Shown: positions 1-64,000 of the stretch, in pieces
Layout of the letters: each line of letters begins with the position of its first letter
Numbering within the stretch: position 1 is the stretch's first letter
Assembly: GCA_947034885.2 (NCBI GenBank)
Contig: OX344756.2
Span: 10,970,098 to 11,034,097, forward strand
Direction: 5' to 3'
Origin: Thuidium tamariscinum
Lineage: Eukaryota; Streptophyta; Bryopsida; Hypnales; Thuidiaceae
Length of the DNA: 64,000 nt
The notes under the pieces: model-generated
Told to the model about the DNA's origin: nothing
Databases searched by the model: none
Seen by the model: only the letters and a program-made list of their open reading frames with translations
Program-made: the position numbers and the translations under genes

Positions 1-119
1 TCAATCATTTCGGGACGGAACGGAATTTTTATATGCCATCATCTTATTCTTGGGTATTTCTCCTTAACACAGCTGTTTTTTAATTGAGGAAGATTTAACG
101 ATGAGAACTTGATCCACAG

Positions 120-959
120 CAATTTATTTCGCGTCTTCCAAGCTGCTCCTGGAAGTGAAGAGGCATCTACCTTGGAAGCGAGCAAAAACCCCAATAGGTA
201 TTCGATCGAACTTTGGATTCCTTGCTCTGTAGTTATCTGCTGGGTCTCTTGTTATTGCGTTGCCTTCTTCCCCAGTCATGACTTCATTTTACTCAGTTTT
301 CCATCGTGGAAGAACTTTAATTTAGTCTTTTGATCTGCTTGTTTATGAATCGTCACCAAAGTAGGCGGATGACGACACCGCCAAGGCCTACAAGCAGATT
401 TGCTAGCCTTGCTCGCGGTGGCCGCAGCACCACTAGACAAGGTACCTCGTCTCTGCGTTATCTCCCTTGTCACCGTGCTTTCATTAGTTAAGTGTGCTTT
501 TCTCTTTTGTCTTTTTGAGTGAGACTGAATAACCCTACGCTCATGGAAGCTTTCGAGGAAGGGATCTTAACTCTGTTTCCTTGAATGAGTATTTGTGGAG
601 CCGTTTTACACTTTAAAATATTTTGAGGAAGTGCATCAAGATAGCAAGGTCTAGCTCCTCCTAAAATGGTTCCCATGATAAGTTTCTTGTGAACGTGAAC
701 GTCTTGTAATGTGCTACATACTTCGATTTGATTTTTCAGAGTGAGTGTCCAGACTCATTTTTCACAGCTACCTTATTGCCTATTGATTGACATCAAAGCA
801 TTTGATGCAGGGGCGGGCGTTGAAGGGAGTCCAGGACCATCGGATTTCAATGGAGGTGCGAATGATTTCGCGTCAAAGCTGCTGCATCTAGCATGGCATC
901 CGCAAGCCAATGTTATTGCTTGTGCTGCCTCCAACAGCTTGTACATGTACTACGCCTAG
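120..959 (+). CDS. PP2A 55 kDa regulatory subunit B (B55), C-terminal exons, partial at 5' side
   Basis: Three exons of the WD40 B55 regulatory subunit of protein phosphatase 2A, which recruits substrates to the PP2A core. Exons are 120-197, 365-441 and 811-959, joined by GT-AG introns in matching phase; the stop is TAG at 957-959. The first exon encodes SNLFRVF...PGSEEASTLEASKNPN, the second RRMTTPPRPTSRFASLARGG, and the last ends in KLLHLAWHPQANVIACAASN then SLYMYYA. These are the hallmark C-terminal blades and tail of plant B55 proteins. The HAWHP-type block and the YMYYA ending are strongly family-specific. Bases 1-119 are the end of the preceding intron, and the rest of the gene lies left of the window. 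No break is visible. Confidence 0.93.
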
Positions 960-3049
960 GACTGACTGATGTCAACTAGAACCCTTTATTTTTAGTACAC
1001 CCCATATTCTTACCGCTCCACCCTTTGTGGGGTATCCATCCTTAAAGCTTTCTCATCTGCAGAACCAGATGGAGACACTTGAAGGAGGAAGGTTCTCGTC
1101 TATGAAAGCGAATGCACCGATGCGTTTGCTCTAATTATAATTTGGTCTGTTTAGGGATGTTGTGAGGTTTAGACGAGTTTGGGTTAGTGAGAGAATCTGG
1201 GAGAGAAGGCATATGTCTTTTTGGAAAGGTCACATTTTTCTATTAGATCTTTGCTAGTAGTAATTTATCTAACGACATGCCTCACCCTAATTTCTGTGGA
1301 GGCATGCATTATACGGCTACAAGTTGCCAACATTTTGCTTCGCAGAGAAGTTTGCACTCACCGTCAAGCGACGACGCGTCTTGTAGTGCCCACCTTGGAT
1401 GAGATTGGCTTCCATCACGAAGGAAAGAGGCTCTAGCTTCATTGTTCCGTTCTCTTCGACTGTCCTTTAGGGGAGTGGGGAGCTCTAATTTCTCGTCTGG
1501 CTTAGTTGAGCAGATGACGTTTTAATCTGATTCTTTAATCCTATTGGCTTTTCTTTCTTGTGTGCTCTGTTCGTCATGGGCTTTGAGAATATCATGGGTG
1601 GAGACTTTTCAGTGTCGGGGTTGTACTTTCAGATCGACTTCTAATACCAACCGTGCGTTCATATCTCATTTTCAGCCTGTTTGTGGGCAACATCAGTGGC
1701 GTGGGGAACATTTGTGACCAGGTGTCGTTTTAATCAGGTGGTATTATTGCATTACAGAGCCTGTATTACTGGACAGCGCTAATTGTGTTGGGGATTTCGT
1801 CTTAAGCAGTACCCATTAAAATTGTGGGAATGTAACAGCAACGATCTGAATATTGCCGGAACGCCAGGTACCGTAAGGCGGCTCTTTCAATCAGACATGA
1901 TTTTCTTTTTAAACAAAACCTTTATTCGCCACATTGAAAATCGTGGAACATTTGCAACTATAAGCCTCCTAATTTGTAGGGATCACAGTAAGCATGGCAA
2001 ATAAGACAAATACAAAAAGTTTTCGAAATTGGAATCATGTGGTAGCTTGCTGGAAAGGGGAGAACAATGTGGTTCGGACACACAACCATCCAAGTTCTGA
2101 ATTTTCATCATTGAGATTGCAGAGATTGTTTCAAGTTTTGTTGGCTAGGTTTCCAAATAGTTTAATTCAAACATGACAGATTATTTAATGTAGATTATTT
2201 AATCCGAAGGTCTGGCTTCAGAAGGAAGGTTTTTCTGAATGCCATTTACAGCTGCCTCAGGTCGATTCCAAGTCGGACAGATGTTTTCCTCCGTTGAAAA
2301 GAGAACTTCAGGGCACAAACTCTTTATTCAATGAAGGTCCAACAAATTGAGTCCACAGGGCCATGGAGCAATATTATCAGTTTTTGGTCATGAGAAAGAA
2401 CAAGGAACATCCAGCTTCAACACGGTGCAAAACTCAACCCTCAACAATGAGTGCATCGCCACTGAACCACTTCACAACGACAACACCAGGTAGTTTCCAT
2501 TCATTGCTATTTCCATTCAGCGCTGAAGTGCTCTAGTTAAGCAGGCCGGGGAAAACCCACTAATCAACATCATTTTTCACATTCTAGCCGAACGATCCTC
2601 AGCGGAATTTGGGTCAACAAACTTCACTGCCTGTTTCTTGCGAGTGAGAAATAACCTCAAATAGAAGGTCGTTTGAGAAGTCCACAAGAAAAGATGGAGT
2701 GTGTGGCCAAAAACTGGTAGAATTAGTTGAGATCATTACCGCAAAGAATGTGAGGAAGATGGTAACTAATCGGAGTAATCCCAATGGTCATGGAAGACCT
2801 GTCCCCTATGCGATACCACCCGTGTGATTACAGCAGAGAAACAAACAAAGAAAACGAGCTAGCGTTCTCTGGTACTATACAGACTACTTTCAAGTTTCAA
2901 CAGATGGGTACAACCTCATTACCGGTATTGGGGAAGAAATTCCCGCGGTGAAGCTTGAAAAAACAATGTCGAGGTTAGTAAACCCCTCTTTCGGCTCAGA
3001 ATCTGGCTACTTTTCGGGAGCTTCAAGCTGCTGCACCTGGCAGTGTGAG
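960..3049. other. Intergenic region / 3'UTR of PP2A-B55, no gene seen
   Basis: The first few hundred bases are presumably the B55 3'UTR. The rest holds only short open frames without recognisable protein character, and no clear repeat structure was found. Confidence 0.5.
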
Positions 3050-3555
3050 AGTTCCACCTCCTCGCTCACATGTGAAGCCGCCACAGATCGAGCGCACCTC
3101 AGGGTCTAATACGTCATTGATTTTCACCTGCTCTCCCGCCACTATCGCCTCCTCTGCTACCTCAATTACATCCAGTGACTCCCATCCCTAAGATTCAGGT
3201 GGCGCCTTGCCCTAATACAGTTCCCACATTGCCATTCCCAGCGAGAACAAGTCGTCCCCCTTGACAGGCGGGGGGGCGCACCACTGACCGACGGCCTTGA
3301 CCATGGAACAGAGATCTCCGAGTGACTCGCACAATCACATTCCTCCTCGCTAGTTTCGAAGTCACAGAGACGAACGTGCCCATCACGGCAAACGAGGAAA
3401 TTGGACAATTTGAGGTCTCCGTGGATGATGCCCACGCTACGGAGCTTTTGCGCGGTTCGCACCATCTCAAATGCAATCTGCTAGCTTTCGGCTCAACTCG
3501 CAGGTCTCTGAGTTCACAGGCTTCCCCCGTTCCATGACGATGCCTCTCGGTTTAC
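3050..3555 (-). pseudogene. Degenerate protein-kinase domain fragment
   Basis: On the minus strand, pieces of one kinase domain lie in order but in different frames. A hinge-like WNGGSL (about 3525-3540) is followed by VGIIHGDLKLSNFLVCRDG (catalytic loop HGDLKLSN) with LCDFETSEEE. DFE stands where DFG would be. Then QWCAPPPVKGDDLFSLGMAM lies in another frame and gives the APE/D-x-x-S-x-G region, followed by a helix-rich tail to about 3050. At least two frameshifts and in-frame stops separate the blocks, and the N-lobe is missing, cut off near a palindromic repeat. The subfamily cannot be named. It is distinct in sequence from the kinase carried by the hAT element at 41-43 kb, although both have an NGG(S/T)L hinge. 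Confidence 0.7.
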
Positions 3556-3617
3556 CACGAATCGAGCTAAAGTGCTGCGTTGGAGGTTTGCGATACCCAA
3601 AAGGAATAACGAGCTCT

Positions 3618-3646
3618 GCACTTCAGCTCGAATCGAGCTGAAGTGC
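3618..3646. repeat. 29-bp near-perfect palindrome with related copies nearby
   Basis: The arms GCACTTCAGCTCGA and the complementary ATCGAGCTGAAGTGC form an almost perfect palindrome. Related half or full copies (TCGAATCGAGCTAAAGTG type) lie at about 3557-3576 and 5281-5302, on either side of the LINE remnant. No known family was recognised. Confidence 0.55.
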
Positions 3647-3877
3647 TTGTAAAGCAGTTTTTGCCAAGAAAATGCTGGGTTTTTTTTTTAAACAAATGAA
3701 ACGGGATTTCATTACCATGAAAATAAGTCACATACCGGCCAGCCACAAGTGGCCTGACCGGGCAGGACACAAACAAGCAACGACGGACAGACAGACGAGA
3801 ACCGCCCCTGATCCGCGCAAGCGGCTCAAAAACAAAGCCGGCCGCAGGGCCCGAAGTAATCCACACCAGCTGACCAT

Positions 3878-4240
3878 CTACCATCTAGCAAAAAACTGAA
3901 ATTTACATCTCCGATTCTTAAAATCCTCAAGCAGCTTGTGCCGCGTCTCATCGGATCTCTTCTTGTTGCTGGTGATGTTAGCCCATTCCGCGCGACCGTA
4001 GTCAATGAGCCCTTTCCAAATGAGCGCCTGGACCTTCTCTCGGGACCAAGAAAACGCATTAAACACGAGGTCGTTCCTCTGAAGCCAGAGAGTCCATAGA
4101 ACGGTGGTTCGAATTTCCATCCAGATTCCCCTCACAAGATTGAATTTCCGCGGCAGTCCCTGCGAGAAGATTCTCTGCCTCCAGTGCAGGGGGCGCCAGG
4201 GCCCTTGGGCTTCTCTGCCGATGAGGAGCGCATTCATCAC
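3878..4240 (-). pseudogene. LINE ORF2 C-terminal fragment
   Basis: Residues include GIWMEIRTTVLWTLWLQRND, then LVFNAFSWSREKVQALIWKG and LIDYGRAEW. This matches the end of plant LINE reverse-transcriptase polyproteins, downstream of the zinc-binding zf-RVT motif. Only the last 120 or so residues remain, joined to the ORF1 fragment by a large deletion. Confidence 0.68.
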
Positions 4241-4244
4241 CGAG

Positions 4245-4856
4245 GGATTCCCCAGGGATCCCCCTCAACGTGATCGAGGTAGGGACTTTCATCTTGACAG
4301 CCCGGTTAGCGTTGAACCCTGGGACCCAGGACTGGAGGATACAAGTGCCCCATCTCGACCTATGAGGCGTGAGCATGAGTAGCCTCTGAGTGGCGCTGTT
4401 CTGCCTCGTGTCCAGCTGAAAGAAACCTCTCCCCAGATCACGCCCTAAGCCTACCCATTCTCTAATCTGGGCTTTGATTTCCTCAAGCCAGTGAGCTAGT
4501 GTCGCTTGGGATTGACGGCCCTCCACGAAGTAGGCCACGACTGCGAATTTCCGAAGCCGCTCTGTTTCCTTCTTCACTATTTCCTGATTAACTTGCACTT
4601 CAAGCACATTGTTGCAAATAAGGAACCCAGCGGCGCTACGTGCATAACCTTCTGGCAGAGACTCACCCGGCGTGGCCTTCGTTGGATGAATCGCTGCGAA
4701 TTGGCCCAGGTAGGAGACCGCTGTGACCAATTCGGGATCCACTTCGTCCTCCTTCCGGGCAGCACCTCCAAATGTCAGGTTCGATGCCGACCGAGAGATG
4801 GCTGGGGCGTGCTCCATTTGCTCCTTGAGCATAGTTGCATAGGAAGGGCGCTCCAT
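4245..4856 (-). pseudogene. LINE ORF1 N-terminal fragment (DUF4283-type)
   Basis: Starts MERPSYATMLKEQMEHAP. It contains FLICNNVLEVQVNQEIVKKE and AVVAYFVEGRQSQATLAHWL, then RGFFQLDT...LLMLTPHRSRWGTCI and PTSITLRGIPGESLG. That order of blocks is the DUF4283 domain found in plant LINE ORF1 and related proteins. After GESLG the frame runs into unrelated residues, because the sequence jumps to the ORF2 tail in a different frame. Confidence 0.7.
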
Positions 4857-5105
4857 CGTGAATCGGTTCTCGCCACCTTGGTCTATCTGCCAAACCCTAA
4901 AAAAGCCCTAAAAGCAGAGTTGCTGCCCCACCCACGCTTGATCCCTGCGCCACCTGTTGGTGCAGTGGAAAGGAAGAGATCGCTACAAGCGATTCTACAA
5001 GAAAGGATTGGACTAAAACGACATACTTAGGTGATGCGGATCAAACGATCGCTCATGGCGTGTTCACCTCCGCGGGAACACACCCTGAGCAGCGCCGCGC
5101 CATCC

Positions 5106-6058
5106 TTCGCTGGTAGGATTTAAGTAAATGCTGTTATCACATTGCCTGCAGCTTATATAGGCCAATGTGCGGGACTGTATACATCACAGTTTTCTGTGTT
5201 CAAAAAGACTTGAACTCAAGAGTTCAAATGCTTTCTCGAAGGTTGTCAACAGTTCTTCAATCTGCTTCGAATGTGAATTTTAGCTCGAATCGAGCTAAAG
5301 TGTATTTACTGCAACGAATTCCAAGAGGTTGAAGGGATGCCTGTTGGTGTTCCAGAGTGCGAAGGTCTTCCACCCTGCCCCCCACTAATCCAAAACTGGG
5401 CTCAGCTGATCCCAAGCTAAATTCTCTACATTCCACACTATATAAATATTTATTGTTAATCTATAAGAATGCGCTACTTTTGAATTAGTTACTAGTGTAT
5501 ACAGTTGGAATTCATGAACCTCCATGTATATGAAGGGAAGTACTTTTAATAAATATTTGTCAATTTTGATGGCTTGTAGAGTAACTTGCTTGGGATAAGG
5601 CAACCTAATAGTGAAAGCACCAACAGGTGGTTGCTTTTGATGACCACTGCATTTCAACTTCAAAAATGTGTTATTAATTCCAAAAGGGTCCGAAATATAT
5701 GAAACAACTCGGGTTAGATGCCAATTACATTTTTCTTCCCACGAAAATTTACTGAAAATTGTTTCAAGGAGCTTAGCTTCCCCGAAAAAGCGATCAGCTC
5801 TTACATGGTCGCTTTACAAGCTTCCTACCTTACAGCCAGGTTTCAAAACAAAACATGCTCAATCCTCAAACCAGTGTACACACAAACGCACAGCTGCATT
5901 ATTCCTCGAACCTTGTGAGGCTATTGAATAACAGTACTCGAGCTCATGGTCACAGCAGTTATGCCAGGACCGCCTCTACCAAATGGGAGAGAAAATGGGA
6001 CAACCGTATCTAATTTACTGCTGGAAAACACCTGCATTCTCATAGCAACACTACTCAC
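5106..6058. other. Intergenic, no gene seen
   Basis: Moderately AT-rich sequence. It contains one copy of the TCGAGCTAAAGTG repeat at about 5281-5302 and a TATA-rich patch near 5435-5465. Open frames here (for example 5668-5931 and 5946-6245) have no recognisable protein character and partly oppose the last exon of the next gene. Confidence 0.45.
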
Positions 6059-9000
6059 TCAATCATGCCAAGTTTTCTTGGGCTTCCCGTATTCTTCCTC
6101 TAAGTTGTACCCAGGCGTGGGAGCTGCACCATATGCTGCACCAACAAAAACAAATGCCCACAGCATCAGCAGATCAATTCTAGTGAAGGGGTCGCAGAAA
6201 TATCATTTCATGCGAATCACAGTCAAAGATATACTAACTTCTTAAGCGTAATAATAAACTTGCATCCTCGAAAGACTGAAGGTAACTGCAACTAAAATCA
6301 TCATCCAATTCAGCATGTGAACACGATTCTTCTTATGAAATTGTTTTAAGGTTTCTGTTGAATCTTGTTGGGAGTTACAAGGGGATCTTAGATTCTCATA
6401 GCACATGCATTTCTGGGACAATGTATGGAGAAACTATGAATTTCTGAAGAGCTGAAAGTAAGGGTACCAAAAATCGATCGACCCTCGGCTCTCTCCTGAC
6501 TAGGGACTGTAAATCTTAGGTTTCCGTTTCAGAAATGAATCGCCATTAGCTGCAGTTGATTTGTTTATTCATGGGGAAAAATGGAGTAGTTCGATGGAAA
6601 CTACAATACTAAGAAAAAAACGCATTGCGAAAAGACGTCGAAAGTGACAGTACCTGAGCCATAAGGACCTTCTGATGATCCATAAGGACCTTCTGAATTC
6701 TGAGGGCGCCTTCCATAGGGCCCTGGTCTCTCTTCACCATACTCTGGTTTATGGGGCTTCTGTGAGTAGCCACTTCCATATTCTGGTCACAGAAGGAAAA
6801 CATCTTACTGACAAGATTTGCATCAAAAAAACCTATTGAATCCTTTTAAAATAAAACTCAACATTACGAGAATACAAAAAAGCTTGATAGTTCACATTGA
6901 CAAGCCAGGAGCCACAGAGCTTTCACTATTCAATCAATGCAGAAGTGGTTACACTGATCTTATTGTAGATAAAACGAAAAAAAATGAAGAGAGGTTCAAC
7001 ACGACAGCCATACCTTCATCTTCATAATGCGGGGCTTGGCTTTTCTGAGGACGACGAGGACCATCATACTGCTCCTCCTCTTCATACAAGGAAGGTCGTG
7101 GTTTCTGAGGACGTCCGCCATACCCTGCCTCTGCCTCATACGGCCCATGGGGGCGAGGTTGCTGAGGACGGCCACTGTACTCAGACTCCTCAGATTCATA
7201 CCTTGAGGGCCGAGGTTTCGGAGGATAAACACCATACTCTTCCTCTTCATACTTTGAAGGCCGTGGCTTTTGAGGACGAGCACTATACTCTTCCTCTTCT
7301 TCATATTTTGAAGGGCGAGGTTTCTGAGGACGGGCACTATATTCAGAGTCTTCTTCATACTTCGAAGGGCGGGGCCTCTGAGGGTGTCCTCCATATTCAT
7401 ATTCTTCAGATGAGGCGTGAGGTTTTTGAGGACGGCCACTGTACTCAGATTCCTCAGATTCATACCTTGTGGGCCGAGGTTTCGGAGGATAAACACCATA
7501 CTCTTCTTCTTCTTCATACTTTGAGGGTCGAGGTTTCTGAGGACGAGCAACATACTCTTCCTCTTCTTCATACTTTGAGGGTCGAGGTTTGGAAGGCCGA
7601 AACTCTGGTTCTTCCGAGTCATGCTTTGAAGGTCGGGGTTTGGGAGGGTGAAACCCTTCGTCCACCTCACTCGCATGACCTAACACATCAAATGCACCCA
7701 ATGGCTTGAGTATTGTCAAGATATGCATTAAACAAAATTACTGTGCCTTACAAACTTTGGGACCGGAGTGAATAGAGGACCCATCAGCGTTCTGTAGGGT
7801 ATGAGAGGCGACCAGTTCTAACCAGAGTATACAAGAGCTTTGTGAATTTACAAGAATACAAAGTTAATGAGATCAACCCCAAGAGAACCCCTTTTCTGTA
7901 AGACCCTAAGCAGGATGGCTTGTACGAACCCTATATGCTCCACCCTACAGATATTTTAATATATGAGGATCGTTTAAGTATGGTGCACCCTCAAGCTAGG
8001 GCGGGGGGACCTTCATCCAAAAAAGATCTTCAAAGGTCCCGGGCCTGGAAGAAATCGTGTAGTATGCTAACTTCCCCTTTAGTACGAATGAACAATTATA
8101 TATACGAATTCATGTTAGGTTCCTCGAGATGGCATAGAAGGAACCGTTCAGTGCGATTGTAGAATAACTTCAAAAACTGAATCTTACCACCGGGAGGTTT
8201 TGTAGACCCTGGCGCAACTGGAATCTCGTGCTTTTGTCCATACTTGTCCAGGTAGGTACTCGCTTTCTTCAAGTAATCACCATATTGGGAGTTCTCTCCT
8301 CCGTACATCGACAATCCATCGAGCAGATCGGAGGCCGCATCTGTTACCAGAAATGTCACTAATTAGCACTATTTCAAAAGGTTTGATTGCTATCCACTTC
8401 TCTTCAGCCCACATGTGATGATTCTTTATGTTGAAAAGGCTCAAAGGTGTGCCTTCTCATGACCTTGATAAATCTCCAAAGTCTAGGGCAAGGAGTTATA
8501 AAAAGGACCTGGAATGCAGACTAGGCTTCTTATGAGATTCTATAGGGTATTAAAGCTGACTAATTCCTATCCGAACTATAGAGGACCCTAGTGTATTTAC
8601 AGAAATCAAATGACAAAAAGTCAAACCCTACGGAACCTATTTTTCAGAACTTTTTTATTGAACCCTATCAAGACGAACTAAGGTAACTTTGCCTATGACA
8701 TGCCATCCAGCCCATCACAGGCGAAATTATACTAATGGTGTACAATCCAAATCTGAAATGTGCACCACTAGAATATTTTTGCCTGTGATGGGCTGGCTGG
8801 CATTTTGCCTGTCATAGGCAGAGATACCCTACTAAGCCCACAGGCATCCTGTACTTATCACAAACCATTCTCACCCCGCGAGGAAGAGTTTATAATGAGG
8901 ATCTCCGCAGAGCATCCTGAAACCGGGATGAGGGCCAGCTTGGTCCTGGAGGAAGAAACCCTATAGAGGGTTGTGTTTCCCCCTTCAAGTCCACTACAGT

Positions 9001-10023
9001 GCAAACTAGCAAAAGTTCATACCAGTCCCAAAAACATTAACCTTAAATGTGAATTGTTACCATACTTGCAAGCTTGCCTTGATCCACTTTCTTTCCAGCA
9101 GCAGCTTGGTAGAGTGTCTGCGAGGAATATCATAAACCAAATAAGGTGGAGGATAGTAAAACCTTTGGGAACCTGACCTCTCCTGTCCGGACCCTTGCTC
9201 AAAGCAGCAGCAACTCATCTATTCACACACTTGGTTGGCCTTCAATCAGCAAGTGGACTAAGCATGAAAAAAATCGCTAAAAAGCTACAGTCACTCATCC
9301 TTGAATGGAAATGGGGTTACCTACTGTCCCTTCAATAGTGGTATACGACCTCCCACTTTGAACGATTGCATAACATATTCATACACAGATAAAATTGATC
9401 TCGAGAGCGTTTGGCCACTATAACCAAAGGGATCCCTCCAGTGACCTCTATACTGATCTCTTAATGAAAGAACATTGATTTGCTTCAAATAAAAAACCCA
9501 GGTCATTCTCACGGGGTTTTGATTTCGGTTCAAAATCCAACGAGGCTCATTCTCACAGGGTTCTGATTTGCTTCAAACACACAACACAGCTCGTTCTCAC
9601 AGGGCTTCGATTTCAATTCAAAAATACAACACGGCTCAATCTCACAGAGTTTTCAAATTGCTTCAGCCCCCACCCCCCCCGCCTAATAGACCTCTGCCTC
9701 ACCTGGGCACTACCAAAGAGCTCGCTAGTGGATGGTTTCTTCTTCTGCCCCTCGCCCGTCTTGTGCGGCTTCCCCTCGTCATACTCACTCCCATGAGGTC
9801 GCTCGTACTCGTCCTCCTCTCTTCTCGGCTTGGGCTTGCTGGGCCTTTCCTCCTCGTACGCCTCATCATGCTTAGGCTTGGGTTTCGTCTTCTCCCCACC
9901 CATAAACCCACCAATCAAGTCCCCAAACCCTCCAGATCCCGACCCTGACCCCTCGCCTTCGTTCTTCTTCTTCTTCCCCTGCACCTCCTGGGCAATCTTC
10001 GCCGCATTCATGAGAAAATCCAT
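6059..10023 (-). CDS. Nodulin-related-protein-1-like protein with long Pro/Lys/Glu/Tyr repeat region
   Basis: Six-exon minus-strand gene: 10023-9703, 9117-9066, 8340-8188, 7679-7014, 6782-6654 and 6135-6059. All splice sites are GT-AG and phases match, giving 1398 nt or 465 codons plus stop. Exons 1-3 encode SELFGSAQTLYQAAAGKK, VDQGKLANAASDLLDGLSMY and DYLKKASTYLDKYG, which resembles the small conserved domain of plant nodulin-related protein 1 (SELL..AK..., AASDLLDA..KY, YLEKA..YL). Family members are usually much shorter. Here a Gly/Ser and KPKPK-rich N-terminal part and a 220-residue exon of about ten RPQKPRPSKYEEEEEY-like repeats are added. The last exon encodes AYGAAPTPGYNLEEEYGKPK and ends KTWHD. 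The protein is highly charged and probably disordered; its function is unknown. The start was chosen at the first ATG of the long frame. Confidence 0.82.
8690..8820. mobile_element. Hairpin MITE inside intron 2 of the nodulin-related-like gene
   Basis: About 131 bp with long imperfect inverted termini. The left end has GCCTATGACATGCC and CCAGCCCATCACAGGC; the right end has the complementary GCCTGTGATGGGCTGG and TGTCATAGGC. The central 50 bp is unrelated. No clear target duplication or superfamily was recognised. Confidence 0.65.
9480..9665. repeat. Four-copy tandem repeat, unit about 45 bp, in intron 1
   Basis: The block TC(A/G)(T/A)TCTCAC(A/G)GGG followed by TTTGCTTCAA-like sequence recurs at about 9503, 9547, 9591 and 9636, a period of 44-45 bp. 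It lies within intron 1 of the nodulin-related-like gene. Confidence 0.75.
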
Positions 10024-12124
10024 CTTGCAACACCTGAGAAACCAGAACGAAAACGAAAACTTCACCGTCAAAGAAAGCACATAACACCCAAACCCAAACG
10101 CAGTCAGGGATGTATAGGTGTAGATCTCAAAAGAGACTACGGAGACGCTTCAGAAAGAACGAAATTCCGGAGAAGAAGTTGAAGTGAACTGGATGGATTG
10201 CGGCACGAGCGAGTGAGACGCTTGCCTTGCTGAAATTCGGTGACTCGGTGTGGGAAGGGCGAATTGGAAGACTTGAAGTTTTGAAGCACATTCGTCGAAT
10301 GCGGAGGCTATGGGGTTCGGTGCGTCGAAGCCAGAGTCGGAAACGACGGAAAGGAAGGTTCGGGAAATTGCGGAGCTGACTGACAAGTGGGAGTCACAAC
10401 TTCACTGAATTGAACAAAGGTGCTGTAAAATTACACGCGTACCCATTATAATCAGTGTCCAAAATGTGATAACTGAAAATAGCAACACCTCAACCCTAAA
10501 GAACGCCATGGACACTAAGTGTTTGATGGATGATAGAGAATCCTTCCGAATGTAGCACGGGTGAGGTTCAGAAACCTTACAAACTTTTGCATCATGTTGA
10601 GACTAGGTCAACTTTGGGAGGCCCATGTGCTCAAAATTAAACGGAATTTCAAATTGTGAATTGTGTTGGAATCACATTGAAGTCTACTTTATCATCATTA
10701 GAAATACACATGTATAATATTGAAAACCATACAAAGAGTTTGATGCTTTCTACACACTATGTACTATTTAGTGTTGCCAACATGTGTGGAAATTACAACT
10801 TGTATTCAATGGTACATATAAGAAATGAACCTTCATAATTGCTTTAGAGATACTTGATTCTATAAAATTTGAATTGCTTGTATGATTTCTTGCTTCTTCT
10901 ACACCCCCATTGCAAATTTCTTTTTATTGTCATCATAAGGTAGATAGTTCTAAATTGTTGTATGATTTGAAATGATTCATTTTTTATTTGTTATGAAGTT
11001 GAAGTGCACTTCATTGTGGTTCCAACATAATTTGTGGTTTCAAAATTGGTTCATTTTAGAACAGGCTAGAGCTTCCTAACGTTGTTGAGGTTTTCAATGA
11101 AAAATTTGTAAGGTTTCTAGACCTAACCTCTACAAAAGTCAGTAGATGTTTATCCTTGGAATTTTACCTGTGAAAAGGAGAGGTTTAGTATAGTAGAGTG
11201 ATCTCCAATTAATCTTCTTTGGTTTGTTTTTATCAATCAAATAATTCATGTGGTATGAAAAAAGACAATTTCTATCATGATTAGTCCAGGTATTGTAATG
11301 ATACAAAAAACTTTCAATGTCTTTTGTGTGTCTACATAATAAAGTTTTTATTCAATTACACTAGTAACTATAGAAAAAATTGTTGCTAATAGAATGTAAA
11401 TTTTCTACAAGAAAAATACATTATAAATTTTGTAAAGTAACACTCTTTGGGCCTCTACAATGGGACATCGACTTAGTAGGAAACAATGCATTGGAACCTT
11501 GAAGCACAAGAGAATAATGTACAAATAGAAGTATCGATAATTAGCCACTTGTTAATGTATTTAAGTTTAAGTAGGAGACTTGGCTATTTCACAAGTAGAT
11601 TTGGTTTGCTACACAACAAAAAATATGTGTATGTTTTAGATACTTGCTACTACCTAACATTTGGGCCAAAATGCAACATTCAAACCATTATGAATAAAGG
11701 AGTTTGTCTTTAAAGATGCAATAATCACTTTGGATGAATGAGAAGGTATTTCAACATACCACTAGTTTGAAGCAGTTTGTGTGGATGTCAAAGCATGTAG
11801 GGATTAGTGTCTTGTTGATAACACTTCACAATAGAACTATTTGTTAGAATGGAAGGAGGGATTGAATCAAGTTCAATTACCTAATTAGTAATGTGTAAGC
11901 ACCCATTATCAACAATTTATCATTGTCATTGTATACAATAGTAACAAAAAGTTTGTTATCAAGCTAAGTTGGATCCAATGATACAAAACAATCCCAATTT
12001 GGATCATTATTGCATTTTTTACATGTCTCAAAAGCTTCAAAATGACCCAGGGAGATCACTTCTTGTAATTTTAAGTATACATGTGTGAATAGAATATTTA
12101 ACATGAGGCTATTTACCTTCATTA
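10024..12124. other. 5' flank of the nodulin-related-like gene and AT-rich intergenic DNA
   Basis: 10024-10400 is GC-richer and probably holds the 5'UTR and promoter of the minus-strand gene. From 10.4 kb on the sequence is AT-rich, and I see no gene. Confidence 0.45.
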
Positions 12125-12127
12125 TAG

Positions 12128-12290
12128 CACTAGTAGAAATTTGCATTTGCCTCAACAAAATCTACTTGACGTGTTTGTTGAGGCAAACGCAAAAACTGCG
12201 TTGAAAAACATAGAAAACATAGTTTTTGCGTTTGCCTCAACAAACACGTCAAGTAGATTTTGTTGAGGCAAACGCAGATTTCTACTAGTG
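12128..12290. mobile_element. CACTA-type hairpin MITE with TAG target duplication
   Basis: A 163-bp element with CACTAGTAGAAAT at one end and ATTTCTACTAGTG at the other. Nearly the whole length folds back, with arms of about 70 bp that differ at only a few positions and share CCTCAACAAAATCTACTTGA and GTGTTTGTTGAGGCAAACGC. It is flanked by the direct 3-bp repeat TAG (12125-12127 and 12291-12293). CACTA/EnSpm elements begin with CACTA and make 3-bp duplications, so this is a non-autonomous member. No coding sequence. Confidence 0.88.
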
Positions 12291-12293
12291 TAG

Positions 12294-12477
12294 TAATTCA
12301 GATTATCGTGTTTTTACATATAAAGATACTAAGAGAATATATTTAATATCCTATGATTTTTTATAAATTCATTCATATTATTTTTATAGTTGGGCTATCT
12401 TATATACAAAACTTACATGTTTAATTTTTCATACCTATATACAATAGACACTATAAAACTAGTGTCATACATGTACA

Positions 12478-12522
<45 letters not shown>

Positions 12523-15011
12523 TACTTGTATTGTAGTACAATTTCAAATGACAAATAAAAATGTGAAATACAACATTAGTTTTAAATATTTCTAAATTCT
12601 ATACCATATATTCTAAAAAACCTAATATGGTGAATAACAAACAACATCATAAAAACATTAAACATGATTATGATGCTAAAACTAAGAAAAATACCAATAT
12701 TAGCAATATAACATCAACGACATGAGAAATTGACATTCTAAAAATAGTATAGATTAACAGCTAAATATGACCTTTATTGTAACATAGAGACCATATATAT
12801 TTTATCTATATATATATGCATTTGCAATGGTTTGAGTTTAGAATCAATGGTGCGAGACAACAAGGCCAACGTTCTCAACAACCTTAGCTGCATGGAAGTG
12901 ACGGTACTTCAACGCTACAATAATTTTTTAATGGGTACTTTGTGTGGATTCAAATCCTGATAGTACAACCTCATTGTAAATTTACAGCTCAATTCTTTTA
13001 TCTTGGAACAATAGATTTTTATATGTTCTCACATAGTTGGCATACTTATGGAAAGATGTGGATGTACATGCTACAATTATTTTCTAGATTGTATAGATTT
13101 TATCATTTACTTAAAAAAATTGTCTACATTTATGCTCATTGTATTACAAAAAATTACATAGACCCTATTTATAAAGGCTAATTTATTAATAAAAATTCCT
13201 ACTAAATAATGTTTTTACATAGCCTAATTTATATATAATAGGATATGTAACATTTCAAGGACCTTGTAATGCCTTATATATTTTATAAAATTTATCCCTT
13301 TTGAATCCTATTTTTTAACTCACATAGTTTTCTAAAAACCACAAGTAATCTTCCCGGGCAAAATGGTCATGTATTCTATGCATATATTGTTGTATTTGAG
13401 TGAAAAAAGTTTAGATGTTAAATTGACTCATTGGAATACAAGATGCTAAGTGTTGTGTCATCAACCTTCCAGAGCATATCTTGTGATATTATAATGCATA
13501 CTTTATATTCAAGGAATCGAATTTTGTATCTTATATATGGTTCCCAACATAAAGACTAGTTCATTGGCTAAATCCAACCATCTATAGAACAATCCCATTG
13601 ATTCATAAGAATGGTCCTATTCATCTCACTAATCCTTTGAAGTATTTTTCCTCGATGTAGTCACTTTCCTCTTAAAAACGTCAATTGCCTTCAAAATTGT
13701 CATTGTTATTCTTAATAGTGAAAGCTTTTCACTTTATAATTAATGCTACACAGTAATATAGATATATGACACAAAATAAAAATGTTTGTCTTTGTACATC
13801 TCAAACCTCCATTCAAATGAACTATTTTTAATGATGGAATCTAAGGTAGAATTCAATTTCTTATTTCTTGCCCAATTTTGTCATTCTATTAGTGGCCCCA
13901 ATCCCATATAGAAAACCATCATTGCATTAATAGAGTTAATTGTAAAGTGGATGCAATAGGGGACCAAGAGTTGGAGTTTGGAAAAAACATAGGACAAAAT
14001 TCCTTCGAGCACCAAAACTATGGTCCAAAAGAGTTTGGTGTTGTGTTTCATTTCTACTATTCTTGATTATACCTCCCTCTAACACCCCTATTTCAAAGTG
14101 GGATTTCCTTTCCAATTAATTCTAATGTCAACAAGGAATAGCATGTCAATCCTTTACGCCAGGGATGTTGGAAGAACCATTTTGTGGCTTCTAGATGACT
14201 TTTGGATGATCTAGAGAGATATAGAAAGCATTAATTTCATCCATTTTGTTCTTGTTGACTTTTCATGGAGGGTTTCTAAAGAATATCCAATTGAATTTTA
14301 GTCTTGCTAGTGTTTGTCTTCACATGATTGAGAAGTTATTAAAAAAACGAAACACAAAAATATGCTATTTCAATGTATTTGGGGAAGCTGGTACTCCTTG
14401 CTCTAAATCAAAAATGACATTTTTTGAGTTTGAGTCCAACTAACAAAACGAAGGTCATCTACTCTAGTTTCCACTCCAATTTGAATTTTGAAAAAATTCT
14501 TAAAATTCAATTTTTTAATTGCAATTTGAACTTCAGATGATTTTTAAATGTCAATTGAATTCTAATTATAGAATGGCATGGGATTCAAGTTTACATATTT
14601 ATGATTGTCATTGACATGTACACACATTGTGAATTTTTCAGATTTTTGAAGTAATTTTTCATTTGATGTGATTTTTCTTCCTTTAGTATTCAAAAATTCT
14701 CATAAAATTCAATTTTTATCCAAAAAATCCACAAATTTTGGGAATTAACTGAAAGAAGACTTGTAACTTGTCTCTGAAAAATAATTATGAAAATTTTCAT
14801 ACATATCTACTCCAAAAATGGCAACAAACTGAGTAATGGGGAAAAGGCTTGAAATCAGTGGTTATAGGTCCGTCCTTTTAAGGGTTAATGATGAGTACTT
14901 GAGTTCCAACAGTTATAGGTTGTTGACAAGACATTTGTGTATCCACAGTAAGAGTGGTTTTGTAATTTCAGGGCAACCACTTACTTCAGAAGTCTTCCCC
15001 ACGTGAATGCA
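12294..15011. other. AT-rich intergenic region with (TA)n microsatellite
   Basis: A pure TA run of about 40 bp lies at 12480-12519. The rest is low-complexity AT-rich DNA with only short, unconvincing open frames. No gene seen. Confidence 0.55.
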
Positions 15012-17779
15012 TCACCCTGGGAATCCTCCACGGGGGCCGCCAAAGTTGCCAAGATTTCTTGGCCTCCAACCATGGTCTACAGTCAACTCCCCCAAGTTCG
15101 GTACGGTGGAAGGGCGCGGACTATTGGGCATGGCTTGCTTTGGAGGAGGCCCGGGTGGTGGGCGTGGAAGATGTGCTTCGTGAAACCTTGGCATACCCAT
15201 GAGCGGTATTCCCATGGGAAGGCCGAGCTCAGGGAAAAATGGGGGCCGAGGGTGGCCTTGAATTGGGGGATATCCGTCCTGAACCATTCCTTGCCTGGGT
15301 CTCATGTGACATCCTTCTTGCAGAATGAAGTTCAGTGGCCACTGATCTCCCTTCTGAAAGCCTACCATGGGCCCAGTGTGTTGTACCGGAACGGTGGCAT
15401 CAAGATGCTCTGGGCGAGGCCACATTCCCATGCCCGAGTGGAACTGAAGGGGTTGAAACTTGGTCTCCTTCAAAGAGGAAAATGCTGGAGGATAGTTGGA
15501 TAGCGGGTAGGGCGGAGGAGGCAATTTCACAGCTTGCTGGATGCAAGTCTGTTTGGAGGATGACTGGAAAGACTTGTGAGGGTAGCCACCTCGCTCCCTC
15601 TCTCTCTTTCTTGAAGACTGGCAGGGGCCTGTATCGCTTAAGATGTCTCTCCGATTCTGCTCAGCTTCAAGTGCCTGGTCGCTGCCATTTTCTCTTGCTT
15701 TCTGTCCTTGTTTTGACGGTTCCCAATTATTACGTCTTCTCTGCAGTCTCTCGTCTTGGGAATCGTCTCTTATAGGGGCAATCGTTTGTAAGTTGGCAGA
15801 GGAATTTCGTTGTGTCTGTAACTGGGCAGCAAGCTGTGTTTGGCTCTGCAAAATGAACGACTCGTTATCACGAATGCATTTTTCCATCCCAATCGCATGG
15901 GTGAATCAACCACCAATGCAATTTGCTGCTTCAATGAGAGCAAAATTCGTCATTTGATCTGCATGACCTATCTAACATGGTTTTCACGTTTCAGTATGAC
16001 TGGTTAGATTGTTTCAATAAAATTGAAGACAACATCATGGGAATGATTGATCATGGAAGAGCAGGATAAGCATGACACAATTCATGAGAGACCTCCTCAT
16101 GATTGATAAGGAGGCTCCTTACGATTGCCTCCTTGTACTCTCTCAGATCACTATTCAACTGTTCAATTCACAAGCTTTAAACTACGTAAACGAAATGTAT
16201 GGAGAGGTCTCTTCATGGTTGACCTACTGAATGCCATCTCACCATTTCACGCATCCCTGTAATCGATGCTCAAAAATCACAGAAAAGTCTAATTTTATTG
16301 AAAGCATTATTTCAAACATAATACAGGGTGACAGAGTAGGGTAATGACAAATTCCCCTAACACCTTTTCAATTTGGAATCTCACAATGATCTAGGATCTT
16401 TGATTTCGTGAGTTTCTTGAATTCAATCGAATCTGGAAGATAGATGATACTTTGACAACGATTTGTCGAAATGCTGAATGAAAATTCGGAAAGCAAATTG
16501 AAGCACCATCTTAACAGCAAATCCACAATCACACATTGCAGACAGTCTACTGTTAACATCATTAAGACAAGTACTTCAAAGAAATTGACGAAATGAGCGC
16601 TCATACCTGCGATGGAATTGGTTTTCCAAGAGGAACGCCTTTCGGCGATTCCGATTGGTGATGTTCTGAGTGATCGTTGGCAACGTGCAACTCAAAATCT
16701 GGTCGCACAAGAAAAGAGCGCAGGCAACCGGGAACGCCACAGATGAATATGCCAACAAGAACATCCACTTTCTGAATTCTCACCACTTTTTCTTTGCACC
16801 TGCAATTCCATAACAATAAAAACCATGTTTCACAATGTAATTCTCTTCGTTGAGATGATTCTTGAATAAAAAATCAACCTAATGAAGGGTAGAAGCAAAC
16901 ATAACGAACATATTCTATTGACTTAGTAAATCCATACTTCATCGACCTGTGATAACGTCTAACATGTATTCCTAATGAATATCCGCAGTCCATACAATAT
17001 TAACGTAGACTTGATATTTGGGACATACATGAAACCGCAGGTTAAGGGCGTACACAAAGCATGTCGAATCACTTCTGGCACAAGCAAAGCATAAAACATG
17101 CTGGCATGGATCCTGCAAACAAGAAGTCGTTCGCATCACAAATTCTAATACACTTGGAAGCTTTCATATAAGGATGATAGAATGGCAGGTGCACGCTACG
17201 GTGCCTATATTAAGTAAAATGTTTTTGTGAGAAAGGACTTAATCCATTGAAAATTCATTTCGGGTTTGTGAGATACATCGTGAGAAATTAGCGAAGTACA
17301 GTACAATTCCCAACATTTATCACTTTACAAGCAGTAAATCGACTCAGAGGGCAATAAGCTCCTTAATAAAAAATGAATGATCTATAAATGGCATACAAGC
17401 CCATCAGATTGAGACAATAAGCTGATGATTCACGTTTTCTGAATTCAAGATTTCCTTCAACTAGAAAATGTGAAGTGGAGGCTCATACCAGACGACCGTA
17501 TACGGCAATCGGGAAATTGCACATCAAACAGATGTGAACTTTGCCGCCAGGTTTCGGTTTCACTTTCGCTCCAACGAAGTTGATTCTGCAAGTCTCGGGA
17601 AACAAGAATCCTATTCCTTTCACAACAGGTAAATCCGCATCCACAAAGTGTGAAGCAAGAGGAATCTCATCCGCCTCCAATAAACTGTGCTCTGGTTTCA
17701 ACCCTGAATTCGCCCTTGACTTGCTGAGTCGTATCGTTAAATTCACCATCTCTCTACATCTCCTCTTTCCGAGATGCAA
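15012..17779 (-). CDS. HAKAI: E3 ubiquitin-protein ligase HAKAI homologue
   Basis: Four exons: 17779 (or 17749) to 17489, 17112-17054, 16799-16607 and 15845-15012, joined by GT-AG introns in matching phase; about 458 codons. The order of motifs is that of plant HAKAI. N-terminal TIRLSKSR is followed by DLPVVKGIGFLFPET and KVHICLMCNFPIAVYGRLDP, then CQHVLCFACARSDSTCFVCK (completing the RING) and VGIFICGVPGCLRSFLVRPD with the following FELHVANDH (the HYB-type zinc-binding part). A long Pro/Met/Gly-rich tail ends in NFGGPRGGFPG. HAKAI is an E3 ligase and a subunit of the MTA/MTB/FIP37/VIR m6A mRNA methyltransferase complex in plants. The internal Met at 17749 (MVNLTIRL) aligns better with the usual N-terminus than the upstream Met at 17779. 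Confidence 0.93.
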
Positions 17780-19080
17780 AACTCAACAATCAGCTGAAAA
17801 TTCAAGTCAAATAATCCCGAATCCTCCCTAATGTGACATCCTGAGAAAATAGCATGTGAGAGTTTGATAATTTGATGATAAAGTCACAAAATGTGCCTAT
17901 GCAAAGTTCGACTAGATTGCAAACCAAAACATCAAACCATGAACCTAAACACGTCACCACCACGAAAAGTGACAGACGATGAAAAAATTGTGCACACAGA
18001 AAGACTATCTTCAAAGCTAGAATTCAAGGGGAATAAAACGAAAATCAAATCTCCTTACAAAACATATCCCCAAGAAACTCTCATCAGCAAGCTTAACTCC
18101 GAAAGCAGTCAAAAAATTTCGGGCAAAAAATCTCAGTAAAAGCGCAGTAATAGCAAACCTTCCACCATCGAGAATTCAAATTCAAGAAATTCTAGACCAA
18201 ATCAATATTCAGAATTAATGTAAGCTGTCACGAGACACACTCATTGACACTCAGTTGTTGACTGATAAATATTTGAAGCAATGAGAATATCTCAAATGCT
18301 TTGAATTCTCTTTAAGGATAAAAAAAACAAAACAGATATCAATAACTTGACGGACTCCCGACATGATTCTTGACCTAAAAAGTTTAAAAACGAAATTTCC
18401 AGCATAGATCTACACAGCCTGTTGATGGTCAAGAACTACGTAAATTCGAGTGGAGGACGTCACAGAAAAGTCACCAACTCTGGAATTAGCAATCCAAACC
18501 ACTCCCATTATTGTCCTCACCACAGAATTGATCAATCGGAGGACTCCAAAATTGCGTGATGAGTGCAATGAAAGCTCCGAACTATTTTACACCAAAATTT
18601 CGCGACCTCTTGCAACCAAGAAAAGGAACGCCCATATGGTGTTCCAGTCCGGAAATTGAGTGAAGCGGATTACCAAGCGAGAGTTGTGAGGGAGAAAAAT
18701 GCTGGCGTGTGAGAGATCGCGAAAGCTTCAGAAAATGCTGCTGGGAGCGAAATGGGAAAGAGAACTGGCCAAGACAACTTGAAGATGGTTTAGAGTCCGG
18801 GCGGGAGGAATGCCTTGGCTTGCAACCTCCGTGCCTAGCTGGCCACGCTGCCAATCCGAGCTGGACGATGATCTGGACGGTTATTCGTACTGGCGGGATG
18901 GTTCTCACTTCTCAAGCCTGCCGTGGGGATTTGTGTAAGAGCATCTCCACTGGGGACGTTATCCCGCCCGGCCAGATACAGTGCACTTCTTTATCACTCC
19001 TAGCTACTGTGTGGACTCTGCTTCCAAATATGAATTCAGAATTTGTAAATTTTATCATGGGTGGGAAATAAAAAAATTGT
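17780..19080. other. 5' flank of HAKAI and intergenic DNA
   Basis: A GC-richer patch at about 18.6-19.0 kb may be an upstream non-coding exon or promoter of HAKAI. The open frames there (for example 18908-18582, minus) have no recognisable domain. No gene is claimed. Confidence 0.4.
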
Positions 19081-19081
19081 A

Positions 19082-19268
19082 CACTGAATAGGGGTATTAA
19101 TGGGACCAATATTAATTAATTGACATTTTACACTATATAAATATCTATCTTTATTATACATCAATAGTTATTGAAGTGTCTCAGGGTTGTATATTATCTT
19201 TCAAACATCCACAATTTTCACGATCAATACCTTTAATTTTTTGGTCCCCTTAAAACCCCTATTTAGTG
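19082..19268. mobile_element. MITE with CACTRAATAGGGGT ends and TA flanks
   Basis: Left end CACTGAATAGGGGTATTAAT; right end, complemented, CACTAAATAGGGGTTTTAAG. The two inverted termini continue for about 28 bp (ending GGGACC). TA lies just outside at both ends (19080-19081 and 19269-19270), suggesting a Tc1/mariner-type target duplication. A more diverged pair of such ends occurs at about 20903-21104 (AAACTAAATAGGGATATTA and CCCCTATTCAATGTAG). Confidence 0.6.
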
Positions 19269-19270
19269 TA

Positions 19271-22200
19271 GTGTTCTTGCCAAGAATAAACTGCAAGACA
19301 ATAAGGGGTCAATCCTTTTTAGCCAAGATCCAAGTAATATATAAAAGGAGGAAGTTGCAAACTTCAGCATTCACTACATGTCTTGCATTTATTGGAGAAT
19401 TCAACATGTAGGTTGCCAAAACTTAAGTTTTTAAAAAAAAGGGCAAAGTAAACTTGCCAATCACTATATAGATAAAATTCAAATCCTTCTTTTTATAAAT
19501 ATAGAGACCTGCATATTTTGAAATTTGGCATGATTATCAATTGTCATGTTAAGATTCACCATAAAAATAGAATGCAAAAGATTACTATCTATAAAATTTA
19601 TTGCATTTTAAAGGGGATGAAGTTGAAATCTAGTTAAAAATTCCTTGCATCTTTTCACTACTCAATGTACGATCATTAGCCAATCATACAAAATTTAGTT
19701 TTGATCACAATTGAATTGAAAATTGAATAGTGCGGTTAGTATGCAACAATTGGAAGGATTTGTTGTGTGTATGTGTGTGTTTTTGACATTGTTATGTGAT
19801 TTCTATATTTGTGTAGTAAATAGTTGATTTATTCTAGGAATCTAGGTCTAATATAGACCTATTAGCTTGATTATAGATTGCAAATCTAAAATGGGGGGCC
19901 TCTAGTCTCCTTACAACCCTATAGTCTTGCTTTTGTTTGGCTAGAGCAATGGGTGCAATGGAAATGTTCTAAAGTCACTAGATCTAAAACCAGCACCTTC
20001 CTAAAATTGATATCTACAAATCCTTGCCAAAAATGTACTTTTATTATTCATAAAAGTTTAATGTAGATTTTTGATACACCTATTTTCAACACTTTAGGTC
20101 TAATAAATAGAATTTAAAAAACATTAGGGGAGATTTGAAGGTATTACAAGACTATGAGTTTTTGGACTATAGGAACTCTAAGAACAATGTCACATCAACA
20201 GTTTGACATGGCCAAGACAATGCTATGTTCAATATTCATTTAATCACTAAATAACTTTTACATAAATTTTTTTGAAATTTAAAAAAAAAATCAATTTTTG
20301 ATTTTATAATACATGGAAAAAAATTTGAAATTTGAATTTTTTTTAAAAAAGAATTAAAGAAATGAGGCCACAAGGGTTGATTTGTAATTCCTTGACAACA
20401 TAGAAAATAGTTAGGGAAACTATCTTAAAATGGCCCTTTGTTGTCTTCAAATCTCTCTTAATGATCTAAAATCTCCTTTCGACTACTAATAAGTCCATCC
20501 AAATCTTTTCCAATATGATAATGGAACTCTATATTGAATTACTTGTTCTATCAATCTTCTTAGATTTATTTACTTCATTCTACAATGTTCTTGTAGATTC
20601 TACACTCATTTGTCATTACACTACAAAAGAAAGGGATGTTTTAAATATAGTCCTAAAAATAAGATTTTAAGTAATGACTTTCGTAGGAGATTTTCAAAAA
20701 GAATTTATTAGAAATACGTGTCTTTTTAGTAAAATTAGATACTTTCAACTAAAAGGCAATTTAGCTAGGAAAATATTGATTTTTGTGAATATTCTTGAAA
20801 GGTCTCATTTTCACCATGTAAATAACAAGAAATTTAATTTTGAAAACATAATTTTTTTAATATTTTAACAATGATTACTTTTAAAACTATTTTATATCAA
20901 CTCTACTAAACTAAATAGGGATATTAAACAAATCAAAAAATAAGGGGACTCATCATAGAAAACTATAAATGTTTGAAACATGATATACAATCCTCAAATA
21001 TTTCAATAATTATTGATTTACAACAAAGGTAGACATTTATATAGTACAAAATATTGATTAATTAGTATAAGTTCCTTTCATACCCCTATTCAATGTAGTG
21101 TTCTACAACAAGTAGATATTGTGTTCTTTGTAGAGCTCGTAAAGGGAGAATTGAGGGCAAAGATAATACAAGGATGCATTTACCTTGAATGGTAAAATTT
21201 TGAAAGTTTGAATCATATTTAGAATTACAAACCTCAAATTAGTTATACAATACCATGTGACAATACCAAATTAATCCAATTAGGACTAAGTGCACATTTA
21301 AATTTCAAACAATAGATGAATGCAAACATATTTCCAATATACCAAAATGTATTTTTCATCTATTGATTTTTAAAAGATTCTTACCTTAGATCATTAACAT
21401 TTGTATGATATGCATCCTAAAGAATTTGTTTCACAAACTTTTTGTAATTCAAAAGGTACTAGTATGTCTAGCCTAAAAAGGTAACTTTTTAAGTTTAAAA
21501 AATGATCTTTAAAAAAACTTGAATAAAAAAATAAAATAAAAATCTCTTAAAACTACTATTATTAGAATTTAGGATTTTGAATTTAAAAGAAAAAAATTCT
21601 TATGAAAGTCACAAATATTCAATCTTTAATTGATTTTAGAAGGAATTTTCAATTTTTGGCTACATATTGGATTGAAAAATATTGGATTGTAAGGTACGTA
21701 ATCTAACCATATGGATGTGATCAATGGATCGTACTTTGCAAATACTATATGGATGTCATTATTAAATTTTTTTATTGACTTACATTACAAATGAATACAT
21801 CTTTGCAGTTTTGGAAAATAGACTACCTCCTAGTCCTTAAAAGATTAACCACTCTACAATAGGGAGGATTTTCTACATAGTCTCTACATGATGGAAAAAC
21901 AACTTTGGTGGCCTTTCCAAAAATGGCTTACTACCTACATATAGGTGGATCCTTAGGCATCAAAAGCATTCTACTTATACTAGAGCAAATAAGATGACTA
22001 ATTATAGATTCTTTGATTGTTGCACATACCTGAACTTTTCAAATTCACAAATTCTTTCTAGCAAAAGAATAAAAAATAAAAGAATACTCTACAAATATTT
22101 GGATGCATGAAGTTAGTTTTGAAAAATGATAAATTTATTAGAAGTGATTAATATCAAATGCATGAGCTTTCTATTATTAAGCAAGGGGAGAGTATTCTTG

Positions 22201-22999
22201 TCTTTTTGGACACTATCATGTCTATCTAAATTCCAACTCTATTGAAATGGTAGTTGAAAGAGTGTTTTCAAAGATAACTCTTTCATATACCATGGTTCTT
22301 GTTGAACTCCCACTAACCTTAGTTTTCATCTCAATTCCATCTTAGTTTCATGCATTTGAATATGAATATCATGCAAAGGCTCACTCTATTTTGATTACAC
22401 ATTCAAATCAGTATGAAGGGGTCTTGCAATATTCACATTCTTGTATTAATTGACTTAACTCCTAAAGGTCCCAAATAGGAAGGTAAAAGGCAAAATAAAT
22501 CATAACATAAATAGAATCTAAATATCAAACCTTCATTTTTGCAATGTATTTTTTTCTTTCTATTCCTATATGAATTCATTTAAGACCTTCTACAATAATC
22601 ATGAAGCATTGAGTAAACATGCTAATTGCATTGTTGAAGATTAAATAAAATTTGTTTATTTAGCATACTTATATAGATGTACTTCATTTTGTTTTATGTA
22701 GCTCCTAGGATAAACCTTCATATCTGCCCAATGGATGTTGACTCCCTTAGAGGTTGATTTGTGTGATACTATGGTAGGAAAGGAGTAAAGTACAAGTTAC
22801 AAGAATGATTGATTGATCGATGATATTCTAATGTAAAAAATCATTTAAGATTATCATCAATGCAAATGGCAAATAGACCCATTAAGATTAAAACTTTTGA
22901 CTATCGTGGAATTAAAATTTAAATATACCATTGCAAGGGTTCAATACAATCAAATTCTCCCCTAATGAACAAGCTTTGTTTTTTACCAATATAACAATC
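19271..22999. other. AT-rich intergenic region, no gene seen
   Basis: Very AT-rich, with short open frames only (for example 20674-20868, lysine/isoleucine-rich without a domain). A diverged MITE-like pair of ends is at about 20.9-21.1 kb. Confidence 0.5.
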
Positions 23000-23580
23000 T
23001 TAGGTAGCTCACTATGAATGGATTTTTTTACACAACATGTACCCAAAGAGTAGTTTTAAGGCCCAACAATTTTCATTTGTTAGTAGGCAGCCTAGACAAC
23101 TCAAAAAACTTCTTTACAAACCACTTTTAAAATGATAAAAATTTGAAAATTGATTCTTTAGATTTATATGTATGTGGAAAGCTTTGAATCATTATATTAT
23201 GATTAATGAGATAAAAGTTATGAAGAGTTTTAGTTTGATGGTTGGTATAAAATCTCTCAAAACCATATTTACTCACAAGCTAAAACTCTTCATAACTTTC
23301 ATCTCATCAATCATAATGGAATGATTCAAAGCATTCAACATATTTGTAAATCTAAAGAATTAGTTTTCAAATTTTTACTTCTTTTAAAGGTGATTTTTAA
23401 AGAAGTTTTTTTAGTAGCCCAAGTTTCCTACTTGTTGAATGAAAACTATATATCATCCAACAACATTTTAATTATATAGGCAAAAATTATGAAAATTATT
23501 GGGCCTTAAAGCTACTCCTTAGACACATGTTGTGTGAAAATTTAAAATTAAAAAAAAATCATTTGTAGTGAGTTGCCCAA
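23000..23580. repeat. Large imperfect foldback repeat (about 580 bp)
   Basis: The left arm (about 23000-23250) and right arm (about 23262-23580) are inverted copies. Examples are ACACAACATGT with AGTAGTTTTAAGGCCCAA on the left and TTGGGCCTTAAAGCTACT with ACATGTTGTGT on the right. In the middle, AGTTATGAAGAGTTTTAGTT matches AAACTCTTCATAACTTTCAT inverted. Arms differ by scattered changes and small gaps. No coding capacity; probably an aged foldback or MITE-type element. Confidence 0.7.
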
Positions 23581-23589
23581 AATCACTAT

Positions 23590-24909
23590 GTTGCCCAAAA
23601 ATGCAATTTGATTTTTCAGGGATATAGTAAAATCTTGATTTAGAGATTTAGATATTTGAAATACATTGCCATTGGAAGCATATAATCTATTTATCATCAT
23701 TTTTTTTAAATATTATTTTTTTAGTTTGGTCACTTAGGGATTAATTCCAAAAGTGCTTAGTTCAAATGGACAGAATACAATGTTAGAATCAACTTTTTCA
23801 TAGCGGTCTTTAGCAAGTGCTCCAATTGGACCAAATTCAAACCCTTGCAAAATTCAAAACAACGGGAACCCGAACGAGGAGCCGCCCCATCGGATGTAAA
23901 TTCCTCATCTTCCCCGCCTTCTCGTGGACCACGGGCCGGGTCCCCCAACGGGAACTCCCGACACTTTTGAAATTCCGGGTCAGAATTCAAACCCTTCGAC
24001 GCTCTCTGTCCTATTCTTGCAGGCTTGCGCACCACCGCTCGCGCTTGCTGCCTCTTCATTGACGATTGATAATTCTGCGCTTGCGCGGATCGGGATTTGC
24101 GTTTGCGAGGCTGAGTGTTTTCACTGCAGCTTGCAAACTTGCGTTCGATGTGCGTTTCGTCGCGTGGCGTGAAGTGGCGGGGAAACTTCGTTTGGCACCT
24201 GGAAAATTCTGGCTCTGTGGTGGTTGGTTTGTGCTAGGGTTTTGGTTTCGATGATGGAGTTCTCAGTGAATATGGAAAACAAGGTTTATGAGTGCATTCT
24301 GGCGAAAGAATAATAGCTAAGGTCGAGAATTGGCGGCTTTTTTTCTGAGAGTGAGCTACTGTTGATTTTGGTAATTGAATGACGCGAGGTTTGACAAGCG
24401 GTTGCTGGAGCTACTCAATGTCCGCAGTGCGATGATGCGGGAGGTGTGAAGGCAAAACGTGAAATTTTTTTTTTGTTGCACGGTTTTGTTTCGGCACGGA
24501 AGGCGTAGGTGTAATTACAGAAAAGCTGAGCGTCGGTTTGATGGTGGATTTGTTGGCGAATATAGGGGAAGGAGGTTCATGAATGTTTTATGGAGAAAGA
24601 AGAATCTAGAAAATGGCTAAGCCCGAGCATTGGCGGCGTTAGTTCCAAATTGAGCAGGTTTGGATTTTGGTAATTCAGCGGGATTATATAACTTCACCTT
24701 TGACACGTTCCAGGTGGAGCTAATTCACGCAGTGCGGTGATGTGGAGGTGTGGAGGCGAAATGTGGAGAAATTTTTTGTTCGAAGGTTTTTTATCGGCGT
24801 ATGTGTAATTATAGCGAGGCTGAGCAGGGGTTTGTTCGGACGAAGAGAAGGCTGATCAGAATTGCCGTCAATTCATGCATTGGTGCAGAGCGGCGAAAGT
24901 GTCTTCACG
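23590..24909. promoter_or_regulatory. GC-richer upstream region of the CPP/TSO1-like gene
   Basis: Base composition rises sharply at about 23.85-24.25 kb. A repeated theme is visible (TTGGCGGC... and GCAGTGCG(A/G)TGATG blocks at about 24.33-24.44 and 24.63-24.75 kb), suggesting an internal duplication in the leader. Open frames on both strands lack domains. It probably contains the promoter and 5'UTR. Confidence 0.45.
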
Positions 24910-27900
24910 ATGGACGATACTCCTAAACCAACGACCGTTGATATGTCCGAGACGTCTTTGACCGAAGCCATGGAGAATCATGGATCCCCGCCAACTCCAC
25001 CGACAGCTCAACCTACAGCACCGGGTATTAGAGCTTGCATTTTGATACCTTGTGCCTTTGCACTCTTCTCTGGGGACGAGTGCCGCTCAGGTTCATAGAA
25101 TGTACAACTCTAGTTCATTTTCTATGTACTACTTACTCTTGGTGTCTCCTGAGCAGCACTCCATCCCTTCATTTTAACTAAACCTTGGCCTTTTGCTGAT
25201 TTGCTTAGAAGAGAGAGCATGAGACAATCTCACAGACTCGAAGCCTTACTGGGCAATTTTAGTGCGAATTCATTATATATATTAGAATTCACGCTTTTGT
25301 TGTTGAAAGGCGTCGCAATAATTTTCTATTTTTGACTTTTCCGATTCTCCTAGTTATCAGTCTGATAAGGAATCTCTAAGTCATCAAGAGAATTTCGTGA
25401 GTCCACAATTGTTTAAATCTTGTTGTCTTCTGTAAGGCAACTTTGTCCTGGAGCACAGTATTTAGGAGTAGTTTCAGAAAGTTTCAGACAAGAGTTCAGC
25501 AGTCCTGTAGAGCATCTCAATTGATGAACGCCGCATCCTGTGGAGTCTGGACAAGTATACTGCCTTGACCATCTCGTTTGATAAATTGGTACTGGTTATG
25601 TAGGGAGCCTGGCAGATGGAAGTCAACCACCCGTTGTGCTTCAGCAAGCGGAAAGCCAGCCGGCGGTATTTACACCAGTGTCCCCGGTACTGCCGAGGTA
25701 AAGAGAGAAGATTTCAGTACGCTCTAATTGCTGATTCTGCAGAATTCCGAGACGTCTGAGACCTTTTGCTGGCGTCTCGCTCTGTTGGCTGCGTAGCCAA
25801 TTCGTTTGTGGTTGCCGTTCAGTTTTGCTATCTTGATTTGATTCGGAAAAGTTGAATTTTCTTGTTGATTGATGGCGTATAAGTTTTACAAACACAGGCT
25901 TAGAATCGAAGTATTGATCAATTTTCATCCTGAATTAGTGCTGCAGTACTTGAATTGACGCTCTACATGTGGTGTATGTTCTGATGTATTGAAGACTCTC
26001 TTAGCTTGCTGGTAAGTCTAAGTCTTGTGTCATCGCCGTGGTTTCCAGGCCTGTCGCACGACCACTGGACATTGATCCCTCCCATGCCAGTATGGCAGTT
26101 TCAACACCCTCTCAAGCTTCTCAAGTAGGAGAACATCCCACAAGAAAAGCGGTACCGAGGCAGCTTGATTTTACAACGATTATTGGAGGCCCTGCAGCGT
26201 CACCAGACAAGTCTACCCGCGCTACTCCACCTTCTTTGTACGGTACTTCTTTTTTGTGTACATGATCCAAGTTATATCTACTCTTTTTTTCTTGCATGTC
26301 ACCTAGTTTTTATCCCACGAGTGTCTGTGAGGTGAAACACAAATATAAATGTCTCTCGATGTGGAGTGAATTCTTGTTGTTAATTCCTCGTATGGTGAGG
26401 TATCGGTACTCTCAGGTGGTTTGTTATGCTAATCCTATATGTATGTGTTTGAATTATTGGTGGGCAGGAAACACGGGTCTCCTAGGCAGCGGTCAAGGTC
26501 CTTCGATTCAAAAGATGGCACGCCAAAGAAGTGCAAGCAATGTAACTGTAAAAACTCTCGCTGTTTGAAACTGTAAGCATAACATGTAACCATCGCACTT
26601 GATAAAAGTTTCACATGTCTGTCCATTTATTATGGTTGCTAATTCTGTCCTTGTTTTTTAAGCTGTTACCTAATCGATTCCTTCTTTTGCCTTCTGTAAG
26701 AATTTGATGCTTGGCTACTTCATTCTTCCTGCTAGACGACTAACCGCATACTAGGATCTTTGGTTGTCTTCATCTTAAATTTACAAGAGAGGCTCGTACT
26801 AATCTAAGGCTGATGAAGGGGAATTTGAATGATTCTCATCATTAGTAATCCGAAATTGTGCATGGAACAGGTATTGTGAGTGTTTTGCCTCAGGCACATA
26901 TTGTGAAGGTTGCAACTGCGTAAACTGCTGCAACAATGTGGAGAATGAAACCGTTCGTCAAGAAGCAGTGGAAGCTACCTTAGAGCGAAACCCGAATGCA
27001 TTTCGCCCAAAGATATTTAGCAGTCCTGGTATTCGTGACTTGAGGGTAGGTTACCCAGTTCAGTCAAAATGGAAGTTTTTAATCACTTGATTCGAGATGG
27101 TTTACGTGTTTGTTCACTGATCTGAGGAAATCTTGGCATTTTGTACACATGAAGATCTTATGCTCTCTGGCACCAAATTATAATGCTTCGCTTTTTGGTG
27201 TTAGTACTGACATCCTCTTCTTGTCGCAGGAGGATTTTGGAGAGCATCCATTGGCTGGTAAACATAACAAAGGGTGCCACTGCAAAAAGTCGGGGTGCCT
27301 CAAGAAGTATTGCGAATGCTTTCAAGCAAATATTCTATGTTCCGACAATTGCAAATGTGTTGACTGCAAAAACTTTGAGGGGAGTGAAGAGAGACGAGCA
27401 TTGTTTCAAGGAGATCACAACATGAGTGTGACCTATTTGCAACCCTTGGGGAGCAGTGGAGTTATGCCAAATGCGCCCGGATACTTGTCTCCTTCCCCTC
27501 TTCTCAAGAAGCGGCGAACTCACGAGCTTGTATTTTCTGGACCTGGTTTGAAGGAGCAAGTTCCACTGAAAAGGACACCTTTGCCAATGCAGGTATGAGG
27601 TCTCGTCATATTTTTCAATAACTTGATTTGCAGACATTCTACATGTTGGCAGCAAATATTTGAACATGCAAAGCCTGCAATTTATTCCTGCATCTCGTCC
27701 TCCACTTTCATATTATCGCCAGGAATCCCATTTTTATTATTAAATACGTATCTGCTGTTCAATTTCAATTTTTTTATACTTGTTACTTTCAGATCTTGAT
27801 GTAACTCTGGTGTTATTCTCGAGTGATTACAGCTAACACCGGGGGCTGCAACCTCTCCCTCTTTGAACCTCGCACTCAACTCCACAATCACCTCCACGCC

Positions 27901-29461
27901 TGCAACTCAAGGAGTCTCACCGGCTGGTCCTCCTATCAAGCTAATTCAAAAGTACTTTCTTTGAACTAGATTCTATCTTGTGCAGTCTGTTCGTCGGAGG
28001 GGCAACATTTGGGTGACTTGTCTTATAATTTGCATATTGATTCACATTCTTGTGTGACTTTCTGTGTCTGTACGTCTCTCGATTGGCGGTATTGTGCAGA
28101 ATGCTGTAGCTTAGTACATACATCGATTGAGTAGAAGTAGAGGCGAGCATCCGTGTTTGGACTCTTCTGACTGTGAACTTGTAATTCCTGAGGTTTCTTA
28201 TGGACGCTGCCGTCTGTGTTGCAGGTCATTACTAGCCGGCGTTGTGCAGATTGAGGCCATCCAGGAATTGTGCAAACTTCTTGTTGTCGTTTCTTCTGAA
28301 GCTCAAAAAGACTTCTTAGGTATGATGCTCGTAGTTGCTGCTACCAATTGCAACAACTAATGCTTAACATTTCTTGTTCAGTTGAAGCTGCACAATTAGA
28401 ATCAGATTATGTTTTACAAAGTGCAGAGTCGACACAGGCAGAAGGTATCATGCTTTTTTTTCGCTTTATATTATTCTCCTACATACGTGACTGTGTTAAG
28501 TCCGTTTGGTAACTTCTTGGAACTGCAATTGTTTATGACTTCCTCATTAATCGAGTAGACTTCCTTGTGTGTTTTATCAGTGTTGAATATTTGGAGAATC
28601 CTCTCTGACTACGTTTTTTTTCTTGCAGCTAAGCATTTGTTGTCAGACTCGACAAGTTTGAGAGAGAATGGAGAATTTCACACTTCTCTAGAACCTTCAT
28701 TAACATCAAAGACAGTCGATGAAAGAAACCATGAGTACAAAGCGGAGAAAATATCCAGTGACCGGCCAGCGTCGTCCACAGACCGTCCTGACGATGGAGA
28801 AGCTGATAAGCCACAAAGACCTATGTCTCCGGGAACTTTGGCATTGATGTGCGACGAGAAGGACCCCTTGTTTACTGCCCCACCTTCCCCAGTAGGAGGC
28901 TTAGCAGCCGATGAAGTAAGCCCTTCTGGTTCCTCGCATACTGCCCTTCTGTATGCTGAGCAAGAGCGAGCTATTTTGTTGGAATACCGAGATTGCTTAC
29001 GAAGAATAATTTCAGTGGGAAGTCGACGAGGTTCGGTTTTTTACCTCTTCTCTTCAAACACTTGGAATCCATCCTTTCATATTTCCGTCTGTACGTTGGT
29101 GAGATAGGCTGTTTTCTATGTGCTATTGATAAGTACTCATGAGCCCAAAATTCAGAACTCTAGACGTTTCGACAGTAATAATGGCATTAGCAGTAGACCA
29201 AATTAACTGTTCCTTACTCTTTTTTAAGCCACTCAGCCGTTATCTATTATTTCATTGTGTGACTGTCTGGTTTTCTTAAAGTATCGTAAGATACTGGTAT
29301 TGATTAGCTGCTAAGATCCGGTTTCTCATGATACAGTGTTTTTTATCATTCCAAAAGTATGTTCTTTTTTTACAACACATAGATTGCTTTCTTTGCTATT
29401 CATGAGATTGCAACCTATGTTCTAAATATCTGACTTGCAATCTCGCTCTGCAGCTATTTAA
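24910..29461 (+). CDS. Tesmin/TSO1-like CXC (CPP family) transcription factor
   Basis: Eleven exons read in phase: 24910-25024, 25616-25697, 26049-26237, 26468-26572, 26871-27045, 27230-27592, 27833-27951, 28225-28319, 28382-28444, 28629-29030, and a last one from 29454. It has the two cysteine-rich CXC motifs of the CRC domain. The first is [20 protein letters not shown] with [18 protein letters not shown]; the second is [20 protein letters not shown] with [15 protein letters not shown]. They are separated by the conserved linker [14 protein letters not shown] proteins bind CG-rich TTYGAA-type sites and control cell division and reproductive development, partly as DREAM-complex LIN54-like subunits. 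The N-terminal exons encode the usual Ser/Pro segment ([11 protein letters not shown]). The C-terminus is uncertain: splicing to 29454 gives a stop at 29459-29461 (about 571 residues), while other frames stay open to about 29.63 kb. The start is the first in-frame ATG. Confidence 0.88.
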
Positions 29462-30910
29462 CATTCCAACGAGATTACACACTCGGAAATGTATGCTGCC
29501 GCAGCTGCATCAGGGGTCCGCGGAACCAACGAGGGAGCAATTTACTAGGTCCACAACATCAGCTGGCCAGCATGGTCTACCGAGTGGCGCAGGGACAAGC
29601 CCCTCTCGTACATTGGGCTTTAAAACCCTCTTTGTTTAGGGCCTGAAATGTAGGACGGATGTAGATAGGGACCCAATTGGGAAGAGGGTCCATAATGTGT
29701 GCATACCTTATTGAGGTACAATTACAACGCTCTTGTTGTTCACATTTCAGTTGTTTCATAATACAATACTAACATGTTGAATTTATTGTCTCAATCGTGA
29801 CAATAATTGATGCAGTGAGTTCAGCTTCTTTGGGACTTCAATGTTCTGACTTCGTAGTATGGTTTGAAATTTCTGTTCTCTTCTAACGAATAGATTAATC
29901 GACTCATTTGAATATGTTGCCCAAAATGGTGCCATATATAGCTGACAGGAAGTGAAAAGGAAAATTAGCCTGCTGTGTGTCACGCTTATTTGACCAAATG
30001 GAGCTTTCTTGAGGAGTCCACGACAGAGCATTCAACAGGTGGATCCATAGTGGATATAGCGTGGGCGGACCTTTTTCGTCATCGCTGCGGCGGAGAAGGA
30101 AAAAGAGGTTCGCGTAACTTATTAACTTTTGAAAATCAGAGGACGCCGGGTTTCTAGTGCTGGATTCCAGGCTCTTGCAGGGAAGCTGCAAGGAAGGTGT
30201 TCAAGTGACTGCTGAGATTAGGTCCTTTTCACATTCCCGTTGAATAGTATTGACAAATACCCTCTGAATTCTTCCTCCCCTCCGACTCTCGAAGAATTGG
30301 GACATGGTGGTCAAATATACTTCTGCTGCGGAGGTTTCTCCACTTCCATTATTCTCCTTGGGAGCAATAGGATGGGCACACGGAAGACTTCACGAACGAT
30401 GTTCGAGCCCTACCTCGGCCTAACTTCTTTGACCATAATTTACTTAACTTACTAATTGAAAACTTATCTGTAGTTGTTTTCATATACCATTTGTCTTGTG
30501 ATGCACTACTGTAGTGAAAATCAATATTTGAATAGCAAGGAACCACACATGAGAAGTTCCACATGTGGTGTAAGTTGCCATGTGGATCACCTTGTGGGTT
30601 GTTCCCTTGGTTTATGAATGGCAATTTAGACAAATGAATGTTTCTCTAAGTGAAATTTGTATACGTAAATAAGCAATTGATTTAGAAGAAGCATATTTTA
30701 TCTATGTCATCAATAGGGATTTACCACTTATCAAAGTATTTTCAAAAGTGATAGTGAAGCTCTCATTTGTATTCAAAAAATGAACTAAAGTATCCATTGT
30801 ACTGAAATTCTCAAAAATCACAAAATATAAAGAGATAAATTGTCTTTTACAAGTCAAATAACATAAAAAAATAACTTTGTAAATTTATGAAAGTTGGACA
30901 ACCAACTAAC
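29462..30910. other. 3' flank of CPP gene and intergenic DNA
   Basis: No supported gene. Short open frames on both strands (for example 30349-30633 minus) show no domain. The last few hundred bases before the outer element are AT-rich. Confidence 0.5.
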
Positions 30911-30930
30911 ATTTAACTAATTATGGACAA
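30911..30930 (+). repeat. Left terminal inverted repeat of the outer element
   Basis: A 20-bp perfect match, in inverse, to 61070-61089. It is followed by AATCCATAGTC, matching the internal second copy at the right end. The first palindrome copy of the element lies just inside, at 30951. Confidence 0.75.
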
Positions 30931-31499
30931 ATCCATAGTCCAGAAATAAATCGGCCGTCAGCCGATATAGTCGAATGCATAGTTTTGTGTGCCACAAGCA
31001 ATGAACCAAAATGGCTGCAAGCACTAAAGAAACCAAAGTATCACAACACCTGGCCCATAAAAGAGTTGAGAGATAATAGTTTATGAACATTTATTGTTAA
31101 ATAAACACGTGTGTTGTGTCCTAATTTGTGACAAAGTATCGGTTGGCGCTTGATACTGGCAGCCGATTCCTAACATCACACTAGAGCACCTAGACCTCTG
31201 AAAGTGTCCTGAGTGCGTAAAGTGCTATAGCATTCATTTGTAAGATGAAGCGCGACAAATTGTCGACCTTAAACCCTAAACCCTAGTCCATCCGACCCAA
31301 GTAATAAAATTGCGCATATCAGCAGTCAGCTGATATCCCCCCCCGAAAACTCCAGAGAGCAGGTCCTATAGTGAAGAGGCAATGGACTCGATAGGACTGG
31401 CTCTGAAATGAGTTGTTCCAATTTCTGAAAAAGGGTCTTGTAGCCTCCCCGATTCCACTGCCGTTGTATCGGTTGGCGGCCGACACAATGTTTGCTGAA

Positions 31500-32216
31500 T
31501 CACCAGAATATCCCCTGCCAATTCGGCTTTCCATACTTGATAGATTGTGCAACCTCATAGTGCAGTTGTCCCGGTCTCTGTGCGCCTTTCATGTATTCTG
31601 AGACTGATTGATATTGGTGCATTGGATAAATGAATGGAATAATATCATTTGAAATGTTTGGAATAACTCTACTAGTGTTTGGGAAATTGAGATCTCCCTT
31701 GAATGGTCTCGGAATATAGCACGCCGTGTCCGGCGTCCTCCTGAGCGCCAGCGGGCACACATCGACGATGAGCACTTGGTCCGTGAAGCATGTAATCCTG
31801 GATGGTCTCTTAGTATGTAGTATTGAGAGCATTTTGTAGCACCACGGGAACTTGAGGCTATCTACACAGTACTCTCTGCCATAAACGAATGCTATGTTGT
31901 CTCTGATTTGTTTTGGAAGCAAGTGCGCAAGCAGAGGCCTAAGCTGAAGTATTGGCAACCTTGACCAAATTCCTACGTGAAACTTTTGAAACAATGTGCT
32001 GAACATATGAACTAGCCCAGGCCTTTTAATGACGTTTCTGTGTGGGTCTGCCTTGTCCACCTTGATATTCGGGTCGAGATAACAAAGTAGTCCCGTGACT
32101 CCTAGAACCACACATTTCTTGAAGGACTGTGTATGGCCCACGTTGGACTCCTGAAGAGAAGATAAGTTAGTGGACACATGACTCCACAACAAAAGCATCC
32201 GATGAAAGAAGAGCAT
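31500..32216 (-). CDS. FCP1/NIF-type HAD-phosphatase-like protein C, catalytically degenerate
   Basis: The conserved core starts SFKKCVVLGVTGLLCYLD, where the HAD motif DxDxT would lie. It continues VIKRPGLVHMFSTLFQKF and HVGIWSRLPILQLRPLLAHL, then IAFVYGREYC, and QVLIVDVCPLALRRTPDTAC followed by YIPRPFKGD. Order and spacing match the FCP1/NLI-interacting-factor fold (RPGL..FL, VWS, then the motif III IDD). The two catalytic Asp of motif I are replaced (GVTG), so phosphatase activity is unlikely. The frame may open at ATG 32216, or an upstream small exon may splice to the good acceptor at 32151 (exon 32150-31500); I could not decide. A palindrome copy lies just upstream at 32224. It is a distant paralogue of the gene at 32613-33640. 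Confidence 0.6.
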   Translation of the reverse strand: MLFFHRMLLLWSHVSTNLSSLQESNVGHTQSFKKCVVLGVTGLLCYLDPNIKVDKADPHRNVIKRPGLVHMFSTLFQKFHVGIWSRLPILQLRPLLAHLLPKQIRDNIAFVYGREYCVDSLKFPWCYKMLSILHTKRPSRITCFTDQVLIVDVCPLALRRTPDTACYIPRPFKGDLNFPNTSRVIPNISNDIIPFIYPMHQYQSVSEYMKGAQRPGQLHYEVAQSIKYGKPNWQGIFW

Positions 32217-32612
32217 GCATTAGGTATCGGCCGGCAGCCGATACTAGAGCCTGACCCCATACAACAGGAAGCATTAATTGTTGAGAGAGACATGTGCTAG
32301 AAAGACAGTAGAGATGAGTGAGTGCCTGCCCCTACATTATTGCAATCAGTCGATTTCCAAGTCCAAGACCTAATGATGCAACTCTCAAAGGAAACATTGG
32401 AATGCTTTGAGAGTGAGCCATGCGCACGCTTTAGAAGAACTCTGACTATAATGTCTTGATTACAAAAGAATGTTTAATCCATACAGAAGAAAAAAATGTC
32501 CCTAGAAGATTTTGTCTATCCGTGCTGTATCTACAGAGAGTATGTACAATGTACACAAGAGTGTGTCGGCTGGCAGCCGATACACTACGCCTCCTCCATC
32601 CATTTGCGTGGG

Positions 32613-33640
32613 CTATGCCATTCCCAAGGCCTTTAGCTCCTCCTGTGAATATGGCACCTCGAATCCCTTCTGATAGTGCGGTGTCACATTCACGTACTGA
32701 TTATGCATCGGGGTTCCCGGCATACATCGTGCAAGCCCAACGGACGAGTTCCTCTCACAGAACTGTGCGACCGTGAGTCCCGAAGACAAGAGCCGTTCAA
32801 TGAACGGGATCAGTGTCGCCTGGAGAAATGGCAGTTTCCCTGCCTTGAGTGATTTCTCCGAGTACATGGTGACGGGGGGCGGATGAATCGCATTATAGGG
32901 CAGATTCAAGACGTTCCTATATGGCTCCGAGTCCACGATCAATGAGTTGTTGATCGTGGCGCCCATATCGTACAGGGAGGATGCTCCGAGAATTCTTGCG
33001 AGACGCTTCAGAAAAATTGGTCGCGATGCATTCTGAGGGTCCCGATAAGTACTCTCGTCGCAGAACTCCTGTCCAAAGGCCAGGTAATCCTCTCCGATCT
33101 TGGGCGCCTTCCATCTAAGGCTATGGAGGCGCTGCTCGAGAGTGTTCTTGGTTAAGATTGACCAGTAGACAATCACAATGTCTTGACCCTTACAAAAGAG
33201 GATGAACTCCCGGAGACCTGGTCTCTCTCTGACTGTCGACCTCTGAGTCATACTCTTCCCTTTGACAATGAGTGGCTCATAGAAAAGTAGAGTTCCCTGA
33301 ACTTCAAGGAAAAGAAACAACTTCGGAGTCGCTACCTGAGCAGGGCCAGCACTGTCGGGAGTCTGTGGTCTGTCTTGTGTTTCTGGCTGGACATTCTCAT
33401 TCCCAGCTTCAGATAGGGTGTCGGAGGAATTGTCAGACTTGTGATAGTCATCATCTGCATTGCCACACGAAATACATAGAACATGAGATGGTATGAACTT
33501 AGTTAGATGACAAAACATTTGTGCACTATATCGGCTGGCAGCCGACAAAACATTTTTGCACTGTATTGGCTGGCAGCCGACATAGTTGAGAGGAAGTCTA
33601 GTCTGCCCCCAAAACGGCTCCTACTGACATGTCTACGCAT
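32613..33640 (-). CDS. FCP1/NIF-type HAD-phosphatase-like protein B, catalytically altered
   Basis: Two exons fit in phase: a tiny first exon 33640-33625 (ATG, 16 nt) and 33454-32613, giving 858 nt or 285 codons. The intron holds two palindrome copies (33529 and 33564). After an acidic, Ser-rich start come PKLFLFLEVQGTLLFYEP at the HAD motif I position, RERPGLREFILFCKGQDIVI with VYWSILTKNTLEQRL, and NSLIVDSEPYRNVLNLPYNA with IHPPP. These are the FCP1-type blocks RPGL..FL, (Y/V)WS and IDDSP..V..N. The motif I Asp residues are Glu and Gln, so it is probably a pseudo-phosphatase. The C-terminal PYSQEELKALGMA is followed by TAG. The first exon is inferred only from phase and splice sites. Confidence 0.66.
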
Positions 33641-33717
33641 GAGTCTGAGCCAAGCAGTTCTACTTATGAAGGAACTATGTATGATACTCCACAAACATCG
33701 CGGAGCATGTCTACTGC

Positions 33718-35677
33718 CTACGAACCTCCAGTTTGCGTCCTCTTCTGAGATCGGACGGGAGACATCTCTTCGTTGGGGAAGTCCTGCGTCCGCGCCGCCG
33801 CGCCAGCGTCCTTGTCGTTTGATCTTTTCCGCTTGAAGAAGACCCGAGTTGAGCGGCGCGAGTCCGCCGACTCCGACTCCTTTTCTAGCGGTGCCCCCTT
33901 GCTCCTTCCCCGTCTTGGTTCCGGCGGAGAAGTGTCCATGAGTGTCGGCTGGCTACCGACACGAATGTCGGCCATAGTCGCCAGTCGCCCAAGTGCAGTG
34001 ACTCCCACTTGAGGCTCCGTCGCCGCGACGACCACCTGAGGCAGAGGTAGCCTACTTATCTCCTCCGACGGTGGCTCGGTGCGCAGATCCACGACCATTG
34101 CGTGCGAGGAGTTTCTGTGTGGGAGCAGCATGGGGTGGTCCAGATGTTTAGTCGGGGGTGGATTGAGCGAAGGCCTCGGAGACGAAGGACGTGGTTGCCG
34201 TTCCCTTCGAATGAGTGGTGCTTCCGAGGAGTTCTCTGAGTCTGAGTCAGTATCAACCGTCACAAGTGGTTGTTGCTCCTGAGACTGACCTTGTGGCCGC
34301 TGAGTTTGAGCTGCGGCCCCCAGATCCCGAGGCAGAACGAGGGTGGACAACGGCCGCGGTTGCTGAGGAGATTGCGCCCGTGCCGGTTGCCCCTCGTGGT
34401 CTGTCACCGCTAGCGTCACCTGAGAAGGTCCCAGGGCATCCGAGGAGAGGAAGTTCATTCCCCTGACACGTTCCTTGGCCTTCTCCAATCCCTCCTCCTC
34501 CCGAACGAACTCCATGACAGCCCGTCCATTCCTCTGCAAAGCCATGGAGTGCAAGTCAGCCATCAATTGTATCGGCTGCCAGCCGACAGAAAGTGACTTC
34601 CTGAGAACAATACAAGTATGAGGATGGGATAAGAAAACGTACCAGAGCGATCTCCGTGATGTTACCGCCTCCCCAAATGTTGATGACGGTGGCATCCTTG
34701 GCTTTGAGGGTCGGTAGCATGAGTTTCTCGAGGAGCCCATGGCCGACCCCGCACATCCCGCCATTCCAGTCGACCTCCCCCTCGACGTCGAAATTGAACA
34801 AGTCGAGCGCCTTGTGGACCCCAGTGAAGCGCTTGAAGACCGGGAAAACACTGAGCCTGTCCTCGGGCTTCGGGAAGGTCAAGGAGAGAGTGACCAGAGG
34901 CCTGGACTCAATCTCTGCCTTCAGAAAGCCTCCTCGGGGAGATGGCTGGTAGTACACCGCATGGTAGTACCAGTCGGTCGAGGATGAGTTCGCGGCCGAG
35001 GCGACTGAATCCCTGAACCGCGAGTTCCCGATGAGGAGCATTGGCAGGGGGATGTAAGGGTCTCTGTCTTCATCAGCTTCCCCGTCGGAAATTTCAGCTG
35101 CCAACGATAGATCGAGCAGCTCGTTCCTGTTCACCCCTAGAGCTTCCCCCATTTCTGTATACCCGAAAACGACGATGAATTTCTTGTCCTCGGGTTCCAG
35201 CTTCATCGTCCCCTTCGATTGGCGAACGAAGTCCACCACGTCTGCAATACTGTCCCCAACATGGCATTCGTATTGCAGTTCGCTTGACTTGCCTACCGTG
35301 GTAGGCACTGGGACTTTGACGTAGCTTGCCAAAGTCGTGAAGAAGACCCCCGGCGCCTTGCCATCCGTGGACTTGTCCGTGGTTGGATTCATGGGGTTGA
35401 CTCGGCCCTTCAACCAGTTGCTTGCGTCCGTGAACTTCATCATGTCCTTCCAGACATTCCGGACTACGGCCGCTGAGTACCCCTCCTTTTCAGCCAGCTC
35501 CTTCCAAACCTCATCCGTATATGGGATCCAGCCTGCATCCTTGCAAGGAAGAGGGTACTTCTTCCTGGTCCACATGATCTCGTTCATGACGATCCTGTCG
35601 AGCTTCTTGTCCTTGCACCAATCGAAGAGAGTGATCTTCCCTGAGGACTTGGCCTTGGCGGTGTTTTTGATGCTGAC
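33718..35677 (-). CDS. ParB-like/DNA-methylase-like protein, 3' part (split by the nested hAT)
   Basis: Continuation of the gene whose 5' part is at 52769-54950. The exon from 35677 to 34643 continues the frame across the 8-bp duplication (VALRVSI | KNTAKAKSSGK). It encodes about 345 residues, including FIVVFGYTEMGEALGVNRNE, WYYHAVYYQPSPRGGF and, at its end, DATVINIWGGGNITEIAL. An intron (34642-34534, with a palindrome at 34570) leads to RNGRAVMEFVREEEGLEKAK. Together VINIWGGGN..EIAL.RNGRAVMEF resembles motif I of amino-type DNA methyltransferases (DxFxGxG..L.A...GR..IGIE), as in bacterial ParB-methylase fusions, but with altered residues. The last exon (34533-33718) adds a Ser/Pro/Arg-rich tail with KRKRSN-type basic stretches. 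A palindrome copy is translated here as VGSQPT (33943-33962). Methylase assignment is tentative. Confidence 0.6.
35670..35677. repeat. Left target-site duplication of the hAT
   Basis: ATGCTGAC directly before CAGGGTTG; identical to 52769-52776. Confidence 0.93.
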
Positions 35678-35699
35678 CAGGGTTGTCTATCCTGACGTG

Positions 35700-36430
35700 A
35701 CGTGGGCTTTTCCCGTCGGGATGTCATGACGCGGCAGGACGCGTCAGAGGCCGTCCCAAATGCTGACGGCGTCGTCGACAGCGCGGATGAAGTCCGTCGA
35801 CAGCGCGCAGACGGCCTGTCGGCCGCCTCGACGACTGGCCGTCGCGTGGACGGACAGAGCGTCCGCGGCTTTAGGGTTTAGGCGCGACGGCCAGGCCGTC
35901 GCCTCGACAGTTTTCTGTTCAGCGGACGGTCATGGCGTCCAGAGTCCGTCCACACAGCGGGGACGGCCAAAGCGTCCGCGGCTTGTGCACTTCGACGGGA
36001 CGGCCAGGCCGTCGCCTCGATAGTTTTTCGTTCAGCGGACGGTCACGGCGTCCAGAGTCCGTCCACGCAGCGGGGACGGCCAGAGCATCCGCGGCTTGTG
36101 CACTTCGACGGGACGGCCAGGCCGTCGCCTCGACAGTTTTCTGTTCAGCGGACGGTCACGGCGTCCAGAGTCCGTCCACGCAGCGGGGATGGCCAGAGCG
36201 TCCGCGGCTTGTGCACTTCGACGGGACGGCCAGGCCGTCGCCTTGACAGTTTTCCGTTCAGCGGACGGTCACGGCGTCCAGAGTCCGTCCACGCTGCGGG
36301 GACGGCCAGGCCGTCGTCTGGACAGCGGGACGTCCGCTAGACGGCCAGACCGTCTGCGGGGACGGCCACGACGTCCCGTCCGCGGCTGTCCACAGTGCGC
36401 CAACGGCCAGGCCGTCGACTGGACGACTGC
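35700..36430. repeat. Left subterminal GC-rich array with 113-bp tandem repeat
   Basis: Unit markers GTTCAGCGGACGGTCA start at 35917, 36030, 36143 and 36256, an exact 113-bp period for four copies. Units contain GGGACGGCCAGGCCGTCGCC and GCGTCCGCGGCTTGTGCACT. The flanks have more scattered GGCCGTC/GACGGCC words. It lies between the left end and the transposase gene, and likely serves as subterminal binding sites and promoter. Open frames across it are repeat artefacts. Confidence 0.88.
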
Positions 36431-36666
36431 TGCCAGGCCTTCACAGTATATAGCACAAGCCGTGTATTTGAAGGTCACTTTTCCTTGCTGATCTCTGCTC
36501 TTATGACCTGGTTGGCACACAGCCATTGCACTAGAGTGAAGTCCAAGAAGAGTGTGTGGGAGGAACACTTGTTGTGAAAGCAGTAAGTGTTATTTCCACA
36601 TCACATCCAAACTGAATACTAACCTGTTTTGTTTGTGCAGTTTCAAGTGAAGAACCAGTGGGAGCA

Positions 36667-39600
36667 ATGGGAGGGGGGAGGACACAATGGGAACCCTGGT
36701 ACAGGCTACAAGAGGATGGGAAAGTGGAATGCAAGTTCTGCAAAACGAAGATTAGTTACCGCAAGGATCGCTTGCTTTTCCACTTGGGTTATAGACGAAA
36801 TGACACCCTCCCCGGAGTGAGAATGTGCAACAAGGCCAGTGCAGCAGTGAAGGCTATGTTTTTCAATTGTGGGGGGAATGTTCCTACGGTCTCCGAAGAC
36901 GAAGAGGAACATGATGTGGAAGTGACATCACCGTCATCGAATCCAACGAGGGTGGTACATGATCAAGAATTACCCAATGCTTCAATCTCAATTAGTGGAG
37001 GGGGAGGAAATACTTTGGGCCAAAATTCTCAAGTTCGATCATCAGAGGCGCCTGTCCCTTCTTCGACCCATAGTCGACCGCTGAGGCAATTATCCGTACA
37101 AGAAGGGATGGACACATCCAAAAAGCAAGTACTAGACAAGAAGTGGGCAAAGTTTTTCTACGAAGCAAATATCCCATTCAATGTGGTGAGACACCCCGCT
37201 TTTGTGGATGCCGTGAAATCAACCTCCGAGTCCAGAGTTCTTTACAAACCTCCACCTTACAATGCCATACGTACGAAGCTCATGACATCAACAAAGGAGG
37301 AAGTGGCTGCACTGGTAGCGGAGAAGACAAAGGGGCCTATCCACAAGTACGGTGTCACTATATGTTCTGACGGATGGGACAATGTCAGCCATCGGCCATT
37401 GATCAATGTAATGTTGTCGTGCACGAGTGGAGAAGTATTTTTGGGATCGGTGGACACTACAGGCGAAAGCAAAGACGCTGTTTATGTGGCTAATCGCATG
37501 ATCGATTATATTGACGCGGTGGGGGGACAGAATGTGGTGCAAGTTTGTACGGACAATGCGCCAAACATGCGTTTGGCTGGTACTCAAATTACTCGCGAAT
37601 TCCCTCACCTATATTTCCAAGGTTGTTCCGCGCATGCACTTGACCTTCTACTTGAAGATTGGGGCAAGCAACTTTGGGTGGTCAAAATGGTGAAGAAAGC
37701 AAAATCAATCGTGAAATTCATTCGCACGCATCACATGCCACTCGCCATTTTCCGACGACATTCTCCTAACCTCATGTTGAAGAATCCCATTGAGACACGT
37801 TTTGCGACCATGTTCCTCATGATCGAGCGTTTGGCCGAGGTCAAGGAAGCCGTGGAATCTACAGTCCATGATCCGCAGTGGAACGAATATGTGAGGTCCT
37901 CGAACGCTGCAATACACAATAAGGTAGAAAAGGTTCGACGTAGGGTTCGAAAGGACGAGTTCTGGAGGAGGTGTCTCAACTTTGTGCATATGGTAGAGCC
38001 TGTGTTGGTGGCTCTTCGAGAGTTTGATGGAAAACATCCGGTCATGGGCAAAGCATGGATCGTGATGAAGAAGCTAGAAAAGCATGTTTTGGCTTTGAGG
38101 AATCGACCATTTTCATTGGAGGCAAATTATGCGGACCGTGCTGAATACGCGTTTTACGAACGATGGGATTTGATGAAGACTGATTTGCACTACGCAGCTG
38201 CCCTGCTCAATCCATTCCTCCTTGATGAAATTATACTAATAGACGATAACGAGGCAAAGGAGGCCATTCTTAGAGTACTACGCAAATTGGCAGTTGGAGG
38301 GTTGGGATATGCAGCCGCTTTGTTTGAGTACCAATCCTTTCGAGACCGCCGAGGCATGTTCGCTGGACTTCCCGATGTGAATACTTTGAATTTGGAGCCG
38401 CATGAATGGTGGGATCTTCTCGGAGCCGCTGCTCATACGCTTGCACCTATTGCAAGAAGGATCCTCGCACAAGTATGTTCCGCATCATCATGCGAACGCA
38501 ATTGGAGCATGTATTCATTTGTCCACAGCAAGTCTCGCAACAGATTGACATCTGAGCGCGCGGAGGAATTGGTTTACATTTATACCAATTCGAGGACTCT
38601 CAGGGAAAGGGGTGCGGCGGATGCCGCACGATGGTACACTGAGAACATGTTGTCCGAAGATTCCATGACAACCGAATCAGATGGCTTGGATCGTGGTTCG
38701 GTTATGTCAGACGCTAACAACGATGACTCAGACGACAGTTCCAATGGCGATGATGATCCACCATTTCGGCCTTTGGGTGAAAGGCAAGAAAGGGGTCCCC
38801 TAATTGACGAGTCCGTATTTGACTTTGATGGCGCGGATAATGATGGAAATGACCACGGGGGAGATGAGGATGGAAATGACAACGGGGGAAATGATGGCAG
38901 TCCGTCATGGATGCCACGTACATCGATTGCGGGGTCAAGTGGTGGAAATCAAAACGAAGGGGTTGAAGCCCCACCTTCGCCGATTATAGGGCCGATTGAA
39001 GAAGAAATGCGTACCCAGAGACATGAACATGTCGTTGTGGTAGAAAGACAAGGCGAAGATGAGGTCGTTGCCACAGATCCCCGAGTGGCGCGGAACACTC
39101 GTAGCCACAGATCCCCCATTGGTGTCGAGATAGACTTTCGCACATTGCTTCGAGACACGATCGGCGTGCGACCACAAGCGCCTAGCTTGGATGATCCACC
39201 CGTCCAAATTTCAGCACGGCCTTCATCTTCTAGAGTCCGCCCCAACCAAGAAACTCCATCAGTCGGTACACGATTGGCCGATCTCTTCCCAACTCTAAAT
39301 ATGACCGAGCGAAGGAATGCACCTCCATCCTCAGAACAACCCGTTGCACCGCCTACACGCACTACTAATCGACGCCCGCGGCCACGTGAAGAAAGCCCTA
39401 CCAATGAACGAGTGAGTAGAAGAACACGTAGAAGGCTAAGAAGGGAAGAAGCGGCGAGTATACCATTTCTCCGCGAAGGTCTTCTCCCTGGACCGACGGG
39501 GCCCAGTGTGGATACCGCTGGAGATGGAGTAGGAGGGCGAACAATCCGCAGATTGGCTTCTATAGTAGGTGAAGGCTCAGACAGCCCTGACAACTCACCA

Positions 39601-39801
39601 AGCGAAGTCGGTAGGGCAACGTCCAATCATGATGATGAATCCATGGGTCCTAGTATAGGTGAAGATGGTGAAGTTCCGGGAGATAGTGATTATAGAGGGA
39701 CTTGTAGAGGTCCTCCACCTGCACCTCAAGACAATCAAGCAACCACGCGAGAGGTTGCTGCAAGGAGCATGGCTCCTAATCGTACACGTGCAAGACGTTG
39801 A
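36667..39801 (+). CDS. hAT transposase with BED zinc finger and acidic C-terminal tail
   Basis: A single open frame of 1044 codons from ATG 36667; an acceptor TTTGTGCAG at 36640 suggests an upstream non-coding or short coding exon. A BED-type finger is near residues 15-45 (WYRLQEDGKVECKFCKTKIS then HLGY). DUF659-like catalytic blocks are TICSDGWDNVSHRPLINVML (Asp near 233) and VVQVCTDNAPNMRLAG (Asp near 295). The hAT dimerisation region is at about 594-645, with IARRILAQVCSASSCERNWS and MYSFVHSKSRNRLTSERAEE (Cys-Glu-Arg-x-Trp-Ser carries the third acidic residue). About 400 further residues form an Asp/Asn- and Ser-rich, then Arg-rich, low-complexity tail that is unusual for the family. No stop or frameshift, so it may be active. 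Confidence 0.93.
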   Translation: MGGGRTQWEPWYRLQEDGKVECKFCKTKISYRKDRLLFHLGYRRNDTLPGVRMCNKASAAVKAMFFNCGGNVPTVSEDEEEHDVEVTSPSSNPTRVVHDQELPNASISISGGGGNTLGQNSQVRSSEAPVPSSTHSRPLRQLSVQEGMDTSKKQVLDKKWAKFFYEANIPFNVVRHPAFVDAVKSTSESRVLYKPPPYNAIRTKLMTSTKEEVAALVAEKTKGPIHKYGVTICSDGWDNVSHRPLINVMLSCTSGEVFLGSVDTTGESKDAVYVANRMIDYIDAVGGQNVVQVCTDNAPNMRLAGTQITREFPHLYFQGCSAHALDLLLEDWGKQLWVVKMVKKAKSIVKFIRTHHMPLAIFRRHSPNLMLKNPIETRFATMFLMIERLAEVKEAVESTVHDPQWNEYVRSSNAAIHNKVEKVRRRVRKDEFWRRCLNFVHMVEPVLVALREFDGKHPVMGKAWIVMKKLEKHVLALRNRPFSLEANYADRAEYAFYERWDLMKTDLHYAAALLNPFLLDEIILIDDNEAKEAILRVLRKLAVGGLGYAAALFEYQSFRDRRGMFAGLPDVNTLNLEPHEWWDLLGAAAHTLAPIARRILAQVCSASSCERNWSMYSFVHSKSRNRLTSERAEELVYIYTNSRTLRERGAADAARWYTENMLSEDSMTTESDGLDRGSVMSDANNDDSDDSSNGDDDPPFRPLGERQERGPLIDESVFDFDGADNDGNDHGGDEDGNDNGGNDGSPSWMPRTSIAGSSGGNQNEGVEAPPSPIIGPIEEEMRTQRHEHVVVVERQGEDEVVATDPRVARNTRSHRSPIGVEIDFRTLLRDTIGVRPQAPSLDDPPVQISARPSSSRVRPNQETPSVGTRLADLFPTLNMTERRNAPPSSEQPVAPPTRTTNRRPRPREESPTNERVSRRTRRRLRREEAASIPFLREGLLPGPTGPSVDTAGDGVGGRTIRRLASIVGEGSDSPDNSPSEVGRATSNHDDESMGPSIGEDGEVPGDSDYRGTCRGPPPAPQDNQATTREVAARSMAPNRTRARR

Positions 39802-41321
39802 GAGCATCTAGGGAAAAAAATGTCTCCATGTCATCTTATGTAATATTGTGTAAGGCTGAATACCTTGCATGTGAAATTCGGCATTAATTATAAATACTAC
39901 ACATGCTTCCTGTGCTCATGTAGGGCGCATGGGTAGAAATTTTTTATCTTCACATGTCACAAATTCTACAACGCAATAACGGATCTATTTATGGATATTT
40001 GTCCCAAGAAATGGAAATATTTGCTTTGTCGTTTGCCATGTGTTCTATACTCTTAAATTTCGATTCATTCTTCGAAGCTGGTTACCTACATGCTTGGATA
40101 TTTTGAGATCATTATGAATTTTGCCATGTACAAGAAAACAAATGTAATCTGGAATATGGAGAAAATGATTGAAAGTACTGAATTAACCCCTAAAGGACCA
40201 AGAGTCCCCTCGGGGAACTTTAAGAATTAGGGCAAGTACTTGTGACTTCAATTTTTAATGAATTTTATTGAAATTTTCACATAAGATAAAAAAACTGATT
40301 AGCTCCGTGGAAATATTCATTTTTTTTCAATTGGTGACCGGGAGCAAAAGTTATGCCATCATAAACATTATTTTTATGTTGCCGGGTAGAAAAAAAATCT
40401 ACAAAAACTTCAAAATTAAAAAAATAATTTTTTTTTCTTATAGATTATATTTTTGTCTACAAGTAAAGCTTTGATTCATTCCATTTGGATTAGTAATGTG
40501 AAAGTTATGAACAATCTTGTTTTTCGGGCAATCTAAGCATCTTCTTGAAAAAATAACTTCTAGGATTCATTTGTGAATGCAATTTCCACAATTTTAAAAA
40601 AAAAATTGTTGGACAAGGTTGATTTTGTTTTCTAGAACAATCTCACCATTGGGATTATTGTGTTTCAATTCCATCTATGAGATATTTGCAATTTAGTTTT
40701 TCTTTCAATCTTGGACCTACATCTACTTGACAATTTTTTAAAGAATGACAAAAAGTCTTTATTTTGTGAATTTTTTTTCCTAAGCTCTTAGCTCAATTTC
40801 TCAATAAAAAAATTTTAATTCAAGGTCTGTAGTGCAAAAAGATTACATAAATGGAGGACAAAGTCATTTGAAGTTGCAAACTAGTGTTTAAGAAAACTTT
40901 GTTTTCCAACTTTGAATGCTCATATCTTCCTATCTATACGGTCAAACTTCATGAAATTTTCACCACATCATCTTAGTTAAGTAAAGTTCAAGATCCTATG
41001 GTTAGATTCTAAAAATTTAGTTTTTTTGTTTTTCATGGATGAATGGAACAAAAATGGCAGTTTTGAGTGGTTTTGGGTTGAAAAACGGCCGTGGTCCTTT
41101 AGGGGTTAACATGGCATTCAGTCCAAAATTTACGAAGGGACAGAACTACTCACAAATCCACTCACCGGAATCATACTCGAATGGAACAAAAAGATTTACA
41201 TATATTTATTTCAAAAAGGAGTTAGTACAAAATTCAGTGACGCAAAGTTCGTGGACTATACTGTGGTAAAAGCAAGTACTAAGGTACGTCTACGATTACA
41301 TTGCCACTAAAATACTATTCT
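39802..41321. other. AT-rich spacer between convergent transposase and kinase genes
   Basis: Probably holds the 3' ends of both genes and a nested small element (40187-41105). No gene seen. Confidence 0.5.
40187..41105. mobile_element. piggyBac-like MITE (919 bp) with TTAA duplications, nested in the hAT
   Basis: TTAA is followed by CCCCTAAAGGACCA at the left (TTAA 40183-40186), and the exact inverse TGGTCCTTTAGGGG is followed by TTAA at the right (41106-41109). TTAA target sites and CCC-starting ends are typical of piggyBac. The interior is AT-rich without coding sequence. It is a third level of nesting: it sits in the hAT, which sits in the outer element. Confidence 0.7.
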
Positions 41322-42983
41322 CTAATCTTCATTCCTTGCTTGTTCTTGTAGAAGTGCTTGCTCCTTGCGGGCCTCGCGGTAGCAATCCACGGGTGGAGTC
41401 CAAAATAAGGGGGCGCCACTAATTCGTCCCACGGCGTACGTTACCGTGCGTCGTTGTAGTGGGTCCTCTTTGCACAATTCGCCCAATGTGGCTTGAAATG
41501 TACCAAACGCTGTATGGTCGGGAAGCATTTCCGTATTTTCGCGGTCTTTCTTCCATATCTTCTCCGCAAGCTTCCCAACAGCATATCCGTCTGTATGTAT
41601 ACTAACACACGGTGCCCCATCTGCACGAGTGGGGGATACCGAAGTGCCCGCCTCTCCAGGAACATACATCAATTCAGGGGCCACCCACCAACGTTTCTGA
41701 CGTGTAGCCCGCATTTGGCTTGCACATTGAAACTGGTACAAAGAATGGGTTTCTTCATTGATACGACTAGCCATTCCCCAATCACATAGCCCAATCCACA
41801 CTGTTCGCCCATCATCATTCGGAAAATGCAACATGATGTTTTCTGGCGTGATGTCGTTGTGGAGCACCGAAGATTGTTGCACCGCATCCACGATGCAAAT
41901 TAACGCCCATGCAAGCTCGGTGCGGTTTCTACGATAAGCCAAGAGTCTTTTGGCTTCTTGCATCGTCTGTGGAGTTGCATGGTAGGCAAGCTCCCCGATC
42001 TCAGCATAATCTCGGTTTTTTTGGTCCAATGTGAACATGGCTCCCAATGTTCCTCCATTCCACCATTGAGAATAACACTCCATGGTCATGTCATTTATAG
42101 CAAAAAATTTTATGACCCTTGGATGATTACATGGACAAACCAAAGCCTCGATGGACAACTTCTCCCGCGACTTCTTCAATTGATCCACATATAGGGCTGT
42201 CTTGCCCGCCAATTCCATCATGGGGGGAATGTGCCTTGAATTTTGGAGGCTCACTTTACGCACCCTCCCGTGCCCCCCTTGTTTGTTGTGGCCTGACAAT
42301 GGAACCACCACCACTCCTCGTTCAAGAAATACCACTCCTCCCGCACCCGCTTGGCCTAGGGACAAGCTTTGGCTCTGCTGAAACCATGGGGCAGAGCGGA
42401 TATTGCTGGAAGACAGCGCTCGCATTGCGTCATGCCACCAATACACCTTTTTGTGCAACAAATGCAATGCTTGTTGCTTCGGCGCTACATCTCGTTTGAA
42501 GCCCTTTACCGATGCGGCGACTTGGGCGATGTTGAAAACACAAGTTTGCACTTGTTCGTCAAGCCAACGACGGAAGTGTTCCTTTGTGCGATCTTTAAGC
42601 CACTCATCCTCGCCCATTGTTGTCCAAAACATGTGGGTGAATTTTTTTTTAATTGTCTCCACCCCTTGCAATCCACGCGAGACGTAGGTCGTATTCAATT
42701 GAGCAATCGTATATTGCTCCAAAAAATCCAATGCCACTTCCTGCACTTTCCTGGTCGCAGCCTTCCTTGGCCAGTCGTCTGTATTCGTAGCCTTGTGCCT
42801 CCGCCTGCTCTTTTTTTTCTTGGCCCCCGAAGATTCTCCTCCAGCCGCACCACCGACCCCTTCTCCGGCCAATACTGCCTCTGATACGCAGTCAATGGAT
42901 TCTGGAGACTGCTCACCAACAGGATCTCCGATGCCTGAAAACCACTCATCAACCTTGCGCTTCGACGCACCTCGCCCGTCCAT
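41322..42983 (-). CDS. Divergent protein-kinase-like protein carried by the hAT
   Basis: A 553-codon frame starting MDGRGASKRKVDEWF, with an acceptor-like TTTTTTCAG just before it. The N-terminal 200 residues have a basic patch (KKKKSRRRHK) and no known domain. The C-terminal half has kinase blocks in order: GHNKQGGHGRVRKVSL (Gly loop), SIEALVCPCNHPRVIKFFAI (helix C Glu), QWWNGGTLG (hinge), VLHNDITPENIMLHF (catalytic Asp and Asn), IGLCDWGMASR (DWG for DFG), WWVAPELMY (APE) and HTDGYAVGKLAEKIW (F helix). Key residues are present, so activity is plausible. The gene is on the opposite strand to the transposase and convergent with it. A CCGTC-rich array lies upstream (43190-43630). A kinase is not a standard hAT gene; the role is unknown. 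Confidence 0.8.
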   Translation of the reverse strand: MDGRGASKRKVDEWFSGIGDPVGEQSPESIDCVSEAVLAGEGVGGAAGGESSGAKKKKSRRRHKATNTDDWPRKAATRKVQEVALDFLEQYTIAQLNTTYVSRGLQGVETIKKKFTHMFWTTMGEDEWLKDRTKEHFRRWLDEQVQTCVFNIAQVAASVKGFKRDVAPKQQALHLLHKKVYWWHDAMRALSSSNIRSAPWFQQSQSLSLGQAGAGGVVFLERGVVVVPLSGHNKQGGHGRVRKVSLQNSRHIPPMMELAGKTALYVDQLKKSREKLSIEALVCPCNHPRVIKFFAINDMTMECYSQWWNGGTLGAMFTLDQKNRDYAEIGELAYHATPQTMQEAKRLLAYRRNRTELAWALICIVDAVQQSSVLHNDITPENIMLHFPNDDGRTVWIGLCDWGMASRINEETHSLYQFQCASQMRATRQKRWWVAPELMYVPGEAGTSVSPTRADGAPCVSIHTDGYAVGKLAEKIWKKDRENTEMLPDHTAFGTFQATLGELCKEDPLQRRTVTYAVGRISGAPLFWTPPVDCYREARKEQALLQEQARNED

Positions 42984-43189
42984 TCTGAAAAAAAATATGC
43001 GATGGTAAAACCAAGGAATTAGGGTTCAGTACTCACAAATGTGAAAACTATCCCCCCTTCCTCAGCCGAGCCTCCTCGCAAGCACCCGCGCTCCCAAGCA
43101 AGGATTGCAACCAATCCAGGGCAAGAGAGCACCGTTAGAGCAGGAGAGACTCGTGCAGAGTGGGGGACCTGGCCCACCTTATATAGTCG

Positions 43190-43630
43190 TTGGCGAGCCG
43201 TCGCATGGACGGCCGATCCGTCCAAGGAACTCGAAAGCCGTCGAGGGGTGTCGGGAACTCCGAGACCGTCGAGGGGACGCGCTGAAGCCGTCGAGGGGAA
43301 TGTCGAGGACGATGAGGCCGTCGACGGGACGCACCCATCCGTCCCGGGAATTTCGAAGCCGTCGTAGGGACCGTCGAGGAACTGCGAGACCGTCGAGGGG
43401 ACGCGCTCGCCGTCCTCAGAATTGGGAAGCCGTCGAGGGGAATGTCGAGGACGATGAGGCCGTCGACGGGACGCACCCATCCGTCCCGGGAATTTCGAAG
43501 CCGTCCAGGAAACCGTCGAGGAACTGCGAGACCGTCGACAGGACGCACAAGCTGTCCTGGGAATTCGGGGGTCCGTCGTGGAACGAGGCCGTCCACGCGA
43601 CCCCACAGGGCGTCCCGGGAATTCTGAACC
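43190..43630. repeat. CCGTCGA-rich array upstream of the kinase gene
   Basis: Dense GGCCGTCGA(G/C)GGGA words. A longer block (GAGGCCGTCGACGGGACGCA with CCCATCCGTCCCGGGAATTT) occurs at 43314 and 43456, a period of 142 bp. It lies 200-650 bp upstream of the kinase start codon. Open frames across it on both strands are repeat artefacts. Confidence 0.82.
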
Positions 43631-43825
43631 ATTAAGGGGATCGTCGGGGAAGCACAGGGCGGTGAAGATGCCAGCGAAGACTTAATGGCAAGCCTCGTGC
43701 AACTGAAATTCCTCTACAAGGTAATAAGGTAACAGGCCAGAAACCGCCCATCTAAGGGCTGACACTGAATTTTGAGAAGGTCAAAAACCCAGCCTAAAGC
43801 CCTTGCCCAACCGAAGGTTTTAGGA

Positions 43826-43853
43826 TTTAGGGTTTAGGGTTTAGGGTTTAGGG
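43826..43853 (+). repeat. Four TTTAGGG units (interstitial telomere-type repeat)
   Basis: Four perfect head-to-tail TTTAGGG units with degenerate flanking ones, inside the hAT. This is the plant (Arabidopsis-type) telomere word. Four units are too few for a telomere, and the sequence continues normally on both sides. Confidence 0.85.
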
Positions 43854-45089
43854 TTTAAGTTCCTTTTTACTTTTGCGTAAATGAGGGTAAAATGTCTAGT
43901 TTAGTAATTTAATAACTTAAGAAGTGCATTATAATTTGTATTCGGTAATTGATCTTTCTTTTCCTAGCGTCAATCTAATTTTGCAAATTTTGAAGTAATT
44001 AAAAGAAATAACATGAAATGATTAAACTTATTGGTTCTAGTCTAAACACATACCTCTTCGGTTGATGCGTATCCGTTCTCAGTTGTGTCGTCAAAAAGCT
44101 CTACTTCCTCCCTTTCCATCTAATTTCATTCTCCCCCGTAAATTTAGGAAATAGGAGCTAATTTTAATAATTTAATCCGGCTTAATTAGCATTTGCTATT
44201 TGATGGTCACACTATAACTCCTTGAGGAACTTAAATCATTTCCGTACAATGACTTTGCCTAAATCTAATTCAAGCGTACATACATCTATTTTACAAAATG
44301 GGGTCACATAAAATGCCTAATTGAATTCTTCAACCCAATTATATTGTTGTAACTTACTAGGAATCTAGGATGTTTTTTGGTATGAAAGATGTGCATATGG
44401 ATGTTTCCTACATATCTCCTCTTTGCAAATTAATGCTAATTCATCACCAATGTTTTATAATCAATTATCATGCTAAACCATGAGTTTTGAATGAAACAAT
44501 TCACCAAATACTGAATTTGACTTATGTGAAATCCACATTTGGTATGCTTGATTATATTATGCAAAATTTGTTTCAATGGCAGAATTGGATGATCCTAAAC
44601 TTGTTGGTGGGTAGTGTGTAATGTACACGGCTAAAATTTTACATTGCCTTCCAGTGCTTCATCTCATATCGAGAATGGCTGAAGTGATGGACCCTAAATT
44701 TTAGAAGTTGCCCTACGGATATGTAGGGATTTAAACTTCTCAATTTTAAATTCGGGAGCCATCCGACTAGGCATGTATTTTTTAGGAAATTAGATTAGTA
44801 CTACATGTACATATTAGTATATTACTATATTGCATAATATTCTGGTCATGTAGTCATGTACTCTACTTATGAGTTATGAAACTATGAGTTATGAAAGTAT
44901 AAGTGAATGGCGAGCACTAATTAGGAGTTTAGGACGGGGGCACTGGCAAGCAAGACTCCGTTAGTGGGCACCAACCAATTTTCAGAATTCAGACTCTTCT
45001 GCGGAACCCTAAACCGCTCTAATCCTCTCTTTGCCGAAGTGTATGATAAACCCTAGAAGAAAGAGTTAGAATTCCGCAAGTGTGTTAAT
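43854..45089. other. AT-rich spacer in the hAT, no gene seen
   Basis: No coding sequence or clear repeat recognised. Confidence 0.45.
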
Positions 45090-45500
45090 GGTTTGAACCA
45101 AAAATACACGTCAAAGGGTTAAAAAAGTTACCCCAAAAAAATATAGAAAGGGTTTGGAAAGAAATTGTCGAGCCCTGTTCGAATAAAAAAAATGTGGAAA
45201 TGGGTTGGAAAAAAATGTGTTAATGGTTCAATTAAAAAAAATAGGGAAAAGGTTTGAATCCCCAAAATGGAAGTGGTGTGAATAAAGCAAAACGTTAATG
45301 GTTTCGGGTGTTGGGCAAAAATATATAGAAGGGATTTGGACCAAAAAATGGGTTAATGGATCGACTAAAAAAATATGGAAATGATTCGGTTTGGAAAAAA
45401 ATGTGGAAATGGTTTGAATAAAAAAAATGGGAATGGTTTGAATAAAAAAAATGGGAAAGGTTTGAATAAAAAAAATGGGAATGGTTTGAATAATAGACTT
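45090..45500 (-). repeat. Degenerate AATCAAACCATTTCCATA-type repeat, inverse orientation
   Basis: On the plus strand: GGTTTGAATAAAAAAAATGG, GGGTTGGAAAAAAATGTG and GTTAATGG words recur every 25-40 bp. These are the complement of the words in 50880-52110. Irregular low-complexity array. Confidence 0.7.
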
Positions 45501-47089
45501 GGGGGTTCACCCCCTTTATCTTTTGGTAACCACGTGCGATAATGGGGTATTTAATGGGGGGGTATTTATGTCCTTCTCATGTTTTTTTCCCTCCCTATTA
45601 GTAGAATAAAGCTACCGGAGTGTATTTTAGAGTACCCTATTTTCTTTTGTAAATTCTTTGAAGGACTATTTTTGAACACCCTATTTTTTTTCTACATTTC
45701 ATAATTACAAAATATTAAGAAGATCAAAAACATTGTATACAAGGAAACATGTGAGCTTCAAGGATTTTGATGAACTAAGAACATGGTGAAACGCACAGCA
45801 TATGCTATCTATATGCCACTAAAGAGTTTGAAAATCAAAAATCAAAGCTACAACTATTTATATTTCACCATTTATAAGAAAACAAAGCACACAATAGAGA
45901 AATTAAACTATAGTATACAATCCTAATTAATGCAATATTTAAAACCAATTTAAAGGCACAAGAGCATATTCACATTCATTTATATAATAAGGAAAACTTA
46001 GGGAATTTAATAAGCCGATTGTGTTTAAAAACACAAGTATCAGTAAGTCTGCAAATCCATTCTAACATTTAAAATGAAGAAGTTCAAGGACCTCTTGCTC
46101 TCAAATCAACTATTATGGTAGGAAGCTCACACGGAGGTTAATAAACTATGCAGGCTTTTTTATCTGCTTAATAGGACTATAGGAGGGTTTGAAATCTGAA
46201 TTGGAAAGCTCATTGTGAGGAAACTAATTGTGGATTATATTGAAGCATGCTAAGATTTGATTTTTACTATATGAATGGATGGTTTTAGAGTTACAATGGA
46301 TTCAATCGTAACTAAGTGTACTTATAGGTGTCTACTAATTTTATTCAAAATAAAAAATGGTTGTTAAACTACCTTCTTTCAAATGTGAAATTGTTTTGAA
46401 ATAATGATTAATTGAAGAATTCATTTCAGATTTTGAAAGGGACACATTTAGAAACCATTTCAAACCATTTTTTACATGTTGCATTACTAGTTTATTCACC
46501 AAACCAGATTCTTTTAGAAACTGTGCATGTATAGATTTTCAAGGCTTACTGATCACAAATAGGGTCCTATGACAAATTGTGTTTGAAAATTAATAATTAA
46601 TTCAATTTTTCTTCCAAAAAATATGAAACAACTTGTATTAGATTCCTCATCTATTTCTCCTTGACTGAAAAATAAACTAAAAATATTTTCATCTAAAGAC
46701 ATACACGAAAAAGGCAAATCAACTCTTAATTTAAATAAGTGCAATCTTTGCCTCCTACCATGCATACATGGCTAACACACTTGTCACAATCATGAATCCC
46801 AAAAAAATTTAAAAAGAAATACAAGATCTGAATGAGTCACACACTTGTCACAACCATGAATGAATCCCAAATTTTTTTAAAAAGAAATGCAAGCTGTGAA
46901 TGTTAACTCACTGAGCTCCAATAAAAATTACAGTATACAGGTACTGCATTGGCAATCTTCACCAGTTCACCCACATTAAAATTCTGCTGTCTTACAGCTT
47001 ATTGCATCTCAACTGCCTAAATGAATACCAATTGCGTAATTGGATCTTGGCTGTCTAATTGGATTCCACCTGCCTAATTGAAATTCAGT
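45501..47089. other. AT-rich spacer in the hAT, no gene seen
   Basis: Short duplicated phrases such as CACACTTGTCACAA(T/C)CATGAAT occur at about 46778 and 46841. No gene. Confidence 0.45.
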
Positions 47090-47910
47090 ATATATTGGGC
47101 CCACCTATTGGGCCCGTCCAGGACCTGGGCAGGCCGTCACGGGGACGGAGAGCGTCCAGAAAACCGTCCAGGAAGACGGGCCCGTCCAGGACCAGGGCAG
47201 GCCGTCACGGGGACGGAGGGCGTCCCTAAAACCGTCCAGGAAGACGGGCCTGTCGAGGACGGCCAGGGAGGACTGACCCCTCTATTGCCCCTTTTTTACC
47301 CTTGTAGAAAACCCTGGAATTTCTTTTATTTTTCACACAAATTCTTTTTTGCAAATTCTGAATTCTTATTTGGAATCAGAGACCTCGATTTAGCTAGGGG
47401 ACGTGTTGAAATCTAAAATTTAATCGGCACAAATTAGGGGGGAATTTTTTACATTTACCCTCCGGAGGGGCAATAGAGGGGTCAGTCCTCCCTGGCCGTC
47501 GAGGCCCTGGGCAGGCCGTCACGGGGACGGAGGGCGTCCAGAAAACCGTCCAGCAACACGGGCCCGTCCAGGACCTGGGCAGGCCGTCCGCAACGAATTT
47601 GGCTGCGGGCCGGAGCGTCGACCTGTCCGGGCAGGCTGTCCACAGCGGAACAGTGGCCGCCCAAGACCACGGGCAGGCCGTCACGAAGAGCCATTTTTGG
47701 CCATCGAATTTGCAATTCGGCGGAGTAATTATGGATTTTCGAACTCATGAGTGTTTTCGAACTCGTTGACGGCGCCGGACCTATGGACGGCCTCTGTGAC
47801 GTCATCCCGAAGCTGTCGACGGCCTCCCGAACCTCCGTCGACGCTCCCTGGACGCCCCAGCCGTCGATGGCCGTCCGCATCAACGGCTCCAGGTGGTGCA
47901 TGGTGATGTG
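47090..47910. repeat. CCGTCCAGG-rich arrays upstream of the RING gene
   Basis: A 68-bp unit (GGGCCCGTCCAGGACC..., GGCAGGCCGTCACGGGGACG, ACCGTCCAG) starts at 47110 and 47178 and recurs at about 47500-47600. CCGTCGACGG-type words continue to 47.9 kb. The array is split by a fold-back segment (47260-47498). It lies 250-1000 bp upstream of the RING protein start. Confidence 0.82.
47260..47498. mobile_element. Small fold-back segment with 32-bp perfect inverted arms
   Basis: Left arm 47260-47291 begins CGGCCAGGGAGGACTGACCC and ends CTCTATTGCCCC. Right arm 47467-47498 is its exact complement. The spacer is 175 bp of AT-rich DNA. It may be a short MITE or an inverted duplication of the array edge; the arms include part of the array word (CGGCC), favouring local inversion. 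Confidence 0.6.
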
Positions 47911-48162
47911 ATTAGACACAAATTAACACTCCTAACGAGGCTTGGTAATGGGGAGTATAAATCCCAAATTCAGCCACAATTAACCTTGCTTTCTCTCTTG
48001 AGTTGCTCTGTCCTAGCTTGAAAAAAGCTTTGCATTGCAATTCGGGAGGAAGTCAAGCATTTGGCTATTGCTTTGCCACATTCCAGTTGCCCTCACGCAA
48101 CAGGAGGCAGAGCATAGTCATCTGTACATACATACCGTGTTGTGGCATTGTGTGCAGGTACT

Positions 48163-50526
48163 ATGGCCTTAAACCCTGGAGAGATGGTACTACATGTAGA
48201 GAACCCCCCCATGGCAGAGAACCAGGAGGTGGTAATTGCTGGAAATCACCCCCCAGTGGTAGAAAACCAGGAGATGGTAACCCATGAAGGTGAACCCCCA
48301 CACAGGAGGCGTCGTGGGAACAGGAGCACTGTAGACTGGGCGACTTTCAACACTGGAGAAGTTTTGGCCGGGCACGGGTGGGAACAGGCGCTTGAGCCAT
48401 GGACCCGCACCACATGTCAGAGATACGTGGACTGGGCCCACATCAACCGCCATTTTCCACGGGAGAGAAATGAGACGCAAGTGCGATCTGGCGTTGCATT
48501 GATCAAGTATTGCGTACACCCAACGTTCAAGAAGCGGTTGACCGAGGTGGCATTGGCACTTTGGGGGACCCTCTCGAAGAAGGATGGGACCCTCGCATTG
48601 TGTCAAATGGCGTATGCAGAGGTTTTTTTGGGCAAGGACGTGGATTGGAACACGTATCCGGCTAAACAACGGGGCGGCCGTTTCCCTACTAAAAGCCGTA
48701 GAATTCCACCAAATCCTAAAGTGCAATTGGAAGGCGAAGGAGTGGCTGGGGCACAAGGGGACGAAGCGGCGGCCGCGGACCCCATGGAGGTCGACAATGC
48801 ACCTCAAGGCGCCAACGAACAAAATCCGGTGGCTCCCGAATTGGAGGCGCCCATTGCCGGTCCAAGCGAGCCTATGCCACTCGCCATTCACCCAATTCCC
48901 CCGTCCATGACAATTAATGAAGTATTTGGAGCAAATGGGGAATTAGAGGCATTACGTGCATTGGTGATTAAGCTGCGTGAGGATGGTGCAAAAGCTGAGC
49001 GAAGGCACGAGATGGAGGTACAAGCCCACAACGCACAAGTGAAGGCTTTGGAGGAAACGAATGCTAAGTTACTAGCAAGTAACATTGACTTGCTTGAACG
49101 TGAACGTCGCCAAAGCACGGATGGCACTCCACCATTGGATGAGGTCGTGGAGCAGGCCACATATGGTCTAATTGAGCCAGCTGACCCATTGACGGTGCGC
49201 CGGGTGCGGCCTCATGGTATATTCCCAACACCACATTTTCGTGGTGAGAGTTCAAATGCGGCAACCCAATCAACAGATGCATTGGGCCAAGAGTTCATAA
49301 GCGTTGAGCGCGTGGCATACGATGCCCTTGTGGCACGAGCGGAGCGTGCAGAGGGCGAGTGCAATGAGGCCAAGGCCAACATGGAGACTGTATCAGCGGC
49401 TTTGGAGGGACTACAGGACGAGTTGGCATTTGTAAATGCCATGAAGGATAGATTGTTGCAACAAACGTCAACTACGAGGGAGCAAAAGTTGCTTGCCATG
49501 AGCAACATGAGATTGGCATGCACTTTGGCTATGAACGAGGTCGCACAACTGCAGCGTGAAGTCAGGAGAATAGCTGCAGAATTTAGAGATGGTAGCCAAC
49601 GTTATTTTGGCTTGACATCGTGGGCCCGACTGGAGGATATGTTTCCAGTTACATTGCCCCAAAATCGCGATAATGCAAGCATTGATTGGGACGGGCATCC
49701 GCATCTAGACTTCCAATTCAACACCGCGAGATATCGATACGGGCCCGTGGATAGAGAAGGCAATGCCCCCTTACTGTGGCCCATAGTTCCCGAGTTTGTG
49801 AAGGATGGAACGACGTGTACGATTTGCATGGAACCGTTTGGACCCGAGGGTGGATTTTGCCTTGGAACGTGTGGACATATGTACCACCCCGGATGTCTCA
49901 TTCCGCACATGGTCACAAGAAAGCGGTGCGCACAATGCAAGGCTCCTTTGCACCGGCGGTTGTACGTCCAATTTGGGTTGGAGGATTACATGCCCCCACA
50001 CTTCGAGTTGAACGAAGAGAACTTGCCTGGCGATGAGAATAGAGGGAGTTGGGGTAATGACATGATATGGATGTGGAAGTGGGGCCATGACAGTAGACAC
50101 CTCGCCGTGCGCAGCGTGCAAGACATTCCGTGGAACGATGATGCGGAGATTACGGAGGTGTGCAAGAAGCTGATTAGTGCGGGCGATCCAGGGCGGCGAG
50201 TATTTTTTGGCCAACTTGCTGGTGGCCATTGGGACTTGGACCGACAAGAGTTCGTGCGCCAACCACATCCAGAGAATGTGGTTTTTGACTCCAGTGGAAA
50301 TCCTATCGGAATACTCCAAGACATGGATCATGAGGCACAAATGAGGTTCATCGAAGACACTACGTTCAATGAGGTGCAAATGTTGTCAACCATTTCTTCC
50401 TACTTGCACGATCGATATGATCGGACCGTAGTGGCTGCGTTGAACAGTTTGCAATCTAGAGAAGGATTGCAAGATTTTTTGAGAAATAGTATAGGCAGAG
50501 GCATTGTAGAACCAGAACAAGGTTGA
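48163..50526 (+). CDS. Coiled-coil RING-H2 protein carried by the hAT
   Basis: A 787-codon frame from ATG 48163, six bases after an acceptor-like TGTGTGCAG, so a 5' non-coding exon is likely. A Pro/Arg-rich start is followed by DWATFNTGEVLAGHGWEQAL, a possible helical DNA- or protein-binding region. Two long coiled coils follow (about residues 255-315 and 380-480, for example LREDGAKAERRHEMEVQAHN). A RING-H2 finger has Cys at 552, 555, 566 or 570, His at 572 and 575, and Cys at 578, 589 and 592 (TCTICMEPFGPEGG, CGHMYHPGC, RCAQCKAPL). After it comes a conserved-looking 180-residue domain I do not recognise (GNDMIWMWKWGHDSRHLAVR). RING-H2 proteins are usually E3 ubiquitin ligases. It is not a standard hAT gene; no breaks are seen. 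Confidence 0.8.
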   Translation: MALNPGEMVLHVENPPMAENQEVVIAGNHPPVVENQEMVTHEGEPPHRRRRGNRSTVDWATFNTGEVLAGHGWEQALEPWTRTTCQRYVDWAHINRHFPRERNETQVRSGVALIKYCVHPTFKKRLTEVALALWGTLSKKDGTLALCQMAYAEVFLGKDVDWNTYPAKQRGGRFPTKSRRIPPNPKVQLEGEGVAGAQGDEAAAADPMEVDNAPQGANEQNPVAPELEAPIAGPSEPMPLAIHPIPPSMTINEVFGANGELEALRALVIKLREDGAKAERRHEMEVQAHNAQVKALEETNAKLLASNIDLLERERRQSTDGTPPLDEVVEQATYGLIEPADPLTVRRVRPHGIFPTPHFRGESSNAATQSTDALGQEFISVERVAYDALVARAERAEGECNEAKANMETVSAALEGLQDELAFVNAMKDRLLQQTSTTREQKLLAMSNMRLACTLAMNEVAQLQREVRRIAAEFRDGSQRYFGLTSWARLEDMFPVTLPQNRDNASIDWDGHPHLDFQFNTARYRYGPVDREGNAPLLWPIVPEFVKDGTTCTICMEPFGPEGGFCLGTCGHMYHPGCLIPHMVTRKRCAQCKAPLHRRLYVQFGLEDYMPPHFELNEENLPGDENRGSWGNDMIWMWKWGHDSRHLAVRSVQDIPWNDDAEITEVCKKLISAGDPGRRVFFGQLAGGHWDLDRQEFVRQPHPENVVFDSSGNPIGILQDMDHEAQMRFIEDTTFNEVQMLSTISSYLHDRYDRTVVAALNSLQSREGLQDFLRNSIGRGIVEPEQG

Positions 50527-50879
50527 ATACCTTCTGGTGATGAGTTAGGCCATTAGACGGATGTATAGTATATTAGTATTGTAAATAGTATTTGGCTATG
50601 ACGACCATTTACGAGCGTTTGTTGCTCATGTTGCAAAAGTACATTTTTTGGGCAATGAAGCATTTTCATTTTTCTCGTACAACTGTATTGTTTGTTAAAC
50701 ACTTAAACTGAAAACTTAACCATGAACAAATGAAAAGAATACTCAATACGTTTGCTTGAAATGTATGTGCAACAAGTTCATTTAAATCCAATGCCATACT
50801 TTCACTTAAAGTAGATTTTGTAAGTTCACTTTTAAAAATTTCCAAAATTCTATTTTTTACATATGCCACAAGTATATAT

Positions 50880-52110
50880 GCTTTTGTTTTTGATTCCCAC
50901 CATTTCGAATTTTTTTAATCAAACCATTAACCCAAGTTTTTCCCACCGCATTTTTCCACATTTTTTTTTTCCACATGTCAAACCATAACCATTTTTTTAC
51001 CCTAACCCATTTCCATTTGTTAGATTCAAACCCTTTCCATATTTTAGATTGAACCCATTTCCATATTTTTATTAGTCGAACCATGAACACATTTTTTTAA
51101 ACCATTTCTATATTTTTTTGTCGTCCACATTTCAAACCATCAACGTTCTTTTTTATTCAAAGCATTCCCATTTTATTGATTCAAACTATTTCCAATTTGA
51201 GCCTTAACCATTAAGGCATTAACATTTTTTTTCCAAACCATTTCTAAATGTTTTTTATTCAACATTTCAAACCATTTCCATATTATTTTTAATCAAACCC
51301 TGAACACATTTTCTTTCCAACTTATTTCCATATTTTTTTTAGTCAAACCATTAACACATTTTTTTTCACGACCCTTTCTATAAGTTTTTTTCCAACCTTT
51401 CAAACCATTGCCTTTTTTTTTATTCAACCCATTTCCATATTTTTTTTTTATTCGAAGCATTTTCATATATTTTTTAGTCGAAACATGAACACATTTTTTT
51501 TCCAAACCATTTCTATATTTTTTTGTATTCAACATTTCAAATTATTAACTTTTTTTTAATTCAAAGCATTTCCTTTTTCTTTTTCTTTGATTCAAACCAT
51601 TTCCATATTTTTTTTAGTTGAACCATTAACCCATCTTTTTTCCAAACCATTTCTATATTTTTCTTTCTAACACCCTATACCATTACCGTTTTTCTTTACT
51701 CAAAACTTGGCCATTTTTTTACCCTAAACCATTTCCATATTTATTCTAGTCAAACAATTAACACATTTTTTCTCCAAACCATTTCTAAATTTGTTTTTCC
51801 AACATTTCAACCCATTTCCATATTTCTTTTAGTCAAACCCTAATCACATTTTTTTCCCAACCCATTTCCAAATTTTTTTGGTCGAGCCATTAACACATTT
51901 TTTTCCAAACCCTTTCTATATTTTTTTTTCATTCAACATTTCAAACCATTAATGTTTTTTTTATTCAAACCATTTCCATAATTTTTTTATTCGAACAATT
52001 AACACATTTTTTTTCAAAACCAGTTTTACATTTTTTTTTATTCACAATTCCAAACCATTAACGTTATTTTCATTCAAACCATTTCCTTTTTTTTGATTCA
52101 AACCACCAAA
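50880..52110 (+). repeat. Degenerate tandem repeat of AAACCATTTCCATATTTTTT-type units
   Basis: Words such as CAAACCATTTCTATATTTTT, GTCGAACCATTAACACATTT and CATTTCAAACCATTAACG alternate every 30-45 bp over 1.2 kb, with many changes. The same family in inverse lies at 45090-45500. Open frames here are repeat artefacts. Confidence 0.8.
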
Positions 52111-52274
52111 ACCTTTTTTTTAAATACAAAATATATATTATATTTAGACTATGGAAGGCCTAAAATACAAAACCATGGGAAATTATTTTTTGAGAGATGG
52201 TTAAACCTCATAGACTAATGAGAAAATTTTGATTGCGAATATGAACTCAGACTTTTAAGTCTTACAAATAAAGA

Positions 52275-52768
52275 GTTCCAGTCCACGGAGCCCAGGCCGT
52301 CCATCCTGACCGTCGACGGCACGGCCAGGCCGTCCATCGAACCCAGGCCGTCCAACCTTCCTCTCAATCCAAGCCGTCCTTCCCAAGCGTAGACCGTACC
52401 CAGACCGTCGATCTGGAGGCGTCCGTCCAGGCCGTCCACTGGACGTCCTGTCCATCGGGGCCGTCCATACCCCGCGAGCGGGGCCGTCCCCTAAAACCGT
52501 CCACCGGATCCGGACCGTCCGCAGAACCCAGAGTGTCCATCCAAGCCGTCCAGTCAGCCAGGACCGTCCATCGGAACTGTCCACCGAGCACATCCTTCCA
52601 GGCCGTCCACGAAGGTCGTCCGTGAGGGCGTCCACGACCGCTGTCATGATTTTTCATCCTCTGTCGCGGATTCTGTCGTGAATTTCATCCTGACGGACGC
52701 TCGGCTCCCCGTCATGTCAGCGGACGGACATCCTGACGGACGGACGTGACGCGACGGAAGCAACCCTG
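52275..52768. repeat. Right subterminal CCGTCCA-rich array of the hAT
   Basis: More than twenty GGCCGTCCA/GACCGTCCA words lie between 52275 and 52635. Then short GACGGACG words run to the terminal CAACCCTG. It mirrors the left array (35700-36430) in base words though not in unit length. Confidence 0.85.
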
Positions 52769-52776
52769 ATGCTGAC
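52769..52776. repeat. Right target-site duplication of the hAT
   Basis: ATGCTGAC directly after CAACCCTG; identical to 35670-35677. Confidence 0.93.
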
Positions 52777-54950
52777 GCGAAGTGCCACAATCTCCCGTCC
52801 CAACTCGTAGAGATCTGAATCACGAAGCCCCAGCGTTGGCGTGAGATCCGTCTTGGTGATGTGCGTGAGCGGCTTTCGGTTGACGAGGAGATTGGGCACC
52901 GTTCCATCATCGCCAATGAGTTCGCCGTTCTCCCACGCATCGAAGACCTCCGTCCACAGCTCCCAGGTGCCCTCCTTGATGAAGATGAGTGGCAACTTGG
53001 AGGACACCTTCTCCTCCACGAAGTGCGCCATCACCTTCAGCTTCGCAGCCTGAGTTCAACCACAATGCTTAGAACAGAGCACAAAGGTATCGGCTGGCCG
53101 CCGATACATAACGTAATGAGCAAATGCAAATAGAAAGAAAGGATGCGAGGGTAGTACCTCGAATGCTGCTGTCGGCTTGCCTCCTCCACGGTGCGGCTCT
53201 GGGCATCCCGCCTTCACCCACGCCGCTCTTCCCATCTCTGCGCAGGATCTGAAGTTCTCCTTTGCCACCTTCTCAGCGATGTTGAGATTGAGGGCATTGG
53301 AGACTCTGACGAGTGTGTCCGGGTCTCTGCTGAACACCGGAATCACCTCGAACTCCAGGAGGTCCGTTTTGGCTTCAGAGCCGTCGGGATACTGCTCGGC
53401 CAGTTCTCGGCAGGCCGTCACCGTGTGTTGCCCTCCAATGATGTACCAGTGGACATCCGGCGCCTTCCACCACGGCATTGAGACGCCGTTGACAACAGTG
53501 AGTTCCTCCTGCCCGGGACACTTGTCCATCACTGCGTCCAGCCCTTTGTCCTTGGGCGTTGGAGCCCGCTTCAGTGGAACCCCATGAATTTCCGGCTTCT
53601 TCCTGATGGACCCATATCCCTTATACATGGTCTTCACCTGAAATGATAGAAGGGCCAAAACATTAATGACCAGTTACACATGTCGGCTGCCAGCCGATAC
53701 AAGAAATCAAATGACTTTGATCAACGAACGATGTTAGTGAACATCCAATTACCTGTCCAAGCCGATCCTTCGCAATCTTTCGGTACTTCAGCTCGTCCGG
53801 TGCAATGTGCAATTTGCTCGAGTGAATGACCCCCGGAAGACGCTGCTTCTTGTAAGGAAATGCGTGCAGGAGCCCTGTCTCCAGCGCCTGGTAAATGGCG
53901 TTCACCTCGTTCTCTTTGGTCTTCGTGGTGAGGTGATTTCCACGGCGGAGTGCTTCGTCCAATGTGAGCTTGAGCGGCTTCGACGGGTCATCCTTGCCCT
54001 TTCCTCTCCGCTTTGGTTTGGTCGGGGACGCTGGTTCCTCAAGATCGGCTTCAGCGACCTCAGCCACTGTCGCCGCCACCAGCTTCCTCTCCACTGGTAC
54101 CTTCTTCTTCCCCTTCTCCAGCTCCCGAGCGACGAACGCATTGTGCTCATCGCGCTCCTGCTTCAGGCACTCCCACCCCTGGATGAGCTCCTCTGCAGAC
54201 GACGGTGTGTTGCCGCCAAATGTCATGCCCATGGACATGGACTTCTGTCCACAGACCTCCTCCGTGCACTTGTTTACCGGCAACTCCACGGCGAAGTAGT
54301 CAGGGACTCCGACCATGCTTGCTATTGGCATCAAGCATATCATGACATGCACGCACTCGCCAGCAGCCCTGACGGACAACACACTTCCCTTGCCAGGGGT
54401 CATGTTCTCCTTCAACTTGAAGGAGCATGCGATGTCCACTTTTTTGTCGGGTGCCTGCCTCCAGCACAGGCCCCATTCCTGGATGGCCTCGATCCCTCGC
54501 CATGTTGCTCGTGGTGGAATCCCGTCACCCAAAATCCCAGAGTTCGGGATTTGCTCACCCAGCATTCGGGCCAGGAGAGTCGGTTTCCTACAAAAAAATA
54601 CATTTCAATTCTCAGTAAGTTGTCACTATGTAACTCCACTTTCTGCATCTAGTGTATCGGCTGGCAGCCGATACAGCCACAGTCCCTTAACCCTAGCATC
54701 CCAAGTCATTTACAGATCATCGTAAGACTACTGTCCCAGATTTCTATCGGCTGCCAGCCGACATCGCATGAGCTCAGGAGATACCTGAGTGCTCCCATGT
54801 CTGTCGGCTGCCAGCCGATACAGCAACCCACAGGTGCCCCAGACTCTCAATGGCTGCACTCAAAATAATCGACAAATGATAATGTATCGGTTGGCAGCCG
54901 ATACATATAATGAAAAAGTACCTCTCTGTTGCCAAACCGGAGGATGCCAT
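52769..54950 (-). CDS. ParB-like (GGQH motif) protein, 5' part (split by the nested hAT)
   Basis: Exons 54950-54922 (ATG; MASSGLATE), 54587-53753, 53637-53158 and 53049 down to the insertion at 52769. Together with the 3' part the coding length is 3468 nt (1156 codons including stop), in phase throughout. Exon 3 holds APDVHWYIIGGQHTVTACRE with FEVIPVFSRDPDTLVRVSNA and LNLNIAEK. This resembles the ParB/sulfiredoxin-fold GGQHR..A motif (about residues 356-360) followed by the variable helices. Exon 2 has a basic linker (PKRRGKGKDDPSKPLKLTL). Introns 1-3 carry palindrome copies at 54653, 54745, 54802, 54884, 53681 and 53087. ParB-type domains bind DNA or act as CTP switches or nucleases; the role here is unknown. 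The short first exon is inferred from phase. Confidence 0.66.
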
Positions 54951-56098
54951 CGCCGAAGGACTGACGCTTGTCGGCTGCTCAGAAGGACTTGTCGGCTGCT
55001 GAAGAAAACGCCGGCCGCGCACTCCTTCTTTGTCGGCTGCCCAGATACTCTTGTCGGCTGCTCCTCTGCTCTGTGTCTGGGTGTCAGTTGCAAGCTGGAA
55101 GGCAAGAGGGAGAGGGAGGGAGAGAGGGAGAGCGAGAGAGGGAGAGAGCGAGAGTGAGAGCAGGAGCGCAAATGGAAAATGAGAGAAAATGAAAGTGGTC
55201 TGGGGGGTATACCCTCGGCTGCCAGCCGAGGGGCGCAATCATGACAAACCGAGTCCGTTCATCCTAGGATTTCATCCATCGCCGCTTTTCATCCAAGGAT
55301 TTCATCCATCGCCCGGATTCCATCCGCTACCGTGTACTCCACATCCAGCGAGGTACATGCAGGTGACGAACACTCATTGCTCAGCTGCGTACGTTTCCAC
55401 CCACGATCTCTTGATGCACGGACTTGTCACTCTTGCAATCACCACAACTTCATCCTCTTTCAGATTCAAATTTCAGGCGCCAAGTTCAGTCACAAGCATG
55501 CTCACCTAGGATTTGATCTTGGAGGACTTCATTTTCCATTTTCATTTCCCACACACACACACTCAGAGCGTCCAGGAACCGTGAGGGAATTGCAGTGGCT
55601 TGTTGTTTAGGAAGGATGCAACGTTAGAGAGGGAATTTAGTAGACCTCAGCCCAGCGCAGAGCTTAGGTATTCAGTAGTCCTCGGGTTCAGGAAGCGCTG
55701 AGGGACAGATGTTATTTGGCGTTCAAGCTTACGTAGGAAATGCAGTAGGATTTCAACTGCTGGGAGACAGTTTTGAAGTGCAGGAGGATTTCAATTGCAG
55801 TAGGATTTCAATTGCATTTTCGAGAATTAGTTGCCTGTCATAGGTTCTTGATTTCCTATTTGGTTGCGTTTGTGCTTCCATTTCCTGATTCAGCCTAGTC
55901 CGAGCATCTGTGGACAGTGCATAGATCATAGGATTTGAAAAATCTAGCTTCGTGCGTGATCCCCGGAGTTCCAGTTGTACGGTTTTGCCCCTGTGCTAGA
56001 CCGTACGGACAGTGGTATCGGCTGCCAGCCGATAGGGTCATCACGGGTTTTACGGAAGCAGAAATTCCCAGTCTGGGTTCTCACCCCGATTTCGAATC
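54951..56098. promoter_or_regulatory. Divergent intergenic region between the two main outer-element genes
   Basis: About 1.15 kb separates the start codons of the ParB-like gene (-) and the transposase-like gene (+), so it probably acts as a bidirectional promoter. It holds four half-sites TGTCGGCTGC (54968-55063), a GAGAGGGAGA-rich purine tract (55105-55165), a CTCGGCTGCCAGCCGAG copy (55214-55230), short direct repeats of GGATTTCATCCATCGCC (55268-55315) and CAGTAGGATTTCAATTGC-like (55740-55820), and a full palindrome at 56016. Confidence 0.55.
54968..55063 (+). repeat. Cluster of four half-palindromes TGTCGGCTGC
   Basis: CTTGTCGGCTGCT or a close variant occurs at about 54968, 54988, 55030 and 55050. 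Each is one arm of the 19-bp palindrome seen across the outer element, here without the second arm. The cluster sits next to the presumed start of the ParB-like gene. Confidence 0.7.
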
Positions 56099-59000
56099 AT
56101 GAGTGGCTCTGATGAATGGACCTCGGGTGCCAGTCCTATTGAGGCGTTCACAAGAAATGGCGGGTCCGGAAGACTGAAACTGCAGAAGGGAGTTGTTGTG
56201 GCTCTCACACTGGAAGGATTATACTACGCTGGAAGGGCGGTCGTAGAAAGGGTGGTCTGCCGCGATCCATACCTCGTGCGCGTTCATGTCCTAGATGTTC
56301 CAAACAACCTCGATATGCCTCTTCCGTTTCCGGAGGGAGACATGGTTTTCCTCAGACACTGCCCGGGAAGCTCAATCGTGTGGGAGGCAGGCAACGTTTA
56401 TCCGCACGCAGACGCGGAATGGTCTTCTGCTGCTGCTGTCGGCCGGCAGCCGACACAAGTGCTCACTGATGAAAAACCCATACAGCAATTTCTGTCACTC
56501 ACTATCAATATGGATGTCTCACTTCTCCAGACTCTGGGCGACACTCTGTTCTATGCTGGTGTAGGGACAATTATAGAGTGCTCCCCGAAGGGGTACTGGG
56601 GAGGCTTCCGCATTCCACACAGCTTCTTCCTCGTTGTGAAGCTCCTACACGTCGTCGATGACTTCAAGAATCACACTGCCTATTGCGAGATTCCTGATTT
56701 CATCTCACTCAAACGTTGTGTAGGATACAAAATACTCTGGAGTGGATACAAGGTCAGACCAATCCAGACATCTGTCCCCTTGGCCAACATTGTCAGCTGC
56801 CAGCCGACAGGAGCACCTGCGACCAATTTCATGCAGCCTCAGGTCGATGGGAACTGTGAGAGTGGTGGAAGTTCGAACAATGTGCAGATAGAACTCGGTG
56901 ATCCGGGACCACAGCGGCTACTTCCTACTGCATCAGACGAAGACGAGCGAGATGATAGACTCTATTCGTCAGACGAGGACAGCCGCGGGTCTGCACACGA
57001 CCAGCGCAATGTTCATGGTTACAGCACCTCTGGCACTGCCGCGTCCGACGCAAGTGTTGCTGACAACATAGATCATTCGGATGCGTTCAAAGATGGTACT
57101 CAGAGGGGTGACAATGCCGATCCGGTTGGAGTGCAAGATGGACTTCCAATCCCAGATAGACCGCTCTGGAGAAATCAATACTGTCAACTTCTCAATGACG
57201 ACTTCTCGGTACTGGGAAGAGCCATGATACAAGTTTGCCTACCAGATGAGGCTTGCGATGATGGCGTCCTGGGCGACACGGATGTTGGGGTCATGTTCGT
57301 ATCGGACAGTCACGAACTGCAAATGACAACCATGCGCTGGAAGCTCACACACACAAGATTGGAGGGGGGAAGGCTACTATCAGAAATTGTCACGCTTTGC
57401 TCACAGGCTGCTCTGTTGAAGGAGGCAGACGATGATGGAATGCAGGGGGTACCGAGGAATCCATACCGCTCTGTGCGCAGAAGGGTCATTCCCAAGGATC
57501 AAGAGAGCCACTCCAGGCTACAAATCAAGACCTCGGAGGCAGAGGTACGTAAGGTCAGCTCACAGAAGTGCTGTAAGCTCAGATGCTACTAGACCTTTCC
57601 CTGGGAGGACACCAGGTCTATACGACGAAAGTTCTTCGCTTGCACATTCGAGAGTAGGAGGGAGGTAGCGTATGCGGTGCAGAGTCAACTTCATGCAGGG
57701 AGTATTCCAGGAAAAAAATTCATCACTCTTGTTAATAGAGACGTCTGCGAGAACGCATGGTATATCATTCACGGGGTATCCAGGTCAGCCTATCACGTTT
57801 ACAAGGCTGCGGCCGCCGGAGGATCCGTCAACGGGTCGCATGGAAATGCGGGGGCTCGACGGCCACGGCCACAAACAATACAAGCTCAAGCAACACTCAA
57901 AACGATCATCGATGAGAATGCAGACAAGATGCCGAATGAGTTTAGAATGGTTGGAAATAAACGCGTCGACAATCTCAAGGTCCTACCCTCTGCAATGAAT
58001 TGGGATCACATACGCGAACAAGTCAATTATGTAAGTCCAATATCTGCCTCCTCGTCTACAGTATAAATGTCACTCTGTCGGCTGCCAGCCGATACATTCA
58101 AGGCTAGACCTAGAATCGAGCAGTCATAGATCTTTCCTTTCTGTAGGTCGGCACTCGCAGTTCTGTCGGCTGCCAGCCAATACAACTCTATCGTCTTACA
58201 TGGATACTCATCCATGTAGTCATGTTCTTCAGGTCAATGGAATATGCAATATGGAGCCGGTATCCCAGTCTGCTATCAGCCGACTTCGAAATGCTCATTT
58301 CAAAAACGTAGAGGTCAAGGCAGTAGGGAGCAATTTCTCAAAATGCACAGAGTGTGACTTCCTCGTAGAGTTCATTGCAAAGTATCCCAGAGGTTGTGAT
58401 GAGTGGCAGGCACTCGTCGACGACAGAGAGAGACATCTCAATTACCAGCGCGCTTGTAGAAATGTATACAGCGGATGGACCGCGCAGTCGGTGCAGAATC
58501 CATCAGAGTTCCTCTGCATTATTCATGACAAAATGGACACCACAAAGACTGCCATTCCCAGGATGCAGCGCATCACAAAGGCCACCGCAGGACTAGGACA
58601 AATTCCAATCTCATGTACTGGAATGCTGACACATGGACATGGAGATGGCGCATACGCGCATTACTCAACATCGCTCTGGCCGGGGGATTCAAATTTCACT
58701 ATTTCATCCATCTGCAGGGTACTCAGGGCCCTAGAACTACCTCCTGTAAGGGAATCAAAGATACTCTTCTCCACTCCACCGCTAAACAGCTTCTTCGAGG
58801 CTCTACTGCATGGAAAATCCAGATGCAGCTCGTCAATCCCGCAGTCATCGGACAAGGTCACAGACGCACCAACGCCAGGGCGACCTCAGGTACCACTGCC
58901 CAAAAAACTCTTCTTGCAACTCGACAATTCGGCCAAGGACAACAAGAACAGATTCCTCATGGCTTTCTGCTCACTGCTCACTGCCAGGCGCATATTCAAG

Positions 59001-60248
59001 GAAGTCTCAGTCGGATTCCTCATTGTCGGACATACGCACGAGGACATTGACGCGCACTTCAGTTACCTCTCGAAACTCATCAAGAGGAAGAATACTTACG
59101 TTCTCGCGGATCTCATGAAGGTGTTCATGGACTCACAGAAAACGGTAGCCTTCATTCCGGAGTTCGTGCAAGAGGTGGCGGACTTCAAATCATACTTCAC
59201 AGGATTCCATCATGAGGGGGTCAACAAAATCATAGGGCTAGGAGATAAACACCTATTCAAGTTCTACGTCGTAGAGGATGGGGTCGATCGGGGATGGCCG
59301 GTCATGAGGTACAAGGTCAGGGCCACGGATTCTTCATGGCTCCCTCCTGGACCACCCGTCAAAATGTGGACAGCGGATGAAAATGGGAAACCCAACATTC
59401 CTCAGGGGGAACCTCGACCTGTGCCTTTCAAGGCACTCTGGGGGAATGTAGACATTAATCCAAGAAAAAGAAACGCGGAAAAGGAAGTCGCAAGGGCCAC
59501 AGAGTGCAATGAGAAACAGACATTCATTAAAAACGGAATCGCCAAATTCATTGAATTCTGGAAATCGGGAATGGCCAGAGACAGACGATACGCACAGGAA
59601 ATGACAGGCTGTGTGGCTTATTGGGAAAGAATTCAAGCAGAGATCAATTCACCGCTGCCACAAACTCCTGCAGTGCTTCAAGAAGGATTATGGCCGCTCT
59701 CGGACTGGACAAGGGATCACGCATCCACATCGTTAGACAAGGGGGCGCTCGAAAATTATTTAACGGACACCACTCCGGAGGACGAAGGGGACCCCACTCC
59801 ATACTGCGGACCTGCCAAGGACAGGCCAAGATTGAGATTCAATCCATTCAGGGATGTCCTCCTCGGAGACTTTGTGCTCTGTCGACCATGTCACAACAAC
59901 CACCTGCCTGTCTGGCTGGGACGGGTACTCGAATGTGTAGACATGACTCCGGGGCCAACCTATGGAAACTTTAAAATCGAGTGGTGGACTCCCATGAAAG
60001 CAAAAAGGGAGTCCAAAGCGCTTATCGCAAGGGAGTGCTGGACTCGAAGATGGCACAAGGAACTCTGTCTTCCGCAGATGGTACATGTCAACATTGTCTT
60101 GTACTCGCACAGAATGCCCTCGCATGCAAAGAAAGGACCTCCCACGTCTCATGTCATCCCGGAGGCATCCGTTGCTGCTGCTATTGCGAATCTAGAGGCC
60201 GCGGGTGCAACTCTCGACAGAGATGCAGACGATGCCGGAGACGATTAA
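56099..60248 (+). CDS. DUF7869-type transposase-like protein (RNase H-fold), about 1299 residues
   Basis: Three exons, 56099-57544, 57593-58030 and 58233-60248, all phase 0, total 3900 nt. The C-terminal half has NFSKCTECD (zinc-like Cys pair), FLCIIHDKMDTTKTAIPRM, then KLFLQLDNSAKDNKNRFLMA, GFLIVGHTHEDIDAHFSYLS and KLIKRKNTYVLADLM. The HDKMD, QLDN.KDNKN and GHTHEDID blocks are those of the DUF7869 family of plants and oomycetes, with three acidic positions (near residues 727-730, 859 and 899-901) as expected for a DDE-like catalytic core. Exon 2 has ENAWYIIHGVSRSAYHVYKA, the usual upstream block. The N-terminal 480 residues contain repeated YYAGRAVVERVVC...LPFPEG-like units that faintly resemble plant Tnp1/En/Spm-like domains. 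Two palindromes are translated in exon 1, as VGRQPT and VSCQPT. The 48-nt first intron is short and should be regarded as approximate. It is probably the mobilising enzyme of the outer element. Confidence 0.75.
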
Positions 60249-61069
60249 GGATACATCGACTCGGACTTATCGGCTGCCAGCCGATACACCATTTGTGCTC
60301 TCCAGTTATGTCAACAACACATTGCAACACGGATTCGTCTTCTCTGTGCAGGTGTCGGCTGCCAGCCGATACGACGGGCTTGGCTACATCACGGTCGCGT
60401 GGTTCGTCAGCAGAATGTTCACTTTAAGATCATTACGTGCAGGTCCCCAATGTTTACTCATTTTAGGATGTGCATTCTTATCTTCTTCGGTGGGGCTTTA
60501 TGTTATTTTATGGAAAGCCTTTATATTTCATAGGATGGCACTACATGTCTTATGACTAGGCAATTCACATTTTACGTATTTGTCGGCTGGCTGCCGACAG
60601 GGCTAAGCGGAGGACGTTACTCTCTCAGGCGATACTTTGTCCTCTTCGGTTGTTAGATCCTTGCATTTAGCACTTGCTGCGAGTTTATGTACTTTCTTTA
60701 CATATTTATTTGAATCTCCTATGGGGACCATTTTGCAACTATTTTATCTTCAGTGCACAAACGGTGCAGGAAATTCTCTACATGTCATGCTCGTTGTCCT
60801 GTTTTACTCTTCTGGCGCACTGTACTTTGCTCTCTTATCGGCTGCCAGCCTATACATGTCATTGGCCACGGGATGGGTGCACGGTTATAGGCACCGCTTC
60901 TGATACTCCACTAAAAAAGCTCCAACAGTCAACAATCCTCTCCTTTCTTATGCAACTGCTCGTTCTCAACAAGGTGTGGGTGGGCTGCCGATACTTTTCC
61001 ATCATTTCAAGCGTCTTTTCCACGTTCTCAGGTGGCTTGCGACTATAAATTTGTCCATAATTCATGCAA
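60249..61069. other. Right end region of the outer element
   Basis: Holds four palindrome copies (60268, 60353, 60581, 60836) and a half-site near 60984, then the right terminus. Hydrophobic open frames (for example 60637-60903) have no recognisable identity and are not called genes. Confidence 0.5.
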
Positions 61070-61089
61070 TTGTCCATAATTAGTTAAAT
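61070..61089 (-). repeat. Right terminal inverted repeat of the outer element
   Basis: Exact inverse copy of 30911-30930. A partial duplicate, TTGTCCATAATT, lies 19 bp further inside (61051-61062), so the right end has a doubled subterminal motif. Confidence 0.75.
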
Positions 61090-61220
61090 ATAGGTTAACC
61101 ACTTATGTGGATTTTGTCATAGGAACTTAAATGAATAAACTCTTGACTTTGAAACATCCAATTAATCATTGTAGAAATCATCTTTATTTGTACCATGTGA
61201 ATCATTTCTTTAAGAAAAAT

Positions 61221-61369
61221 AAAAGAGTAGTCCTTGGAGGTCAAACTACTATACAAGACCTCTTCTTTTCACATGAAATTTCAAGGGAGTTTCTTTGAAC
61301 AAACCAAAAGAGTAGTCATTGGAGGTCAAACTACTATACAAGACCTCTTTTAACATGAAATTTCAAGGG
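61221..61369 (+). repeat. Direct duplication, period 85 bp
   Basis: AAAAGAGTAGTCCTTGGAGG with TCAAACTACTATACAAGACC at 61221 is repeated at 61306 with few changes. Both copies end in ACATGAAATTTCAAGGG. Lies outside the outer element. Confidence 0.8.
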
Positions 61370-62980
61370 AAAAGACATCTACATTGTCGTTGACATAGAA
61401 GAAGTCTCTGTCATCCATCAAATACTTTTAGACCGCCGTGTTGTTATAGGATTAATGTACAACACTTCCAAGAAGAGTCAGGAGTTATTTCTCTCCTCTT
61501 GTTGGATGACAAAGAATTCTATTTCCCCACATGTCCCCTATTTCTCCACATGTTGATTTTCTACTTAGCCCTTCCTTGGACTTCCTTTTCCAATCAGAAC
61601 AGCTGGGGCAGTTTTTGGTGTTTTTTAACACGTGGACAAATTCCATTGAAAGGAAAGAGCTGGGGCAGCTTTCAGTTTCTTCCAGAATTGAATGGCATGT
61701 CCTTCGGCTCTTATCAATAATTCAACAGATTGCTTCCTGCTCCATGACAAATGGCTGGAATGTCAACATTGGCTGCTGCTGCTGCTTCAAATTGCCCAAA
61801 GATTTGCAAATCGCTGATAACTTCTATCAAATGAAAGAATATCAATGTCGTGCTATTTAACTTATCAGGAGTTTCGAAGTTGTTTTCCTCAAAAACTGCG
61901 CAAATTAACTTATGATATTGGAATGATCAGTATGGGAATTGGATTGGCTTTTATTGAGTGGGCAGGAATCATTTGTTGACTATGGCATTGACTGTGGTTT
62001 CTGAATCCGAGAATCTAAATCCTATCTACAACCACATTCACACTACTGAACATGGTTAGAGTTTGCTTGGAGTGGTTGACTTTAGTACCAAATTAGAAAT
62101 TAACTTTGAAGCAATAGATTTTCCCATTAACTAAGGTAGATGTATCCATTACTAACACTCGCCCCATCAACAATAAATAGGGTACCCTATTCCAATCAAG
62201 ATTGGAACGGATTTTCATTTTCTCCTTGGAATGTGTGTCTTTGTACTTTTTCAAGGTTTGAAATGTATTGGATTGTGGAGTAGCCTTCTAGAGGACTCAT
62301 TTTTTCTCTTATGAATGATTGTGCCAAATTATGATCTTTTGGAAGATATTTCATCCTCCGAAGGTGAAACTTCACCATATCCAAAATGCTTTGAGATTTG
62401 AAGTTGAATTGGATTTGAAGTTTTGTTAAAAATAATTTATCACTATTTTCGGAGTCGTTTGGCAAGAGGAAGCATTGTCTACATTTCTAAAAGTGGTAAT
62501 CTGCACATTCTCTTGTAACATTAAAAGAAAACAAGGGGTTTTGCAACTACAATTTGCAACTAGTTTTGTAGTTGCATTGGATGTTTGCAACTAGGTGACA
62601 ATTTGAAGACTGTACTTGTAATGAACAAGTCACATTAGTTGCAAAAAAGTTGCAAAAAGCAGCAAGGTTGTTTCCCATCTGATAGAATTTGTAGAACTTC
62701 ATCGATGAATTCTTCTCATGTGGTTGTTGATGTGGAACTGGCAGGGTAACTTGCTTGTGATTGGCAACTTGTATGCAATTTGTTTGCAACTAGTTTATTT
62801 GTAGATTTTGAAATTTTCATTTCAATGATTTATAGATTTTAGAATTCTAAATTTGTCTTCTTTTTTAGATTAGAAATCCAAATATTGATATCAATAGATT
62901 TCACTACTTTAGAAAATTTGTAAATTTGTAAATTTCTATAGACTATAGAAATCTACAAATTGTAAAAATCTACAACTTGT
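61370..62980. other. AT-rich intergenic DNA, no gene seen
   Basis: Several short duplicated TTTGCAACTAG words lie at 62.54-62.79 kb. Short open frames (61499-61860) lack domains. Confidence 0.45.
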
Positions 62981-64000
62981 GGGTGATTGCAAGAAACGCT
63001 TTTTGATCTAGTTGCATTTTCATGATTTTTTTGAAAGTACTTTAAAATTAGAATTTTTTTTTTTAGAATTTTAAAAATATGACTAATGTATACACCTTTA
63101 AGATGATGGTACCCAAAGAAGTAATTGCATAGAAAAATTCTTTAGGTGGACAATTGCAAGAAACACTTGTCCTATTTTCTGTCACACCTAGTGTGCTAAT
63201 TGTTTTAGGCCATAGCTTCTATGTTTTGGCTCCAAATGACTCAAGATTTATAGAGAAGGTACTCATAACTATCATACACCTTCTATAGTTTTTTCATAAT
63301 TTTCAAAAATAGTTTATCATCCAAAAATAGACCCCAATTGAATGTTACACTTGGCGATTTAGGGATTTTTAGTACTATAGAGTACCTTTTTTTTAATGAT
63401 TTTGAGATGAAATTTAGATGAGATGGTCTTCTAGTAGACTTACAACTTTCTACATAAGGGATTTTGAAAAAATATATTTTTATGTTGTGTGGAAGTCTAC
63501 AAAGTGAGCTTCTTTCTACTTGCATTTTGAAACCTATAAAGTATTATTTTAGTGATTTTCTTGATGAATGACCTCCATAAAGTTGTTTCAAATGGCCAAT
63601 CTTGATTTTGTGAATTTACATAATTTTTCTACTTTTCCCTAATTAAAACATCAAGGTATGTATTTTCTTGGGACTTGGCACTTTTCTAATTCTCCTACTT
63701 AGACAATTTTTCTATGCAATTCCTTCCATGGGTACCTTCACCTTAAAGGTATATATATAAGTCATATTTTCCAAAATTTTTAAGAACTAATTTTCTAATT
63801 TTAAAGTACTTCCAAAAAATCAGCCAACTGCAACAAAATCAATAGGTGTTTCTTGCAATCATCTGGGTAGGAGAAGTAGAAAAGTGCCAAGTCTCAAGAA
63901 AAGACATACTTTGATGTTTTAATTAGGAAATAATAGAAAAACTAAGGAAATTTACAAAATCAAAAGAAGACATTTGTAACAACTTTATGGAGATGGTCAT
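62981..64000. repeat. Complex foldback repeat running off the window
   Basis: 62981-63155 (GGGTGATTGCAAGAAACGC, AAGTACTTTAAAATTAGAA, AATTGCATAGAAAAATT) is inverted at 63694-63866. In addition, 63541-63700 (CCTCCATAAAGTTGTTTCAA, CTTGGCACTTTTCTAATTCT) is inverted at about 63860-64000. Two nested palindromes share one centre near 63.78 kb. No coding; probably a foldback or MITE-type element with an insertion or duplication of one arm. Confidence 0.65.

Follow-up and report, generated by a model that had tools for sequence, protein, structure and literature searches.

We examined a 64,000-nt stretch of moss DNA (the window) in which one transposon is nested within another (Table 1). The outer element is a DNA transposon: it has terminal inverted repeats (TIRs), a 4-bp target site duplication (TSD), and a DUF7869 transposase with a probable RNase H-like fold. 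We compared it with e1, a copy on C5 that lacks the nested element and is 98.7-99.1% identical. In 27 of 30 loci (L011-L040, which include the window itself as L011 and e1 as L013), the DNA beyond the right terminus (...ATAGGTT) differs from locus to locus. Both of the copies in which both ends were read have a 4-bp TSD (in e1, AAAT on both sides). The TIRs are 27 bp long and imperfect. The outer element cannot be classified as a hAT: its TSD is 4 bp, not 8 bp, and it encodes DUF7869. Only the nested element, which encodes DUF659 and hAT dimerisation domains (from Pfam), is a hAT.

DUF7869 is the sole Pfam family over the cut-off in the transposase ORF. (The same domain, PF25273, is found in bryophyte proteins, and named homologs are from Ceratodon, Physcomitrium, and Riccia.) The protein models as an RNase H-like transposase (from a fold model with a pLDDT of 84.8 and a structure comparison), and its N-terminus seems, by eye, to include a helix-turn-helix-like region. 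Our literature search found no paper on DUF7869 and hence no described motif system for these proteins, and a search on the bryophyte DDE superfamily found nothing.

The GQH gene is transcribed divergently from the DUF7869 gene. Its 5' region lacks canonical splice ends at the boundaries that we assigned to it. The GQH protein has no match in Pfam or PDB, and its fold model (pLDDT 34.9) was useless and was discarded. By eye, its C-terminal part resembles motif I of DNA methyltransferases, and Pfam, PDB, and sequence searches did not support this resemblance.

Table 1. Features of the outer element and of the 19-bp palindrome in the window.
Feature	Position	Strand	Basis or remark
Outer transposon, 13,094 bp minus nested hAT and hAT TSD, termini AACTAAC...ATAGGTT	30904..61096	.	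comparison with hAT-free copy e1
4-bp TSD AACC, left	30900..30903	.	sequence
4-bp TSD AACC, right	61097..61100	.	sequence
Left TIR AACTAACATTTAACTAATTATGGACAA	30904..30930	+	sequence
Right TIR, inverted AACCTATATTTAACTAATTATGGACAA	61070..61096	-	sequence
Nested hAT, 17,091 bp, CAGGGTTG...CAACCCTG, TSD ATGCTGAC, palindrome-free, inserted in GQH gene	35678..52768	.	
NIF/FCP-type phosphatase-like gene	31500..32216	-	Pfam NIF E 3.5e-7
Second phosphatase-like ORF	32613..33548	-	judged similar by eye; nothing in Pfam above cut-off
GQH gene exon 4	33718..34533	-	inferred splicing
GQH gene exon 3, part left of hAT	34643..35677	-	inferred splicing
GQH gene exon 3, part right of hAT	52769..53049	-	inferred splicing
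GQH gene exon 2, YIIGGQHT motif	53158..53637	-	inferred splicing
GQH gene exon 1	53755..54565	-	inferred splicing
DUF7869 gene exon 1	56099..58030	+	in-frame stop at 57590 in window copy
DUF7869 gene exon 2, modelled RNase H-like domain, BAH/SH3-like domain at C-terminus	58233..60248	+	Pfam PF25273 E 9.8e-41
Palindrome site	30949..30967	.	3 mismatches
Weak palindrome site	31137..31155	.	5 mismatches
Palindrome site	31317..31335	.	4 mismatches
Palindrome site	31467..31485	.	3 mismatches
Palindrome site	32225..32243	.	1 mismatch
Palindrome site	32564..32582	.	1 mismatch
Palindrome site	33529..33547	.	1 mismatch
Palindrome site	33564..33582	.	2 mismatches
Coding site, GQH exon 4	33943..33961	.	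4 mismatches
Site, GQH intron 3	34570..34588	.	1 mismatch
Site, GQH intron 2	53088..53106	.	1 mismatch
Site, GQH intron 1	53681..53699	.	1 mismatch
Site, GQH 5' region (probable intron)	54655..54673	.	exact
Site, GQH 5' region	54745..54763	.	1 mismatch
Site, GQH 5' region	54802..54820	.	1 mismatch
Site, GQH 5' region	54885..54903	.	1 mismatch
Site between divergent genes, symmetric CCTCGG/CCGAGG ends	55213..55231	.	4 mismatches
Site upstream of DUF7869 gene	56016..56034	.	exact
Coding site, DUF7869 exon 1	56437..56455	.	3 mismatches
Coding site, DUF7869 exon 1	56791..56809	.	3 mismatches
Site, DUF7869 intron	58076..58094	.	1 mismatch
Site, DUF7869 intron	58164..58182	.	2 mismatches
Site 3' of DUF7869 gene	60268..60286	.	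exact
Palindrome site	60353..60371	.	1 mismatch
Palindrome site	60581..60599	.	3 mismatches
Palindrome site	60836..60854	.	1 mismatch
Weak palindrome site	60975..60993	.	5 mismatches

A dispersed palindrome in the outer element

The window contains 22 matches to TATCGGCTGSCAGCCGATA with at most 3 mismatches and 27 with at most 5; in 100 dinucleotide-preserving shuffles, the mean number of matches with up to 3 mismatches was 0.01 and the maximum was 1. A scan of both strands with TATCGGCTGCCAGCCGATA gave 3 exact sites, 15 with up to 1 mismatch, 22 with up to 3, and 27 with up to 5. Every site with up to 5 mismatches lies within 30949-34588 or 53088-60993, and at this threshold the scan found none in the nested hAT (35678-52768) and none outside the outer element. 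A preliminary description of this DNA had reported just this picture, with about 25 copies in 13 kb, on both arms, and no copy in the 17-kb hAT or the outside flanks. It had called the motif a near-palindrome. The dyad is real, but it is better described as 9 + 1 + 9 (TATCGGCTG-S-CAGCCGATA), with perfect symmetry save for the centre base.

The description had also placed the sites mostly in introns and gaps, and our exon map, which is inferred from the sequence, agrees: 24 of the 27 sites in the window copy are noncoding. In e1, 24 of 27 sites (at up to 4 mismatches) are noncoding, and noncoding DNA accounts for 4174 of 13159 bp (binomial P ~1e-9). Each of the three GQH introns (~110 bp each) has one palindrome, the GQH 5' region has four, and the DUF7869 intron has two. 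Along e1, the density varies from 0 to 4 per kb. Within family 1 (the family of the window element), repetition of sites is limited to a two-site 65-bp repeat in e1 and one 35-bp pair.

A genome-wide scan for the family-1 palindrome gave 130 exact copies. We compared the 100 copies that were listed with the positions of family-1 DUF7869 matches. Most of them (93 of 100) are within 13 kb of a family-1 DUF7869 match (this is proximity, not alignment), and the other 7, at five loci, are in element fragments that align at 88-94% identity. Among these 100 of the 130 exact copies, then, the palindrome occurs only in the outer element, as had been claimed from the window, and frequent copies in unrelated host DNA were not seen.

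That so many sites imply selection, as the preliminary description argued, is supported: the sites are specific to the element and far beyond chance, and candidate binding sites under selection fit best. A caveat is that constraint on the sites between young copies is not demonstrated, since neither test of it was significant. CpG decay affected 18 of 323 CpGs in sites and 107 of 1131 other noncoding CpGs (P 0.11 by permutation over dinucleotides), and non-CpG divergence was lower at sites with P ~0.09 (189 of 2000 random sets). A scan of a viral collection with TRTCGGCTGSCAGCCGAYA gave 2 stretches with one site each, which is the chance level by a rough estimate.

Palindromes and GQH proteins in related lineages

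The ~50% identical lineage of DUF7869 elements has a dispersed palindrome of its own, YATCSGGAGATCTCCSGATR, with 73 exact copies of the core (ATCGGGAGATCTCCCGAT). Of the 50 listed copies, 31 are within 25 kb of a listed DUF7869 match from this lineage, 19 are not near a listed DUF7869 match, and none are within 14 kb of a family-1 match. The ~35% lineage has another palindrome, TATCTTCG-N3-CGAAGATA, with 280 copies; of 50 listed copies of TATCTTCGNNNCGAAGATA, 41 have a scored DUF7869 match no more than 15 kb away and 9 have no listed one nearby. Reversed-pattern controls gave 0 copies in all three genome scans (family 1, ~50%, and ~35%). The 61-79% group has a decayed palindrome, TATCGGCTR-S-YAGCCGATA. 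(For L045 and L046, automatic palindrome detection yielded just 2-3 members because the sites have decayed, and the call there rests on mismatch scans.) The feature is not universal among DUF7869 lineages: in L057, a distant fifth lineage (26% identity across 389 columns), no palindrome recurs within 9 kb.

These lineage-specific palindromes occupy matching introns and promoters, in a similar layout. For instance, the intron that precedes the main exon of DUF7869 has palindromes in family 1, in two of the 61-79% loci, and in the ~50% lineage. The motif is replaced between lineages, and a 19-20-bp dyad with outer ATC/GAT is retained. Tandem arrays of palindromes are found at L045, L047, L048, and L050: a 48-bp unit is present 14 times in L048 and 4 times in L047, and in one array a pair of GQH ORFs flanks six sites with a spacing of mostly 76 bp. 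(We did not find the left end of the ~50% lineage in e50.) Loss of the motif from related intact elements had been named in advance as evidence against a function. The family-1 motif is indeed gone from a ~50% copy (zero sites within 4 mismatches), and at the ~35% locus L056 the palindrome finder recovered a different family. But these lineages have their own palindromes in equivalent places, which points to a co-evolving recognition system, rather than being evidence against function.

Each of the four palindrome-bearing lineages has the GQH gene at one locus or more, with a conserved GQH[TS] loop in all 4, and the GQH protein has diverged more than the transposase. Between family 1 and the ~50% lineage, GQH is 22-31% identical over pieces of at least 136 amino acids (in copy B50; e50 retains only an N-terminal piece of the gene), and DUF7869 is 46% identical over 670 amino acids (e50) or 58% over 296 (B50). 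Between family 1 and the 61-79% group, GQH is 39% identical over 368 amino acids (42-68% in shorter pieces) and DUF7869 is 62% identical over 601. (At L045, we surveyed 4 kb of upstream DNA.) In the ~35% lineage, GQH was recognised by its position and by comparing profiles with hhalign (probability 93.8, E 1.7e-7). It is present in L058, which was assigned to this lineage by its palindromes, and was not seen within the ~4 kb read upstream in L056. When we compared the spliced family-1 GQH protein to 7992 scored candidates, there were 0 hits at E <= 1e-3.

What might the palindromes do?

We propose that a protein made by the element binds the palindromes, and that site and protein change together from lineage to lineage. 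From the sequences, we infer that the binder would be the GQH protein and not the transposase. GQH would bind the dyad as a dimer and load on the many sites in introns and in the shared promoter region. This may maintain open chromatin over the element, or the expression of its genes, and would spare all other DNA, which is the logic of the VANC proteins of Arabidopsis VANDAL elements. By analogy with them, we infer that the effect on the element would be anti-silencing; silencing signals, which the preliminary description had named, would look the same in sequence. We give this reading as a whole, with co-evolving sites and probably GQH as a VANC-like anti-silencing protein, about an even chance.

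Many transposases bind repeated subterminal motifs, so the DUF7869 transposase might itself bind the palindromes, for transpososome assembly, element recognition, or repression of its own promoter. It is the one protein that is certain in all four palindrome-bearing lineages. Also, the nested hAT has clusters of GGACGG/CCGTCC-type motifs at its ends (36 in the first kb and 22 in the last two bins), though two interior kb have 12 and 18 as well. But the palindromes run through the whole 13 kb, favour introns over ends, and are missing from the TIRs, and DUF7869 is better conserved than the turnover of the motif would suggest, so we consider this unlikely, if a serious contender. We think it improbable that host transcription factors, such as GATA-type factors, drive the element's genes through these sites. 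The family-1, 61-79%, and ~35% lineages share the outer TATC...GATA, and the ~50% lineage has the near-identical YATC...GATR. A host factor, however, would not favour three full-length palindromes that are each tied to one lineage, nor do the 100 listed family-1 copies include one shown to be outside the element.

Or the palindromes could act as RNA hairpins in introns and UTRs that affect splicing, export, or small-RNA production. They are present in all of the inferred introns and could fold as 9-bp stems, and by a hand count, of 11 sites with a one-sided change at the second pair, 8 would leave the sense strand with a G-U pair, which is tolerated. The remaining 3 of 11 (at 32564, 53681, and 54802) give an A-C mismatch, so the G-U bias is not significant, and sites are also found between the divergent genes and near the element's ends, which makes this very improbable. 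Less probable still are parS-like partition sites, at which a ParB-like protein would maintain an extrachromosomal form of the element. ParB/parS sites are palindromic too, the GQH motif resembles the loop of ParB/Srx by eye, and there were single weak matches to ParB in PHROG (E 0.062, and E 0.019 for 1 of 36 aligned family members). But GQH had no significant sequence or structural match to ParB, including in Pfam or PDB, and it is not established that the gene is ParB-like; none of the ten window ORFs scanned against Pfam is ParA-like; and dispersal in introns is unlike clustered parS. The least probable of all is that the palindromes are mobile and insert into the element, or are a homing mini-repeat, as the preliminary description had suggested. 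They are short, dispersed, and in both orientations, with three in coding sequence. However, we found no shared flanks around the window's sites, no listed copy (of 100) is shown to lie outside the elements, and positions are conserved between copies of the element.

To return to GQH as a VANC-like protein, VANDALs are Mutator-like elements, and the moss element is not one of them: its transposase is DUF7869 and not the Mutator-type VANA. In hAT and CACTA elements, the subterminal repeats to which transposase binds are also short, element-specific, and numerous in each element, but they cluster near the ends, while the moss palindromes span the whole element. (A literature search on TnpA/Spm, demethylation, and subterminal repeats found nothing.)

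PMC5735166 and PMC10398659 describe, for VANDAL21/Hiun, a similar arrangement: a short motif in the introns and upstream noncoding DNA of one family of transposons, rare elsewhere at such density (here, among 100 listed of 130 copies), with tandem amplification (here, at L045, L047, L048, and L050) and with different motifs in related families (here, L057 has none). VANC targets form tandem arrays of varying unit number, according to PMC5735166. The motif differs, as it is a 9-base directional sequence for VANC (PMC5735166, PMC10398659) and a 19-20-bp palindrome in moss. Unlike VANC, the candidate binder in moss has no known relatives of described function, and we describe it here from its sequence. 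Our literature searches found no anti-silencing in moss and no palindromic motif with anti-silencing.

It is an open question how a transposon can evade silencing by its host and yet leave all other DNA repressed. To our knowledge, there is one well-worked plant example of private escape, VANDAL/VANC. If our proposal is correct, the moss elements would be a second, unrelated case, in bryophytes, and private anti-silencing codes would evolve repeatedly. More tentatively, and we lean against it, there may be hundreds of DUF7869 transposons in moss, many with an independently evolved VANC-like system, in which a fast-changing GQH protein and a lineage-private palindrome protect or activate just their own lineage. 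One could then read, from the series of palindromes with its shared outer ATC/GAT and variable core, how protein and DNA have co-evolved. A large family with multiple lineages, several motif alphabets, and a candidate binder would allow direct tests of the co-evolution of motif and protein, and, if the proposal holds, it would be a source of a new kind of sequence-specific DNA-binding protein.

The outer transposon and its copies

The window (C8:10970098-11034097) contains a single outer transposon, whose ends were defined by alignment to e1, a hAT-free copy on C5 (loci L043 and L044). The two copies are 98.7-99.1% identical. The terminal inverted repeats are 27 bp and imperfect, and the target site duplication is 4 bp (AACC in the window, AAAT in e1). 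In 27 of 30 loci (L011-L040, including the window itself as L011 and e1 as L013), the right end (...ATAGGTT) is followed by flanks that differ. The named homologs of the DUF7869 protein are from bryophytes (Ceratodon purpureus, Physcomitrium patens, and Riccia); those from the two mosses C. purpureus and P. patens are 68-72% identical across about 60% of the query. These homologs suggest that the host is a moss.

Features in the window
Feature	Position	Remarks
Outer transposon	30904-61096	ends set against e1
NIF/FCP-type phosphatase gene	31500-32216	Pfam E 3.5e-7
Nested hAT	35678-52768	17,091 bp; TSD ATGCTGAC; interrupts the GQH gene
Inverted repeat within hAT	47258-47292 / 47466-47500	35 bp, perfect
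In-frame stop	57590-57592	DUF7869 exon 1
Palindromes in coding sequence	33943, 56437, 56791	
Palindromes in DUF7869 intron	58076, 58164	

In e1, both the DUF7869 gene and the divergent GQH gene (named for its GQH motif) contain stops. A second element lineage also carries a phosphatase gene (L050:7212-7817; Pfam E 1.2e-15). The hAT has ORFs for a DUF659 transposase, a kinase-like protein, and a RING-like protein, and its own GGACGG/CCGTCC motifs cluster close to both ends, with some in the interior.

The palindrome of family 1

The 19-mer of the outer element, TATCGGCTG-S-CAGCCGATA, is a palindrome of 9+1+9. The window has 27 sites with at most 5 mismatches and 22 with at most 3 (versus 0.01 expected). 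Among these 22, positions 3, 4, 6, 7, 9, 11, 14, 15, 17, and 19 are invariant and the second pair is variable (A/G, T/C). By our inferred exon map, 24 of the 27 sites in e1 (at most 4 mismatches) are noncoding, versus 32% of e1 as a whole. In family 1 (the element's own lineage), each of the GQH gene's three introns (about 110 bp each) has one site, its 5' region has four, and the DUF7869 intron has two. The three coding sites share one reading frame and encode V-G/S-x-Q-P-T. A stretch of 65 bp in e1 that includes one palindrome is missing from the window, which matches what recombination between repeats would leave.

The genome contains 130 exact copies of the 19-mer and none of a reversed-pattern control. 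Among 100 listed copies, 93 have a family-1 DUF7869 match within 13 kb, and the other 7, at five loci, are in fragments that align to the element at 88-94%.

Palindromes of related lineages

A protein search found at least 68 DUF7869 matches (65 scored of 752 candidates), which we sorted by identity ourselves: family 1 (87-100%) has 53 matches in about 40 places, the 61-79% group has 5, and the 49-53% group has 10. In e50, a copy from the ~50% lineage, we found no family-1 site at up to 4 mismatches. Its own palindrome is (C/T)ATCGGGAGATCTCCCGAT(G/A), with ATCCGG variants, and this motif recurs in L047, L048, and L050. Genome-wide, its core has 73 exact copies. Among the 50 listed, 31 have a listed ~50% match no more than 25 kb away and 19 do not, and no family-1 match comes within 14 kb of any of them. 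The 61-79% loci, L045 and L046/L049, have decayed palindromes (TGTCGGYTGSCAGCCRATA-like in L045, TATYGGCTASTAGCCRATA-like in L046), many with CG changed to TG or CA. In L056, from a ~35% lineage, the 950 bp upstream of the DUF7869 ORF contain six TATCTTCG-N3-CGAAGATA sites, each with no more than 1 mismatch outside the centre. The genome has 280 copies of this palindrome. Among 50 listed copies, 41 have a scored DUF7869 match (150 scored of 853 candidates) no more than 15 kb away and 9 do not. L057, of a fifth lineage, has no repeated palindrome in 9 kb; DUF7869 is its only ORF of at least 150 amino acids.

The palindromes of different lineages occupy matching places. In the intron preceding the main DUF7869 exon, the thresholds used gave eight sites in L045, five in L046, and two each in family 1, e50, L047, and L048. 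B50, another ~50% copy, has six sites, mostly spaced by 76 bp, between two GQH ORFs. Upstream of DUF7869, a 48-bp unit is repeated as an array, 14 times in L048 and 4 times in L047.

By hand count, 47 of the 150 scored matches are on C11 (17.5 of 363 Mb), as are L056, L045, and L046. C11 may be a sex chromosome.

Candidate binding sites

Several results count against reading the palindromes as binding sites. Tests for conservation of the sites between young copies were not significant (P ~0.1), L057 lacks palindromes, and some listed copies of the two other palindromes (19/50 and 9/50) were not traced to an element. The palindromes are specific to the element, have dyad symmetry, favour noncoding DNA, are replaced from lineage to lineage, and spread in tandem. 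Taken together, this is consistent with candidate binding sites of a fast-evolving protein that the element encodes. The binder would be the GQH protein or the transposase, and the effect of binding might be anti-silencing. The element is not a VANDAL, but the nearest known parallel in logic is VANDAL/VANC (PMC5735166).
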